A program made the position numbers and the translations under genes. This document shows, one piece after another, positions 1-45,408 of a stretch of 45,408 nt of DNA. The stretch covers positions 1-45,408 of the forward strand of contig NZ_RRYT01000036.1 in assembly GCF_006363815.1 (NCBI RefSeq), read 5' to 3'. Each line of letters starts with the position of its first letter. Position 1 is the stretch's first letter. The notes beneath the pieces were generated by a model, which saw only the letters and a list, made by a program, of their open reading frames with translations, searched no databases and was not told the origin of the DNA. Source of the stretch: Thermomonospora catenispora. GTDB lineage: Bacteria > Actinomycetota > Actinomycetes > Streptosporangiales > Streptosporangiaceae.

Positions 1-860
1 GCCATCTGCTCGTGCCCGGCGACCGCGCGCAGGGCCGCGGCGACCTCGGCGCTCGCCTGGCCCGCGGCGGCGCAGTGCAGCAGGCTGGCGGCCAGCGCCG
101 TGGTGCGGGTGTCGGCGTCGGCGGTGACCGCGGCGCCCAGCCAGTCGGCCAGCCAGGCGGCGGCGCCGCCCTGCCGCACCGACGCGCTCAGCGCGCGCAG
201 CGCCACCAGCAGCCCGGCCAGCACGTCGTCTCCGCTGGGGGTCAGCCCGGGCCCCAGGCCCACGATCCGCTCGGCGATCTCCACCGCGCCCGCCAGGTCG
301 CCGGCGGCGCACCGGGCCGCCAGCAGCGGCGGATCGGGATGCCCGGCCAGACCGAACCGGGACCCGGCGACGGCCTCCTCCAGCTCGCGCACGCCGTGGT
401 CCAATCGCGCCAGCGACAACGGGCCCAGCGCGGGCGAGGGGTCCCACCAGCGGCGCACCCGGACCCGCAGCGGCCCCGCCTCGACGTGGCCGTCGCCGAC
501 CCACGCCTCGGCGCCCTCCCCGACGCCCTCCAACGGCCGGTCCCGGCTGCCGGCGGCGATGACCACGGCGTTCGGCAGCCGCACCGCGTCGCTGGTCACC
601 ACGGCCAGCACCCGCGGCTCCTCGGCCGCCCGGGTCTCCAGGTAGACGGCCGAGGGGAACGCGGCGATCACCCGGGCGGGGACCCGGGGCGCCTCGAGCA
701 CGCGGCGCAGGCCGGTGCCGGCCGCACCGGGGACGGTCGGGCCGGCGGATCGGGCGGCGCCCGGCAGAACGGAAGCGGCGGATCGCGCCGAGCCCGCGAG
801 CGGAGGCCGGGACCGCTGCCGGGTGGGCAGGGCGACCGGCTCGCGCATGACGGCAGTCAC
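1..860 (-). CDS. DUF2877 family protein, AllH-like (3' end cut by window edge)
   Basis: Read on the minus strand from a GTG at 860, which is preceded by GGAGGG at good spacing; an in-frame ATG at 848 has no such site. About 286 codons are present before the window ends, close to the family's usual length. Residues 201-212 read GLGPGLTPSGDD, the signature of DUF2877. The family includes AllH of enterobacteria, which works with FdrA/AllF and AllG (DUF1116) in oxamate carbamoyltransferase, the phosphorolytic step of allantoin breakdown that feeds carbamate kinase. The first 45 or so residues are low-complexity Ala/Pro/Arg and look non-conserved. It is divergent from a PucR regulator, and a carbamate kinase lies at 22.5 kb. 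Partner genes fdrA and DUF1116 are not in the window; they would be expected beyond the left edge. Family membership is solid; the substrate is inferred. Confidence 0.82.
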   Translation of the reverse strand, partial: MTAVMREPVALPTRQRSRPPLAGSARSAASVLPGAARSAGPTVPGAAGTGLRRVLEAPRVPARVIAAFPSAVYLETRAAEEPRVLAVVTSDAVRLPNAVVIAAGSRDRPLEGVGEGAEAWVGDGHVEAGPLRVRVRRWWDPSPALGPLSLARLDHGVRELEEAVAGSRFGLAGHPDPPLLAARCAAGDLAGAVEIAERIVGLGPGLTPSGDDVLAGLLVALRALSASVRQGGAAAWLADWLGAAVTADADTRTTALAASLLHCAAAGQASAEVAAALRAVAGHEQM

Positions 861-897
861 AAGCCCTCCAGTCGTTGTTTTCTGGGAAACGTAGACC

Positions 898-911
898 CCG
901 GCCTAGGCCGG
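898..911. promoter_or_regulatory. 14-bp perfect palindrome in the divergent DUF2877/PucR spacer
   Basis: CCGGCCTAGGCCGG is perfectly self-complementary. It lies in the 171-base spacer between the two divergent starts, in a stretch that is otherwise less GC-rich than the genes. It is a plausible operator for the adjacent PucR regulator or another dimeric factor. I know no matching consensus. Confidence 0.35.
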
Positions 912-1031
912 ACGTATGGGGAAAGCTGCCAAGACTGGTTGCCAGCCTTCGTATTTCTTGTCAGTGTGGTCCGCGAAAATCAACAGGCGCGCCCTGGAGG
1001 GGATCGCACGCACCGGCAGGAGACCCTGGCA

Positions 1032-2795
1032 ATGCTTCCCGACAAGCTCACCGATCGCGCCTACGCCGCCGCCGATCCGGGACCCCCGGCGCTGCGGCTG
1101 GCCAGCACCGGCACCCTCACCTACGGGCTGTCGGTGGGGGAGGTGCTCGGGGTGTCCACGCTCAAGGGCGCCCGGCTCATCGGCGGACGGTCCGGGCTGG
1201 ACCGCATCGTGCAGCGGCTCAACGTCATGGAGGTCCCCGACATCCTGGCCTGGGTCAAGCCGAACGAGCTGCTGCTGACCACCGGCTACCCGCTGCGCAA
1301 CACCCCCCAGGCGCTGGAGAACCTGGTCGCCGATCTGGACGAGCGGGGGCTGTCGGCCCTGGGCGTCAAGCTCGGCCGCTATCTGGACAGGCTGCCGCCG
1401 CAGATGATCGAGCAGGCCGACCGGCTGGGCTTCCCGCTGATCCTGCTGCCGGCCGACGTCGGGTTCGACGACATCCTCAACCAGGTCCTCACCGACATCC
1501 TCAACCGGCAGGCGGCCGTGCTGGCGCGCACCGAGGAGGTGCACCGGGCGCTGGTGCAGATCGTGCTGAACGGCGGCGGCCTGCAGGAGGTGGTGGACGA
1601 GGTCGCCGAGCTGCTGGAGGTGGCGGTGGTGGCCATGGACGGCGACCGCCGCGCGCTGGCCGCGGCGGGGCCCGAGGATCAGGTGCGGGAGATGCTGGGC
1701 TGGGACGGCCCCGACCGCGCCTCCGGGCCGGTGCTGGCCGGCGAGCACCTGATGGTCCCGGTGCTGGCCGGGGGGTTCGACTACGGCCGGATCATCGCCC
1801 GCCGCCCCGCCGGGGGCCTGCGCGAGACCGACATGGTGGGGATCCTGGAGCGCGCCGCGACCGTGGTGGCGCTGCTGATCACCAAGCAGCAGGCGGTGGC
1901 CGCGGTGGAGAGCAAGTACCGCGCCGACTTCCTGCGCGACGTGCTGGCCGGGCGGGCCGGCGAGGACGACAGCGTCATCGCGCACGGCGCCGGGTTCGGC
2001 TGGGACCTGGACCGGCCCATGGTGGTGCTGGTGGCCGAGCTGGACGACCGCGCCTCAGGGGGCGGGGGCCGGGCGCGCGGCGAGCAGACCCCCGGCGGCG
2101 CCCGCTCCGCGCGCGGGCGCGGCGACGAGGAACGGATGGTGCAGGAACGGCTGGCCCAGGCGTGGACGACGGTGGTGCGCCGGCACGACCGGAACGGCGC
2201 GGTGGTCAGCTTCGCCCACGAGGTCGTCGCCATCGTCGGCGCCGCCGGACCGGACGGCCGCACGCCCGCCGGGTCGGCCGCCCCGGACCCGGCGTTGCTG
2301 GTCAAGGAGGCGACCGCGGTGTTCGGCGAGCCGCCCGGCCCCCGCCGCACGTTCTCCACAGGCATCAGCCGCACGGTGACCTCGCCGTCCGGACTGCCGG
2401 AGGCCTACGACCAGGCGGTCAAGGCGGTCCGGGTGGGGCGGCAGATGCACGGCGCCGGCGCCCGCGCCCACTTCGACCAGCTCGGCGTCTACCGGCTGCT
2501 CAGCCTGGTGTCCGACCCGACCGAGCTGCACGTGTTCGTCCGCGAGACGCTGGGCGGGCTCGCCACCGACGACGACCCCGAGGCGGTGGACCTGCGGCGC
2601 ACCCTGCAGGTGCTGCTGGACACCAACCTGAACGTCGCCGAGACCGCCCGGCAGCTGCACTTCCACTACAACACGCTGCGCTACCGGATCGGGAAGCTGG
2701 AGCGGATGCTCGGCCCGTTCACCGAGGACGCCCACCTGCGCCTCAACCTGACGCTGGCGCTGCACGTGATGCGCATGCGGGGCATCGGCATGTGA
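1032..2795 (+). CDS. PucR family transcriptional regulator
   Basis: 587 residues. An N-terminal PucR domain (about 30-155) starts at LSVGEVLGV and carries the typical NELLLTTGYPL stretch. A central GGDEF-like region follows. The C-terminal HTH_30 domain begins near residue 528 with LDTNLNVAETARQLHFHYNT and continues as LRYRIGKLE. PucR proteins activate purine or other nitrogen-compound catabolic genes. The ATG at 1032 is preceded by AGGAG about nine bases upstream and gives a normal family length; the reading frame is open further upstream, but that part overlaps the divergent gene and is not protein-like. It is divergent from the DUF2877 gene and codirectional with the permease and molybdenum hydroxylase genes, so it is the probable regulator of the locus. 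The ligand is unknown. Confidence 0.93.
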   Translation: MLPDKLTDRAYAAADPGPPALRLASTGTLTYGLSVGEVLGVSTLKGARLIGGRSGLDRIVQRLNVMEVPDILAWVKPNELLLTTGYPLRNTPQALENLVADLDERGLSALGVKLGRYLDRLPPQMIEQADRLGFPLILLPADVGFDDILNQVLTDILNRQAAVLARTEEVHRALVQIVLNGGGLQEVVDEVAELLEVAVVAMDGDRRALAAAGPEDQVREMLGWDGPDRASGPVLAGEHLMVPVLAGGFDYGRIIARRPAGGLRETDMVGILERAATVVALLITKQQAVAAVESKYRADFLRDVLAGRAGEDDSVIAHGAGFGWDLDRPMVVLVAELDDRASGGGGRARGEQTPGGARSARGRGDEERMVQERLAQAWTTVVRRHDRNGAVVSFAHEVVAIVGAAGPDGRTPAGSAAPDPALLVKEATAVFGEPPGPRRTFSTGISRTVTSPSGLPEAYDQAVKAVRVGRQMHGAGARAHFDQLGVYRLLSLVSDPTELHVFVRETLGGLATDDDPEAVDLRRTLQVLLDTNLNVAETARQLHFHYNTLRYRIGKLERMLGPFTEDAHLRLNLTLALHVMRMRGIGM

Positions 2796-2831
2796 ACGGC
2801 CGATCACCGCGAAACGACCGGTTAGCGCGAA

Positions 2832-2847
2832 TGTGATCTGGGGCACA
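2832..2847. promoter_or_regulatory. CRP/FNR-type binding site candidate upstream of the permease
   Basis: TGTGATCTGGGGCACA matches the CRP-type pattern TGTGA-N6-TCACA at nine of ten defined positions and sits inside a longer inverted repeat, AATGTG-N8-CACATT (2830-2849). It is about 145 bases before the permease start, in the spacer after the PucR gene. A CRP/GlxR-family regulator may couple the catabolic operon to carbon or energy status. Pattern match only. Confidence 0.45.
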
Positions 2848-2993
2848 TTGACCTGCCAAGGGGATGGTGCGCCTTTGGCACAAGTCGCCGAGGACTCCGT
2901 GCCGCACCCCCCTTATCTTCCCGCCAAGAACAGGCGTCGCGGCGGGTCACGGGCGACCGCCCCGGTCCTTCCGCCGAGACCGAGGGAGAGCAG

Positions 2994-4469
2994 ATGGCAT
3001 TCGGCTGGAAGGTGCACGGCGACGGGCGCAGCCCCGCGCCGGGCGAGGTGGTCATGCCCGACGAGCGGCTGAGCTGGCCGCGCACCGTGGGGCTGGGGGC
3101 CCAACACGTCATCGCCATGTTCGGCGCGACGTTCGTGTTCCCGCTGGTGATGGGGCTGGACCCGAACCTCGCGGTGATGATGTCCGGGGTCGCCACGATC
3201 CTGTTCCTGCTGATCGTGCAGGGGAGGGTGCCCAGCTACCTGGGCACCAGCGCCTCGTTCGTGGGCGGCGTGTTCGCCATTCGGGCCGGCGTGGACACCG
3301 CGCAGACCGACGCCTGGGTGACCGGGGCGATCCTGGTCGCCGGCGCGGTGCTGGCGCTGGTCGGGGTGGCGATCCACCTGCTTGGCCAGCAGATCATCCA
3401 CCGGGTGTTCCCGCCGCCGGTGACCGGCGCGGTGGTGATGCTGATCGGCTTCGGCCTGGCGTTCGTGGTGGCCGACACCTACTGGCCGCAGGACCACTGG
3501 GTGGCGCTGATCACGATGGCGTTCGTGTTCGTGGTCATGGTCGCCTTCCGCGGGTTCATCGGGCGGATCTCGATCCTGCTGGGGCTGGCGTTCGGGTTCG
3601 CGCTGTCGTGGGTGCTGGACCTGTTCGGGCCGGTCACCTCGGTGGTCCCCGGAGCCAACCTGCGCGGCCCCGACGGGCAGCCCTGCCCGGCCGAGGGCCC
3701 CTACTGCGTGGCCACCGCCTTCCCGCACGACCGGGTCGACTTCTCCGGCGTCAAGGAGGCCGCCTGGTTCGGGCTGCCGGACATGCACGCGCCCGACTTC
3801 AAGATGTCGGCGATCCTGCTGGTGCTGCCCGCGGTGATCGCGCTGATCGCCGAGAACACCGGGCACGTCAAGGCGGTCGGCGAGATGACCCGCACCGACC
3901 TGGACCCGATGATCGGCCGGGCCGTCTTCGCCGACGGCGCCGCCACCGTCGTCACCACCTCGGTCGGCGGCTCGCCCACCACCACCTACGCGGAGAACAT
4001 CGGGGTCATGGCCGCCACCCGGGTCTACTCCACCGCCGCCTACTACGTGGCGGCGGTCATCGCGATCCTGTTCGGGCTGTGCCCCAAGTTCGGCGCGCTG
4101 ATCGCGGCCACGCCCGGCGGCGTCCTCGGCGGCGTCACCGTCATCCTCTACGGCATGATCGGCCTGCTCGGCGCCAAGATCTGGGTGGAGGCCCGGGTCG
4201 ACTTCGCCGACCCGGTCAACATGGTCCCGCTCGGCGCCGGGATCATCCTGGCCATCGGCCCGGTGGTGCACCCCGTCACCGACGACTTCGGCCTGGAGGG
4301 GATCGCCCTGGGCACCATCGTGGTCCTGGTCGGCTACCACCTGCTGCGGGCGATCGCCGATCGGGTCGGCGACGGCGAGGTCTCCTACGGAGAGGTCGGC
4401 TTCGAGAAGGACCCCACCGGGGCGGTCGAGGGCCCGGGCGCGGATCCCGGAGGGGAAAGGCCGGTGTGA
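2994..4469 (+). CDS. NCS2 family uracil/xanthine permease, UraA-like
   Basis: 491 residues with many hydrophobic helices, typical of the NCS2 (UraA/XanQ) nucleobase:proton symporters of the cytoplasmic membrane. Two motifs are diagnostic. ENTGH near residue 285 corresponds to the first substrate-binding glutamate of UraA. AENIGVMAATRVYS near residue 333 matches UraA's ENIGVM(A/x)xTRVYS, where the Glu contacts uracil; xanthine and urate carriers normally have Gln-Asn there. I therefore infer a pyrimidine substrate, most likely uracil. The start has GAGGGAG just upstream. The next gene begins 7 bases after the stop, so it is cotranscribed with the molybdenum hydroxylase genes. The extracytoplasmic loop around residues 215-255 (after VVPGAN) is longer than in UraA. 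Confidence 0.95.
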   Translation: MAFGWKVHGDGRSPAPGEVVMPDERLSWPRTVGLGAQHVIAMFGATFVFPLVMGLDPNLAVMMSGVATILFLLIVQGRVPSYLGTSASFVGGVFAIRAGVDTAQTDAWVTGAILVAGAVLALVGVAIHLLGQQIIHRVFPPPVTGAVVMLIGFGLAFVVADTYWPQDHWVALITMAFVFVVMVAFRGFIGRISILLGLAFGFALSWVLDLFGPVTSVVPGANLRGPDGQPCPAEGPYCVATAFPHDRVDFSGVKEAAWFGLPDMHAPDFKMSAILLVLPAVIALIAENTGHVKAVGEMTRTDLDPMIGRAVFADGAATVVTTSVGGSPTTTYAENIGVMAATRVYSTAAYYVAAVIAILFGLCPKFGALIAATPGGVLGGVTVILYGMIGLLGAKIWVEARVDFADPVNMVPLGAGIILAIGPVVHPVTDDFGLEGIALGTIVVLVGYHLLRAIADRVGDGEVSYGEVGFEKDPTGAVEGPGADPGGERPV

Positions 4470-4476
4470 CGGGCCC

Positions 4477-5355
4477 GTGAAACCGCCGCCGTTCGACTAC
4501 CGGGCCCCCCGCACCCTCGAGGAGGCGCTGGAGGACCTCGCCGAGGGCGGCAAGGTCCTGGCCGGAGGGCAGAGCCTGATCCCGCTGCTCAACATGAGGC
4601 TGGCCGCCCCCGAACGGCTGATCGACATCAACGGCGTCGCCAGCCTGGACGCCCTGGAGGTCACCGCGGCGGGCGTCCGGGCGGGGGCGCTGGCCCGGCA
4701 CGCGGCGGTGGAGCGCTCCGCCGAGGCGGCGGCCGTGCAGCCGCTGCTGCGTCAGGCGCTGCGGCACGTCGCCCACCCGGTGATCCGCAACCGCGGCACC
4801 GTGGTGGGCAGCCTGGCGCACGCCGACCCGGCCGCCGAGCTGCCCGCCGTGCTGGCGCTGCTGGACGGCCATGTGGAGGCGGCCTCGGCGTCCGGGCGGC
4901 GCACCGTCGCCGCGGCCGACTTCTTCACCGGCCCGCTGGAGTCGGCGCTGCGCCCCGAGGAGCTGGCGACCGCGGCGTTCTTCCCCGCCCTGCCGCCGCG
5001 GACCGGCACCGCCTTCGCCGAGCTGGCCCGCCGGCACGGCGACTACGCGTTGGTCGGAGCGGCGGCGCTGGTGACCCTCGACGACGATCTGCGGGTCCGC
5101 GCCGCCCGCGCCGCCTACCTCGGCGTCGCCGACACCCCCGTGGTGCTGGACCTGACCGGGCCCGCCGTGCAGGGACAGGAGGGCCGCCCGCCGGGGGCGG
5201 TCGACTGGTCGGCCGCGGCCGCCCACGCCGTCGCGCGGGTGAACCCCGGCGGCGACATCCACGCCGGGGCCGACTACCGCCGTCATCTGGTCGGCGTGCT
5301 CACCGGGCGCGCGCTGGCGGAGGCGGCCCGCAACGCACCGCCGGGAGGGACATGA
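4477..5355 (+). CDS. Molybdenum hydroxylase FAD-binding subunit (CoxM/XdhB type)
   Basis: 292 residues, a complete medium subunit of the xanthine dehydrogenase/CO dehydrogenase family. FAD-binding motifs are visible: AGGQSLIPLLNMRLA near residues 28-42 (pyrophosphate-binding loop) and IRNRGTVVGSLAHADP near 103-118. The C-terminal CO-dehydrogenase flavoprotein domain follows. The subunit passes electrons from the 2Fe-2S subunit to the final acceptor. The start is a GTG 7 bases after the permease stop with only a weak ribosome-binding site, consistent with translational coupling. It overlaps the 2Fe-2S gene by ATGA. The gene order M-S-L is that of cox-type operons. Confidence 0.94.
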   Translation: MKPPPFDYRAPRTLEEALEDLAEGGKVLAGGQSLIPLLNMRLAAPERLIDINGVASLDALEVTAAGVRAGALARHAAVERSAEAAAVQPLLRQALRHVAHPVIRNRGTVVGSLAHADPAAELPAVLALLDGHVEAASASGRRTVAAADFFTGPLESALRPEELATAAFFPALPPRTGTAFAELARRHGDYALVGAAALVTLDDDLRVRAARAAYLGVADTPVVLDLTGPAVQGQEGRPPGAVDWSAAAAHAVARVNPGGDIHAGADYRRHLVGVLTGRALAEAARNAPPGGT

Positions 5356-5852
5356 GCGGCGAACCCGTCTTCGAGATCACGATGACCGTCAACGGGGTGC
5401 GGCGCGGCGCGCGGGCCCCCGCCCGGCGGCTGCTGTCGGACTTCCTGCGCCACGACCTGGGCCTGACCGGCACCCACGTGGGCTGCGAGCACGGCGTGTG
5501 CGGCTGCTGCACCGTGCTGATGGACGGGGACCCCGTCCGCTCCTGCCTGACCCTGGCGATCACCGCCGCGGGGCATGAGATCACCACCGTCGAGGGACTG
5601 GCTCCCGGGGACGGGGAGCCGTCCCCGGTGCAGCGGGCGTTCCAGGAGTGCCACGGCCTGCAGTGCGGCTTCTGCACCCCCGGGTTCCTGTGCACGGTCA
5701 CCGCGCTGCTGCGCGACAACCCGCGCCCCACCGACGAGGAGGTGCTGGAGGGCATCTCCGGCAACCTGTGCCGCTGCACCGGGTACCAGAACATCGTCGC
5801 ATCGGTCCATCGCGCCGCCGAGCTCATCGCCGAGAGCGGGGACGGATCATGA
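5352..5852 (+). CDS. Molybdenum hydroxylase 2Fe-2S subunit (CoxS/XdhC type)
   Basis: 166 residues. The plant-ferredoxin-like cluster motif is in GCEHGVCGCCTVLMDG (around residue 45-60) with a further Cys at VRSC. The second, alpha-helical cluster uses QCGFCTPG (near 100) and GNLCRCTGYQNI (near 138). All eight cluster cysteines expected of the family appear present. It relays electrons from the molybdenum cofactor to FAD. The start overlaps the previous stop as ATGA and has GGGAGGGAC upstream; the end overlaps the large subunit start, again as ATGA, so the three subunits are translationally coupled. Confidence 0.96.
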   Translation: MSGEPVFEITMTVNGVRRGARAPARRLLSDFLRHDLGLTGTHVGCEHGVCGCCTVLMDGDPVRSCLTLAITAAGHEITTVEGLAPGDGEPSPVQRAFQECHGLQCGFCTPGFLCTVTALLRDNPRPTDEEVLEGISGNLCRCTGYQNIVASVHRAAELIAESGDGS

Positions 5853-8257
5853 GCACGTCCATGTTCGGGGAGCCGATCCCGCGGCGGGAGGACCCCAGGC
5901 TGCTGACCGGACAGGGCCGCTACCTGGACGACCTGGGCCGGGGCGCGCTGGCCGCGGCGTTCGTGCGGTCGCCGCACGCGCACGCCCGCATCGAGGGGAT
6001 CGACGTGGACGCCGCGCTCGACGTCGACGGGCTGGTGGCGATCTACACCCACGAGGACCTGCCCCCCGGGGTCGGGGACCCCCTTCCGCTGCTGATCCCG
6101 CATCCGGCGCTCACCCACGGCCGCACCGCCCGCCCGCTGGCCCGCGACGTGGTCCGGCACGTGGGCGAGCCGGTGGCCATGGTGGTGGCCCGCGACCGCT
6201 ACCTGGCCGAGGACGCCGCCGAACGGATCCGCGTCGACTACGAGGTGCTGCCCGCCGTCGTCGGGATCGAGAACGCGGCGGCGGCCGAGCGCCTCGTGCA
6301 CGAGGACGTCCCCGGCAACGTGGGGGCGCACCTGGTGCAGGAGGTGGGCGACGCGCCCGCCGCCGTCGCCGCCGCCCCGCACCGGCTGGAGTTCCGCCTC
6401 GACATCGAGCGCAGCGCCTCGATGCCGCTGGAGGGACGCGGCGTGTACGCCCGCTGGGACCCCGACGAGGGGTCGCTGCGGGTGTACTCCTCCACGCAGA
6501 CCTCCACCGGCGTGCGGATGGCGCTGGCCGCCCGGCTCGGCCTGCCCAAGACCAAGGTCGAGGTCATCGCCCCCGACGTCGGCGGCGGCTTCGGCGTCAA
6601 GGTGGTCCACCCCTGGCCGGAGGAGGTGCTGGTGCCGTGGGCGGCGCGGCTGCTCGGCCGGGAGGTCAAGTGGACCGAGGACCGCCGGGAGCACTTCGTG
6701 GGCGCCGCCCACGAACGCGGCCAGGTGCAGCGCGTGCGGGTCGGCTTCGACGACGCCGGGCGGATCCTCGGCCTGGACGTGACGATCCTGCACGACCACG
6801 GGGCCTACACGCCGTACGGGATCATCGTCCCGATCGTCACCTCCACCCAGCTGCCGGGCCCCTACAAGCCGGGGGCCTACCGGGTGGAGTTCACCAGCCT
6901 CTACACCAACACCGTCATCGTCACCCCCTACCGGGGCGCCGGGCGGCCGCAGGGCGTGTTCTGCATGGAGCGGACGATGGACAAGATCGCCGCTCATCTG
7001 GGGCTGGACCGCGCCGAGGTGCGCGCGGCCAACTTCATCCGGCCCGAGGAGTTCCCCTACGACCAGGGCCTGACCTTCCAGGACGGGCGTCCGCTGATCT
7101 ACGACTCCGGCGACTACCCCCGGATGCTCGAGATGATCAAGGAGCTGATCGGCTGGGACGGCTTCGCGGAGGAGCGGGAGGCGGCGCGCCGCGAGGGCCG
7201 CCGGATCGGCATCGGGCTGGGCTGCTACGTGGAGGGCACCGGGGTCGGCCCCTACGAGGGCGGCCATGTGGAGATCGACTCCACCGGCCGGGTGCACGTC
7301 GCCACCGGCCTGACCTCCCAGGGCCAGGGGCACCAGACGGTGTTCGCCCAGATCGCCGCCGCCGAGCTGGGGGTGCCGATCGAGGACGTGACGGTCGCCA
7401 CCGGCGACACCCGCCGGTTCGGGTACGCGGTCGGCACGTTCGCCTCCCGCGCCGCCGTGATGAGCGGCAACGCCATCGCGCTGGCCTGCCGCAGGGTCCG
7501 GGACAAGGCGCTGCGGATCGCCGGGGAGGCGCTGGAGGCCGACCCCCGCGACCTGGAGATCACCGACGGGGTGGTGCACGTCCGCGGCGACCCCACGGCC
7601 GCGATCCCGCTGCGCACGGTGGCGGTGCTGGCCAACCCGCTGCGGTACGCGTTCGACGAGGAGGCCCGCCGCGCCACCCAGTTCGCGGTGGGCGGATCGC
7701 CGGACGAGCCGCCGGTGCCGGCCGGGGAGGAGCCGGGGCTGGAGGGCCGTGACTACTACTCGCCGGTGCGGTCGACGTTCGCCTCGGGGATGCACGCCGC
7801 CGTCGTGGAGACGGACCCCGAGACCGCCGAGATCCGCATCCTGCGGTACGCGGTCGTGCACGACTGCGGCCGCATGATCAACCCGCGGATCGTGGAGGGG
7901 CAGATCCACGGGGGAGTGGCGCAGGGCGTCGGCGGGGCGCTGTATGAGCGGATGGTCTACGACGAGTCCGGTCAGCTGCTCAACGCCTCGTTCATGGACT
8001 TCCTCATGCCGTACGCGACCGAGGTGCCGCGGATCCGGACCGGGCACCTGGAGACGCCCTCCCCGCTGAACCCGCTGGGCATCAAGGGCGCGGGAGAGGC
8101 CGGGGTGATCCCGGTGTCGGCGGTGATCGCCTCCGCCGTCGAGGACGCCGAGGGCATCCGGATCGACGCCATGCCGCTGTCGCCGGACGGGCTGTTCCGG
8201 CTGCGGCGGCGGGCCGCCGTCGACCCCGCTCTGCGCGTGGAGCGCCTCCCGGCATGA
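5849..8257 (+). CDS. Molybdenum hydroxylase large (Mo-pterin) subunit, form-II CoxL-like
   Basis: 802 residues, aldehyde oxidase/xanthine dehydrogenase fold. The N-terminal domain begins with REDPRLLTGQGRYLDDL. The active-site loop near residue 363 reads PYRGAGRPQ, the general xanthine-dehydrogenase-like (form II) version, not the AYRCSFR loop of true CO dehydrogenases. The catalytic glutamate lies in GIKGAGEAG near residue 747. So this is not a CO dehydrogenase; it hydroxylates a heterocycle or aldehyde. Next to a UraA-like permease and with a barbiturase in the window, uracil/thymine oxidation to barbiturates is a reasonable guess; xanthine or another azaheterocycle remains possible. The ATGA overlap with the 2Fe-2S gene fixes the start. 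Confidence 0.94.
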   Translation: MSTSMFGEPIPRREDPRLLTGQGRYLDDLGRGALAAAFVRSPHAHARIEGIDVDAALDVDGLVAIYTHEDLPPGVGDPLPLLIPHPALTHGRTARPLARDVVRHVGEPVAMVVARDRYLAEDAAERIRVDYEVLPAVVGIENAAAAERLVHEDVPGNVGAHLVQEVGDAPAAVAAAPHRLEFRLDIERSASMPLEGRGVYARWDPDEGSLRVYSSTQTSTGVRMALAARLGLPKTKVEVIAPDVGGGFGVKVVHPWPEEVLVPWAARLLGREVKWTEDRREHFVGAAHERGQVQRVRVGFDDAGRILGLDVTILHDHGAYTPYGIIVPIVTSTQLPGPYKPGAYRVEFTSLYTNTVIVTPYRGAGRPQGVFCMERTMDKIAAHLGLDRAEVRAANFIRPEEFPYDQGLTFQDGRPLIYDSGDYPRMLEMIKELIGWDGFAEEREAARREGRRIGIGLGCYVEGTGVGPYEGGHVEIDSTGRVHVATGLTSQGQGHQTVFAQIAAAELGVPIEDVTVATGDTRRFGYAVGTFASRAAVMSGNAIALACRRVRDKALRIAGEALEADPRDLEITDGVVHVRGDPTAAIPLRTVAVLANPLRYAFDEEARRATQFAVGGSPDEPPVPAGEEPGLEGRDYYSPVRSTFASGMHAAVVETDPETAEIRILRYAVVHDCGRMINPRIVEGQIHGGVAQGVGGALYERMVYDESGQLLNASFMDFLMPYATEVPRIRTGHLETPSPLNPLGIKGAGEAGVIPVSAVIASAVEDAEGIRIDAMPLSPDGLFRLRRRAAVDPALRVERLPA

Positions 8258-8263
8258 CGCCGA

Positions 8264-8312
8264 CGGCCGGCAGGGCCCGTCCGGGAGCGGGGGACCCCTG
8301 CCCCGCCGGCCG
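8264..8312. terminator. Candidate bidirectional terminator hairpin
   Basis: CGGCCGGCAGGG (8264-8275) pairs with CCCTGCC and CCGGCCG downstream (8296-8312) with a 3-base bulge. It sits between the convergent molybdenum hydroxylase and deacetylase genes. There is no U-tract, as is common in actinobacteria. Confidence 0.45.
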
Positions 8313-8402
8313 ATTGCACTGTATGCGGATCCGCCGCACGGCCCCGGCCATTTGGGGAAAGCTCCAGATAAGTGCGTTAACGGCGTGATGCCGGTATCGG
8401 GG

Positions 8403-9260
8403 TCAGGAGACGGTGGTGGCGTCGTCCGGGGCGTTGCCGCCGAGGGAGCGGGGGATGTAGTTCTCGATCGCGGCGGGCCGGAACCCCTGCTGCTCGATCC
8501 ACCCCAGGATCATCCGCATCTGCTGCGCCAGCCCCTTGCGGTAGTGCATCAGCACGATGTCGCCGGGCCGGAAGCCGCTGCCCTGCCCGTCGCCGCGGGC
8601 GAACCCGTTGAAGCCCACCCCCGGCCCGGTGGTGCCGTTGTAGAACTCCACGTTCCACAGCATGATCAGTTTGATCCCGCAGTCCTTGGCGGCCTGCTGG
8701 GTGAGCTCGTTCATCGCGCCGAACGGCGGCCGCAGGAACACCGGGCGCCTGCCGTACTGCCGGGCGATGGCGTCCGAGGCGCCGCAGATCTGCCGCCGCT
8801 GCGCCTCCAGCGGCAGGGTGTTGAGCGCGGGATGGTCCACGGTGTGGTTCTCCATGCGCGACCCCGCCTTGCGCAGCGCCCAGAAGTACTGCCCCTGGCC
8901 CTTGACGTACGTGGTCGTCAGGAAGGTCATGATGGGGACGCGCCGCTCCCGCACGATCCGGACGAACTCCGGGTCGTACTCGTAGCCGTCGTCGATCGTC
9001 AGGAACACCACCTTGTCCGTGGTGTTGATCCGACGGATCGTCGGCACCGCCCCGCGCGGGATGTCGGCGGCCTGCTCCACCGTCCAGGTGCGGGGCTTGG
9101 GGCGCGGCCACTCCCGGTCGGCCAGCAGCGCGGTCAGATCCTCCCGCAGCGCCGGATCGGTGTCGGCGGCGGCCTGGGTGCGCGCTTCGGGGACGACGCC
9201 GGCCCCCACCCCCAGCACGGCCGCGATCAGACAGGCGACCACGGGGACCTTGCCGCGCAT
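8403..9260 (-). CDS. Secreted polysaccharide deacetylase (NodB homology domain)
   Basis: 285 residues. An N-terminal hydrophobic segment (about residues 5-24) followed by an Ala-rich stretch looks like a signal peptide. NodB-domain motifs: TIDDGYEYD (metal-binding Asp pair, near 90), NHTVDHPAL (the H-x3-H metal ligands, near 138), RPPFGAMN (near 179), and DIVLMHYR with the late histidine (near 232). These enzymes remove acetyl or formyl groups from cell-wall or extracellular glycans in a metal-dependent way. The motif-4 region reads LWNVEF, with Glu where many members have Asp. GAGGAGG lies 4 bases before the ATG. It stands alone on the minus strand between two catabolic units and has no evident link to them. 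Confidence 0.9.
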   Translation of the reverse strand: MRGKVPVVACLIAAVLGVGAGVVPEARTQAAADTDPALREDLTALLADREWPRPKPRTWTVEQAADIPRGAVPTIRRINTTDKVVFLTIDDGYEYDPEFVRIVRERRVPIMTFLTTTYVKGQGQYFWALRKAGSRMENHTVDHPALNTLPLEAQRRQICGASDAIARQYGRRPVFLRPPFGAMNELTQQAAKDCGIKLIMLWNVEFYNGTTGPGVGFNGFARGDGQGSGFRPGDIVLMHYRKGLAQQMRMILGWIEQQGFRPAAIENYIPRSLGGNAPDDATTVS

Positions 9261-9426
9261 GGAACCTCCTCGGGGGCACGTGCGCCGGACCGGCCGTCCG
9301 GCAGGGGGTCGGGGCGTCCGCCTTGATCGACGCGTCCGCGCTCAGGAAGGTTCGCACATCAGGCGTGCCAAAGGCACGCGACGCGCTCGGCATATCTTGC
9401 CATTCGTTCAGGCGGGGAGGATTTCC

Positions 9427-9438
9427 TAGGGTCGGGAC
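9427..9438 (+). promoter_or_regulatory. -10 element TAGGGT and likely leaderless start
   Basis: TAGGGT (9427-9432) ends six bases before the ATG at 9439 and no Shine-Dalgarno sequence fits this start. This is the layout of leaderless actinobacterial promoters and it supports the chosen start. No convincing -35 is seen. Confidence 0.5.
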
Positions 9439-10104
9439 ATGAAGGTCACCGGGAGCGCCACCCTCGCCGCCCCTCCGCCCAGGGTCTGGGACGCGCTGCG
9501 GGACCCGGCGGTGCTGGCCCGCAGCATCCCCGGCTGCCACGGTCTGGAGGCGCTGGGCGACGACGCGTACAAGGTGACGATCACCGCGGGGGTCGCCGCC
9601 GTCAAGGGCACCTATGTCGGTCGGGTCGCGCTGGCCGAGCCGAAGCCGCCGCACTCGTTCGTGCTGCGCGCCCGCGGTCAGGGCGCCCCGGGCACGGTGG
9701 AGGCCACCGTCACCGTCCGGCTCTCCGAGGAGGCGGGCGGCACCCGGGTCGACTACGACGCCGACGCGGTCGTCGGCGGCATGCTCGGCGGCGTCGGCCA
9801 ACGGATGCTCGGCAGCGTCGCCCGGCGCACCGCCGGCGAGTTCTTCAGCGCGGTGGAACGCCAGCTCACCGCCCCCGCCCCGGCGCCCGAGCCCGCCTTC
9901 GCCCCGGGGGAGGCCCCGGCGTCGGAGGAGGCCGCGGCCCGCCCGGAGACCGCGAGGGTCTTCCCCGGCCGGGCCGCCGGACCCGCCCTCGCCGGAGCGG
10001 GCCCGGCCGGGCCGATGGCGCTGGCGTTCGGGATGGGCGGCCTGGTCGCGTTGGCCGGCGTGGTCGTCGGGTACGCCCTGGGACGTCGCCGCGGCGCCGG
10101 CTGA
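9439..10104 (+). CDS. CoxG-like SRPBCC family protein with C-terminal anchor
   Basis: 221 residues. Residues 1-145 form an SRPBCC/CO-dehydrogenase subunit G domain, beginning MKVTGSATLAAPPPRVWDAL and with DYDADAVVGGMLGGVGQRM later. A Pro/Ala/Glu-rich linker (about 148-188) leads to one transmembrane helix (about 192-215) ending in RRRGAG. CoxG proteins are membrane-bound partners of molybdenum hydroxylases; in CO oxidisers CoxG helps attach the enzyme to the membrane. The neighbouring form-II molybdenum hydroxylase is its likely partner, although the deacetylase gene intervenes on the other strand. The membrane-anchor role is inferred from the family. Confidence 0.9.
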   Translation: MKVTGSATLAAPPPRVWDALRDPAVLARSIPGCHGLEALGDDAYKVTITAGVAAVKGTYVGRVALAEPKPPHSFVLRARGQGAPGTVEATVTVRLSEEAGGTRVDYDADAVVGGMLGGVGQRMLGSVARRTAGEFFSAVERQLTAPAPAPEPAFAPGEAPASEEAAARPETARVFPGRAAGPALAGAGPAGPMALAFGMGGLVALAGVVVGYALGRRRGAG

Positions 10105-10177
10105 GCTGGCGCCGGGAGGCGCGAAGGGCGGAGAGGGCGGCGAAAGGCGCGGGCGGGCGCGGAGAGGAGGGCGCAAG

Positions 10178-11155
10178 ATGCGCAGGTTCATCGCGGCGGC
10201 GGTGCAGCTGGCCCCGGCCCCCGGCCCGCTGACCGCCGCGTCGGTCGACGCCAATCTGGACAAGGCCCAGTCCTTCGTGCGGCGCTGCGTGGCCGCCACC
10301 GGCGCCGAGCTGGTCGTGCTGCCGGAGTCGTGCACCACCGGGTTCACCCCCGGCGTGCCGGTGGAGGAGCTGTGGTCGCTGGTGTCGGCCGTGCCCGGAC
10401 CGATCACCGAGCCGCTCCAGCAGGCCGCCCGGGAGCTGGGCGTGCACGTGTGCATGGGCACCTATGAGCGCGGCGCCGGCCGGGGCGCCGTGCACAACGC
10501 GGCGGTGCTGATCGGCCCCGCCGGCGACGTCCTCGGCGTCTACCGCAAGACCCACCCGTTCGGCGCCGAGAACGCCGCCGACGGCGGATGGACGACCCCC
10601 GGGACGGACGTGTGCGTGGTCGACACCGGGCTCGGCCGGATCGGCATGGCCGTCTGCTTCGACGGGGACTTCCCCGAGCTGTGGCGCATCCAGGCGGTGC
10701 GCGGCGCCGAGGTGATCTGCCGCCCGTCGGCGCTGCTGCGGTCGGCCGACGTCTGGGAGCTGACCAACCGGGCCCGCGCCTACGACAACCACGTCCATGT
10801 GATCGGCGCCAACGCGGTCGGCGCCGACCCGGCGGGCACCCTGTACTTCGGCAACTCGATGATCGTGACCCCGATCGCCGAGGTGGTGGCGCGGGCGGCG
10901 ACCCACGAGTCCTGGACGGCCGCCGAGCTCGACCCCGACCGGGCGATGGCGTCGCTGTCGCCGGGCTCGTCGGTGCCGCAATCGTTCGACCACCTGGCCG
11001 CCCGCAACCTGGAGCTCTACGACAAGCACGCCGCCGACCTGCTGGGGCCGGCCCGGACGCCGTTCCCCCACGGCCCCGCCCCCGGCGGGGCGCCGGCGGG
11101 GTGCGGCCCGGCCGCACCGGGGGCGGAGGGATCCCGCACCGGCCCCGGCGCGTGA
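10178..11155 (+). CDS. Carbon-nitrogen hydrolase (nitrilase superfamily)
   Basis: 325 residues. The catalytic triad of the superfamily is visible: Glu50 in LPESCTTGF, Lys124 in YRKTHPFG, and Cys160 in AVCFDGDFPE. The enzyme should hydrolyse an amide or nitrile in the cytoplasm. The start has GGAGAGGAGG seven bases before the ATG. The last 40 or so residues after FPHGP are low-complexity Pro/Gly/Ala and probably dispensable; they end inside a 14-base tandem repeat. It follows the CoxG-like gene by 73 bases on the same strand. In the catabolic scheme suggested here it could act on a malonamate-like or ureido product. That is speculation; the substrate cannot be read from the sequence. Confidence 0.9.
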   Translation: MRRFIAAAVQLAPAPGPLTAASVDANLDKAQSFVRRCVAATGAELVVLPESCTTGFTPGVPVEELWSLVSAVPGPITEPLQQAARELGVHVCMGTYERGAGRGAVHNAAVLIGPAGDVLGVYRKTHPFGAENAADGGWTTPGTDVCVVDTGLGRIGMAVCFDGDFPELWRIQAVRGAEVICRPSALLRSADVWELTNRARAYDNHVHVIGANAVGADPAGTLYFGNSMIVTPIAEVVARAATHESWTAAELDPDRAMASLSPGSSVPQSFDHLAARNLELYDKHAADLLGPARTPFPHGPAPGGAPAGCGPAAPGAEGSRTGPGA

Positions 11156-11183
11156 GCCCCGGCGCGTGAGCCCCGGCACGTGA
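11142..11183. repeat. Three tandem copies of a 14-bp unit over a stop codon
   Basis: GCCCCGGCGCGTGA occurs at 11142-11155 and 11156-11169, and with one change (GCCCCGGCACGTGA) at 11170-11183. The first copy contains the stop codon of the amidohydrolase. The unit length is not a multiple of three, so copies beyond the first lie outside the reading frame. Confidence 0.9.
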
Positions 11184-11279
11184 TGCGCCCGGGAGGCGAC
11201 CCGGGAGGTTTCGGCGCAAAGGCGCGGGTAGAGGCCCGCCTACGAGCCGACACCGCATCACGGGTCGAGGAGGTCAGAC

Positions 11280-13802
11280 ATGGTAGGGGGCTGGTACGGT
11301 CCCGGCGGACTGGATCCCTTCGAGGAGCTGCTCGCCCGTTTCTTCGGGGCGGGCGGGCGCCGGCCGGTGGAACGCGTCAACCTCGCCCGCTTCATGAGCG
11401 AGCCGGCCCGGGAGCTGATCAGGGACGCGGCGACCAAGGCCGCCCAGTGGGGCAGCCCGGACCTGGACACCGACCACCTGCTGTGGGCGGCGACCCGACA
11501 GGAGGGTTCACGCCACCTGCTCACCAAGGCGGGCGGCGACCCCGACGAGATCGCCGCCCGGATCGAGCGGTCCGGCGGCCGGGGCTCGTCGACCGACGTC
11601 CCCCCGATGATGACGCCGTCGGCCAAGCGGGCGTTGCTGGACGCCTACCAGATCTCCCGTGCCGTGGGCTCGTCCTACATCGGTCCCGAGCACGTGCTGT
11701 ATGCGCTGACCCTCAACGCCGACTCCGAGGCCGGGCGGCTGCTGCACGAGGCGCACATCACCCCGCAGGCGCTGCAGGAGGCCGCCGGCGTGGCCCGCCC
11801 CGCCCCGGCCCCGCAACAGCCTCCGGAGACCCCCACGCTGAACGAGTTCGCCCGCGACCTGACCGAACTGGCCCGGGAGGGACGGATCGACCCGGTGATC
11901 GGCCGGGACGAGGAGATCGCGCAGACCGTCGAGGTGCTGTCCCGGCGCACCAAGAACAACCCGGTGCTCATCGGCGACCCCGGCGTCGGCAAGACCGCCA
12001 TCGTGGAGGGCATCGCCCAGCGCATCGTCGACGGCGAGGTGCCCGAGACCCTGGCCGGCAAACGGCTGGTGCAGCTGGACCTGGCCGGGGTGGTGGCCGG
12101 CACCCGCTACCGCGGCGACTTCGAGGAGCGCATGTCCAAGCTGATCGACGAGATCCGCGGCAACTCCGACCATCTGCTGGTGTTCATCGACGAGATCCAC
12201 ACCATGGTCTCGGTGGGCGGCGGCGAGGGCGCGATGAACGCCGGCAACATGCTCAAACCCGCGCTGTCCCGCGGCGAGCTGCACGTCATCGGCGCCACCA
12301 CCATCGACGAGTACCGCAAGAACATCGAGAAGGACGCCGCCCTGGAACGCCGCTTCCAGCCGATCCTGGTGTCCGAGCCCGCCGAGGAGGACACCGTCGA
12401 GATCCTGCGCGGCCTGCGCGACCGCTACGAGGCCCACCACCAGGTGCGGTTCAGCGACGAGGCGCTGGTGGCCGCGGTGCAGATGTCCAGCCGCTACCTC
12501 ACCGACCGGTTCCTGCCCGACAAGGCCATCGACCTGATCGACCAGGCCGGCGCGCGGGTGCGGCTGCGCACCCGCGCCCCCGGCCGGGACGTCCGCGAGC
12601 TGGAGCAGCAGATCGACCAGGTGCGCCGGGAGAAGGACCAGGCGGTGGCCGAGGAGAACTACGAGCGCGCCATGATGCTCCGCGACGAGCTGGCCGAGCT
12701 TGAGCGCCGCCGCGAGGCCGCCTCGACGCCGGGCGGCCACGGCCCCGGCACGGTGCCGGAGGTGACGGTGGAGGACATCGCCGAGGTGGTGTCGCGGATC
12801 AGCGGGATCCCGGTCGCCCAGCTCACCCAGCGGGAGCGGGAGCGGCTGCTGAAGCTGGAGGAGCATCTGCACCGGCGGGTGATCGGGCAGGACGAGGCGG
12901 TCGCCGCGGTCGCAGAGGCCGTCCGCCGGTCCCGCGCCGGGATGGGCGACCCGAACCGGCCCATCGGCAGCTTCCTGTTCCTCGGGCCGACCGGAGTCGG
13001 CAAGACCGAGCTGGCCCGGGCGCTGGCCGAGGCGCTGTTCGGCAGCGAGGACCGGATGATCCGGCTCGACATGAGCGAGTTCGGGGAACGGCACACCGTC
13101 AGCCGGCTGACCGGCGCCCCGCCCGGCTACATCGGATACGAGGAGGCCGGCCAGCTCACCGAGGCGGTCCGTCGCCGCCCCTACTCGGTGGTGCTGCTGG
13201 ACGAGATCGAGAAGGCCCACCACGACGTGTTCAACGTGCTGCTGCAGCTGCTGGACGACGGGCGGCTCACCGACGCGCAGGGCCGCACCGTGGACTTCCG
13301 CAACACCGTGGTGATCATGACCAGCAACCTGGGCTCGGATGTGATCAGCGGCGGGACGACGCTGGGATTCGCCTCCGACGACGGCCCGGTGGACGCCTCG
13401 CTGCGCGACCGGGTGATGGGACGGCTGCGCGAGGCCTTCCGGCCGGAGTTCCTCAACCGGATCGACGAGATCATCGTGTTCCGTCGGCTGGAGCCCCGCC
13501 AGCTCCGCCAGATCACCGATCTGCTGCTGGAGGGGACCCGCCGCCGGCTGCACGCCCAGGACGTCACCATCGAGTTCAGCGCCGAGGCGGTCGACTGGCT
13601 GGCCCGCAGGGGGTACCAGCCGGAGTTCGGAGCCCGCCCGCTGCGCCGCACCATCCAGCGGGAGATCGACAACCGGCTGTCGGAGATGCTGCTGTCCGGC
13701 AGGCTGCGGCCGGGCGCGCACGTCGTGGTCGCGGTGCGCGACGACGCCATCGACCTGGAGGTGACCGCAGGCCGGGAGGCCGCCGCGATCGGGCACAGCT
13801 GA
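11280..13802 (+). CDS. clpC: ClpC-type AAA+ unfoldase, ATP-dependent Clp protease ATP-binding subunit
   Basis: 840 residues. Clp N-terminal repeats lie at about 40-180, after a Gly/Phe-rich leader ([13 protein letters not shown]). First AAA+ domain: GDPGVGKTA near 232 and VFIDEIH near 301. A UVR-type middle helix (about 440-480, [18 protein letters not shown]) marks the protein as ClpC rather than ClpA or ClpB. Second AAA+ domain: [10 protein letters not shown] near 569 and [11 protein letters not shown] near 636. TTLGFA near 693 is the LGF loop that docks on ClpP. It unfolds proteins for ClpP degradation. GAGGAGG precedes the ATG. The leader differs from the main ClpC1, so this may be a second, stress-related ClpC paralogue; that is inference. 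The gene is monocistronic and convergent with the FKBP gene. Confidence 0.92.
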
Positions 13803-13910
13803 CCCCGCCGGGGCCCGGACCGGGACGCCGGCGGCCGCGGCCGGCCCCCGACGCCCCGTCGGACGGTCCGGTGCGGGCCGCCGGGCGAGGGCGCCCGCGC
13901 CGGAGCCCGA

Positions 13911-14285
13911 TCAGGAGACGGACAGCAGGTCCACCACGAAGATCAGCGTCTCGCCCGGCCCGATCGCCGTGCCCGCACCGCGGTCGCCGTACGCCAGGTG
14001 CGGCGGGATCACCAGCCGGCGCCGGCCGCCGACCTTCATCCCGACCAGGCCCATGTCCCAGCCCTTGATGACGCGGCCGGCGCCGAGCCGGAACTCCAGC
14101 GGCTCACCGCGGTTCCACGAGGCGTCGAACTCCTCGCCGGTGGAGTAGGCCACGCCCACGTAGTGCACCGAGACCGTCGACCCCTTGACGGCCTCCGGCC
14201 CGTCGCCCTCGACGAGGTCGGTGACGTCGAGGTACGGCGTCGGCGGGCCGCCGGGGAAGTCGATCTCAGGTCGTTCAAGCGCCAT
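13911..14285 (-). CDS. FKBP-type peptidyl-prolyl cis-trans isomerase
   Basis: 124 residues, a single FKBP domain. Conserved pieces: VSVHYVGVAYSTGEEFDASW near residues 42-61, a basic loop with VIKGWDMGLVGMKVGGRRRL near 77-96, IPPHLAYGDRG, and the final ETLIFVVDLLSV strand. It catalyses proline isomerisation in protein folding. There is no signal peptide, so it is cytoplasmic. The ATG at 14285 has GGAAAGAGC upstream. The minus-strand frame stays open far beyond this start, but only this part is FKBP-like. It stands alone, convergent with the clpC gene; a shared proteostasis role is possible. Confidence 0.93.
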   Translation of the reverse strand: MALERPEIDFPGGPPTPYLDVTDLVEGDGPEAVKGSTVSVHYVGVAYSTGEEFDASWNRGEPLEFRLGAGRVIKGWDMGLVGMKVGGRRRLVIPPHLAYGDRGAGTAIGPGETLIFVVDLLSVS

Positions 14286-14417
14286 CGCTGCTCTTTCCGT
14301 CTTCTTGCGTCTCTTCGTCGCCCGTCGCGCGTTCGGCGGTCTCCTCGCCGTCGGCCGTGGCCGCAGCCACCCTATAGGTGCCCGCGGCGCTATCCCGAAA
14401 CGGGCGGGCGGCCGGAC

Positions 14418-14970
14418 CGCACGGGGGCGGAGATCCGCCCGTTCGGCGAGGCGGGCGCGGTGGCGGCGGCCCGCCGGTTCCGCGAGCAGGGCGTCACCGC
14501 GATCGGGGTGTGCTTCCTGCACTCCTACGCCGACCCGGCGCACGAGCCGGCGATGCGCGAGGTGCTGCGCCGCGAGCACCCCGAGGCGGTGGTGTCGCTG
14601 TCGCGTGAGGCGCTGCGCGAGTACCGCGAGTACGAGCGGGCCGTCACGACGCCGGTGGACGCCGCGGTCAAGCCGACGATGAGGCGCTACATCGACCGGA
14701 TCGCCCGCCGGCCGGAGCCGCCGGGACCGCCGCCGTCCTCGGTGGAACGGGAGGTGGAGACCGCCGTCGCGCGGACCGCCCGGTCGCCGATGATCCGCGA
14801 CGCCCACGACTTCCGCGCCGGCGTCCGCGACCGGAGGCCGCGCAAGCTCGTCGGACGGTCGTGCTCGGCGCCGGCGCACCCGATCGTGCGGGACTTCCCC
14901 ATCGAGACGATGCGCCCCGGGGACGTGTCCTTCCACGACGACGTGCACCTGCCGAGGGCGGCCCCGGCCG
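14418..14970 (+). pseudogene. Remnant of hydantoinase genes: hyuA fragment joined to hyuB fragment
   Basis: One frame from 14418 shows an interior piece of the hydantoinase A/oxoprolinase N-terminal domain, with GVTAIGVCFLHSYADPAHEP, then LREYREYERAVTTPVDAAVK and a PTMRRYIDRI end. After a Pro-rich joint (about 14705-14745) it switches to the start region of hydantoinase B: VARTARSPMIRDAHDFRAGV, a weakened cis-proline/His stretch, and RPGDVSFHDDVHLP. The HyuA start with its ATP-binding GGTFTD motif, most of HyuA, and most of HyuB are absent. No plausible start or ribosome-binding site precedes it. I read this as a deletion-fused relic of an ATP-dependent hydantoinase or oxoprolinase operon. 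The frame runs on without a stop into the next gene, so a domain prediction could wrongly merge the two. Confidence 0.75.
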
Positions 14971-15182
14971 CCGGCTGTCGTCCGGAGGCCGCACCGAGTC
15001 GGAGTTCGACCGGCTGTGACCCGCCCGCGCCTCCGCGGGGCGCGGCGGCCCGGGCGGCCGGGACGGAAGCCGGCGGAGGAGCGGGCGTCCCGCCGATCCC
15101 CGTCCGCCGCGCGGACCCGGAGGGCCGGAATCGTCGGACCCCGATGGCACGATCGGCGAGACGACCCCCCGAGGAGGCGACG

Positions 15183-16364
15183 ATGGCGACGGTGACCCTG
15201 GCGCAGGCGCGAGCCCATGTGTCGCTCAAGCAGGGATTGGCGGGGGAGGGGCTCGGGTCGGTCCCGGAGGTCCTCGACGCCACCGGCGGGATCTACGGCA
15301 CCGCCCCGACCTGCTACCTGTCGTGCGCGGCGCGGATCCCCTCCTTCCGGCTCGCCGACCTGGACCGCGAGCTGTACGCGGAACGCGGTGCGGTCCGGCT
15401 GCGCGCCATGCGGGGGATGACCTACATCGAGCCGCTGCCGCTGCTGCCCGCCCTGCTCGCCTGCACCGGAGAGCCCCGCGACAGGACCCTCAGACGGATC
15501 TCCAAGCACGCCGGGATGACCGAGGCGCAGACGCTGGAGCTGGCCGACCGGATCGAGGCGGCGCTGGCCGGCCGTCCTCCGATGACCGTCCAGGAGATCC
15601 GCAGGGCCCTCGGCGGCGACCTGCCCGGCGGCTCCGGCGCCCTGCAGATGACGGTGGCGCTGCTGGCCCGATACGGCCGGATCGTGCGGGCCACGGTGCG
15701 CGGCTCCTGGCGCAGCGACCTGTACTCCTACGCCCGGTGGAGCGACTGGCTCGGCGCCCCGGCCGAGGAGATGGACCCCGCCGAGGCCCGCGTCGAGGTC
15801 GCCCGCCGCTATCTGCGCGCCTACGGCCCGGCGACCGCCGCCGACCTTGCGTGGTGGTCCGGCTGGACCAAGCGCGACACGCTTTCGGCGCTGGCCGCCC
15901 TGGGGGAGGAGACCACGCCGGTGTCGCTGGACGGAGGGGACGCCCTGGTCCTCACCGACGAGCTCGACGCCCTCACCTCCCTCGCCCCCGAGGACGGCCG
16001 CGGGGTGTGGCTGCTGCCGGTGTGGGACTGCTACTTCATGGGGTACGCGACCGGTCCGGAGGGGCGCGTCCGGCAGGTCCGCCCCCGGGACTATCCCCGC
16101 GTCTACGACGGCAGCGGCAACGCCACCTCGGTCGTCGTCCGCGACGGCACGGCCGCCGGGGTGTGGGAGCTGGACGCCGACGCGGGCGTCGTCACCGTCG
16201 CCCCGTTCGACGACGGCCTGCCGTGGGACGAGGTCGCCGCCCGGATCGAGGCCCTGGGGCGGGCCATCGGCGTCGACCTGCGGATGGAGCGCGCCCCCGC
16301 CCCCGGCCCGCTGTCGGAGGGGCCGCGCAACACGTTCCTGTCCCCGATCTCACTGCGTTCCTGA
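15183..16364 (+). CDS. AlkZ-like winged-helix DNA-binding domain protein (HTH_42)
   Basis: 393 residues, full length for the AlkZ-like/winged-helix family whose best-known members (AlkZ, YcaQ) are DNA glycosylases that remove interstrand cross-links. The family pattern is visible in YGTAPTCYLSCAARIPSF near residues 37-54, MRGMTYIEP near 78-86, DLYSYARWSDWLG, and TAADLAWWSGW near 219-229. The catalytic Q-x-Q or Q-x-D of characterised glycosylases is not seen at the expected N-terminal helix; APTCYLS stands there. So DNA binding is likely and glycosylase activity is doubtful. The start is fixed by CGAGGAGG six bases before the ATG. The upstream in-frame sequence belongs to the hydantoinase relic. 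Confidence 0.82.
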   Translation: MATVTLAQARAHVSLKQGLAGEGLGSVPEVLDATGGIYGTAPTCYLSCAARIPSFRLADLDRELYAERGAVRLRAMRGMTYIEPLPLLPALLACTGEPRDRTLRRISKHAGMTEAQTLELADRIEAALAGRPPMTVQEIRRALGGDLPGGSGALQMTVALLARYGRIVRATVRGSWRSDLYSYARWSDWLGAPAEEMDPAEARVEVARRYLRAYGPATAADLAWWSGWTKRDTLSALAALGEETTPVSLDGGDALVLTDELDALTSLAPEDGRGVWLLPVWDCYFMGYATGPEGRVRQVRPRDYPRVYDGSGNATSVVVRDGTAAGVWELDADAGVVTVAPFDDGLPWDEVAARIEALGRAIGVDLRMERAPAPGPLSEGPRNTFLSPISLRS

Positions 16365-16374
16365 CGGGCGGCGC

Positions 16375-16411
16375 GGCGCCGATCCGCCCCCGGCCCGGAT
16401 CGGGGGGCGCC
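16375..16411. terminator. Bidirectional terminator hairpin
   Basis: GGCGCCGATCCG (16375-16386) pairs with CGGATC (16396-16401) and GGCGCC (16406-16411), leaving a four-G bulge and a short loop. It is placed between convergent genes, 11 bases after the winged-helix stop. No U-tract. Confidence 0.55.
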
Positions 16412-16455
16412 GGGACGGACGCGAAGGGCCGCGGAGAGGAGCGCCGCGGCGGGCG

Positions 16456-17247
16456 TCAGAACACGTCGCGGCGGCGATGCGCCAACGACGGCAGCATCCG
16501 GCGGACCCGCTCGGTGACCGCCGTGTCGATCTCCCCGGTCATCACCGTCGCGAACGGCCCCAGGTCCGCCAGCACCGTCCCCATCGGATCGACCAGCATG
16601 CTGCGGCCCACCCCGCCCGGGGCGCCCTTCGGCGGCGGGGTGCGGTCCGGCGCCTTGTCGACGGCGACCACCCAGGCGGTGTTCTCGATGGCGCGGGCCC
16701 GCACCAGCGTGGTCCAGTGCTCCTCCTTGAACACCCCCTGCGCCCACGCCGCGATGATCACCAGGACCTCCGCGCCCCGGTCCACCAGCGCCCGCGCCAG
16801 CTCGGGGAAGCGCACGTCATAGCAGGTGATCAGGCCGATCCGCAGACCCGCCAGCTCCACCACCGCCGGGGCGTCGCCGGGCGCGACCCGTTCGGACTCG
16901 CGGTCGCCGAACGCGTCGAACAGATGGATCTTGCGGTACGTCCCGACCAGCTCCCCGGTCCCGTCGATCGCCACCGCGGTGTTGTAGACCCGGTCGTCGC
17001 CGGCGGGTTCGAACACCCCGGCGATCAGCGCGATCCCGTGCTCGCGGGCCGCCTCCCTCAGCTCACCGACGAACGGCCCGTCCAGCGGCTCGGCGACCTC
17101 GGCCAGCGCGTTGCCGAAACGCACCTGCACCGCCTCCGGGAACACCGCCAGATCCGCCCCCGCGGCCCTCTCCAGGGCCGCGCGGATCTGGCCGAGGTTC
17201 TCCTTCGGGTCGTCGCCCACCGGGATCTGACACAGTGCCACGCGCAT
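16456..17247 (-). CDS. Nit-like carbon-nitrogen hydrolase
   Basis: 263 residues from the ATG at 17247, which has CTGGGGGC immediately upstream; an ATG at 17268 adds seven residues but has no ribosome-binding site. Catalytic residues: Glu38 in VFPEAV, Lys106 in YRKIHLFDAFG, and Cys142 in ITCYDVRFPEL. The RKIHLFD and CYDxRFPE versions are typical of the Nit1/YbeM branch (deaminated glutathione amidase and omega-amidase-like enzymes), so metabolite repair is the likely role. An amidase role in the nearby nitrogen-heterocycle catabolism cannot be excluded. It is divergent from the ABC transporter gene, with an inverted repeat between them. Confidence 0.9.
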   Translation of the reverse strand: MRVALCQIPVGDDPKENLGQIRAALERAAGADLAVFPEAVQVRFGNALAEVAEPLDGPFVGELREAAREHGIALIAGVFEPAGDDRVYNTAVAIDGTGELVGTYRKIHLFDAFGDRESERVAPGDAPAVVELAGLRIGLITCYDVRFPELARALVDRGAEVLVIIAAWAQGVFKEEHWTTLVRARAIENTAWVVAVDKAPDRTPPPKGAPGGVGRSMLVDPMGTVLADLGPFATVMTGEIDTAVTERVRRMLPSLAHRRRDVF

Positions 17248-17260
17248 GCCCCCAGCATGA

Positions 17261-17276
17261 CATGACAACTGTCATG
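17261..17276. promoter_or_regulatory. Inverted repeat CATGACA-N2-TGTCATG, operator candidate
   Basis: Perfect 7-base arms separated by AC, in the 108-base spacer between the divergent Nit-like hydrolase and the ABC transporter/two-component operon. The left arm overlaps the alternative hydrolase start at 17268. The symmetry suggests a dimeric repressor site controlling one or both units. No regulator is identified. Confidence 0.4.
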
Positions 17277-17355
17277 CGCCTTCGCTGACAGCCGCGGCCC
17301 CGATCGGTGACAGCGGCGACTACTGCGCATTCCGCCCGGAACCGATCCTGGGGAC

Positions 17356-18303
17356 ATGAACACCGACACCGTCATCGAGGTGGCCGGGCTGCACCAGCGG
17401 TACGGCGAGTTCGAGGCCGTGCGGGGCGTGTCGTTCGACGTCCGCGAGGGCGAGCTGTTCGCGCTGCTGGGCACCAACGGCGCCGGCAAGACCACGACGA
17501 TGGAGACCATCGAGGGCTTCCGCCCCGCCCATGCGGGCACCGTCCGGGTGCTCGGCCGCGACCCGCACCGCGACCGCCGCGCCGTCCGCCCGCACATGGG
17601 GATCATGCTGCAGGAGGGCGGGCTGTTCCCCGACCTGACCGTGGCCGAGACCGTCGACGTGTGGCGCGACGTCGTGCCCGGCTCCCGCCCCCGCGAGGAG
17701 GTGCTGGAACAGGTGGGCCTGGCCGACAAGGCCGACGTCCGCGTCCGGCAGCTGTCGGGCGGGCAGAAGCGGCGGCTGGACCTGGCCCTGGCGATCACGG
17801 CGAGCCCTCGAGTGCTGTTCCTCGACGAGCCCACCACCGGCATGGACCCCGAGGCCCGCCGCACCACCTGGCGGATCGTCCGCGGCCTGGTCGCCGACGG
17901 CGCCACCGTGCTGCTGACCACCCACTACCTGGAGGAGGCCGAGCAGCTCGCCGACCGGCTGGCGATCATGCACGAGGGCGAGGTCCGGGTGGCCGGCACC
18001 GTCGCCGAGGTGCTGGCCGGGCACGGCGACCGCATCGACTTCCGGATCCCCGCGCAGATCTCCGTCGCCGAGCTGCCGCGGGTGGGCGGCGTCGCCCCCC
18101 GGGTGTCGGCCACCCCGGCCGGGCCCGTCGCCACCTACGCGCTGACCGGGTGCAGCGTGCAGGGCGTGCTGCGCGAGCTGCTCGACTGGGCCGACGCCGG
18201 CCGGCTGGAGCTGGCCGGGCTGCAGGTCCGCAGCGCGTCGCTGGAGGACGTTTTCCTGCAGGTCGCCGGACACCCGGCGGTGGAGGAGGAGGCGCATCGA
18301 TGA
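17356..18303 (+). CDS. ABC transporter ATP-binding protein (ABC-2 type exporter)
   Basis: 315 residues. Walker A GTNGAGKTT near residues 38-46, Q-loop MLQEGGLF near 85-92, signature LSGGQKRRL near 133-141, Walker B VLFLDEPTTG near 153-162, and a switch histidine in LLTTHYLEE near 187-195. The last 90 residues form the C-terminal extension usual in drug/antibiotic exporter ATPases. It powers the permease encoded next, which overlaps by ATGA. The possible -10 (GATCCT, ending six bases before ATG) is weak. With the kinase and regulator genes downstream it forms a four-gene exporter/sensor operon. Confidence 0.95.
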   Translation: MNTDTVIEVAGLHQRYGEFEAVRGVSFDVREGELFALLGTNGAGKTTTMETIEGFRPAHAGTVRVLGRDPHRDRRAVRPHMGIMLQEGGLFPDLTVAETVDVWRDVVPGSRPREEVLEQVGLADKADVRVRQLSGGQKRRLDLALAITASPRVLFLDEPTTGMDPEARRTTWRIVRGLVADGATVLLTTHYLEEAEQLADRLAIMHEGEVRVAGTVAEVLAGHGDRIDFRIPAQISVAELPRVGGVAPRVSATPAGPVATYALTGCSVQGVLRELLDWADAGRLELAGLQVRSASLEDVFLQVAGHPAVEEEAHR

Positions 18304-19157
18304 GCACGACCCGGAGCCGGGCCGCCGCCCCCGCCGCGGCCCGCGCGGATCTGCGGCCGATGCTGCGGCGGATGCTGCGGCTGGCCCGGCTGGACCTGAC
18401 CCTGATGTGGCGCAACCGCAGCGCGATGTTCGGGGTGCTGGGGATCCCCGCGTTCTTCGCCGTGATGCTGGTGGTCGGCTCGGGCAACGGCAACACCACC
18501 GCCGGGATCGACGCGGTGCTGTACACCGGCACCGGCGATCTGGCGTTCTTCCTGATCTTCGCGGTGTTCATCCACCTGACGACCGGCTTCACCGCCCGCC
18601 GTGAGGAGCTGACCCTCAAGCGGCTGCGCAGCGGCCCGCTGTCGGACCTGGAGGTGCTGGGCGGCAGCGTGCTGGGGGCGGTGCTGATGTACTTCGCCCA
18701 GTCGGCCGTCCTCATCGCGATCATCGTGACGGTGCTGGACGGCGGCCCGCCCGCCGACCCGGTGCTGCTGCTGGTCGGGATGCTCGGCGGCGCGGCGGTG
18801 TGCGCGCTGCTGGCGGCGGCGCTGTCCGGGGTCACCGCGACCGCGGAGATGGCGCAGTTCACCGTGCTGCCGATGCTGCTGGCGTCGATGGGGCTGTCGG
18901 GGTTCATGTTCCCGCTGGACGACATGCCCGCCTTCGTGCAGGCCGTCGGCCGGGCGATGCCGCTCACCCCCGTCGTGGAGATCCTGCGCACCGCCTACCT
19001 GGGGCGCGACTACACCGTCGGCGGCGACCACGCGGCGCTCGGCCTGGTGGAGGGCTGGGCGGCCTGCGCCCCCTCCCTGCTCGCCCTGGCGGCCTGGGGC
19101 GCGGCGGGCGCGTGGCTGGCCCGGCGGTACTTCCGGTGGGAGCCCCGGCGCGGCTGA
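18300..19157 (+). CDS. ABC-2 type transporter permease
   Basis: 285 residues with a cytoplasmic Arg/Ala-rich N-terminus, LARLDLTLMWRNRSAMFGVL before the first helix, and about six transmembrane segments (roughly 43-62, 77-95, 118-147, 155-177, 185-210, 254-280). FTARREELTLKRLRSGPLS between helices 2 and 3 is the typical ABC-2 coupling segment. It is the membrane half of the exporter whose ATPase gene overlaps its start by ATGA. The substrate is unknown; the association with a DesK/DesR-like pair suggests efflux induced by a membrane or envelope signal. Confidence 0.93.
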   Translation: MSTTRSRAAAPAAARADLRPMLRRMLRLARLDLTLMWRNRSAMFGVLGIPAFFAVMLVVGSGNGNTTAGIDAVLYTGTGDLAFFLIFAVFIHLTTGFTARREELTLKRLRSGPLSDLEVLGGSVLGAVLMYFAQSAVLIAIIVTVLDGGPPADPVLLLVGMLGGAAVCALLAAALSGVTATAEMAQFTVLPMLLASMGLSGFMFPLDDMPAFVQAVGRAMPLTPVVEILRTAYLGRDYTVGGDHAALGLVEGWAACAPSLLALAAWGAAGAWLARRYFRWEPRRG

Positions 19158-19205
19158 TCCGGCCGCTGCGACGGACGCTCGACGGCCGTTACGCTGAACG
19201 GGATC

Positions 19206-20438
19206 GTGAAGGGTGTGGGCGACGTGAAGGAGACGGGAACCTCGGCCGACATCGCCGAGCGCGCGGCCCGGAGGTTCGAGACGGCGCGCCGGATCACCGA
19301 GGGCACCTTCGGCGCGGCGAGCGTGGGCCTGGCCGTCGGTATCGGCGTCAACACCGCCATGCTCTACACCGACGGGGAGATCGGCCTTCCGTTGGTGGTG
19401 CTGCTGGTGGCGGGGCTGGCGGCCTTCACGGTGCTGTACATGCGGCTGGCGCGGGCCGGGATGCAGGGCCGCGCCCCGGTGCGGGAGCTGGTGGTCAGCG
19501 CGCTGCTGGCGGCGGCCCTGGCCCTGATGGTCTTCGAGAGCCCGATGTGGATCATGGTGGGGCCGTTCTGGGCGTCGGCGGCCGTGCTGTGCCTGCCCGG
19601 CCTGCGGAACCTGCTCCTGGTCTGCGTCGGCACCTCGGCGCTGATGGCCACCTTCAGCGTGGTCGCCTCCTGGGAGCGGGCGCACTGGTTCATGTGGCCG
19701 GTGATGTTCCTCATGTGCATGGTGATCTGCGGCCTGGCGGTGGGCGGCAACATGGCGCAGAAGTGGCTGTGGGACGTGATGCAGGAGGTCCACGCCGCCC
19801 GTGAGGCGCAGGCCCGGCTGGCGGTCACCGAGGAGCGGCTGCGCTTCGCCCGCGACCTGCACGATCTGCTGGGGCACAACCTGTCGCTGATCGCGGTCAA
19901 GAGCGAGCTGGCCATCCGGATGACCGAGGCCGACCCCGCCCGCGCCCGCGCCGAGATGGCCGATGTGCGGACCGCCGCCCGGGACGCGCTCCGCGAGGTC
20001 CGGGCCGCGGTCCGCGGCTATCGGGTGGTGGAGCTGGACAGCGAGCTGGCTGGCGTCCGCGCCGTGCTGGAGGCCGCCGGAGTGCGCTGCACCGTGCCGG
20101 AGGACCCCGGCGGGCTGCCCGAGGAGATCGGCGGGGCGCTGGCCTGGGTGGTCCGCGAGGGCGCCACCAACGTGCTCAAGCACAGCGAGGCCCGCCGCTG
20201 CGACATCACCCTGGCCCGCTACGACGGGTCGGTGGTGCTGGAGATGACCAACGACGGCGCCCGCCCCGCGGCCGACGGCTCCGGCACCGGGCTGACCGGC
20301 CTGACCGAACGGCTGGCCGCGGTCGGCGGCACGCTCACCGCCGAGCACACCGGTCACGGCCGGTTCCTGCTGCGGGCGGTCGTCCCGCTGCCGGGGCGGT
20401 CCGAAGGCGCCGACGAGTCGTTGCGGAGCGTGGCGTGA
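19206..20438 (+). CDS. Sensor histidine kinase, DesK/NarL-partner type
   Basis: 410 residues. About six transmembrane helices occupy residues 35-185. The HisKA_3 dimerisation domain carries the phospho-accepting His219 in RFARDLHDLLGHNLSLIAVK. The ATPase domain shows VVREGATNVLKHSEA (N-box, near 316-330) and DGSGTGLTGLTERL (G-box, near 358-371). It autophosphorylates and passes phosphate to the response regulator encoded in the overlapping next gene. TACGCT lies 10 bases before the GTG start; no strong ribosome-binding site is present. It follows the ABC permease by 48 bases. Confidence 0.94.
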   Translation: MKGVGDVKETGTSADIAERAARRFETARRITEGTFGAASVGLAVGIGVNTAMLYTDGEIGLPLVVLLVAGLAAFTVLYMRLARAGMQGRAPVRELVVSALLAAALALMVFESPMWIMVGPFWASAAVLCLPGLRNLLLVCVGTSALMATFSVVASWERAHWFMWPVMFLMCMVICGLAVGGNMAQKWLWDVMQEVHAAREAQARLAVTEERLRFARDLHDLLGHNLSLIAVKSELAIRMTEADPARARAEMADVRTAARDALREVRAAVRGYRVVELDSELAGVRAVLEAAGVRCTVPEDPGGLPEEIGGALAWVVREGATNVLKHSEARRCDITLARYDGSVVLEMTNDGARPAADGSGTGLTGLTERLAAVGGTLTAEHTGHGRFLLRAVVPLPGRSEGADESLRSVA

Positions 20439-21040
20439 TCCGGATCCTGCTGGCCGATGACGAGCACCTGATCCGCGGTGCCGTCGCCGCCCTGCTCGGT
20501 CTGCAGCCCGACCTGGAGGTGGTCGCCGAGGTCGGCCGCGGTGACCGGGTCCTGGACGCGGTCGCCGCCCACGACCCCGACGTGGCCGTGCTGGACATCG
20601 ACATGCCCGGGCTGGACGGGCTGACCGTCGCCGAGCGCCTGCACGAGTCCGGCGCCCGCTGCGCCGTGTGCATCCTCACCAGCCTGGGCCGCCCCGGCTA
20701 TCTGCGGCGGGCGATGGCCGCCGGGGTCCGCGGCTTCATCGCCAAGGACGCCCCCGCCGAGGACCTGGCCGCCGCCATCCGCAAGATCCACGCCGGGGGC
20801 CGCTACCTGGACGCCGAGCTGGCCGCCACCGCCATGGCCGCCGGCGACAACCCGCTCACCGAGCGGGAGCGCGAGATCCTCCGCCTGATCGGCAGGGGCG
20901 TGGAGGCCCCCCGCATCGCCGCGACGCTGCACCTGTCGGAGGGCACCGTCCGCAACTACCTGTCCAGCGCCATGACCAAGCTCGGCGCCGGCAACCGGCT
21001 GGCCGCCGTCCGCGCCGCCGAGGACATGGGCTGGATCTGA
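20435..21040 (+). CDS. Response regulator, NarL/FixJ (DesR-like) family
   Basis: 201 residues. The receiver domain shows the acidic pair in LLADDE, phospho-accepting Asp54 in AVLDIDMPGLDG, and Lys in GFIAKDAP near residue 105. The LuxR-type helix-turn-helix is at about 145-200: PLTEREREILRLIGRG, then LHLSEGTVRNYLSSAMTKLG. The GTG start overlaps the kinase stop (GTGA), so translation is coupled. Such DesK/DesR-like pairs usually activate the adjacent ABC exporter operon, and that is the expected target here. Confidence 0.96.
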   Translation: MIRILLADDEHLIRGAVAALLGLQPDLEVVAEVGRGDRVLDAVAAHDPDVAVLDIDMPGLDGLTVAERLHESGARCAVCILTSLGRPGYLRRAMAAGVRGFIAKDAPAEDLAAAIRKIHAGGRYLDAELAATAMAAGDNPLTEREREILRLIGRGVEAPRIAATLHLSEGTVRNYLSSAMTKLGAGNRLAAVRAAEDMGWI

Positions 21041-21057
21041 CCCCTCCCCGGTGCGGG

Positions 21058-21075
21058 CGGCCCCGCGCGGGGCCG
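21058..21075. terminator. GC-rich palindrome after the response regulator
   Basis: CGGCCCCGCGCGGGGCCG is a perfect 18-base palindrome 17 bases after the stop codon of the exporter/sensor operon. As RNA it would form a short stem with a tiny loop. Candidate terminator without a U-tract. Confidence 0.4.
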
Positions 21076-21189
21076 GACCCGGCGGGGCGACCGCGGGCCA
21101 GAGGGACGGGCCGTGCACGCGGGACGCGCGGGGCGCGCGAGGCGTGCGCGGATCCGGGGCCGTCGTGGGACGGCGGGGCCCGCGGCCCG

Positions 21190-21201
21190 TAGGCTTGCCG
21201 C
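21190..21201 (+). promoter_or_regulatory. -10 element TAGGCT, leaderless start
   Basis: TAGGCT (21190-21195) ends six bases before the GTG start at 21202. The sequence between and before holds no Shine-Dalgarno. Confidence 0.5.
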
Positions 21202-22365
21202 GTGAGCGAGCCACTCGTGTCCCGCATGCAGGGTTTCGGCACCACGATCTTCGCGGAGATGACCGCTCTCGCCGTGCGCACCGGCGCCATCAACCTCGGT
21301 CAGGGCTTCCCCGACAGTCCCGGTCCGCGGCCGATGCTGGAACGGGCCGCCGCCGCCATCCGCGACGGCGACAACCAGTACCCGCCCGGGCCCGGCGTCG
21401 CCGAGCTGCGGGAGGCCGTCTCCCGGCAGCGGGCGCAGCGGTACGGGCTCGCCTACGACCCCGACGGCGAGGTCCTGATCACGGTGGGGGCGACCGAGGC
21501 CGTCGCCGCCGCGATCCTGGCGCTGGCCGGACCGGGCGAGGAGGTGGTGGTCTTCGAGCCCTACTACGACTCGTACGCGGCGATGATCGCGCTGGCCGGG
21601 GCGGTGCGGCGGCCGGTCACGCTGCGGCCCGAGGGCGGCCGGTTCACCTTCGACCCCGACGAGCTGCGCGCCGCGGTCGGCCCCCGCACCCGGATGATCC
21701 TGGTGAACTCCCCGCACAACCCGGTGGGCACCGTGTTCACCCGCGAGGAGCTGGAGGTCATCGCGGAGCTGTGCCGCGAGCGCGACCTGATCGCCGTCAC
21801 CGACGAGGTGTACGAGTACCTGACGTTCGACGACGCCGAGCATGTGCCGCTGGCCTCGCTGGAAGGGATGCGGGAGCGGACCGTGGCGATCTCCTCGGCG
21901 GGCAAGACGTTCTCGGTCACCGGCTGGAAGGTCGGCTGGGTCACCGCGCCCGCCCGGTACGTGCGGGCCGTGCAGACCGTCAAGCAGTTCCTCACCTACA
22001 CCGCCTCGGCCCCCTACCAGCGGGCGGTCGCCTACGCCCTGGAGAACGAGCTGGCCTGGGTGGCGGGGCTGCGCGCCTCCCTGCAGGCCAAACGGGACCG
22101 CCTGATCACCGGGCTGGAGGCCGCCGGGTTCACCGTGTTCCGACCGCAGGGCACCTACTTCGTGCAGGCCGACATCCGTCCGCTCGGGTTCGCCGACGGC
22201 ATGGAGCTGGCCCGCGCGCTGCCCGACAAGGCCGGGGTGGTGGCCGTCCCGTCCCAGGTCTTCTACGACCGCGCCGAGGCGGGGGCGCGCTTTTTGCGGT
22301 TCGCGTTCTGCAAGCGGGACCATGTGATCGACGAGGCGGTCGCCCGCCTGTCGCGGCTGCGGTGA
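21202..22365 (+). CDS. Class I/II PLP-dependent aminotransferase
   Basis: 387 residues, fold type I. The PLP-binding lysine is in SSAGKTFSVTGWKVGW (Lys near residue 236). Other class landmarks are LGQGFPDSP near 34, a substrate-loop Tyr in EPYYDSYAA near 118, VNSPHNPVGTVF near 170, DEVYEYLTF near 202, and the carboxylate-binding Arg in FLRFAFCK near 371. The N-terminus and QYPPG resemble the methionine/kynurenine aminotransferase and actinobacterial DapC-like (N-succinyldiaminopimelate) branch; which substrate is used cannot be told. The GTG start is supported by the -10 just upstream. It is followed by its own hairpin, so it is probably monocistronic. Confidence 0.92.
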   Translation: MSEPLVSRMQGFGTTIFAEMTALAVRTGAINLGQGFPDSPGPRPMLERAAAAIRDGDNQYPPGPGVAELREAVSRQRAQRYGLAYDPDGEVLITVGATEAVAAAILALAGPGEEVVVFEPYYDSYAAMIALAGAVRRPVTLRPEGGRFTFDPDELRAAVGPRTRMILVNSPHNPVGTVFTREELEVIAELCRERDLIAVTDEVYEYLTFDDAEHVPLASLEGMRERTVAISSAGKTFSVTGWKVGWVTAPARYVRAVQTVKQFLTYTASAPYQRAVAYALENELAWVAGLRASLQAKRDRLITGLEAAGFTVFRPQGTYFVQADIRPLGFADGMELARALPDKAGVVAVPSQVFYDRAEAGARFLRFAFCKRDHVIDEAVARLSRLR

Positions 22366-22375
22366 GGGAGGACGC

Positions 22376-22402
22376 GGCCGCGGCGAGGACCCCGCCGAGG
22401 CC
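22376..22402. terminator. Hairpin after the aminotransferase gene
   Basis: GGCCGCGGCG (22376-22385) pairs with CGCCGAGGCC (22393-22402) at nine of ten positions around a 7-base loop, 10 bases after the stop. It separates the aminotransferase from the carbamate kinase unit. Confidence 0.45.
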
Positions 22403-22503
22403 GCGGCGGCCCGGTCTCCTCAGCGCCTCATCGGCCATAACCTGCCGAAACAGCGCTCTCCGTTAGGCGGATTTCGCCCATGAGCCGCCCGCCCGGCCGG
22501 GGC

Positions 22504-22515
22504 TACCTTCGGCAG
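22504..22515 (+). promoter_or_regulatory. -10 element TACCTT, leaderless start of the kinase-barbiturase unit
   Basis: TACCTT (22504-22509) ends six bases before the GTG at 22516. This supports 22516, rather than the in-frame ATG at 22480, as the start of carbamate kinase. Confidence 0.5.
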
Positions 22516-23466
22516 GTGGGCACCTCGGGCGAACGGCTGCTGGTCGCGCTGGGCGGCAACGCGATGACCGCCCCCGACGGCAGCGCGGCACCGCGGGATC
22601 AGGAGGCGGCGGTGCGGGTGGCCATGGAACGGGTGGCCGACGTGATCGCCGAAGGGCGCCAGGTGGCCCTCACCCACGGCAACGGCCCCCAGGTCGGCAA
22701 TCTGCTGATCAAGAACCAGCTGGCCGTCCGGGTGGTGCCGCCGGTGCCGCTGGACTGGTGCGGCGCGCAGACCCAGGCCACCATCGGGATGCTCATGGTC
22801 GGGGCGCTGGAGCACGCGCTCGCCGAACGCGGCGCGCCCCGCCCGGTGACCACCGTGATCACCCGGACCCTGGTGGACGTCGCCGACCCGGCCTTCCGGC
22901 ACCCCAGCAAGCCGATCGGCCGGTACTTCTCCGAGAACGCCGCCCGCTCCTTCATCGCCCGCGGGGAGAGCTGGCGGTCGTTCGGCGCGCGCGGCTGGTG
23001 GCGGGTGGTGGCCTCCCCGGAGCCGCTGGAGATCCTCGACGTCTCCGCGGTGGAGGCGCTGATGGCCGCCGGGCACGTGGTGGTCGCGGCCGGCGGCGGG
23101 GGAGTGCCGGTGGCCCGCGCCGCCGACGGCTCCCTGCACGGCGTGGAGGCCGTCATCGACAAGGACCTGGCCGCCGCGCTGCTGGCCCGTCGGATCGGCG
23201 CCGCCGCTCTGATCATCGCCACCGACGTGACGCACGTCATGCTCGGCTACGGCACCTCCCGGCAGCGCCCGCTGACCCGCGTCACCCCCGAGGAGCTGCG
23301 CGCCCTGGCCGCCGCCGGGCACTTCGCCGAGGGGAGCATGGCCCCCAAGGTCGAGGCCGCGCTGCGGTTCATCGCCGGCGGCGGGCGGCGAGCCGTGATC
23401 ACCGCGCTGGACCGCATCGCGGATGCGGTCCACGGCGACGCCGGAACCGTCATCGAGGAGGACTGA
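22516..23466 (+). CDS. arcC: Carbamate kinase
   Basis: 316 residues from the GTG. Amino-acid-kinase landmarks: [11 protein letters not shown] near the N-terminus, [19 protein letters not shown] near 52-70, [21 protein letters not shown] near 190-200, and [13 protein letters not shown] near 212-224. It converts carbamoyl phosphate and ADP to ATP and carbamate. No arginine deiminase or ornithine carbamoyltransferase gene is nearby; instead the barbiturase-family gene starts 4 bases after the stop. This makes the kinase part of a heterocycle-degradation operon, where carbamoyl phosphate would come from phosphorolysis of a ureido compound, as in the AllFGH-AllK route. The adjacency is observed; the pathway role is inferred. 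Confidence 0.95.
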
Positions 23467-23470
23467 GCGC

Positions 23471-24589
23471 ATGCCTCACGCGACGCCCGATCCGATCGAG
23501 GTGCGCAAGGTGCCGATCAAGCACGTCGCCGACGCCTCCGGACTGGCCGAGCTCATCGACGCCGGGGTGATCGAGGCCGACCGGGTGCTGGCCGTGATCG
23601 GCAAGACCGAGGGCAACGGCGGCGTCAACGACTACACCCGCATCCTCGCCGATCGGGCGTTCCGGGAGGTGCTCATCGCCAAGGGCGCCCGCACCCCGGA
23701 GGAGGTCGCCGAGGTGCCGCTGGTGTGGTCGGGCGGCACCGACGGGGTGCTCAGCCCGCATGCGACGATCTTCGCCTCCGTCGACCCGGCCCGGGCCCCG
23801 GCCACTGACGAGCCGCGGCTGTCGGTCGGGATCGCGATGAGCGAGGTGATCCTGCCCGAGGACATCGGCCGTCCCGCCATGGTGGAGAAGGTCGCCGCGG
23901 GGGTCCGCGAGGCCATGAAGGTCGCCGGGATCGACGATCCGGCCGACGTCCACTACGTGCAGACCAAGACCCCGCTGCTCACCCTGGACGCCGTCAACGA
24001 CGCCAAGAGCCGGGGCCGCGACGTGGTCACCGAGGACACCCTCAAGTCCATGGACGTCTCCAACTCCACCACCGCCCTCGGCATCGCCGTGGCACTGGGG
24101 GAGATCGAGATGCCCGCCGCCGAGCAGATCCACCGCGACCTGTCGCTGTACTCGTCGGTGGCGTCCTGCTCCTCGGGGGTGGAGCTGGACCGGGCGCAGA
24201 TCGTGCTGGTGGGGAACGTCCGCGGCATCGGCGGCCGGTACCGCATCGGCCACTCGGTGATGAGGGACGCGCTGGACGCCGACGGCATCTGGGAGGCGAT
24301 CCGCTCCTCCGGCATCGAGCTGCCCGAGCGCCCCCGCCCCGACGACCTGGACGGACGGCTGGTGAACGTGTTCCTCAAGTGCGAGGCCGACCCCAGCGGC
24401 CGGGTGCGCGGGCGCCGCAACATCATGCTGGACGACTCCGACGTGCACTGGCACCGGCAGATCAAGGCGTGCGTCGGCGGGGTCGCCGCCAGCGTCACCG
24501 GGGATCCCGCCGTGTTCGTGTCGGTCGCCGCCGTGCACCAGGGCCCCTCCGGGGGCGGACCCGTGGCGGCCATCGCCGACCTGGGCTGA
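23471..24589 (+). CDS. Ring-opening amidohydrolase: barbiturase/cyanuric acid hydrolase family
   Basis: 372 residues. The family has three structurally related units, each giving a Ser-Lys pair to one active site. Visible candidates: Lys45 in [16 protein letters not shown] with Ser87 in [11 protein letters not shown]; Lys near 166 in VQTKTPLLT with the serine cluster in [11 protein letters not shown] near 230; Lys near 303 in FLKCEAD with [14 protein letters not shown] near the C-terminus. The family contains barbiturase (barbiturate to ureidomalonate) and cyanuric acid hydrolase. An actinobacterial host, a UraA-like permease and a molybdenum hydroxylase in the same window favour barbiturase. 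GGAGG lies upstream of the ATG, and the carbamate kinase stop is 4 bases away, so the two are cotranscribed. A strong hairpin follows. Confidence 0.93.
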
Positions 24590-24594
24590 GTCCA

Positions 24595-24647
24595 CCGCCG
24601 CGGCGCCCCCTCCGGGAGCCCCCGGCATGCGGAGGGGCCCGCGGCGG
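24595..24647. terminator. Strong hairpin after the barbiturase gene
   Basis: CCGCCGC (24595-24601) pairs with GCGGCGG (24641-24647) and CCCCTCCG (24607-24614) pairs with CGGAGGGG (24630-24637). The internal loop is asymmetric and the apical loop has 15 bases. It begins 6 bases after the stop codon. Confidence 0.6.
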
Positions 24648-24670
24648 CCGTCGGCGGCGGTGGGGGCGTA

Positions 24671-24683
24671 TACGCTCTCAGGC
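24671..24683 (+). promoter_or_regulatory. -10 element TACGCT, leaderless start
   Basis: TACGCT (24671-24676) within GTATACGCT ends seven bases before the GTG at 24684. No ribosome-binding site is present. Confidence 0.5.
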
Positions 24684-25388
24684 GTGTCCGGACCATCCCT
24701 GATCAGACCCCAGTTCCCCGACGACGACGGCGGCGCCCACCCCGGGCTGCGGGACGCGCTGGCCGCCTACGAGGCGGGGCGGGCCGGTGAGCACGCCGTT
24801 CTGGAGCAGCTCGCCGCGGCCCGGCTGCTCGTCCCGGTGGTGGCGATCCTCACCGAGGAGGAGGACGTCGCGCCGGGCGAGCCGCGCCGGGAGAAGACCA
24901 GCGAAATGGCCACCCCCACGCTGATCGGCGAGGACGGGCGGCGCGGCTTCCTGGGCTTCACCTGCCTGGAGACCCTGCAACGCTGGCGGCCCGACGCCCG
25001 GCCGGTGCCGGTGACGGCCGTCGACGCCTGCCGGGCCGCCCTCCAGGAGGGGGCCGACGCCCTGGTGGTGGACGTGGCGGGCCCGGTGCCGTTCGCGGTG
25101 GACGGGCTGCGGCTGCACCTGCTGGCCGAGGGCCGCCCGGTGCCGCCGCCGCACGAGGACCCCGAGGTGCTGGCCGCCGTCGACGCCGCGTTCGGCGGCG
25201 AGGAGGGGGTCCGCGGGGTGCGGGTCGGGCCGGGCCGGTCCGCCGAGCTGGCCATCAGCTGCGGCATCCTGCCCGGTCACGACGAACGGGCCACCGTCCA
25301 GCGGGTCTCCGACCGGCTCGCCGAGCTGCTGCGCGGCCGGATCGTCGGCGGGGTCGAGCTCACCGTCAGCCGTGTCGCCTCCGGCTGA
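24684..25388 (+). CDS. SseB family protein
   Basis: 234 residues. Residues 25-125 fit the SseB N-terminal domain: HAVLEQLAAARLLVPVVA, a polar loop, then FLGFTCLETLQRWRPDARPV, VDACRAAL and ADALVVDVAGPVPF. The function of actinobacterial SseB-like proteins is not established. It is soluble, with no signal peptide. The GTG start at 24684 is supported by the -10 element; upstream codons in the same frame lie in the preceding terminator region. Its 3' end overlaps the prepilin peptidase gene by 17 bases. A position just before the aro cluster is, to my knowledge, common in actinobacteria. Confidence 0.82.
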   Translation: MSGPSLIRPQFPDDDGGAHPGLRDALAAYEAGRAGEHAVLEQLAAARLLVPVVAILTEEEDVAPGEPRREKTSEMATPTLIGEDGRRGFLGFTCLETLQRWRPDARPVPVTAVDACRAALQEGADALVVDVAGPVPFAVDGLRLHLLAEGRPVPPPHEDPEVLAAVDAAFGGEEGVRGVRVGPGRSAELAISCGILPGHDERATVQRVSDRLAELLRGRIVGGVELTVSRVASG

Positions 25389-25992
25389 GGCCGCCTCCTC
25401 CGCGGAGGACGCCCCGCGCGGATGGGCGGCGCTCGCCCCCGCCGCCCGCCGTCCCGTCCTGACCGCCGTCCTCACCCTGACCGCGGTCGCCGTCATGTGC
25501 TGGCGGTTCGGGCCGCGCCCGGAGACGGCGGCGTTCGTCTATCTGAGCGCGGTGGCGGTCCCGCTCGCCGTCGTCGACGCCGCCACCCGCCGGCTGCCCG
25601 ACGCGCTGACGCTGCCGTCGTATCCGATCGCCGCCGCGTTGCTCGGCACCGCGGCGCCGTTCACGGCGGACGGCGGCGCGCGCTACCTGCAGGCCGTGGC
25701 CACCATGGGCGTGCTGTGGCTGCTGTACGCGGCCCAGTGGTTCGCGCTGCCCGGCGGGCTCGGCTTCGGCGACGTCAAGCTGATGGGCGTGCTGGGGCTG
25801 TACCTGGGCTGGTTCGGGCCCGCGGCGACCGTGCTCGGCCTGCTGGCGATCCATCTCGTCGGCGCCGTGGTCGCCGCGGTGCTGCTGCTCGCCCGGCGCG
25901 CCCGCCGCGGCTCCCAGATCCCCTTCGGCCCCTCGATGGTCGCCGGGGCGCTCGCGGTCATCGCCTGGCAGGCGCCCGGCTGGCCCGCCTGA
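25372..25992 (+). CDS. Prepilin peptidase, short A24 type
   Basis: 206 residues with about six hydrophobic helices. The two catalytic aspartates are visible in VVDAATRRLPDAL near residue 64 and in GLGFGDVKLMG near 130 (the G-x-GD motif). The C-terminus has SQIPFGPSMVAGA, matching the family's IPFGP. The N-terminal methyltransferase domain of long PilD proteins is missing, as in TadV/FlaK-like and actinobacterial forms. It would cleave type-IV-pilin-like leader peptides at the membrane. No pilin or secretion ATPase gene is nearby. The GTG start lies inside the end of the SseB-like gene, implying coupled translation. Confidence 0.85.
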   Translation: MSPPAEAASSAEDAPRGWAALAPAARRPVLTAVLTLTAVAVMCWRFGPRPETAAFVYLSAVAVPLAVVDAATRRLPDALTLPSYPIAAALLGTAAPFTADGGARYLQAVATMGVLWLLYAAQWFALPGGLGFGDVKLMGVLGLYLGWFGPAATVLGLLAIHLVGAVVAAVLLLARRARRGSQIPFGPSMVAGALAVIAWQAPGWPA

Positions 25993-26046
25993 CCTTCGGC
26001 CCGCGCACCCGTCGCCCGCCCGCGCCGCCCGGGCCCGCCGGGAGGC

Positions 26047-27084
26047 TCACCCCGCGTCCCGCGGGGCGATCCGGCGGCACAGCCAGGCCAGCGCCAGGGG
26101 ATAGCGGTACTCGATCCTGCCGTGCCCGGCCTCGAACAGCTCGAAGCGGATCCGCTCCTCGGGCAGCCCCGCGTCGACGATCGCCTGACGGAACGCCTCG
26201 GCGCCGACGTCCAGGTACCACTCGTCGCGCGTCCCGCCGTCGATCCACACCGCCCGCAGCGAGCGCACCGCGTCCGCGTGCCGCGGCGCCATCCGCACCG
26301 GGTCCAGGTCCAGCCACCGCCGCCACAGATGAGGCCGCAGCACCCCGGTGCGCGGGTCGAACGGCAGCTCGGGGGTGCCGTCGTCCCGGGCCGAGAAGCA
26401 CGCCGACACGCCCAGGACCATCAGCAGCGGCTCGTCCTCCTCGCGGGTGAAGGCCGTCCGGCCGCGAAAGTCCGCCCACCAGGCCCAGATGTCCCCGTCG
26501 TAGCGCCGCAGGTATCGCACGCATCGGGCGAACTCGGGCAGGTAGCAGTACTCGTACAGCGCGTCCCCCGCATGGGTGGCCAACGCCCCGAACAGGTCCG
26601 GCCGCAGCATCGGCGTGATCATCGCGCCGAACCCGCCGCTGGACTTGCCGGCGATCGCCCGGTGGTCCCGGTCGGGCAGCGTCCGGTAGTGCGCGTCCAC
26701 CCACGGGACGATCTCCTCGCACAGGTAGGAGTGGTACGGCCCGGTGCCGGGGGAGTCCACGAACTGGCTGCCCCCGTAGGCCGTCCACGCGTCCACGTAC
26801 ACCAGGATCGCCGCGGGCGCCTCGCCCCGGGCGAACAGCGCGTCGGCCGCCGCGGGGAACGGATCGCGGTAGGGGATCCGGTTCCACCACATCTCCAGCC
26901 GCCCCGTGTACCCCATGATCACGTACACGGTGGGGTAGCGGCGGTCCGGCTCCTCGTCGTAACCGGGCGGCACGTACACCCACAGCGGCCGTTCGTGCGG
27001 ATCGCCCAGCGGATTGCCGCGCAGCAGCTCGCTGGTGAACACGTGCTCGTCGATGCGGCCGGACAGCTCCTCGCGGTTCGGCAT
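26047..27084 (-). CDS. Esterase family protein (alpha/beta hydrolase, esterase-D-like)
   Basis: 345 residues, PF00756-type putative esterase. [20 protein letters not shown] near residues 34-53 is the family's opening strand. The nucleophile is in [12 protein letters not shown] near 152-163 (G-K-S-S-G). A histidine in [11 protein letters not shown] near 322 is the probable catalytic His. There is no signal peptide, so it is probably cytoplasmic. The ATG at 27084 has GGAGGAG upstream. It stands alone on the minus strand, divergent from aroC. The substrate is unknown; carbohydrate or acyl esters are usual for the family. Confidence 0.88.
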
Positions 27085-27176
27085 TCGGCTCCTCCAGGGG
27101 TCGTCGTCCCCGCAGACGCTAACGCCGCCGCGTCTCACGGTGCGGACCGGCGCACCGGACACCGGCCGGAACTCAA

Positions 27177-27189
27177 TAGGATCGACCGC
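27177..27189 (+). promoter_or_regulatory. -10 element TAGGAT, leaderless start of aroC
   Basis: TAGGAT (27177-27182) ends seven bases before the ATG of aroC, without a Shine-Dalgarno sequence. It decides the start against the long open frame upstream and is the likely promoter of the aroCKBQ operon. Confidence 0.55.
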
Positions 27190-30411
<3,222 letters not shown>

Positions 30412-30416
30412 GCGGG

Positions 30417-30442
30417 CTCCCGCCGTGCCGCGGCGGCGGGAG
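30417..30442. terminator. Hairpin ending the aro operon
   Basis: CTCCCGCCG (30417-30425) and CGGCGGGAG (30434-30442) pair perfectly around an 8-base loop, starting 6 bases after the aroQ stop. No U-tract. Confidence 0.6.
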
Positions 30443-30712
30443 GAGATCGTGCGCGGGATCCGCGCGGTCGTCGCCGTCGGCGCGCTGATCGCCGCCCGGT
30501 CGCAGGACATCCGCCTCCCCCGCAGGGCGGGAGCCGCGGGCCGGCCGGCCTCGCGGCGGGCGCCCGGTCCGACCCGGCCGCCGCCTCGCCGCCCGCCGGG
30601 CCGAGGCGTCCTCCGCCCGAGGCCCGGCCGGCCGCGGCCGGCGGCGTGACCGGCGGGACGGTCTGTGGGGGCCTCCGGCGGACGCCCGCCGCGCCGGGCG
30701 GCCCCGGGCCGT
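30443..30712. other. Gene-free spacer between aroQ and the TetR gene
   Basis: With the preceding hairpin, about 300 bases between two convergent genes. Very GC-rich, with several short GC palindromes. Frames are open here only because of composition, and no translated segment resembles a known protein. I see nothing further in it. Confidence 0.6.
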
Positions 30713-31288
30713 TCAGCGGTCCGGGACGGCGGCGCGGGTCAGTTCCTTGAGCTCGGCGACCACGTCGTCGAGCGGGCGCACGTCGCGGTGCGCCCGGCAC
30801 AGGATGGTGGCGCCCTCCACGGCGGCCACGATCAGCCGGGCCAGGCGGGCGGCGCGCTCGTCGGGGACGCCCGCGTTGCCCAGCCCGGTCGCCAGCGTGT
30901 CCTCCCAGCGCGTGAACACCGCGGCCGCCGCCTCGGCGAGCTGCGGCGCCTCGTCGTGGGATTCGACGGTGACCGCGACCACCGGGCAGCCGGCCCGGAA
31001 CTCGCTGCGGATCAGCACCGAGCGCCACCAGCCGATGAACGCGTCGACCGCCGCCGTGGGGTCGCCGCCCTCCACGGCGGCCCGGATCCCGGCGTCCAGG
31101 AACTCACCGGCGTAGCGGACCGCCTCCTGGGCGAGCTGGACCTTGCCGCCGGGGAAGTGGTGGTAGATCGATCCGCGCGGCGCCCCGCTGTGCGCGATCA
31201 CGTCCCGGAAGCCCGTTCCGCTGTAGCCGCGCTCGCGGAACAGGTAGGCGGCGCTGCGGACCATGCGTTCCCGGCTGTCGGATGCCAT
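30713..31288 (-). CDS. TetR family transcriptional regulator
   Basis: 191 residues from the ATG at 31288. The N-terminal helix-turn-helix is clear: ERMVRSAAYLFRERGYSGTG then FRDVIAHSGAPRGSIYHHFP. The C-terminal ligand domain contains GCPVVAVTVES near 99-109. Such regulators of the YxaF/LmrA-like branch respond to small hydrophobic ligands. CATAAT on the minus strand ends eight bases before the ATG and no ribosome-binding site is present, so a leaderless transcript is likely; a GTG two codons earlier would be too close to that element. Two inverted repeats lie between it and the divergent enoyl-CoA hydratase-like gene, so autoregulation and control of that gene are expected. Confidence 0.92.
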   Translation of the reverse strand: MASDSRERMVRSAAYLFRERGYSGTGFRDVIAHSGAPRGSIYHHFPGGKVQLAQEAVRYAGEFLDAGIRAAVEGGDPTAAVDAFIGWWRSVLIRSEFRAGCPVVAVTVESHDEAPQLAEAAAAVFTRWEDTLATGLGNAGVPDERAARLARLIVAAVEGATILCRAHRDVRPLDDVVAELKELTRAAVPDR

Positions 31289-31297
31289 GGACACCGA

Positions 31298-31315
31298 TTA
31301 TGACATTCATCATAA
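31298..31315. promoter_or_regulatory. TetR operator candidate 1
   Basis: TTATGA-N6-TCATAA, perfect 6-base arms, overlapping the minus-strand -10 element (CATAAT) of the TetR gene. A bound dimer here would block its own promoter. Confidence 0.5.
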
Positions 31316-31331
31316 GCATCGCGGGTTGTCC

Positions 31332-31345
31332 ATGACGGTCGTCAT
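31332..31345. promoter_or_regulatory. TetR operator candidate 2
   Basis: ATGACG-GT-CGTCAT, perfect 6-base arms, 16 bases to the right of candidate 1 and upstream of the divergent enoyl-CoA hydratase-like gene. It shares the ATGA/TCAT core with candidate 1. Confidence 0.45.
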
Positions 31346-31434
31346 ACTCCAAGCTTCGTGCGACGGGCGTCGTGCCGAGCGCAGGGATTACCGCTGGGTA
31401 AGGTCATGCCGACCGTCACGGGAAGGAGACCGGC

Positions 31435-32097
31435 ATGATCGACCTGCGGCGCGAGGGCGAGGTGTTCGTCCTGCGCTTCGACCACGGCGAGAACCGCTTC
31501 CACCCCGACTTCCTGGACGCCGTGCTCGGCGCGCTCGACGCCGTCGAGCGGGCCGAGGGGCCGCGCGCCCTGGTCACGGTCGGGACCGGCAAGTTCTACT
31601 CCAACGGGCTGGACCTGGACTGGCTCGGCGCCAACTCCGACCGGCTGAAGTGGTACCTGGGCCGGGTCCACGAGGTCTACGCGCGGATGCTGTCGCTGCC
31701 CATGCCGACCGTGGCGGCCGTCAACGGACACGCCTTCGCCGGCGGGGCGATGCTGGTGCTGACCCATGACCTGTCGGTGATGCGCACCGGACGCGGCTAC
31801 TTCTGCCTGCCCGAGGTCGATCTGGGCATGGCGTTCACGCCGGGGATGAACGCGCTGCTGCAGGCCCGGCTGCCGAAGGTCACCGCGCACGAGGCGATGG
31901 TCACCGGCCGCCGGTACACCGCCGAGGAGGCGCAGGCCGCCGGGATCGTGGGACGGGTCGCCCCCGAGGAGGAGGTGCTGCCGACCGCGGTGGCCCGGGC
32001 GGCGGAGCTGGCGGGCAAGGACGGCGGCGTGGTCGCCCGCATTCGCACCGCCCTGTACCCGCAGGTCCTGGAGGCGCTGCGGGGCCCGGTGTCGTGA
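31435..32097 (+). CDS. Enoyl-CoA hydratase/isomerase family protein
   Basis: 220 residues, a short crotonase-fold protein. TGKFYSNGLDLDWL near residues 51-64 forms the CoA-binding/oxyanion region and resembles delta3-delta2-enoyl-CoA isomerases more than hydratases. AAVNGHAFAGGAMLVLTHDL near 97-116 supplies the second oxyanion glycine, and LPEVDLGMAF near 124-133 holds the single candidate acid Glu of isomerases. It probably acts in fatty-acid beta-oxidation. GGAAGGAG precedes the ATG. It is divergent from the TetR regulator, which likely controls it. The LLM oxidoreductase follows after 70 bases. Confidence 0.87.
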   Translation: MIDLRREGEVFVLRFDHGENRFHPDFLDAVLGALDAVERAEGPRALVTVGTGKFYSNGLDLDWLGANSDRLKWYLGRVHEVYARMLSLPMPTVAAVNGHAFAGGAMLVLTHDLSVMRTGRGYFCLPEVDLGMAFTPGMNALLQARLPKVTAHEAMVTGRRYTAEEAQAAGIVGRVAPEEEVLPTAVARAAELAGKDGGVVARIRTALYPQVLEALRGPVS

Positions 32098-32167
32098 CCG
32101 GGTGGAGTGAGGTTACGCTCGACGCCCAACAGAACTTGATTCGGTTCATGTCGAGAGGGGACGCCGG

Positions 32168-33214
32168 ATGCGCATCGGGATGCCGCTGAGCTACGCGGGC
32201 GGGTTCAAGGAGACCGTCGAGGAGCTGGCCGACTTCGAGAAGGCCGGGCTGGACATCGTGTTCGTCGCCGAGGCCTACAGCTTCGACGCGGTCAGCCAGC
32301 TGGGCTACATCGCGGCCAAGACCGAGCGCCTGCAGATCGCCTCGGGCATTCTGCCGGTCTACACCCGCACCCCCACCCTGCTGGCGATGACCGCGGCGGG
32401 CCTGGACTACGTCTCCGACGGGCGCTTCACCCTCGGGCTCGGCGCCTCCGGCCCCCAGGTCATCGAGGGCTTCCACGGCCTGCCCTACCACGCCCCGCTG
32501 GGCCGCACCCGCGAGGTCATCGAGATCTGCCGCAAGGTCTGGAAGCGCGAGCGGGTCCACTACGACGGCAAGTACTACAAGCTCCCGCTGCCGCCCGAGC
32601 AGGGCACCGGGCTCGGCAAGGCGCTCAAGCTGATCAACTACCCGGTCCGCGACCGGATCCCGGTCCACATCGCCGCCATCGGCCCCAAGAACGTCGAGAT
32701 GGCCGCCGAGATCGCCGAGGGCTGGCAGCCGATCTTCTACCTGCCGGAGAAGGCCGCCGAGGTGTGGGGCCCCTCGCTGGCCGCAGGCAAGGCCAAGCGC
32801 GCCCCCGAGCTGGGCGAGCTGGACGTGGTCGCCCAGGCCCCGCTGGCCATCGGCGACGACGTGGAGGAGCTGCTGGAGTTCGGCCGTCCCATGGTCGCCC
32901 TCTACGTCGGCGGCATGGGCGCCAAGGGCAAGAACTTCTACAACGACCTGTGCCGCCGCTACGGCTGGGAGAAGGAGGCCGAGGAGATCCAGGACCTCTA
33001 CCTGGCCGGCAAGAAGGACGAGGCCGCCGCCAAGGTCCCCGTCGAGCTGCTGCGCGGCATGTCCCTCATCGGCCCCGAGTCCCACGTCAAGGAGCGGCTG
33101 GCGGCGCTGAAGGAGTCCGGCGTCACCACCCTCAACGTCACTCCGTTCGCCGGCGACCACAAGGCCCGCCTCGCCCTGATCGAGAAGATCAAGGAGCTGG
33201 CCGCCGACGTCTGA
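32168..33214 (+). CDS. LLM class F420-dependent oxidoreductase
   Basis: 348 residues, luciferase-like TIM barrel. MRIGMPLSYAGGF at the start, LDIVFVAEAYSFDAVSQLGY near 29-48, LQIASGILPVYTRTPTLLAM near 57-76, and GRFTLGLGASGPQVIEGFHG near 87-106 fit the F420-dependent actinobacterial branch. It would transfer hydride between F420 and an unknown substrate. GAGAGGGG precedes the ATG. TACGCT about 50 bases upstream may be a -10, so the gene may have its own promoter besides read-through from the enoyl-CoA isomerase. A perfect 30-base palindrome follows the stop. Confidence 0.92.
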   Translation: MRIGMPLSYAGGFKETVEELADFEKAGLDIVFVAEAYSFDAVSQLGYIAAKTERLQIASGILPVYTRTPTLLAMTAAGLDYVSDGRFTLGLGASGPQVIEGFHGLPYHAPLGRTREVIEICRKVWKRERVHYDGKYYKLPLPPEQGTGLGKALKLINYPVRDRIPVHIAAIGPKNVEMAAEIAEGWQPIFYLPEKAAEVWGPSLAAGKAKRAPELGELDVVAQAPLAIGDDVEELLEFGRPMVALYVGGMGAKGKNFYNDLCRRYGWEKEAEEIQDLYLAGKKDEAAAKVPVELLRGMSLIGPESHVKERLAALKESGVTTLNVTPFAGDHKARLALIEKIKELAADV

Positions 33215-33222
33215 TCGCGCAC

Positions 33223-33252
33223 GGGGCGGGCGGCGCCGGCGCCGCCCGCCCC
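33223..33252. terminator. Perfect 30-bp palindrome, terminator of the LLM gene
   Basis: Two perfectly complementary 15-base halves (33223-33237 and 33238-33252) with no loop in the DNA; the first half begins GGGGCGGGCGG. It starts 9 bases after the stop and ends 5 bases before the next gene's -10 element. It would be a very stable RNA stem. Confidence 0.65.
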
Positions 33253-33257
33253 TGCCG

Positions 33258-33269
33258 TAAGGTGTCGCC
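33258..33269 (+). promoter_or_regulatory. -10 element TAAGGT, leaderless start
   Basis: TAAGGT (33258-33263) ends six bases before the ATG at 33270 and no Shine-Dalgarno is present. The position of a -35 would fall inside the preceding palindrome. Confidence 0.55.
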
Positions 33270-34352
33270 ATGGGTGATGTGCACATCGTCCGCAGACGGG
33301 CGCTCGCCGCGGCGCTGGAGGAGTCCGGGCTGGACGCGGCGCTGATCACCAGGCTCGTCAACGTCCGCTACCTCACCGGGCTGGTCAGCTCCAACGCCGC
33401 CCTGCTGGTGCGGGCCGACGGGTCGGCCGTGCTGGCCACCGACGCCCGGTACGCCGGCATCGCCGCCGTCGTCTGCCCCGACCTGGAGACCGTGGTCGAC
33501 CGGCGGACCGCCCTCGTGCTGGCCGAGCGGGCGGCCGCGGCGCCGTCCCCGGTGCGGCTGGGCTTCGAGGACCACCACGTGACGGTGCGGCAGCACCGGG
33601 AGCTGGCCGCCGTCGCCGACTCCCTCCTCCTCGCCCCGCTGGAGGGGGCCGTGGAGCGGCTCCGCACGGTCAAGGACGAGACCGAGCTGGCCGCGCTCCG
33701 CCGTGCCTGTGCCATCACCGACGCCGCCTTCGAGGCCGTGCTGCCGCTCATCCGCCCCGGCATGACCGAGCGCGAGCTGGCCCTCGCCCTGGAGCGGCGG
33801 ATGGTCGACCTGGGGGCCGAGGCGCCCGCGTTCGACTCCATCGTGGCCGCGGGCCCCCACGGCGCCCTCCCGCACCACCGCCCCGGCGACCGGCCCCTCG
33901 CCGAGGGCGACCTGGTCACCATGGACTTCGGCGCCCGCTGCGACGGCTATCACGCCGACATGACCCGCACCGTCGCGATCGGCCGCGTCGCCGACTGGCA
34001 GCGGGAGATCTACGAGCTGGTCGCCGCCGCCCAGCGGGCCGCCGTGCGGGCCGCGGTGAACGGCGCCGAGACCATGGCCGTCGACGCCGCCGCCCGCGAC
34101 CTGATCCGCGACGCCGGCCACGGCGACCATTTCCCGCACGCCGTCGGGCACGGAGTGGGCCTGGAGATCCACGAGGCCCCGCTCATGGGGTACGACAAGA
34201 CCGGTAGACTGAGCGATCGGGCCACGATCACCGCTGAGCCCGGGGTGTACCTCGCCGAACGGGGCGGAGTGCGCATCGAGGACACCCTGGCGGTCCGCGC
34301 GGACGGGCCCGAGATCCTCACCAAGACGACCAAGGACCTGCTCGTGGTGTGA
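33270..34352 (+). CDS. M24 family Xaa-Pro peptidase (aminopeptidase P family)
   Basis: 360 residues. The N-terminal creatinase-like domain (about 1-130) has [20 protein letters not shown]. The pita-bread catalytic domain carries all five metal ligands: Asp in [19 protein letters not shown] (two Asp, near 218 and 229), His in [13 protein letters not shown] near 293, Glu in [10 protein letters not shown] near 325, and Glu in GVRIEDT near 339. It removes residues next to proline from peptides in the cytoplasm. It lies 46 bases before efp, an arrangement I believe is common in actinobacteria and apt, since EF-P relieves stalling at prolines. Confidence 0.94.
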
Positions 34353-34398
34353 CGCCGGGATCGGCGTCGCCGGGCGGGCCGCGACCGGGAGAAGCACC

Positions 34399-34956
34399 GT
34401 GGCCACCACGAACGACCTGAAGAACGGCATGACGCTGAAGCTCGACGGCCAGCTGTGGACCGTTCTGGAGTTCCAGCACGTCAAGCCAGGCAAGGGCGGC
34501 GCGTTCGTGCGCACCAAGCTCAAGAACGTGCTCTCCGGCAAGGTCGTGGACAAGACCTTCAACGCCGGGGTCAAGGTCGACGTCGCCAACGTCGACAAGC
34601 GGGAGATGCAGTACCTCTACCGTGAAGGCGAGGACTTCGTCTTCATGGACACCGAGACCTACGACCAGCCGCACATCCCGGCCGCCACCGTGGGGGACGC
34701 CGCCAACTACCTGCTGCCCGAGCAGACCGCGGTGGTCGCGTTCCACAACGGGACCCCGCTGTACGTGGAGCTGCCCGCCGCGGTGGTGCTGGAGATCACC
34801 CACACCGAGCCGGGCCTGCAGGGCGACCGGTCCACCGGCGGCACCAAGCCCGCCACCCTGGAGACCGGGGCGGAGATCCAGGTGCCGCTGTTCATCGGCA
34901 CCGGTGAGAAGGTGAAGGTCGACACCCGCACCGGCGAGTACCTCGGCCGAGCCTGA
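34399..34956 (+). CDS. efp: Translation elongation factor P
   Basis: 185 residues with the three beta-barrel domains of EF-P. N-terminal KOW-like domain with [20 protein letters not shown]; the tip loop is [10 protein letters not shown] with Lys32 at the usually modified position; the end has [19 protein letters not shown]. It binds ribosomes stalled at consecutive prolines. No lysine-modifying or rhamnosylating enzyme gene is seen nearby. The tip is PGKGG rather than the PGKGP described for unmodified actinobacterial EF-P. The GTG start has GGGAGAAG upstream. The stop overlaps nusB by one base (TGATG). Confidence 0.98.
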
Positions 34957-35372
34957 TGGCGGCGCGCACCAAGGCCCGCAAGCTGGCCCTGGACATCCTG
35001 TACGCCGCCGAGATGCGCGGCGAGCGGCCGATGGACGTGCTCGCCCAGCGGGGGCGTCCCAACACCGACGAGATCGCCGCGCGCGATCACGCGATCCGGC
35101 TGATCGAGGGGGTCCAGGAGCACCAGGAGCGGATCGACGAACTGCTGGCGACCTACGCCACCGGCTGGTCCCTGGACCGGATGCCGGCCGTCGACCGCAA
35201 TCTGCTGCGCCTGGGCGCCTACGAGCTGCTGTGGGTCGACGACGTGCCGGACGGGGTCGCGGTCGCCGAGGCGGTGGCGCTGGCCACCGAGCTGTCCACC
35301 GAGGAGTCGCCGCGGTTCGTCAACGGCCTGTTGTCGCGGCTGCAGCGGCTCAAGCCCTCGCTCGCGCTGTAG
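34956..35372 (+). CDS. nusB: Transcription antitermination factor NusB
   Basis: 138 residues, all-helical. ARTKARKLALDILYAAEMRG near 3-22 is the RNA-binding N-terminus. The middle has VQEHQERIDELL and SLDRMPAVDRNLLRLGAYEL near 74-93, and the end VAVAEAVALATELSTEESPR then FVNGLLSRL. With NusE it binds boxA in rRNA leaders to prevent termination. The ATG overlaps the efp stop, so the two are coupled. Confidence 0.98.
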   Translation: MAARTKARKLALDILYAAEMRGERPMDVLAQRGRPNTDEIAARDHAIRLIEGVQEHQERIDELLATYATGWSLDRMPAVDRNLLRLGAYELLWVDDVPDGVAVAEAVALATELSTEESPRFVNGLLSRLQRLKPSLAL

Positions 35373-35393
35373 CGGCGGGTCTGGAGTCGTCCG

Positions 35394-36164
35394 ATGACCG
35401 ATGCGAGCCGCACCGCCGCCGGTGCGCACCTGGGCGCCCGGGGGGCCGGGCGGGTGCGCACCGCCGTGGTGTGGGACGTGCTGCGCCGCACGGTGGAGGA
35501 GCTGTCCGGGCCCGACGGCCGGCGGCTGGAGGTGATCGACGCCGGCGGCGGCACCGGCGGGTTCGCCGTGCCGCTGGCCGGGCTGGGCCACCGGGTGACG
35601 GTGGTGGACGCCAGCCCCGACGCCCTGGCCGCCCTGGAACGCCGCGCCGCCGAGGCCGGCGTCGTCGTCGACTCGGTGCAGGGCGACGCCGGGGAGCTGC
35701 TCGACCTGGTCGGCGCCGACCGGGCCGATCTGGTGCTGTGCCACAGCGTGCTGGAGTACACCGACGACCCGGCCGCGGCGATGGCCGCGCTGGCCGGGAC
35801 GGTGCGCCCGGGCGGCGCGGTGAGCGTGCTGGTCGCCGGGCAGGTCGCCGCCGCCGTGCACCGGGCCCTGGCCGGCCACTTCGGCGAGGCGCGCCGGGCT
35901 CTGGAGGACCCGGCGGGCCGATGGGGCGAGCGCGACCCCGTTCCGCTGCGCTTCACCCGCCGGATGCTGACCGACCTGGTCACCGGGGCGGGGCTGCGGG
36001 TGGCCGAGCTGCACGGAGTGCGGATCTTCGCCGATCTGGTGTCCGGCGGAGTGCTGGACGACCCGGAGGCGGTGGGCGCGTTGATCGAGCTGGAGACCGC
36101 CGCCGCCGTGCACCCGGTGCTGCGCGACCTGGCCACCCAGCTGCACGTGCTCGCCCGCCGATGA
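35394..36164 (+). CDS. SAM-dependent methyltransferase, class I
   Basis: 256 residues. Motif I VIDAGGGTGGFAVPLAGLGH near 47-66, acidic residue in VTVVDASPDAL near 69-79, VDSVQGDAGELL near 98-109, and LVLCHSVLEYTDDP near 120-133 as motif IV-like. The overall shape is like CmoA/UbiG-type small-molecule or tRNA wobble-base methyltransferases, but the substrate cannot be assigned. It begins 21 bases after nusB, suggesting cotranscription. Confidence 0.85.
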   Translation: MTDASRTAAGAHLGARGAGRVRTAVVWDVLRRTVEELSGPDGRRLEVIDAGGGTGGFAVPLAGLGHRVTVVDASPDALAALERRAAEAGVVVDSVQGDAGELLDLVGADRADLVLCHSVLEYTDDPAAAMAALAGTVRPGGAVSVLVAGQVAAAVHRALAGHFGEARRALEDPAGRWGERDPVPLRFTRRMLTDLVTGAGLRVAELHGVRIFADLVSGGVLDDPEAVGALIELETAAAVHPVLRDLATQLHVLARR

Positions 36165-36170
36165 TCCGGC

Positions 36171-36183
36171 TACCCTCGGGCGG
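36171..36183 (+). promoter_or_regulatory. -10 element TACCCT, leaderless start of dinB
   Basis: TACCCT (36171-36176) ends seven bases before the GTG at 36184; no Shine-Dalgarno is present. It lies directly after the methyltransferase stop. No SOS box (actinobacterial LexA, GAAC-N4-GTTC) is seen just upstream. Confidence 0.5.
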
Positions 36184-37437
36184 GTGAGCAGGAAGCAGCG
36201 GTTGCCCCGCCCGGGCCCGCCGCCGGGTCCGCCCGCCGACGACACCGGCTGCGACGTCCTGCACGTGGACATGGACGCGTTCTTCGTCAGCGTCGAGCTG
36301 CTGGAGCGTCCGGAGCTGCGCGGCCGGCCGGTGATCGTGGGCGGCACCGGAGGGCGCGGGGTGGTCGCCTCGGCCTCTTATGAGGCGCGGGCGTTCGGGG
36401 TGCACTCGGCGATGCCGATGGCCCGGGCCCGGCGGCTGTGCCCGCAGGCGGTGGTGCTGCCGCCCCGCCACGACCGGTACGCCCGGGTGTCGGCCGCGGT
36501 GATGGAGATCTTCCGGTCCGTCACCCCCCTGGTGGAGCCGCTGGCCCTGGACGAGGCGTTCCTGGACGTCTCGGGGGCCCGCCGGCTGCTGGGCCGCCCC
36601 GCCGAGATCGGCCGGCTGATCCGGGAACGGGTCCGCGCCGAGCAGGGCATCACCTGCTCGGTGGGCGTCGCGACCACCAAATTCGTCGCCAAGCTGGCCT
36701 CGACCCGCTGCAAACCGGACGGGCTGATGGTGGTGCCCGCCGACCGGGTCACCGACTTCCTGCATCCGCTGCCGGTGGCGGCGCTGTGGGGCGTGGGGGA
36801 GCGCACCGAGGGCCATCTGCTGCGGCTGGGCCTGAAGACCGTCGGCGACGTGGCCCGGGCGCCGGTGGAGGCGCTGCGCCGTGAACTGGGCGACGCGCTC
36901 GGCTCCCACCTGCACGAGCTGGCGTGGGGACGCGACCCGCGGCGGGTCGCCCCCCATGCGCCGGACAAGAGCGTCGGCGCCGAGACGACCTTCGATGAGG
37001 ACGTCGCCGAGCCCGAGCGGATCCGGCGGGAGCTGCTGCGGCTGTCGGAGAAGGTCGGCGCGCGGTTGCGCGCGGGCGGCCACTGCGGCCGGACGATCGG
37101 CGTCAAACTGCGCACCGCCGAGTTCCGCACCCTCACCCGCGCCCGGACCCTGCCCGAGCCGACCGACACCTCCCGCGTGATCTACCTCACCGCATGCCGG
37201 CTGTACGAGGCGGCGGGCCTGGAGCGGGTGCCGCTCCGGCTGGTCGGCGTGCGCGTGGAGAACCTGGTCGCCGGAGGCACCCCTCTCCAGCTCGCCCTGG
37301 ACGAGACGGAGGGCGGCTGGCGGGAGGCCGAGCGTGCGATGGACCGGGTGTCCCGCCGGTTCGGCCGCGGCGCGATCCGCCCGGCGTCCCTGCTGCCCCT
37401 CACGCGCCGGACCGACGATCACCGTGACCGGCGATGA
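36184..37437 (+). CDS. dinB: DNA polymerase IV (Y-family, DinB)
   Basis: 417 residues. Catalytic acids: Asp29 in LHVDMDAFFVSVE and the Asp123-Glu124 pair in LALDEAFLDVSG. Nucleotide-binding GVVASASYEARAFGVHSAMP near 60-79. Thumb helix-hairpin-helix LWGVGERTEGHLLRLGLKTV near 202-221. Little-finger domain from about 255 to 385. It copies damaged templates with low fidelity. No canonical C-terminal beta-clamp motif (QLxLF) is obvious; LQLALD near 363 is the nearest. The GTG start is supported by the -10 element rather than by a ribosome-binding site. Confidence 0.95.
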   Translation: MSRKQRLPRPGPPPGPPADDTGCDVLHVDMDAFFVSVELLERPELRGRPVIVGGTGGRGVVASASYEARAFGVHSAMPMARARRLCPQAVVLPPRHDRYARVSAAVMEIFRSVTPLVEPLALDEAFLDVSGARRLLGRPAEIGRLIRERVRAEQGITCSVGVATTKFVAKLASTRCKPDGLMVVPADRVTDFLHPLPVAALWGVGERTEGHLLRLGLKTVGDVARAPVEALRRELGDALGSHLHELAWGRDPRRVAPHAPDKSVGAETTFDEDVAEPERIRRELLRLSEKVGARLRAGGHCGRTIGVKLRTAEFRTLTRARTLPEPTDTSRVIYLTACRLYEAAGLERVPLRLVGVRVENLVAGGTPLQLALDETEGGWREAERAMDRVSRRFGRGAIRPASLLPLTRRTDDHRDRR

Positions 37438-37595
37438 GGACGATGGTCCCGGGGGGCGTGGGACTGTCGAGAGGCCGCCTCGGGATGGACGTTTCCTTTC
37501 GAACACTCGTGGGGCCTCGTATTGTGGGCATATCACCGTTGAGTTCTCCGTCCGTCATCGGAACCCCCGATGCGGGGCTGTCGTTGGGAGGCGCC

Positions 37596-37994
37596 GTGCC
37601 GCTCTCTGAGCACGAGCAGCGTCTGCTCGACCAGATCGAGCGGGCGTTGTACGCCGAGGATCCGAAATTCGCGCACGCCGTCCGCGCCAAGGACCCTCAG
37701 GTGCATTACAAGCGCCGGATCGTCAAGGCGGTCCTCGGTTTCGTGCTGGGCGTGGTCGTGTTGATGACCGGACTGGTCCTCAACGCCGGGACCACGACGA
37801 TCGTGGTCGGTGTGGCCGGCTTCCTGATCATGGTCGTCGCCTGCGTGTGGGGACTGACCAGCTGGAAGCGGATGGCGGGCATCGCCGGACCCGAAGCCGG
37901 CCCCCGGATCCGGCAGCCCGGCCGCCGGCCGCCCCGGGGCGGCTTCATGGAGCGCATGGAGGAGCGCTGGCGCCGGCGCACCGAGGGGCAGTGA
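37596..37994 (+). CDS. DUF3040 family membrane protein
   Basis: 132 residues from a GTG with GGGAGG five bases upstream. The start PLSEHEQRLLDQIERALYAE then DPKFA is the DUF3040 signature. Two transmembrane helices follow (about residues 47-67 and 70-92), then a basic, Arg/Pro-rich tail. The family is restricted to actinobacteria and has no known function. Codons upstream in the same frame, back to the dinB stop, are not conserved-looking. TTCGAA-N16-TATTGT (about 37499-37526) could be its promoter. Confidence 0.9.
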   Translation: MPLSEHEQRLLDQIERALYAEDPKFAHAVRAKDPQVHYKRRIVKAVLGFVLGVVVLMTGLVLNAGTTTIVVGVAGFLIMVVACVWGLTSWKRMAGIAGPEAGPRIRQPGRRPPRGGFMERMEERWRRRTEGQ

Positions 37995-38066
37995 CCGTTC
38001 GTTCGCCCTGCTGAACGGAGCCTCCCGCCCCGGCGCGCCCCGTCCGCCGGCGCCTCGGCCCGCCGT

Positions 38067-38085
38067 GGCCCCCTCCGGCGGGGCC
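38067..38085. terminator. Hairpin after the DUF3040 gene
   Basis: GGCCCC (38067-38072) and GGGGCC (38080-38085) around a 7-base loop, in the 211-base spacer before the convergent transglutaminase gene. Confidence 0.4.
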
Positions 38086-38136
38086 GCGCCCTGATCGAGG
38101 GCGCCCTGAGGAGCACGCCCTCGTCTCGGCGGCGCG

Positions 38137-38207
38137 GAGCCGTCTCGTCCCGCCGGCGGGCGGCGCGGCGGGCCCGCTCCGCCGAGGACGGGGAACGGAG
38201 ACGGCTC
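38137..38207. terminator. Long-range 10-bp inverted repeat at the end of the transglutaminase gene
   Basis: GAGCCGTCTC (38137-38146) and GAGACGGCTC (38198-38207) are perfectly complementary; the 51 bases between contain further GC-rich complementary stretches. The right arm overlaps the minus-strand stop codon. Probable complex terminator for the minus-strand operon, or for both converging units. Confidence 0.45.
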
Positions 38208-40668
38208 AGCGGCGACGGAGTTCCCGCCGGCCCCGGTCCCGCGACCGGATGAGCGCGAGACCGTCCACGGCGCCGACGGCCCGCCGGCCGGTCTCCCGCA
38301 GGGACTCCAGCGCGGACGGCGGGGCCAGGCGGGCGCGCCAGCGGGTCGGCAGGTCCACCGCCGCGCCGAACGCCTCGTGCACGATCCGCAGATCCTCCCG
38401 CAGGGTGTCGGGCGGCGCGGGGACGGTGGCGTAACGGGCGCGCTCCTCCGCGACGGCCAGGCGCTGCAGCGCCTCCACCGCCGGACCGGTGAGGTTGAGG
38501 GACTCGGTGATGCGGCGGGCGGCGGCGCGTGGACTGTCTCCGGAACGCCAGTCCACGCCGTGGTCGATCGCGTCGGCGCGCAGTTCCTGCCAGGCGGCGT
38601 GGGCCAGGGCGGCCGCGTCGCCCGCCGCCGCGATCGACGGCTCACGGCGGCCGCCGGGCCCGCGCGCGGCGGGCCGCCCGTCGGCCGCGGCCGACGACAG
38701 CGCCCGCGACCAGCGGCGCCGCCGGGTCAGCAGCCGGGCGGCCAAGGGGGTCGCCAGGAACAACAGCACCAGCGCGCCCCCCGCCAGCCAGCCCACGACG
38801 AGCCTGTCGCCGTCCTCCGCCCCGTCGTCGGCCGCTCCGGCCCGTCCGGCGTCGCCGGCGTCGGCGGGCTCCCGGGACCCCGGACGCGTCGCCGGCCGCT
38901 CCGCCTCACCGCTCGAGGACGGCGCCGTCGGGCTCTCCTCACCGTCCCGAGGCCGGTCCTCCTCCTCCGCCGCCGGCCGTGCGTACCGGGGGACGGTCGC
39001 GGTGCCCTGTCCGGCGGTCCCCGCCGGGGTCGGCTCGAACCGCACCCAGCCCGCCCCCTCGAAGTACAGCTCCGGCCAGGCGTGCGCGTCACGGGACCGC
39101 ACCACCCACCGGCCGTCGGGCCCCTGCGACCCGCGGGTGTAGCCCATGGCGACCCGGGCCGGGATGCCCAGGATCCGGGCCATCATCGCCATCGAGGCGG
39201 CGAACTGCTCGCAGTAGCCCCGCTTGCTGACCAGCAGGAAGTCGACCAGGTCGGAGGTCCCCCGCGGAGCGGCGGCGTTCAGGTCGTAGACGAAGCCGCC
39301 CTCGGCGGCGAACCACCGCTGCAGCATCATCGCCTGCTCGTACTGCGACCGGGCGCCCTCGGTCACCTCGTCGGCCAGGCGGCGGACCGGCTGCGGGATG
39401 TCGCTCGGCAGCCGCAGGTGCCGCCGCAGCACGTCGGCGGCGGCCGGGCCGGCCTGGGCGAGCTGGCGGGCGGTGGGCTCGGCGCGCACGCTGGTGACGC
39501 TGTAGGTCCGGCCTCCGGCGTCGTCGCGCAGCGAGTAGATCATCAGCGACTCCGGGTCCACCCGCCAGTCCCCTTTGACCGACACCCGCGACGGCGCGTA
39601 GGGGGCGGGCAGGAACGTCATGTTCCGCACGTTCTCCGCCACCGAGACCCGGGTGGTGACCGCATAGGTGCGGGCGGTCAGCAGCCCCGGCGGCGCGGGC
39701 AGGGTGCGGCCGGCCACCCGGTCGTCCGGGGTGCTGCGCAACGGGCTGTAGGTCCAGCGGTCCCCGTCGAACCGGTCCAGCGCGTACAGCCGCAGATAGT
39801 CCGGGGACGGGTCGTCGGTCCGGTAGGTCAGCACCACCTGGTCGCTCAGCCGGGTCAGCTCCCGTTTCAGGCTGACCAGCGGATCGGGGGTGGTCACCGT
39901 CTGCGAGCCGCCGTCCCCGCCGCCTCCGCCCAGATCCAGCAGTCCGCGCGGGTGGATCCCCGGCACCGTCGCGGGCACGATCACCGCGATCGCCACCGCC
40001 GCCAGCCCCAGCCGCCGCCCGGCGGCCGTCAGCGAGCGCGCGTTCACCCTGGCCCGTCCGTCCCCTCCGCCGTGCCGGCCGGGCACCGGATGCCCCCACA
40101 GGCCCACCTGTTCCCGCGAGTCGGTCAGCAGCAGCGCCAGGAACCCGGCCGCGCCCAGCGCGAACGCGACCCAGCTGAGGTTCTCCTCGCGGATCGCGGC
40201 CGGCACGCTGTACAGCGCCAGCAGCGGCAGTCCGGCCGGGGCGGCGCGGCGCAGCTGCACCGCCAGCAGGTCCACCAGCACCGCCACCGTGCCGATGCCC
40301 AGCGTCGCCAGCAGCTCGATCCCGGCGCCGCGCGGCACCGGCGCGGCGTAACGGCCGGCCGCCTCCCAGCCCTCCGACAGCAGCCGGGCCAGCCGCGCCA
40401 GCGACCCGGGGGTGGGCGCCACCGCCAGCAGGGCCTGCCCGGGGGCGTACCGCACCGTCAGGTACACCAGCAGCGCGGCCGACGCGACCAGGGACGCGGC
40501 CGCCGTCGGCAGCCTCAGCCGCCGGGCCAGCGCGCCCCCCGCCGCGACCGCGATGATCGCGCCCAGCCCCGACCACGCCCACCCGGAGCCCTCGAACAGC
40601 GGGTGCAACCCGAGCGAGGCGAGCAGCGTCGCCAGCGCGGCGACGACCGTCAGCCGCATGCGCGTCAT
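38206..40668 (-). CDS. TgpA-like membrane transglutaminase (DUF3488/transglutaminase/DUF4129)
   Basis: 820 residues. The N-terminal part (to about 230) has several transmembrane helices. The extracytoplasmic core follows with RLYALDRFDGDRWTY near 303 and a transglutaminase domain whose catalytic Cys486 lies in KRGYCEQFAASMAMM, with His in SRDAHAWPELYFEG near 527 and WVRFEPTPAGT after it. An acidic linker leads to a last membrane helix (about 625-650) and a cytoplasmic DUF4129-type tail with AWQELRADAIDHGVDW. The role is probably peptide or cell-envelope processing. ATG overlaps the DUF58 stop (ATGA). MoxR-DUF58-TgpA is a recurrent trio. Confidence 0.92.
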   Translation of the reverse strand: MTRMRLTVVAALATLLASLGLHPLFEGSGWAWSGLGAIIAVAAGGALARRLRLPTAAASLVASAALLVYLTVRYAPGQALLAVAPTPGSLARLARLLSEGWEAAGRYAAPVPRGAGIELLATLGIGTVAVLVDLLAVQLRRAAPAGLPLLALYSVPAAIREENLSWVAFALGAAGFLALLLTDSREQVGLWGHPVPGRHGGGDGRARVNARSLTAAGRRLGLAAVAIAVIVPATVPGIHPRGLLDLGGGGGDGGSQTVTTPDPLVSLKRELTRLSDQVVLTYRTDDPSPDYLRLYALDRFDGDRWTYSPLRSTPDDRVAGRTLPAPPGLLTARTYAVTTRVSVAENVRNMTFLPAPYAPSRVSVKGDWRVDPESLMIYSLRDDAGGRTYSVTSVRAEPTARQLAQAGPAAADVLRRHLRLPSDIPQPVRRLADEVTEGARSQYEQAMMLQRWFAAEGGFVYDLNAAAPRGTSDLVDFLLVSKRGYCEQFAASMAMMARILGIPARVAMGYTRGSQGPDGRWVVRSRDAHAWPELYFEGAGWVRFEPTPAGTAGQGTATVPRYARPAAEEEDRPRDGEESPTAPSSSGEAERPATRPGSREPADAGDAGRAGAADDGAEDGDRLVVGWLAGGALVLLFLATPLAARLLTRRRRWSRALSSAAADGRPAARGPGGRREPSIAAAGDAAALAHAAWQELRADAIDHGVDWRSGDSPRAAARRITESLNLTGPAVEALQRLAVAEERARYATVPAPPDTLREDLRIVHEAFGAAVDLPTRWRARLAPPSALESLRETGRRAVGAVDGLALIRSRDRGRRELRRR

Positions 40669-41906
40669 CGGACTCCGCCCTCCGTGCTCGAGGCCGGCTC
40701 CTCGACCTCCCGATCCGCCGCCCACACGGCGGCCAGTTCGGCGGCCGAGCGCACCGTCATCACCCGCCAGCCGGCCGCCCGCAGCACCCCCGCCGCCCGC
40801 CGCGTCCGCGCGTCGCCCAGCGGATCCACCAGGATCGCCACATGGGGCGAACCCCCGCGCCGGGAGGCCGCCAGCGTCCGCGCCTCCTGCGCTTCCAGCG
40901 CCCCCAGCACCGCCACCACCGGCCCGTCGGAGTCCCGGCCCGCGCCCATCGCGGCCAGGCCGGGCGCCAGCGACCGCGTCGAGGAGGGCCGCACCGCCGC
41001 CAGGTGGTCCAGCAGCGCGCCGGGGAACGACGCCGACGCCGGCAGCGCCGCCCCGGCGTCGGTGACCAGCCGCAGCCCCACGCCCGACCGGCTCACGTGC
41101 ACCCCCACCGACGCGGCGATCGACACCGCCTGTTCGAACCCCGAGGCCGGGCCCTCCCCGGCGTGCGCCGCGCGTCGGGTGTCCAGGAACAGGGTGCCGG
41201 TGCTCCGCCGGTGCTGCTCCTCGCGGCGCACCATCAGCTCGCCGCGCCGGGCGGTGGACCGCCAGTGCACCCGCCGCAGGTCGTCGCCGTGCCGGTACTC
41301 CCGCGGGGTCACGTCGTCTTCCCCGGCGCCGGCGGGCGCATGGGCGGGGCTGTCCCCGCCGTCGATCCGGCCTCCCGGCACCCCCCCGGGCGGCAGCGCC
41401 ACGACCTGCGGGGTGACCGTCAGCCGGTCCGTCAGGCTGAACGAGCGGACCAGCTCCACCAGTCCGAAGGGGTCGGCGAGCCGCACCGTCAGCGGCCCCA
41501 CCCGATACCGGCCGCGCACCTCCGCGCGGATCCGGTAGCCCAGCTCGCGGGCCTCGTTCGACTCGATCTGGTCGATCACGAACCGGGCCCGCCCGCCGAG
41601 GGCGTAGGGCACCTGGTCCTCGACCATCAGCAGCCCGCTGGGCAGCCGGGAGACGTTCTCCAGCCGCAGCCTCACCCGGGCCTCCTGCCCGACCGGCAGC
41701 CGGGGCGGGTCCAGCCGGCGGGCGCAGGCCAGCCGGTACCGGGTGCGCGCGACCACCGCCGCCGACAACAGCGGCAGCGCCAGCACCAGCGTCCCGGCGC
41801 GCAGCAGATCCCGCTCGCCCAGCACGAACGCGCACACGATGGCGGTCACCCCGGCGGCGACGAACGACCGTCCGCGGGTGGTGAGGCCGCCCAGCGTCCT
41901 GTTCAC
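40665..41906 (-). CDS. DUF58 domain-containing protein
   Basis: 413 residues. Two N-terminal hydrophobic segments (about 14-55) are followed by a beta-rich region, then the DUF58 core: EDDVTPREYRHGDDLRRVHW near 207-226 then RSTARRGELMVRREEQ. The family is a von Willebrand-A-like fold and works with MoxR ATPases, perhaps in assembling or activating envelope enzymes. The GTG start has GGAG upstream. It lies between moxR (48-base gap) and the transglutaminase gene (ATGA overlap). Confidence 0.92.
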   Translation of the reverse strand: MNRTLGGLTTRGRSFVAAGVTAIVCAFVLGERDLLRAGTLVLALPLLSAAVVARTRYRLACARRLDPPRLPVGQEARVRLRLENVSRLPSGLLMVEDQVPYALGGRARFVIDQIESNEARELGYRIRAEVRGRYRVGPLTVRLADPFGLVELVRSFSLTDRLTVTPQVVALPPGGVPGGRIDGGDSPAHAPAGAGEDDVTPREYRHGDDLRRVHWRSTARRGELMVRREEQHRRSTGTLFLDTRRAAHAGEGPASGFEQAVSIAASVGVHVSRSGVGLRLVTDAGAALPASASFPGALLDHLAAVRPSSTRSLAPGLAAMGAGRDSDGPVVAVLGALEAQEARTLAASRRGGSPHVAILVDPLGDARTRRAAGVLRAAGWRVMTVRSAAELAAVWAADREVEEPASSTEGGVR

Positions 41907-41954
41907 GATGCGATTCTCCGTCGGCGGCCCCGGCGCGGCGGCCGGGGCGGCGGC

Positions 41955-42986
41955 TCAGCGGTGCGGCGCCGGCACCGGCAGCCGGTTCACCAGCTCGGTC
42001 ACCACGTGTTCGGGCAGTCGCCGTTCCAGTTGCGCCTCGGCGGTCGGCAGCAGGCGGTGCGCCAGCACCGGCACCGCCAGCGCCTGCAGATCGTCGGGCA
42101 CCACGTAGTCGCGGTCGTCGAGCGCGGCGTAGGCGCGGGCGGCCCGCACCAGCTGCAGCGTCGCCCGCGGGGAGGCCCCCAGCCGCAGGTCCGGGTGGCG
42201 GCGGGTCGCGGTGATCAGGTCGATGGCGTACTGCCGCACGCTCGGCGCCACGTGCACCTGGCGCACCACCTCCACCAGCGCCCGCACGTCGGCCGCGTCG
42301 GCGACCGGGGTGAGCCGGTCCAGCGGGGAGGACTGGCCGTGCGTGTCGAGCATCTCCAGCTCGGCGGCCGGGTCCGGGTAGCCCATGGAGATCCGTGCGG
42401 TGAACCGGTCGCGCTGCGCCTCGGGCAGCGGATAGGTCCCCTCCATCTCCACCGGGTTCTGGGTGGCGATCACCATGAACGGCGACTCCAGCCGGTAGGT
42501 GGTGCCGTCCACGGTGACCTGGCGCTCCTCCATGCACTCCAGCAGGGCCGACTGGGTCTTGGGGGAGGCCCGGTTGACCTCGTCGCCGACCAGGATGTTG
42601 GCGAACACCGGTCCCGGCTTGAACTCGAACTCGCGCAGCTTCTGGTTGTAGGCGCTGACCCCGGTGATGTCGCTGGGCAGCAGGTCGGGGGTGAACTGCA
42701 CGCGGCGCACCGAGCAGCGGATCGAGCGCGCCAGCGCCTTGGCCAGCATGGTCTTGCCCACGCCGGGGACGTCCTCGATCAGCAGGTGCCCCTCGGCCAG
42801 CAGCACCGTCAGCGCCAGGCGGACCGCCATCGGCTTGCCCTCGATGACGGACTCCACCGCCTCACGGATCTTGGCGGCGATCCGTACCAGGTCCTCCAGG
42901 CCGGATGCGTCGGACCGGGACGATCCGGGCGAGGGGGTCGGGGGATGGGGGTTCGCATACGACTCGCCCTGCGTCCCTACTGCCAC
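41955..42986 (-). CDS. MoxR family AAA+ ATPase
   Basis: 343 residues from a GTG with GAGGAGGG upstream; the longer frame reaching 43145 includes a non-conserved stretch. Walker A is [15 protein letters not shown] near residues 72-86; Walker B is [20 protein letters not shown] near 133-152; sensor region [20 protein letters not shown] near 173-192, then QRDRF. The C-terminal lid has [20 protein letters not shown] near 270-289. MoxR ATPases act as chaperones for partner proteins such as DUF58. It is the first gene of the minus-strand trio. Confidence 0.95.
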
Positions 42987-43408
42987 GAACCCTCCTCGGC
43001 AACGCCCGCCCCTCGCAGGTCCCGGCGGGGCGCGGCCCCCGCCGCGGCCTGCCGTGAGGCACTGTGCATGTCCAACCTGTCTTAACGACCCTACGTCGTC
43101 CGTCCGTTCCGCCGCGATGTTCGATCGCGGGGACGGCGGGACCATTCTGCCGTCCCGCGGGGATCGTCATGGCCTCGGTGAGTTGTTCCTTTTGTTGTGC
43201 TCTCTTCGGGGCGCCGAAATTCCCCACTCCGCTCCACGCCCTTTCCGGAACGCGCCTCCCCGTCCCTCGGCGGAGGGCCGTGCGGGCGCTTGGGGCCCGC
43301 GGCGCAGGAGAGGGGGCCGGCGGGGCGCGCCGCGCCCCCCACATCGACCCACCCATTCTGACCTGCGGATTTGTCGCGTGAGAAAGAACAGCACAGGGGT
43401 TTTGACAG
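42987..43408. other. Divergent spacer between moxR and mraZ
   Basis: About 420 bases without a gene. Base composition is less GC-rich around 43160-43240. It should hold the minus-strand moxR promoter (not identified with confidence) and the upstream region of mraZ. It contains a stem-loop, GGGACGGC (43130-43137) and GCCGTCCC (43149-43156), with an 11-base loop, and a GC palindrome near 43325-43345. Short open frames here show no protein similarity. Confidence 0.6.
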
Positions 43409-43436
43409 TTGACGGTGGGGAAGAGTGGAGTAGAGT
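43409..43436 (+). promoter_or_regulatory. Promoter of mraZ and the division/cell-wall cluster
   Basis: TTGACG (43409-43414), 16-base spacer, TAGAGT (43431-43436). An overlapping TTGACA at 43402-43407 would need too long a spacer. The spacer is occupied by GTGGRG direct repeats, so binding of MraZ there would block RNA polymerase. This is the first promoter of the mraZ-rsmH-ftsL series. Confidence 0.6.
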
Positions 43437-43450
43437 GGAGCGCCGTGGGG
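43415..43450 (+). repeat. MraZ boxes: four GTGGRG direct repeats at 10-bp spacing
   Basis: GTGGGG (43415), GTGGAG (43425), GTGGAG (43435) and GTGGGG (43445) are spaced exactly one per ten bases, that is one helical turn, on the same strand. MraZ is known to bind several GTGG(G/A)-type repeats separated by about five bases upstream of its own gene; this array fits that arrangement and predicts autorepression. Confidence 0.8.
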
Positions 43451-43488
43451 GCCGGTCGCGCCCTACGCGGCACGGGGAGGTGGGCCGG

Positions 43489-43920
43489 TTGTTTCTCGGC
43501 ACCCACACTCCACGCCTCGACGAGAAGGGACGGCTGTTCCTGCCGGCGAAGTACCGCGAGGAGTTGTCGGGGGGCTTGGTGATCACGAAGGGCCAGGAGC
43601 GCTGCCTCTACGTCTTCCCGATGGCGGAGTTCCAGCGGATCACCGAGGCTCTGCGCGCCGCGCCGGTCACCGACCGGGGGCTGCGCGCCTACAGTCGCGT
43701 CTTCTTCGCCAGCGCCTCCGACGAGAAGCCCGACAAGCAGGGGCGCATCACCATTCCGCCGGCCCTGCGCGCCTACGCCGGCCTCAAGCGCGACTGCGCC
43801 GTCATCGGCGCCAACACCCGCCTGGAGATCTGGGACGCCCAGGCGTGGGAGAGCTACCTGGAGGCCGAGGAGCCCGCCTTCGCCGAGCTTTCCCAGGAGG
43901 TGATGCCCGGGATCGTGTGA
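43489..43920 (+). CDS. mraZ: Transcriptional regulator MraZ
   Basis: 143 residues, the usual length, with two AbrB-like SpoVT domains: [20 protein letters not shown] near 2-21 and then YREEL, and [20 protein letters not shown] near 77-96 then ALRAYAGL. It represses the division/cell-wall cluster by binding repeats before its own gene. The start is a TTG preceded by GGGGAGG at 8-base spacing; an in-frame GTG at 43480 overlaps that site, so TTG is preferred and matches the family's M-F-L-G-T start. Confidence 0.95.
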
Positions 43921-44259
43921 CCGTTCACGCGCCGGTCCGACGACCGGTACGGCCGACGTTCGGCCAGGTCTCCACCCGCTCTTCGGTCAGCTGACGCAGC
44001 TTCCCCGGTGTCAGGTGACGGCTTCCCCCGCACGGCGGCGTGCGGAACCTCCTCGAGGTGAGGTAGCGGATGGGGACCTGGCCGGACGAGGTGGCCGGCC
44101 CTCGGGGGCTCCCGCGGGGACCGACACGGCGGTGCGCCGCCGCGGAGTGCGCGGCGTCGTGACGGGCGGGGAGAAGGGCCGGCGGACACCACGACCGCGC
44201 AGGCTCGCCGCGTCGCACGGCGCCGCGGCCGGCGCGGCTGCACGAGGGGGTGAATTCCG
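43921..44259. other. Spacer between mraZ and rsmH
   Basis: About 340 bases, long for this cluster. It contains a 10-base palindrome, GTCAGCTGAC (43986-43995), several GC-rich self-complementary segments, and GAGGGGG (44244-44250), a ribosome-binding site for rsmH. Translated frames are Arg-rich and show no family resemblance. A second promoter is possible but I cannot point to one. Confidence 0.5.
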
Positions 44260-44301
44260 ATCAGCGACAGCGCCACCGCGCCGCGGTCCGCTCACGTTCC
44301 G

Positions 44302-45282
44302 GTGCTGCTCGACCGCGTCGTGTCACTGCTCACCCCCGCCATCGACAGCGCCGCCCGGCGCGATCCCGGGCGCGATCCCGTCTACGTCGACGCCACCCTG
44401 GGCCTCGGCGGGCACGCCGAGGCGATGCTGACGGCGCACCCCCGCCTCCGCCTGGTCGGCCTGGACCGCGATCCCTCCGCCGTGGAGCGTTCCGCCCGGC
44501 GGCTGCGGCGGTTCGCCGACCGGATCCACCTGGTGCACGCCGTCTACGACGAGCTTCCCCGTGTGCTGGCCGACCTGGGCCTGCCGCACGCCGACGCGGT
44601 CCTGTTCGACCTGGGCGTGTCCTCCCCCCAGCTGGACGAGGCCGAGCGCGGCTTCGCCTACTCCTATGACGCCCCGCTGGACATGCGGATGGACACCACC
44701 CAGAGCCTGACCGCCGCCGACGTGGTCAACGACTACCCCCTCGAAGAGCTGGCGCGGATCCTGCGCGAGTACGGCGAGGAGCGCTACGCCCGCCGGATCG
44801 CCGCCGCGATCGTCCGCGAGCGCGCCCGGGAGCCGCTGCGCTCCAGCCGCCGGCTGGCCGAGCTGGTGCGCTCCTCCATCCCCGCGGCGACCCGCCGCAC
44901 CGGCGGCCATCCCGCCAAGCGCACCTTCCAGGCGCTGCGCATCGAGGTCAACGGCGAACTGGCGATCTGGGAGCGGGCGCTGCCCGCCGCCCTGGAGACG
45001 CTGCCGGTCGGCGGGCGGGTGGTCGTGCTGTCGTACCACTCCCTGGAGGACCGGATCACCAAGCGGGTGCTGACGGCGGTCAGCACCGACACGACCCCGC
45101 CCGAGCTGCCGGTGCCGCTGCCGGACCGGCAGCCGCGGTTCCGGCTGCTCACCCGGGGCGCCGAGCTGCCCACCGACGAGGAGACCGCGGCCAATCCGCG
45201 CGCCGCCTCGGTCCGCCTGCGGGCGGCCGAGCGGATCCGCGAGCCGGTCACCGGTCCAGGAGTCCCAGGAGGCGACGCATGA
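44302..45282 (+). CDS. rsmH: 16S rRNA (cytosine-1402-N4)-methyltransferase RsmH
   Basis: 326 residues from the first conventional start, GTG at 44302. Motifs: [15 protein letters not shown] near 29-43 (SAM binding), [20 protein letters not shown] near 97-116 then [25 protein letters not shown] near 213-227, and [14 protein letters not shown] near 245-258. It methylates C1402 of 16S rRNA. Conserved residues H-V-P (as in H-x-x-VLL) precede the GTG in frame, and the ribosome-binding site GAGGGGG is at 44244-44250, which suits an ATC at 44260 and not the GTG. The true start is therefore probably upstream, at a non-standard codon; see findings. The stop overlaps the next start by ATGA. Confidence 0.93.
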
Positions 45283-45408
45283 CCATGACCACCGGCCCTC
45301 GGTCGCGCCCGTCCCGGCGGACGGCCCGTGCCGGGTCCGCCGCCGTGCGGCGTCCGGCGACGCGTCCGCCGCGGCGGGCGGAGCGCGCCGCGGCGGCGAG
45401 GCCGTCCT
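45279..45408 (+). CDS. Septum formation protein, FtsL-like (3' part beyond window)
   Basis: Only the first 43 codons are present. AGGAGG lies upstream of the ATG, which overlaps the rsmH stop as ATGA. The visible segment is Arg/Ala/Pro-rich and disordered-looking, as in the cytoplasmic N-terminus of actinobacterial FtsL-like proteins; the membrane helix and coiled coil would lie outside the window. The identity rests mainly on position directly after rsmH. Confidence 0.6.

Follow-up and report, generated by a model that had tools for sequence, protein, structure and literature searches.

Proposed oxidative uracil catabolism with a putative phosphorolytic, energy-conserving third step at a barbiturase locus of Thermomonospora catenispora

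In the oxidative pyrimidine pathway as it has been described, the third and final step is a hydrolysis by ureidomalonase (PMC3758960). In E. coli, AllFGHK is described as splitting a ureido acid with phosphate to carbamoyl phosphate, from which ATP is then made (PMC11326118). The stretch of Thermomonospora catenispora DNA analysed here (GCF_006363815.1, NZ_RRYT01000036.1, positions 1-45408; "the window" is this whole contig of 45,408 nucleotides) carries a carbamate kinase (CK) gene beside a barbiturase-family gene and an AllH-like gene at its left end, which raises the question of whether the product of barbiturase could be split by phosphate rather than by water. An earlier sequence-only reading had proposed this, with ATP recovered by the CK. 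Gene calls from Pfam and NCBIfam profile searches with reading-frame checks gave the following features:

848..1 (about), minus strand: allH, an AllFGH subunit (PF11392, 60 bits); start codon not certain, gene truncated at its 3' end by the edge of the contig
1134..2795 (start approximate), plus strand: PucR-type regulator (PF07905, 121.8 bits; PF13556, PF17853)
2994..4469, plus strand: NCS2 nucleobase (UraA-type) permease (PF00860, 243.6 bits)
4477..5355, plus strand: molybdenum (Mo) hydroxylase, FAD subunit (PF00941, PF03450)
5352..5852, plus strand: Mo-hydroxylase, 2Fe-2S subunit (PF01799, PF00111)
5855..8257 (start approximate), plus strand: Mo-hydroxylase, large subunit (NF040766, 1514 bits)
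9439..10104, plus strand: CoxG-like protein (PF06240, 87 bits)
10193..11155 (start approximate), plus strand: nitrilase-superfamily CN_hydrolase (PF00795, 162.8 bits)
14388..14951, plus strand: hyuA and hyuB remnants (hydantoinase/oxoprolinase; tblastn 61-85% identity, short parts only)
22480..23466, plus strand: CK (PRK12352, 302.9 bits, cut-off 266)
23471..24589 (ATG at 23471), plus strand: barbiturase (PF09663, 505 bits)
Contig C70, L002:264-1748, outside the window: fdrA
Contig C70, L002:1771-3183, outside the window: allG

The gene set described before at the left end (AllH-like, PucR, UraA-type permease, three-subunit Mo-hydroxylase and CoxG) was borne out by profile matches and reading frames, as was a CK only 4 bases from the barbiturase-family gene (23466/23471). 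The pucR gene is divergent from the cut allH, whose match covers positions 1-79 of the 109 in its profile. About 11 kb of other genes, including ClpC, an AlkZ-like protein, a second CN_hydrolase, an ABC gene, a two-component system and an aminotransferase, lie between the AllH-to-CN_hydrolase group and the CK-barbiturase pair.

The barbiturase is firmly assigned by comparison with solved proteins, scoring 607 bits against PDB 5hwe ("Barbiturase") and at most 336 bits against the other six solved family members, and this close similarity suggests that it would hydrolyse barbiturate. NCBIfam names it cyanuric acid amidohydrolase (482.8 bits, cut-off 360), a name which was rejected on the same comparison. 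Glutamine in place of Arg188 of cyanuric acid hydrolase has been reported for the barbiturase subgroup; in alignments read by eye, with 5hwe aligned via the query, the arginine in SRGASALG of the hydrolase 6bum, assumed to be equivalent to Arg188, faces asparagine and not glutamine in both the window protein and 5hwe. The AtzD/TrzD cyanuric acid hydrolase pathway uses the same protein family, but the recurrent neighbours of window-type barbiturases are a Mo-hydroxylase, a permease, CK and AllFGH.

The active-site loop of form I aerobic CO dehydrogenase is AYxCSFR. The Mo large subunit, to which NCBIfam gives that enzyme's name, reads PYRGAGR here and is closest among solved proteins to quinoline 2-oxidoreductase (473 bits), not xanthine dehydrogenase, and the CO dehydrogenase name was therefore rejected. 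Linkage, together with similarity to an N-heterocycle hydroxylase, makes this Mo-hydroxylase the proposed uracil-oxidising enzyme, and a CoxG-like gene recurs next to it across the compared loci. For the permease, the top NCBIfam models were RutG and uracil permease, neither reaching its cut-off (TIGR03616, 352.7 against 758.65 bits).

If AllFGH takes part, fdrA and DUF1116 (allG) genes were expected past the left edge of the window, which is the end of its contig. Both were found in the same genome on contig C70, which has no sequence overlap with the window contig. In a genome of the same genus (G055), with gene order read across two adjoining stretches, the left part runs MobA, XdhC-like, DUF6986, AllG, FdrA, AllH, PucR and UraA, continuing with Mo-hydroxylase, deacetylase, CoxG, CN_hydrolase and ClpC and, further on, CK and barbiturase. 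C70 was placed just left of the window because of this order, and most likely adjoins it. DUF6986 adjoins AllG in some genomes only.

Barbiturase, AllFGH and CK co-occur and cluster across Actinomycetota, as had been predicted. The barbiturase family was present in 132 of 200 genomes of the order and AllG in 132, with both in 130 and neither in 66, although the counted genomes are related and the counts are not independent. The Mo large subunit (E 1e-280) was found in 130 of the 200, every one with barbiturase. Barbiturase and AllG shared a contig in 90 of the 130 genomes, with a median separation of 35.9 kb and a divergent orientation in 87 of the 90. Among the 29 best-scoring loci of the order (own locus excluded), 27 have CK adjacent to barbiturase, and in 51 of the 78 named loci with enough flanking sequence CK lies upstream of it at a distance of up to about 450 bases. 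Outside the order, AllG was found in 27 of 33 searched genomes with barbiturase. Eight barbiturase regions from other classes were examined, and four held the set of barbiturase, permease, CK, AllH, FdrA, AllG and Mo-hydroxylase in one direction. In L199, L200 and L203 these genes and CoxG are co-directional with PucR divergent, and L206/L207 have the same genes co-directional in a different order. L202 had no CK and L205 no Mo-hydroxylase within the stretch examined.

The same three subunits and CK make up the E. coli allFGHK oxamate branch, so the AllFGH here could simply be the oxamate carbamoyltransferase that serves purine (allantoin) breakdown, with barbiturase and CK nearby by chance or shared regulation. 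All three subunits are present in the genome (AllG PF06545, 325 bits; FdrA NF004760, 403 bits, below the cut-off of 433; AllH from the cut gene) and belong to the same family as those of E. coli, with 49% identity for AllG and 40% for FdrA. Purine clusters, too, typically contain PucR and NCS2 permeases, and uricase occurs in 118 of the 130 genomes with barbiturase and AllG. However, uricase is nearly as common in genomes with neither (54/66), AllG is present in 130 of 132 barbiturase-positive genomes, and eight of the 130, including T. catenispora, have neither uricase nor Ldh_2, one of these (G126) having an above-cut-off allantoinase. In the T. catenispora genome, uricase (PF01014) and Ldh_2 (PF02615, the AllD family) gave no match at E 0.001 and the best allantoinase match (TIGR03178) was 232 bits, below the cut-off of 357.85; by the families searched, the known uricase-allantoinase-AllD supply of oxalurate is absent.

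A further difference lies within AllG itself. In a tree built from the best 30 AllG loci of the order search, 29 from the search outside the order and separately fetched stretches, with the duplicates L033 and L048 left out, a branch (97/91) separated 73 barbiturase-linked rows from 13 others, E. coli among them. With L084 and L195 left out of the residue counts, E. coli His385, the histidine of the NTGIAH motif, is replaced by glycine and Glu372 by arginine in all 72 linked rows, and Ser304 of FdrA is replaced by aspartate in 47 of 48. In the AllG of T. catenispora the two changed residues are numbered Gly438 and Arg425. Compact clusters have the order CK-AllH-FdrA-AllG, in contrast to fdrA-ylbE-ylbF-ybcF in E. 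coli. This separate clade with its fixed residues, and the co-directional barbiturase clusters of other classes, make an ordinary oxamate role very unlikely, and on the uricase, Ldh_2 and allantoinase results purine or oxalurate breakdown was rejected as the main role of AllFGH. Its substrate would be supplied by barbiturase and not by allantoin enzymes. In ammonia oxidisers, allFGHK is described beside biuH/atzF and away from the upstream purine genes (PMC12625717); that linkage to biuret hydrolase genes was interpreted as oxalurate use, and barbiturase has 0 mentions in the main text of the paper, whereas AllFGH is linked to barbiturase here.

Another possibility is that AllFGH acts on a different ureido acid, such as one produced by the ATP-dependent hydantoinase HyuAB, and that an amidase not seen here hydrolyses ureidomalonate. 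HyuA and HyuB are found in many clusters, where they are longer than in the window (HyuB at 60% identity or above in 24 of the 80 named loci, each spanning at most 10 kb either side of barbiturase), and L210, L212 and L214 carry Mo-hydroxylase, HyuA, HyuB, FdrA and AllG without barbiturase. The AllG of these three, however, falls outside the linked clade and retains His at position 385. Moreover, T. catenispora keeps AllFGH and barbiturase although the HyuAB of the window is reduced to remnants, and Haloechinothrix has HyuAB without AllG. We consider this explanation unlikely.

It could also be that the described hydrolytic pathway operates, with ureidomalonase giving malonate and urea, and that AllFGH and CK are a side use of carbamoyl phosphate. 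The ureidomalonase step is the end of the oxidative pathway as described (PMC3758960), and a Rhodococcus-like amidase (42% identical) adjoins barbiturase in the AllG-bearing L163 (genome G227), with a more distant PF01425 amidase (29%) in the AllG-bearing L206. Ureidomalonase itself came from Rhodococcus erythropolis. The oxidation of the ring to barbiturate and its opening to ureidomalonate would be shared with it, and the window barbiturase is 76% identical to that of an R. erythropolis locus (L144) with a similar Mo-hydroxylase, UraA and PucR nearby; R. erythropolis (G209), however, has no AllG match and no CK directly upstream of barbiturase, and carries an amidase directly downstream, at L144:11230-12723. 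Among the loci compared (not whole genomes), a Rhodococcus-type amidase (at least 38%) was found, apart from L163, only in three Rhodococcus-type genomes and Haloechinothrix, all four with the amidase adjoining barbiturase and without AllG, and it had no match in the window. This pattern lends support to phosphorolysis, and hydrolysis as the working third step is extremely improbable.

There are exceptions in both directions. An AllG of at least 300 bits without barbiturase occurred in 7 of 296 genomes of the phylum. One genome (G181) keeps AllFGH with barbiturase and Mo subunits broken and no CK at E 1e-50, and another (G096) has retained AllFGH but gave no match for barbiturase, the Mo large subunit or CK at the thresholds applied. 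Conversely, G220 and the order genome G004 have barbiturase and no AllG match, but in both FdrA sits close to or at the end of a contig. In Catenulispora rubra (L159/G223), barbiturase, CK, HyuAB and Mo-hydroxylase occur with neither AllG nor an AllFGH-type FdrA, and Marinactinospora (G021) lacks both AllG and FdrA although it has barbiturase, beside which no amidase was recognised.

The CK scores above the cut-off of PRK12352 (TIGR00746, at 342 bits, is just below 358.25), and is 42% identical to E. coli AllK. No CK was found at E 1e-50 in 9 of 132 barbiturase-positive genomes, and genomes of this kind could spend carbamoyl phosphate on biosynthesis. The sequence-only reading also had a nitrilase-type amidase release malonate from malonamate. 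The CN_hydrolase at 10193-11155 is a weakly supported candidate for this malonamate amidase: 5 of the 80 named loci have it, at 55% identity or above, in the vicinity of barbiturase, and no single candidate recurred in all clusters compared. A family III CoA-transferase, considered like HyuAB and DUF6986 as a possible pathway member, lies near barbiturase in 30 of the 80 and has no match in the window.

Taken together, and apart from the exceptions above, co-occurrence, linkage and the barbiturase-specific AllG clade support the proposed phosphorolysis of ureidomalonate, and the locus likely encodes oxidative uracil (pyrimidine) catabolism with a phosphorolytic, energy-conserving third step, a chemistry we infer from genomes. 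Judging from its family, UraA would import uracil under PucR control. Conversion of uracil to barbiturate would fall to the three-subunit Mo-hydroxylase together with CoxG, XdhC and MobA-like proteins, and barbiturase would open the ring to ureidomalonate. By analogy with the reaction of AllFGH on oxalurate, the barbiturase-specific complex could then move the carbamoyl group from ureidomalonate onto phosphate, with malonamate and carbamoyl phosphate as products, and an amidase, perhaps the CN_hydrolase, may release malonate. As phosphate instead of water would be the splitting agent, the adjacent CK could recover ATP, using carbamoyl phosphate and ADP and producing CO2 and ammonia.

In the literature searched (titles and abstract openings among the matches listed, with subscription journals thinly covered), we found neither a description of a phosphorolytic ureidomalonate route nor a joint mention of barbiturase and carbamate kinase, and the route would represent a so far undescribed branch in the breakdown of pyrimidines. 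If this is true, AllFGH would have a second natural substrate, the recurrence of CK beside barbiturase would be explained, and the automatic names cyanuric acid amidohydrolase and CO dehydrogenase in such genomes would probably be wrong. AtzD/barbiturase homologues have been cited in 3% of 6423 genomes and oxidative pyrimidine breakdown described as rare (PMC3758960), against the 130 of 200 order genomes with barbiturase and AllG reported here. In many soil actinobacteria, the linked set probably serves to oxidise and open the uracil ring and to split the product by phosphate and not water. It is reasonably likely that the widespread actinobacterial AllFGH subfamily in which Gly replaces His385 and Arg replaces Glu372 (E. 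coli AllG numbering) is a ureidomalonate transcarbamylase, which with barbiturase and CK gives aerobic soil bacteria ATP from the uracil ring by substrate-level phosphorylation, and that the clusters also point to gene candidates for the uracil-oxidising enzyme (the Mo-hydroxylase) and for the hydrolytic ureidomalonase (the Rhodococcus/Haloechinothrix amidase).

The window opens contig C39 of the source genome (5.35 Mb in 109 contigs). Its genes, together with a gene of contig C70 (the contig carrying fdrA and allG), were arranged as follows:

Window, cut at base 1, minus strand: allH, divergent from pucR
Window, left cluster: pucR, then the NCS2 permease gene, then the molybdenum (Mo)-hydroxylase FAD, FeS and large subunit genes
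Window, left cluster after the Mo-hydroxylase genes, minus strand: polysaccharide deacetylase gene
Window, end of the left cluster: coxG and a nitrilase-superfamily gene
Window 14388-14951: hyuA/hyuB (hydantoinase/oxoprolinase) remnants
Window 16456-17271: second CN hydrolase (deaminated-glutathione-amidase-like)
Window 21202-22365: aminotransferase
Window, right pair: carbamate kinase and barbiturase genes, spaced by four bases
Window 27160-30411: shikimate pathway row (chorismate synthase, shikimate kinase, dehydroquinate synthase, type II dehydroquinase)
C70, L002:3416-4624, after allG: DUF6986, HpcH/HpaI aldolase-like

The sequence-only reading had predicted fdrA and DUF1116 (allG) genes to the left of the window, and both were present on C70, with DUF6986, XdhC-like and MobA-like genes. 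As no overlap was found between C70 and C39, we infer the join; adjacency is supported by a genome of the same genus (G055), where the C70 and window genes form one row in the expected order. The carbamate kinase described as lying four bases from a barbiturase-family gene was also confirmed. The position of DUF6986 after allG is shared by the window's genus and a few relatives. In many relatives, longer hyuA/hyuB genes are found near the barbiturase and carbamate kinase; these were lost in the window while the remaining cluster was kept. Many named loci of the order have the second CN hydrolase and the aminotransferase close to barbiturase; the two could form an unrelated omega-amidase/transaminase pair.

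The ring-opening enzyme of the window scored 607 bits to the solved barbiturase (PDB 5hwe) and at most 336 bits to other solved family members; the NCBIfam name cyanuric acid amidohydrolase for 23471-24589 therefore looks wrong. The Mo large subunit (5855-8257) scored 1514 bits on the NCBIfam model named CO dehydrogenase group 5. The name aerobic CO dehydrogenase also looks wrong, as the loop sequence is PYRGAGR and the nearest solved structure was quinoline 2-oxidoreductase (473 bits, compared to 364-446 for CO dehydrogenases and 190 for xanthine dehydrogenase). Identity to the E. coli proteins was 49% for AllG, 40% for FdrA (to AllF) and 42% for the kinase (to AllK), while AllH showed 29% over a match spanning 99 residues only.

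The suggested association of barbiturase, AllFGH and carbamate kinase was recovered both in the Streptosporangiales and in other classes. Among 200 genomes of the order, barbiturase-family and AllG matches were each found in 132, with both in 130 and neither in 66 (Fisher p = 7e-48, which ignores relatedness and is therefore not a true probability). The Mo large subunit (E 1e-280) was present in 130 genomes, every one barbiturase-positive; the barbiturase genomes without it were G181, whose barbiturase is a fragment (68 bits), and G006 (77% complete). Barbiturase and AllG shared a contig in 90 of the 130 genomes, within 130 kb in 89 (median 35.9 kb), and were divergent, like in the window, in 87 of the 90. 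Two genomes had barbiturase only. In G004, AllG may sit in an assembly gap, because an FdrA match, with one in-frame stop, lies close to a contig end. The other, Marinactinospora thermotolerans (G021, locus L083), carries barbiturase and Mo-hydroxylase; it has neither AllG nor FdrA, and no carbamate kinase or recognised amidase adjoins its barbiturase. The two AllG-only genomes were G096 and G121, the latter with a distant, lower-scoring form (237 bits).

In a sample of 296 genomes of the phylum, barbiturase-family matches were found in 18 and AllG matches in 36. At the comparison threshold of at least 300 bits, AllG was present in 14 of the 18 and in 7 of the 296 without barbiturase; the other four of the 18 carry more distant or weaker barbiturase family members (G423 and G282, 46% and 38% identity over the match; G413, 373 bits; G424, 309 bits, partial). 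For 34 named barbiturase loci outside the order, AllG was found in 27 of the 33 genomes searched. Eight barbiturase regions from other classes were compared (L199-L207). In L199, L200 and L203 the genes for barbiturase, permease, carbamate kinase, AllH, FdrA, AllG, the Mo-hydroxylase FAD, FeS and large subunits and CoxG are co-directional, with PucR divergent; L206/L207 have this set, again co-directional, in another order, plus amidase, HyuA, HyuB and CoA-transferase genes. In L199, AllG is separated from the Mo genes by response-regulator and PAS-domain genes; L206 has a PAS gene after the permease, and L201 an interposed gene on the opposite strand. Within the stretches examined, carbamate kinase was not seen in L202 nor Mo-hydroxylase in L205, and L204 stops just past AllG. 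Of 80 named loci, 30 have a family III CoA-transferase (PF02515) in the vicinity of barbiturase (L143:12704-13930, L146:11013-12323, L067:15543-16988 and others); it has no match within the window, and perhaps activates malonate.

In E. coli, AllFGH splits oxalurate, which is an unlikely main substrate here. The source genome had no uricase, no Ldh_2-family gene (the AllD family) and no allantoinase over its cut-off, and 8 of the 130 genomes with barbiturase and AllG lacked both uricase and Ldh_2, one of which (G126) has allantoinase above the cut-off. Uricase presence hardly tracks AllG across the order, being found in 118 of these 130 genomes and in 54 of the 66 with neither gene.

The barbiturase-linked AllFGH is also a distinct form. 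In the AllG tree (87 rows), 73 linked rows fell on one side of a branch with support 97/91, a split present in 94% of 200 bootstrap trees, and 13 others, including E. coli, on the opposite side; several of these outgroup rows are long-branched and their own placement is unsure. His385 of the E. coli AllG motif NTGIAH was Gly in 72/72 linked rows and His in 12/13 others, and Glu372 was Arg in 72/72 and 1/13, respectively. FdrA was compared between 48 linked and nine other rows: 47 of the linked rows have Asp for Ser304, and 46 have Thr for Asp306. Descent alone can account for these clade-fixed residues; that they contact the substrate would be a guess from sequence. Clusters of Mo-hydroxylase, HyuA, HyuB, FdrA and AllG without barbiturase (L210, L212, L214) carry AllG with the E. 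coli-type His, and there HyuAB could possibly open another ring, e.g. hydantoin or parabanate, feeding AllFGH.

Of the 29 best-scoring loci of the order, 27 have carbamate kinase adjoining barbiturase. Of 78 named loci with enough sequence on that side, 51 have the kinase no more than about 450 bases upstream, and many of the 27 that do not are from Nonomuraea and Actinomadura. Anywhere in the genome (E 1e-50), a kinase was found in 123/132 barbiturase-positive and 14/68 barbiturase-negative genomes. Without it, carbamoyl phosphate would need to feed biosynthesis, a use mentioned in PMC11326118.

A hydrolytic end to the pathway is an unlikely alternative to phosphorolysis here. In the oxidative pathway as described, ureidomalonase releases malonate and urea in the last step (PMC3758960), and R. 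erythropolis JCM 3132 uses pyrimidines (PMC3961730, citing Soong 2002). Genome searches found no AllG in barbiturase-bearing R. erythropolis (L144), Rhodococcus sp. (L149), Rhodococcoides fascians (L155) and Haloechinothrix halophila (L143), where FdrA-model matches were weak (about 36-39 bits) and fell in the part resembling succinyl-CoA ligase. Ureidomalonase is known from R. erythropolis. In all four, a PF01425-type amidase directly follows barbiturase (L144, 11230-12723; L143, 11166-12710), with 40% identity between Rhodococcus and Haloechinothrix, and is a candidate ureidomalonase. These four genomes have an amidase beside barbiturase and no AllG, where the window has AllFGH and carbamate kinase, a swap that the phosphorolysis reading predicts. 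However, L163 has AllG plus such an amidase, the AllG-bearing L206 has a more distant one, Catenulispora rubra has barbiturase and kinase without AllG or AllFGH-type FdrA, and Marinactinospora lacks both AllFG and a recognised amidase beside barbiturase.

Two loci show decay. In G181 the barbiturase, FAD, FeS and CoxG genes are truncated, neither the large subunit nor the kinase was matched at the search thresholds, and the AllFGH reading frames are still open. G096 has kept AllFGH, permease and PucR, with barbiturase, Mo-hydroxylase and kinase not found at these thresholds; its AllG, inside the linked clade, is shortened and fast-evolving (branch 0.66 vs 0.06-0.07 for two sisters). This fits one pathway being lost, AllFGH last, but a separate function of AllFGH would fit as well.

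The genes for barbiturase, Mo-hydroxylase, AllFGH and carbamate kinase are strongly linked, and this linkage extends to other classes. We infer the enzyme activity, what the Mo-hydroxylase oxidises and what becomes of malonamate. As ureidomalonate is oxalurate plus one CH2, its phosphorolysis to malonamate and carbamoyl phosphate would be the simplest chemistry uniting the four.
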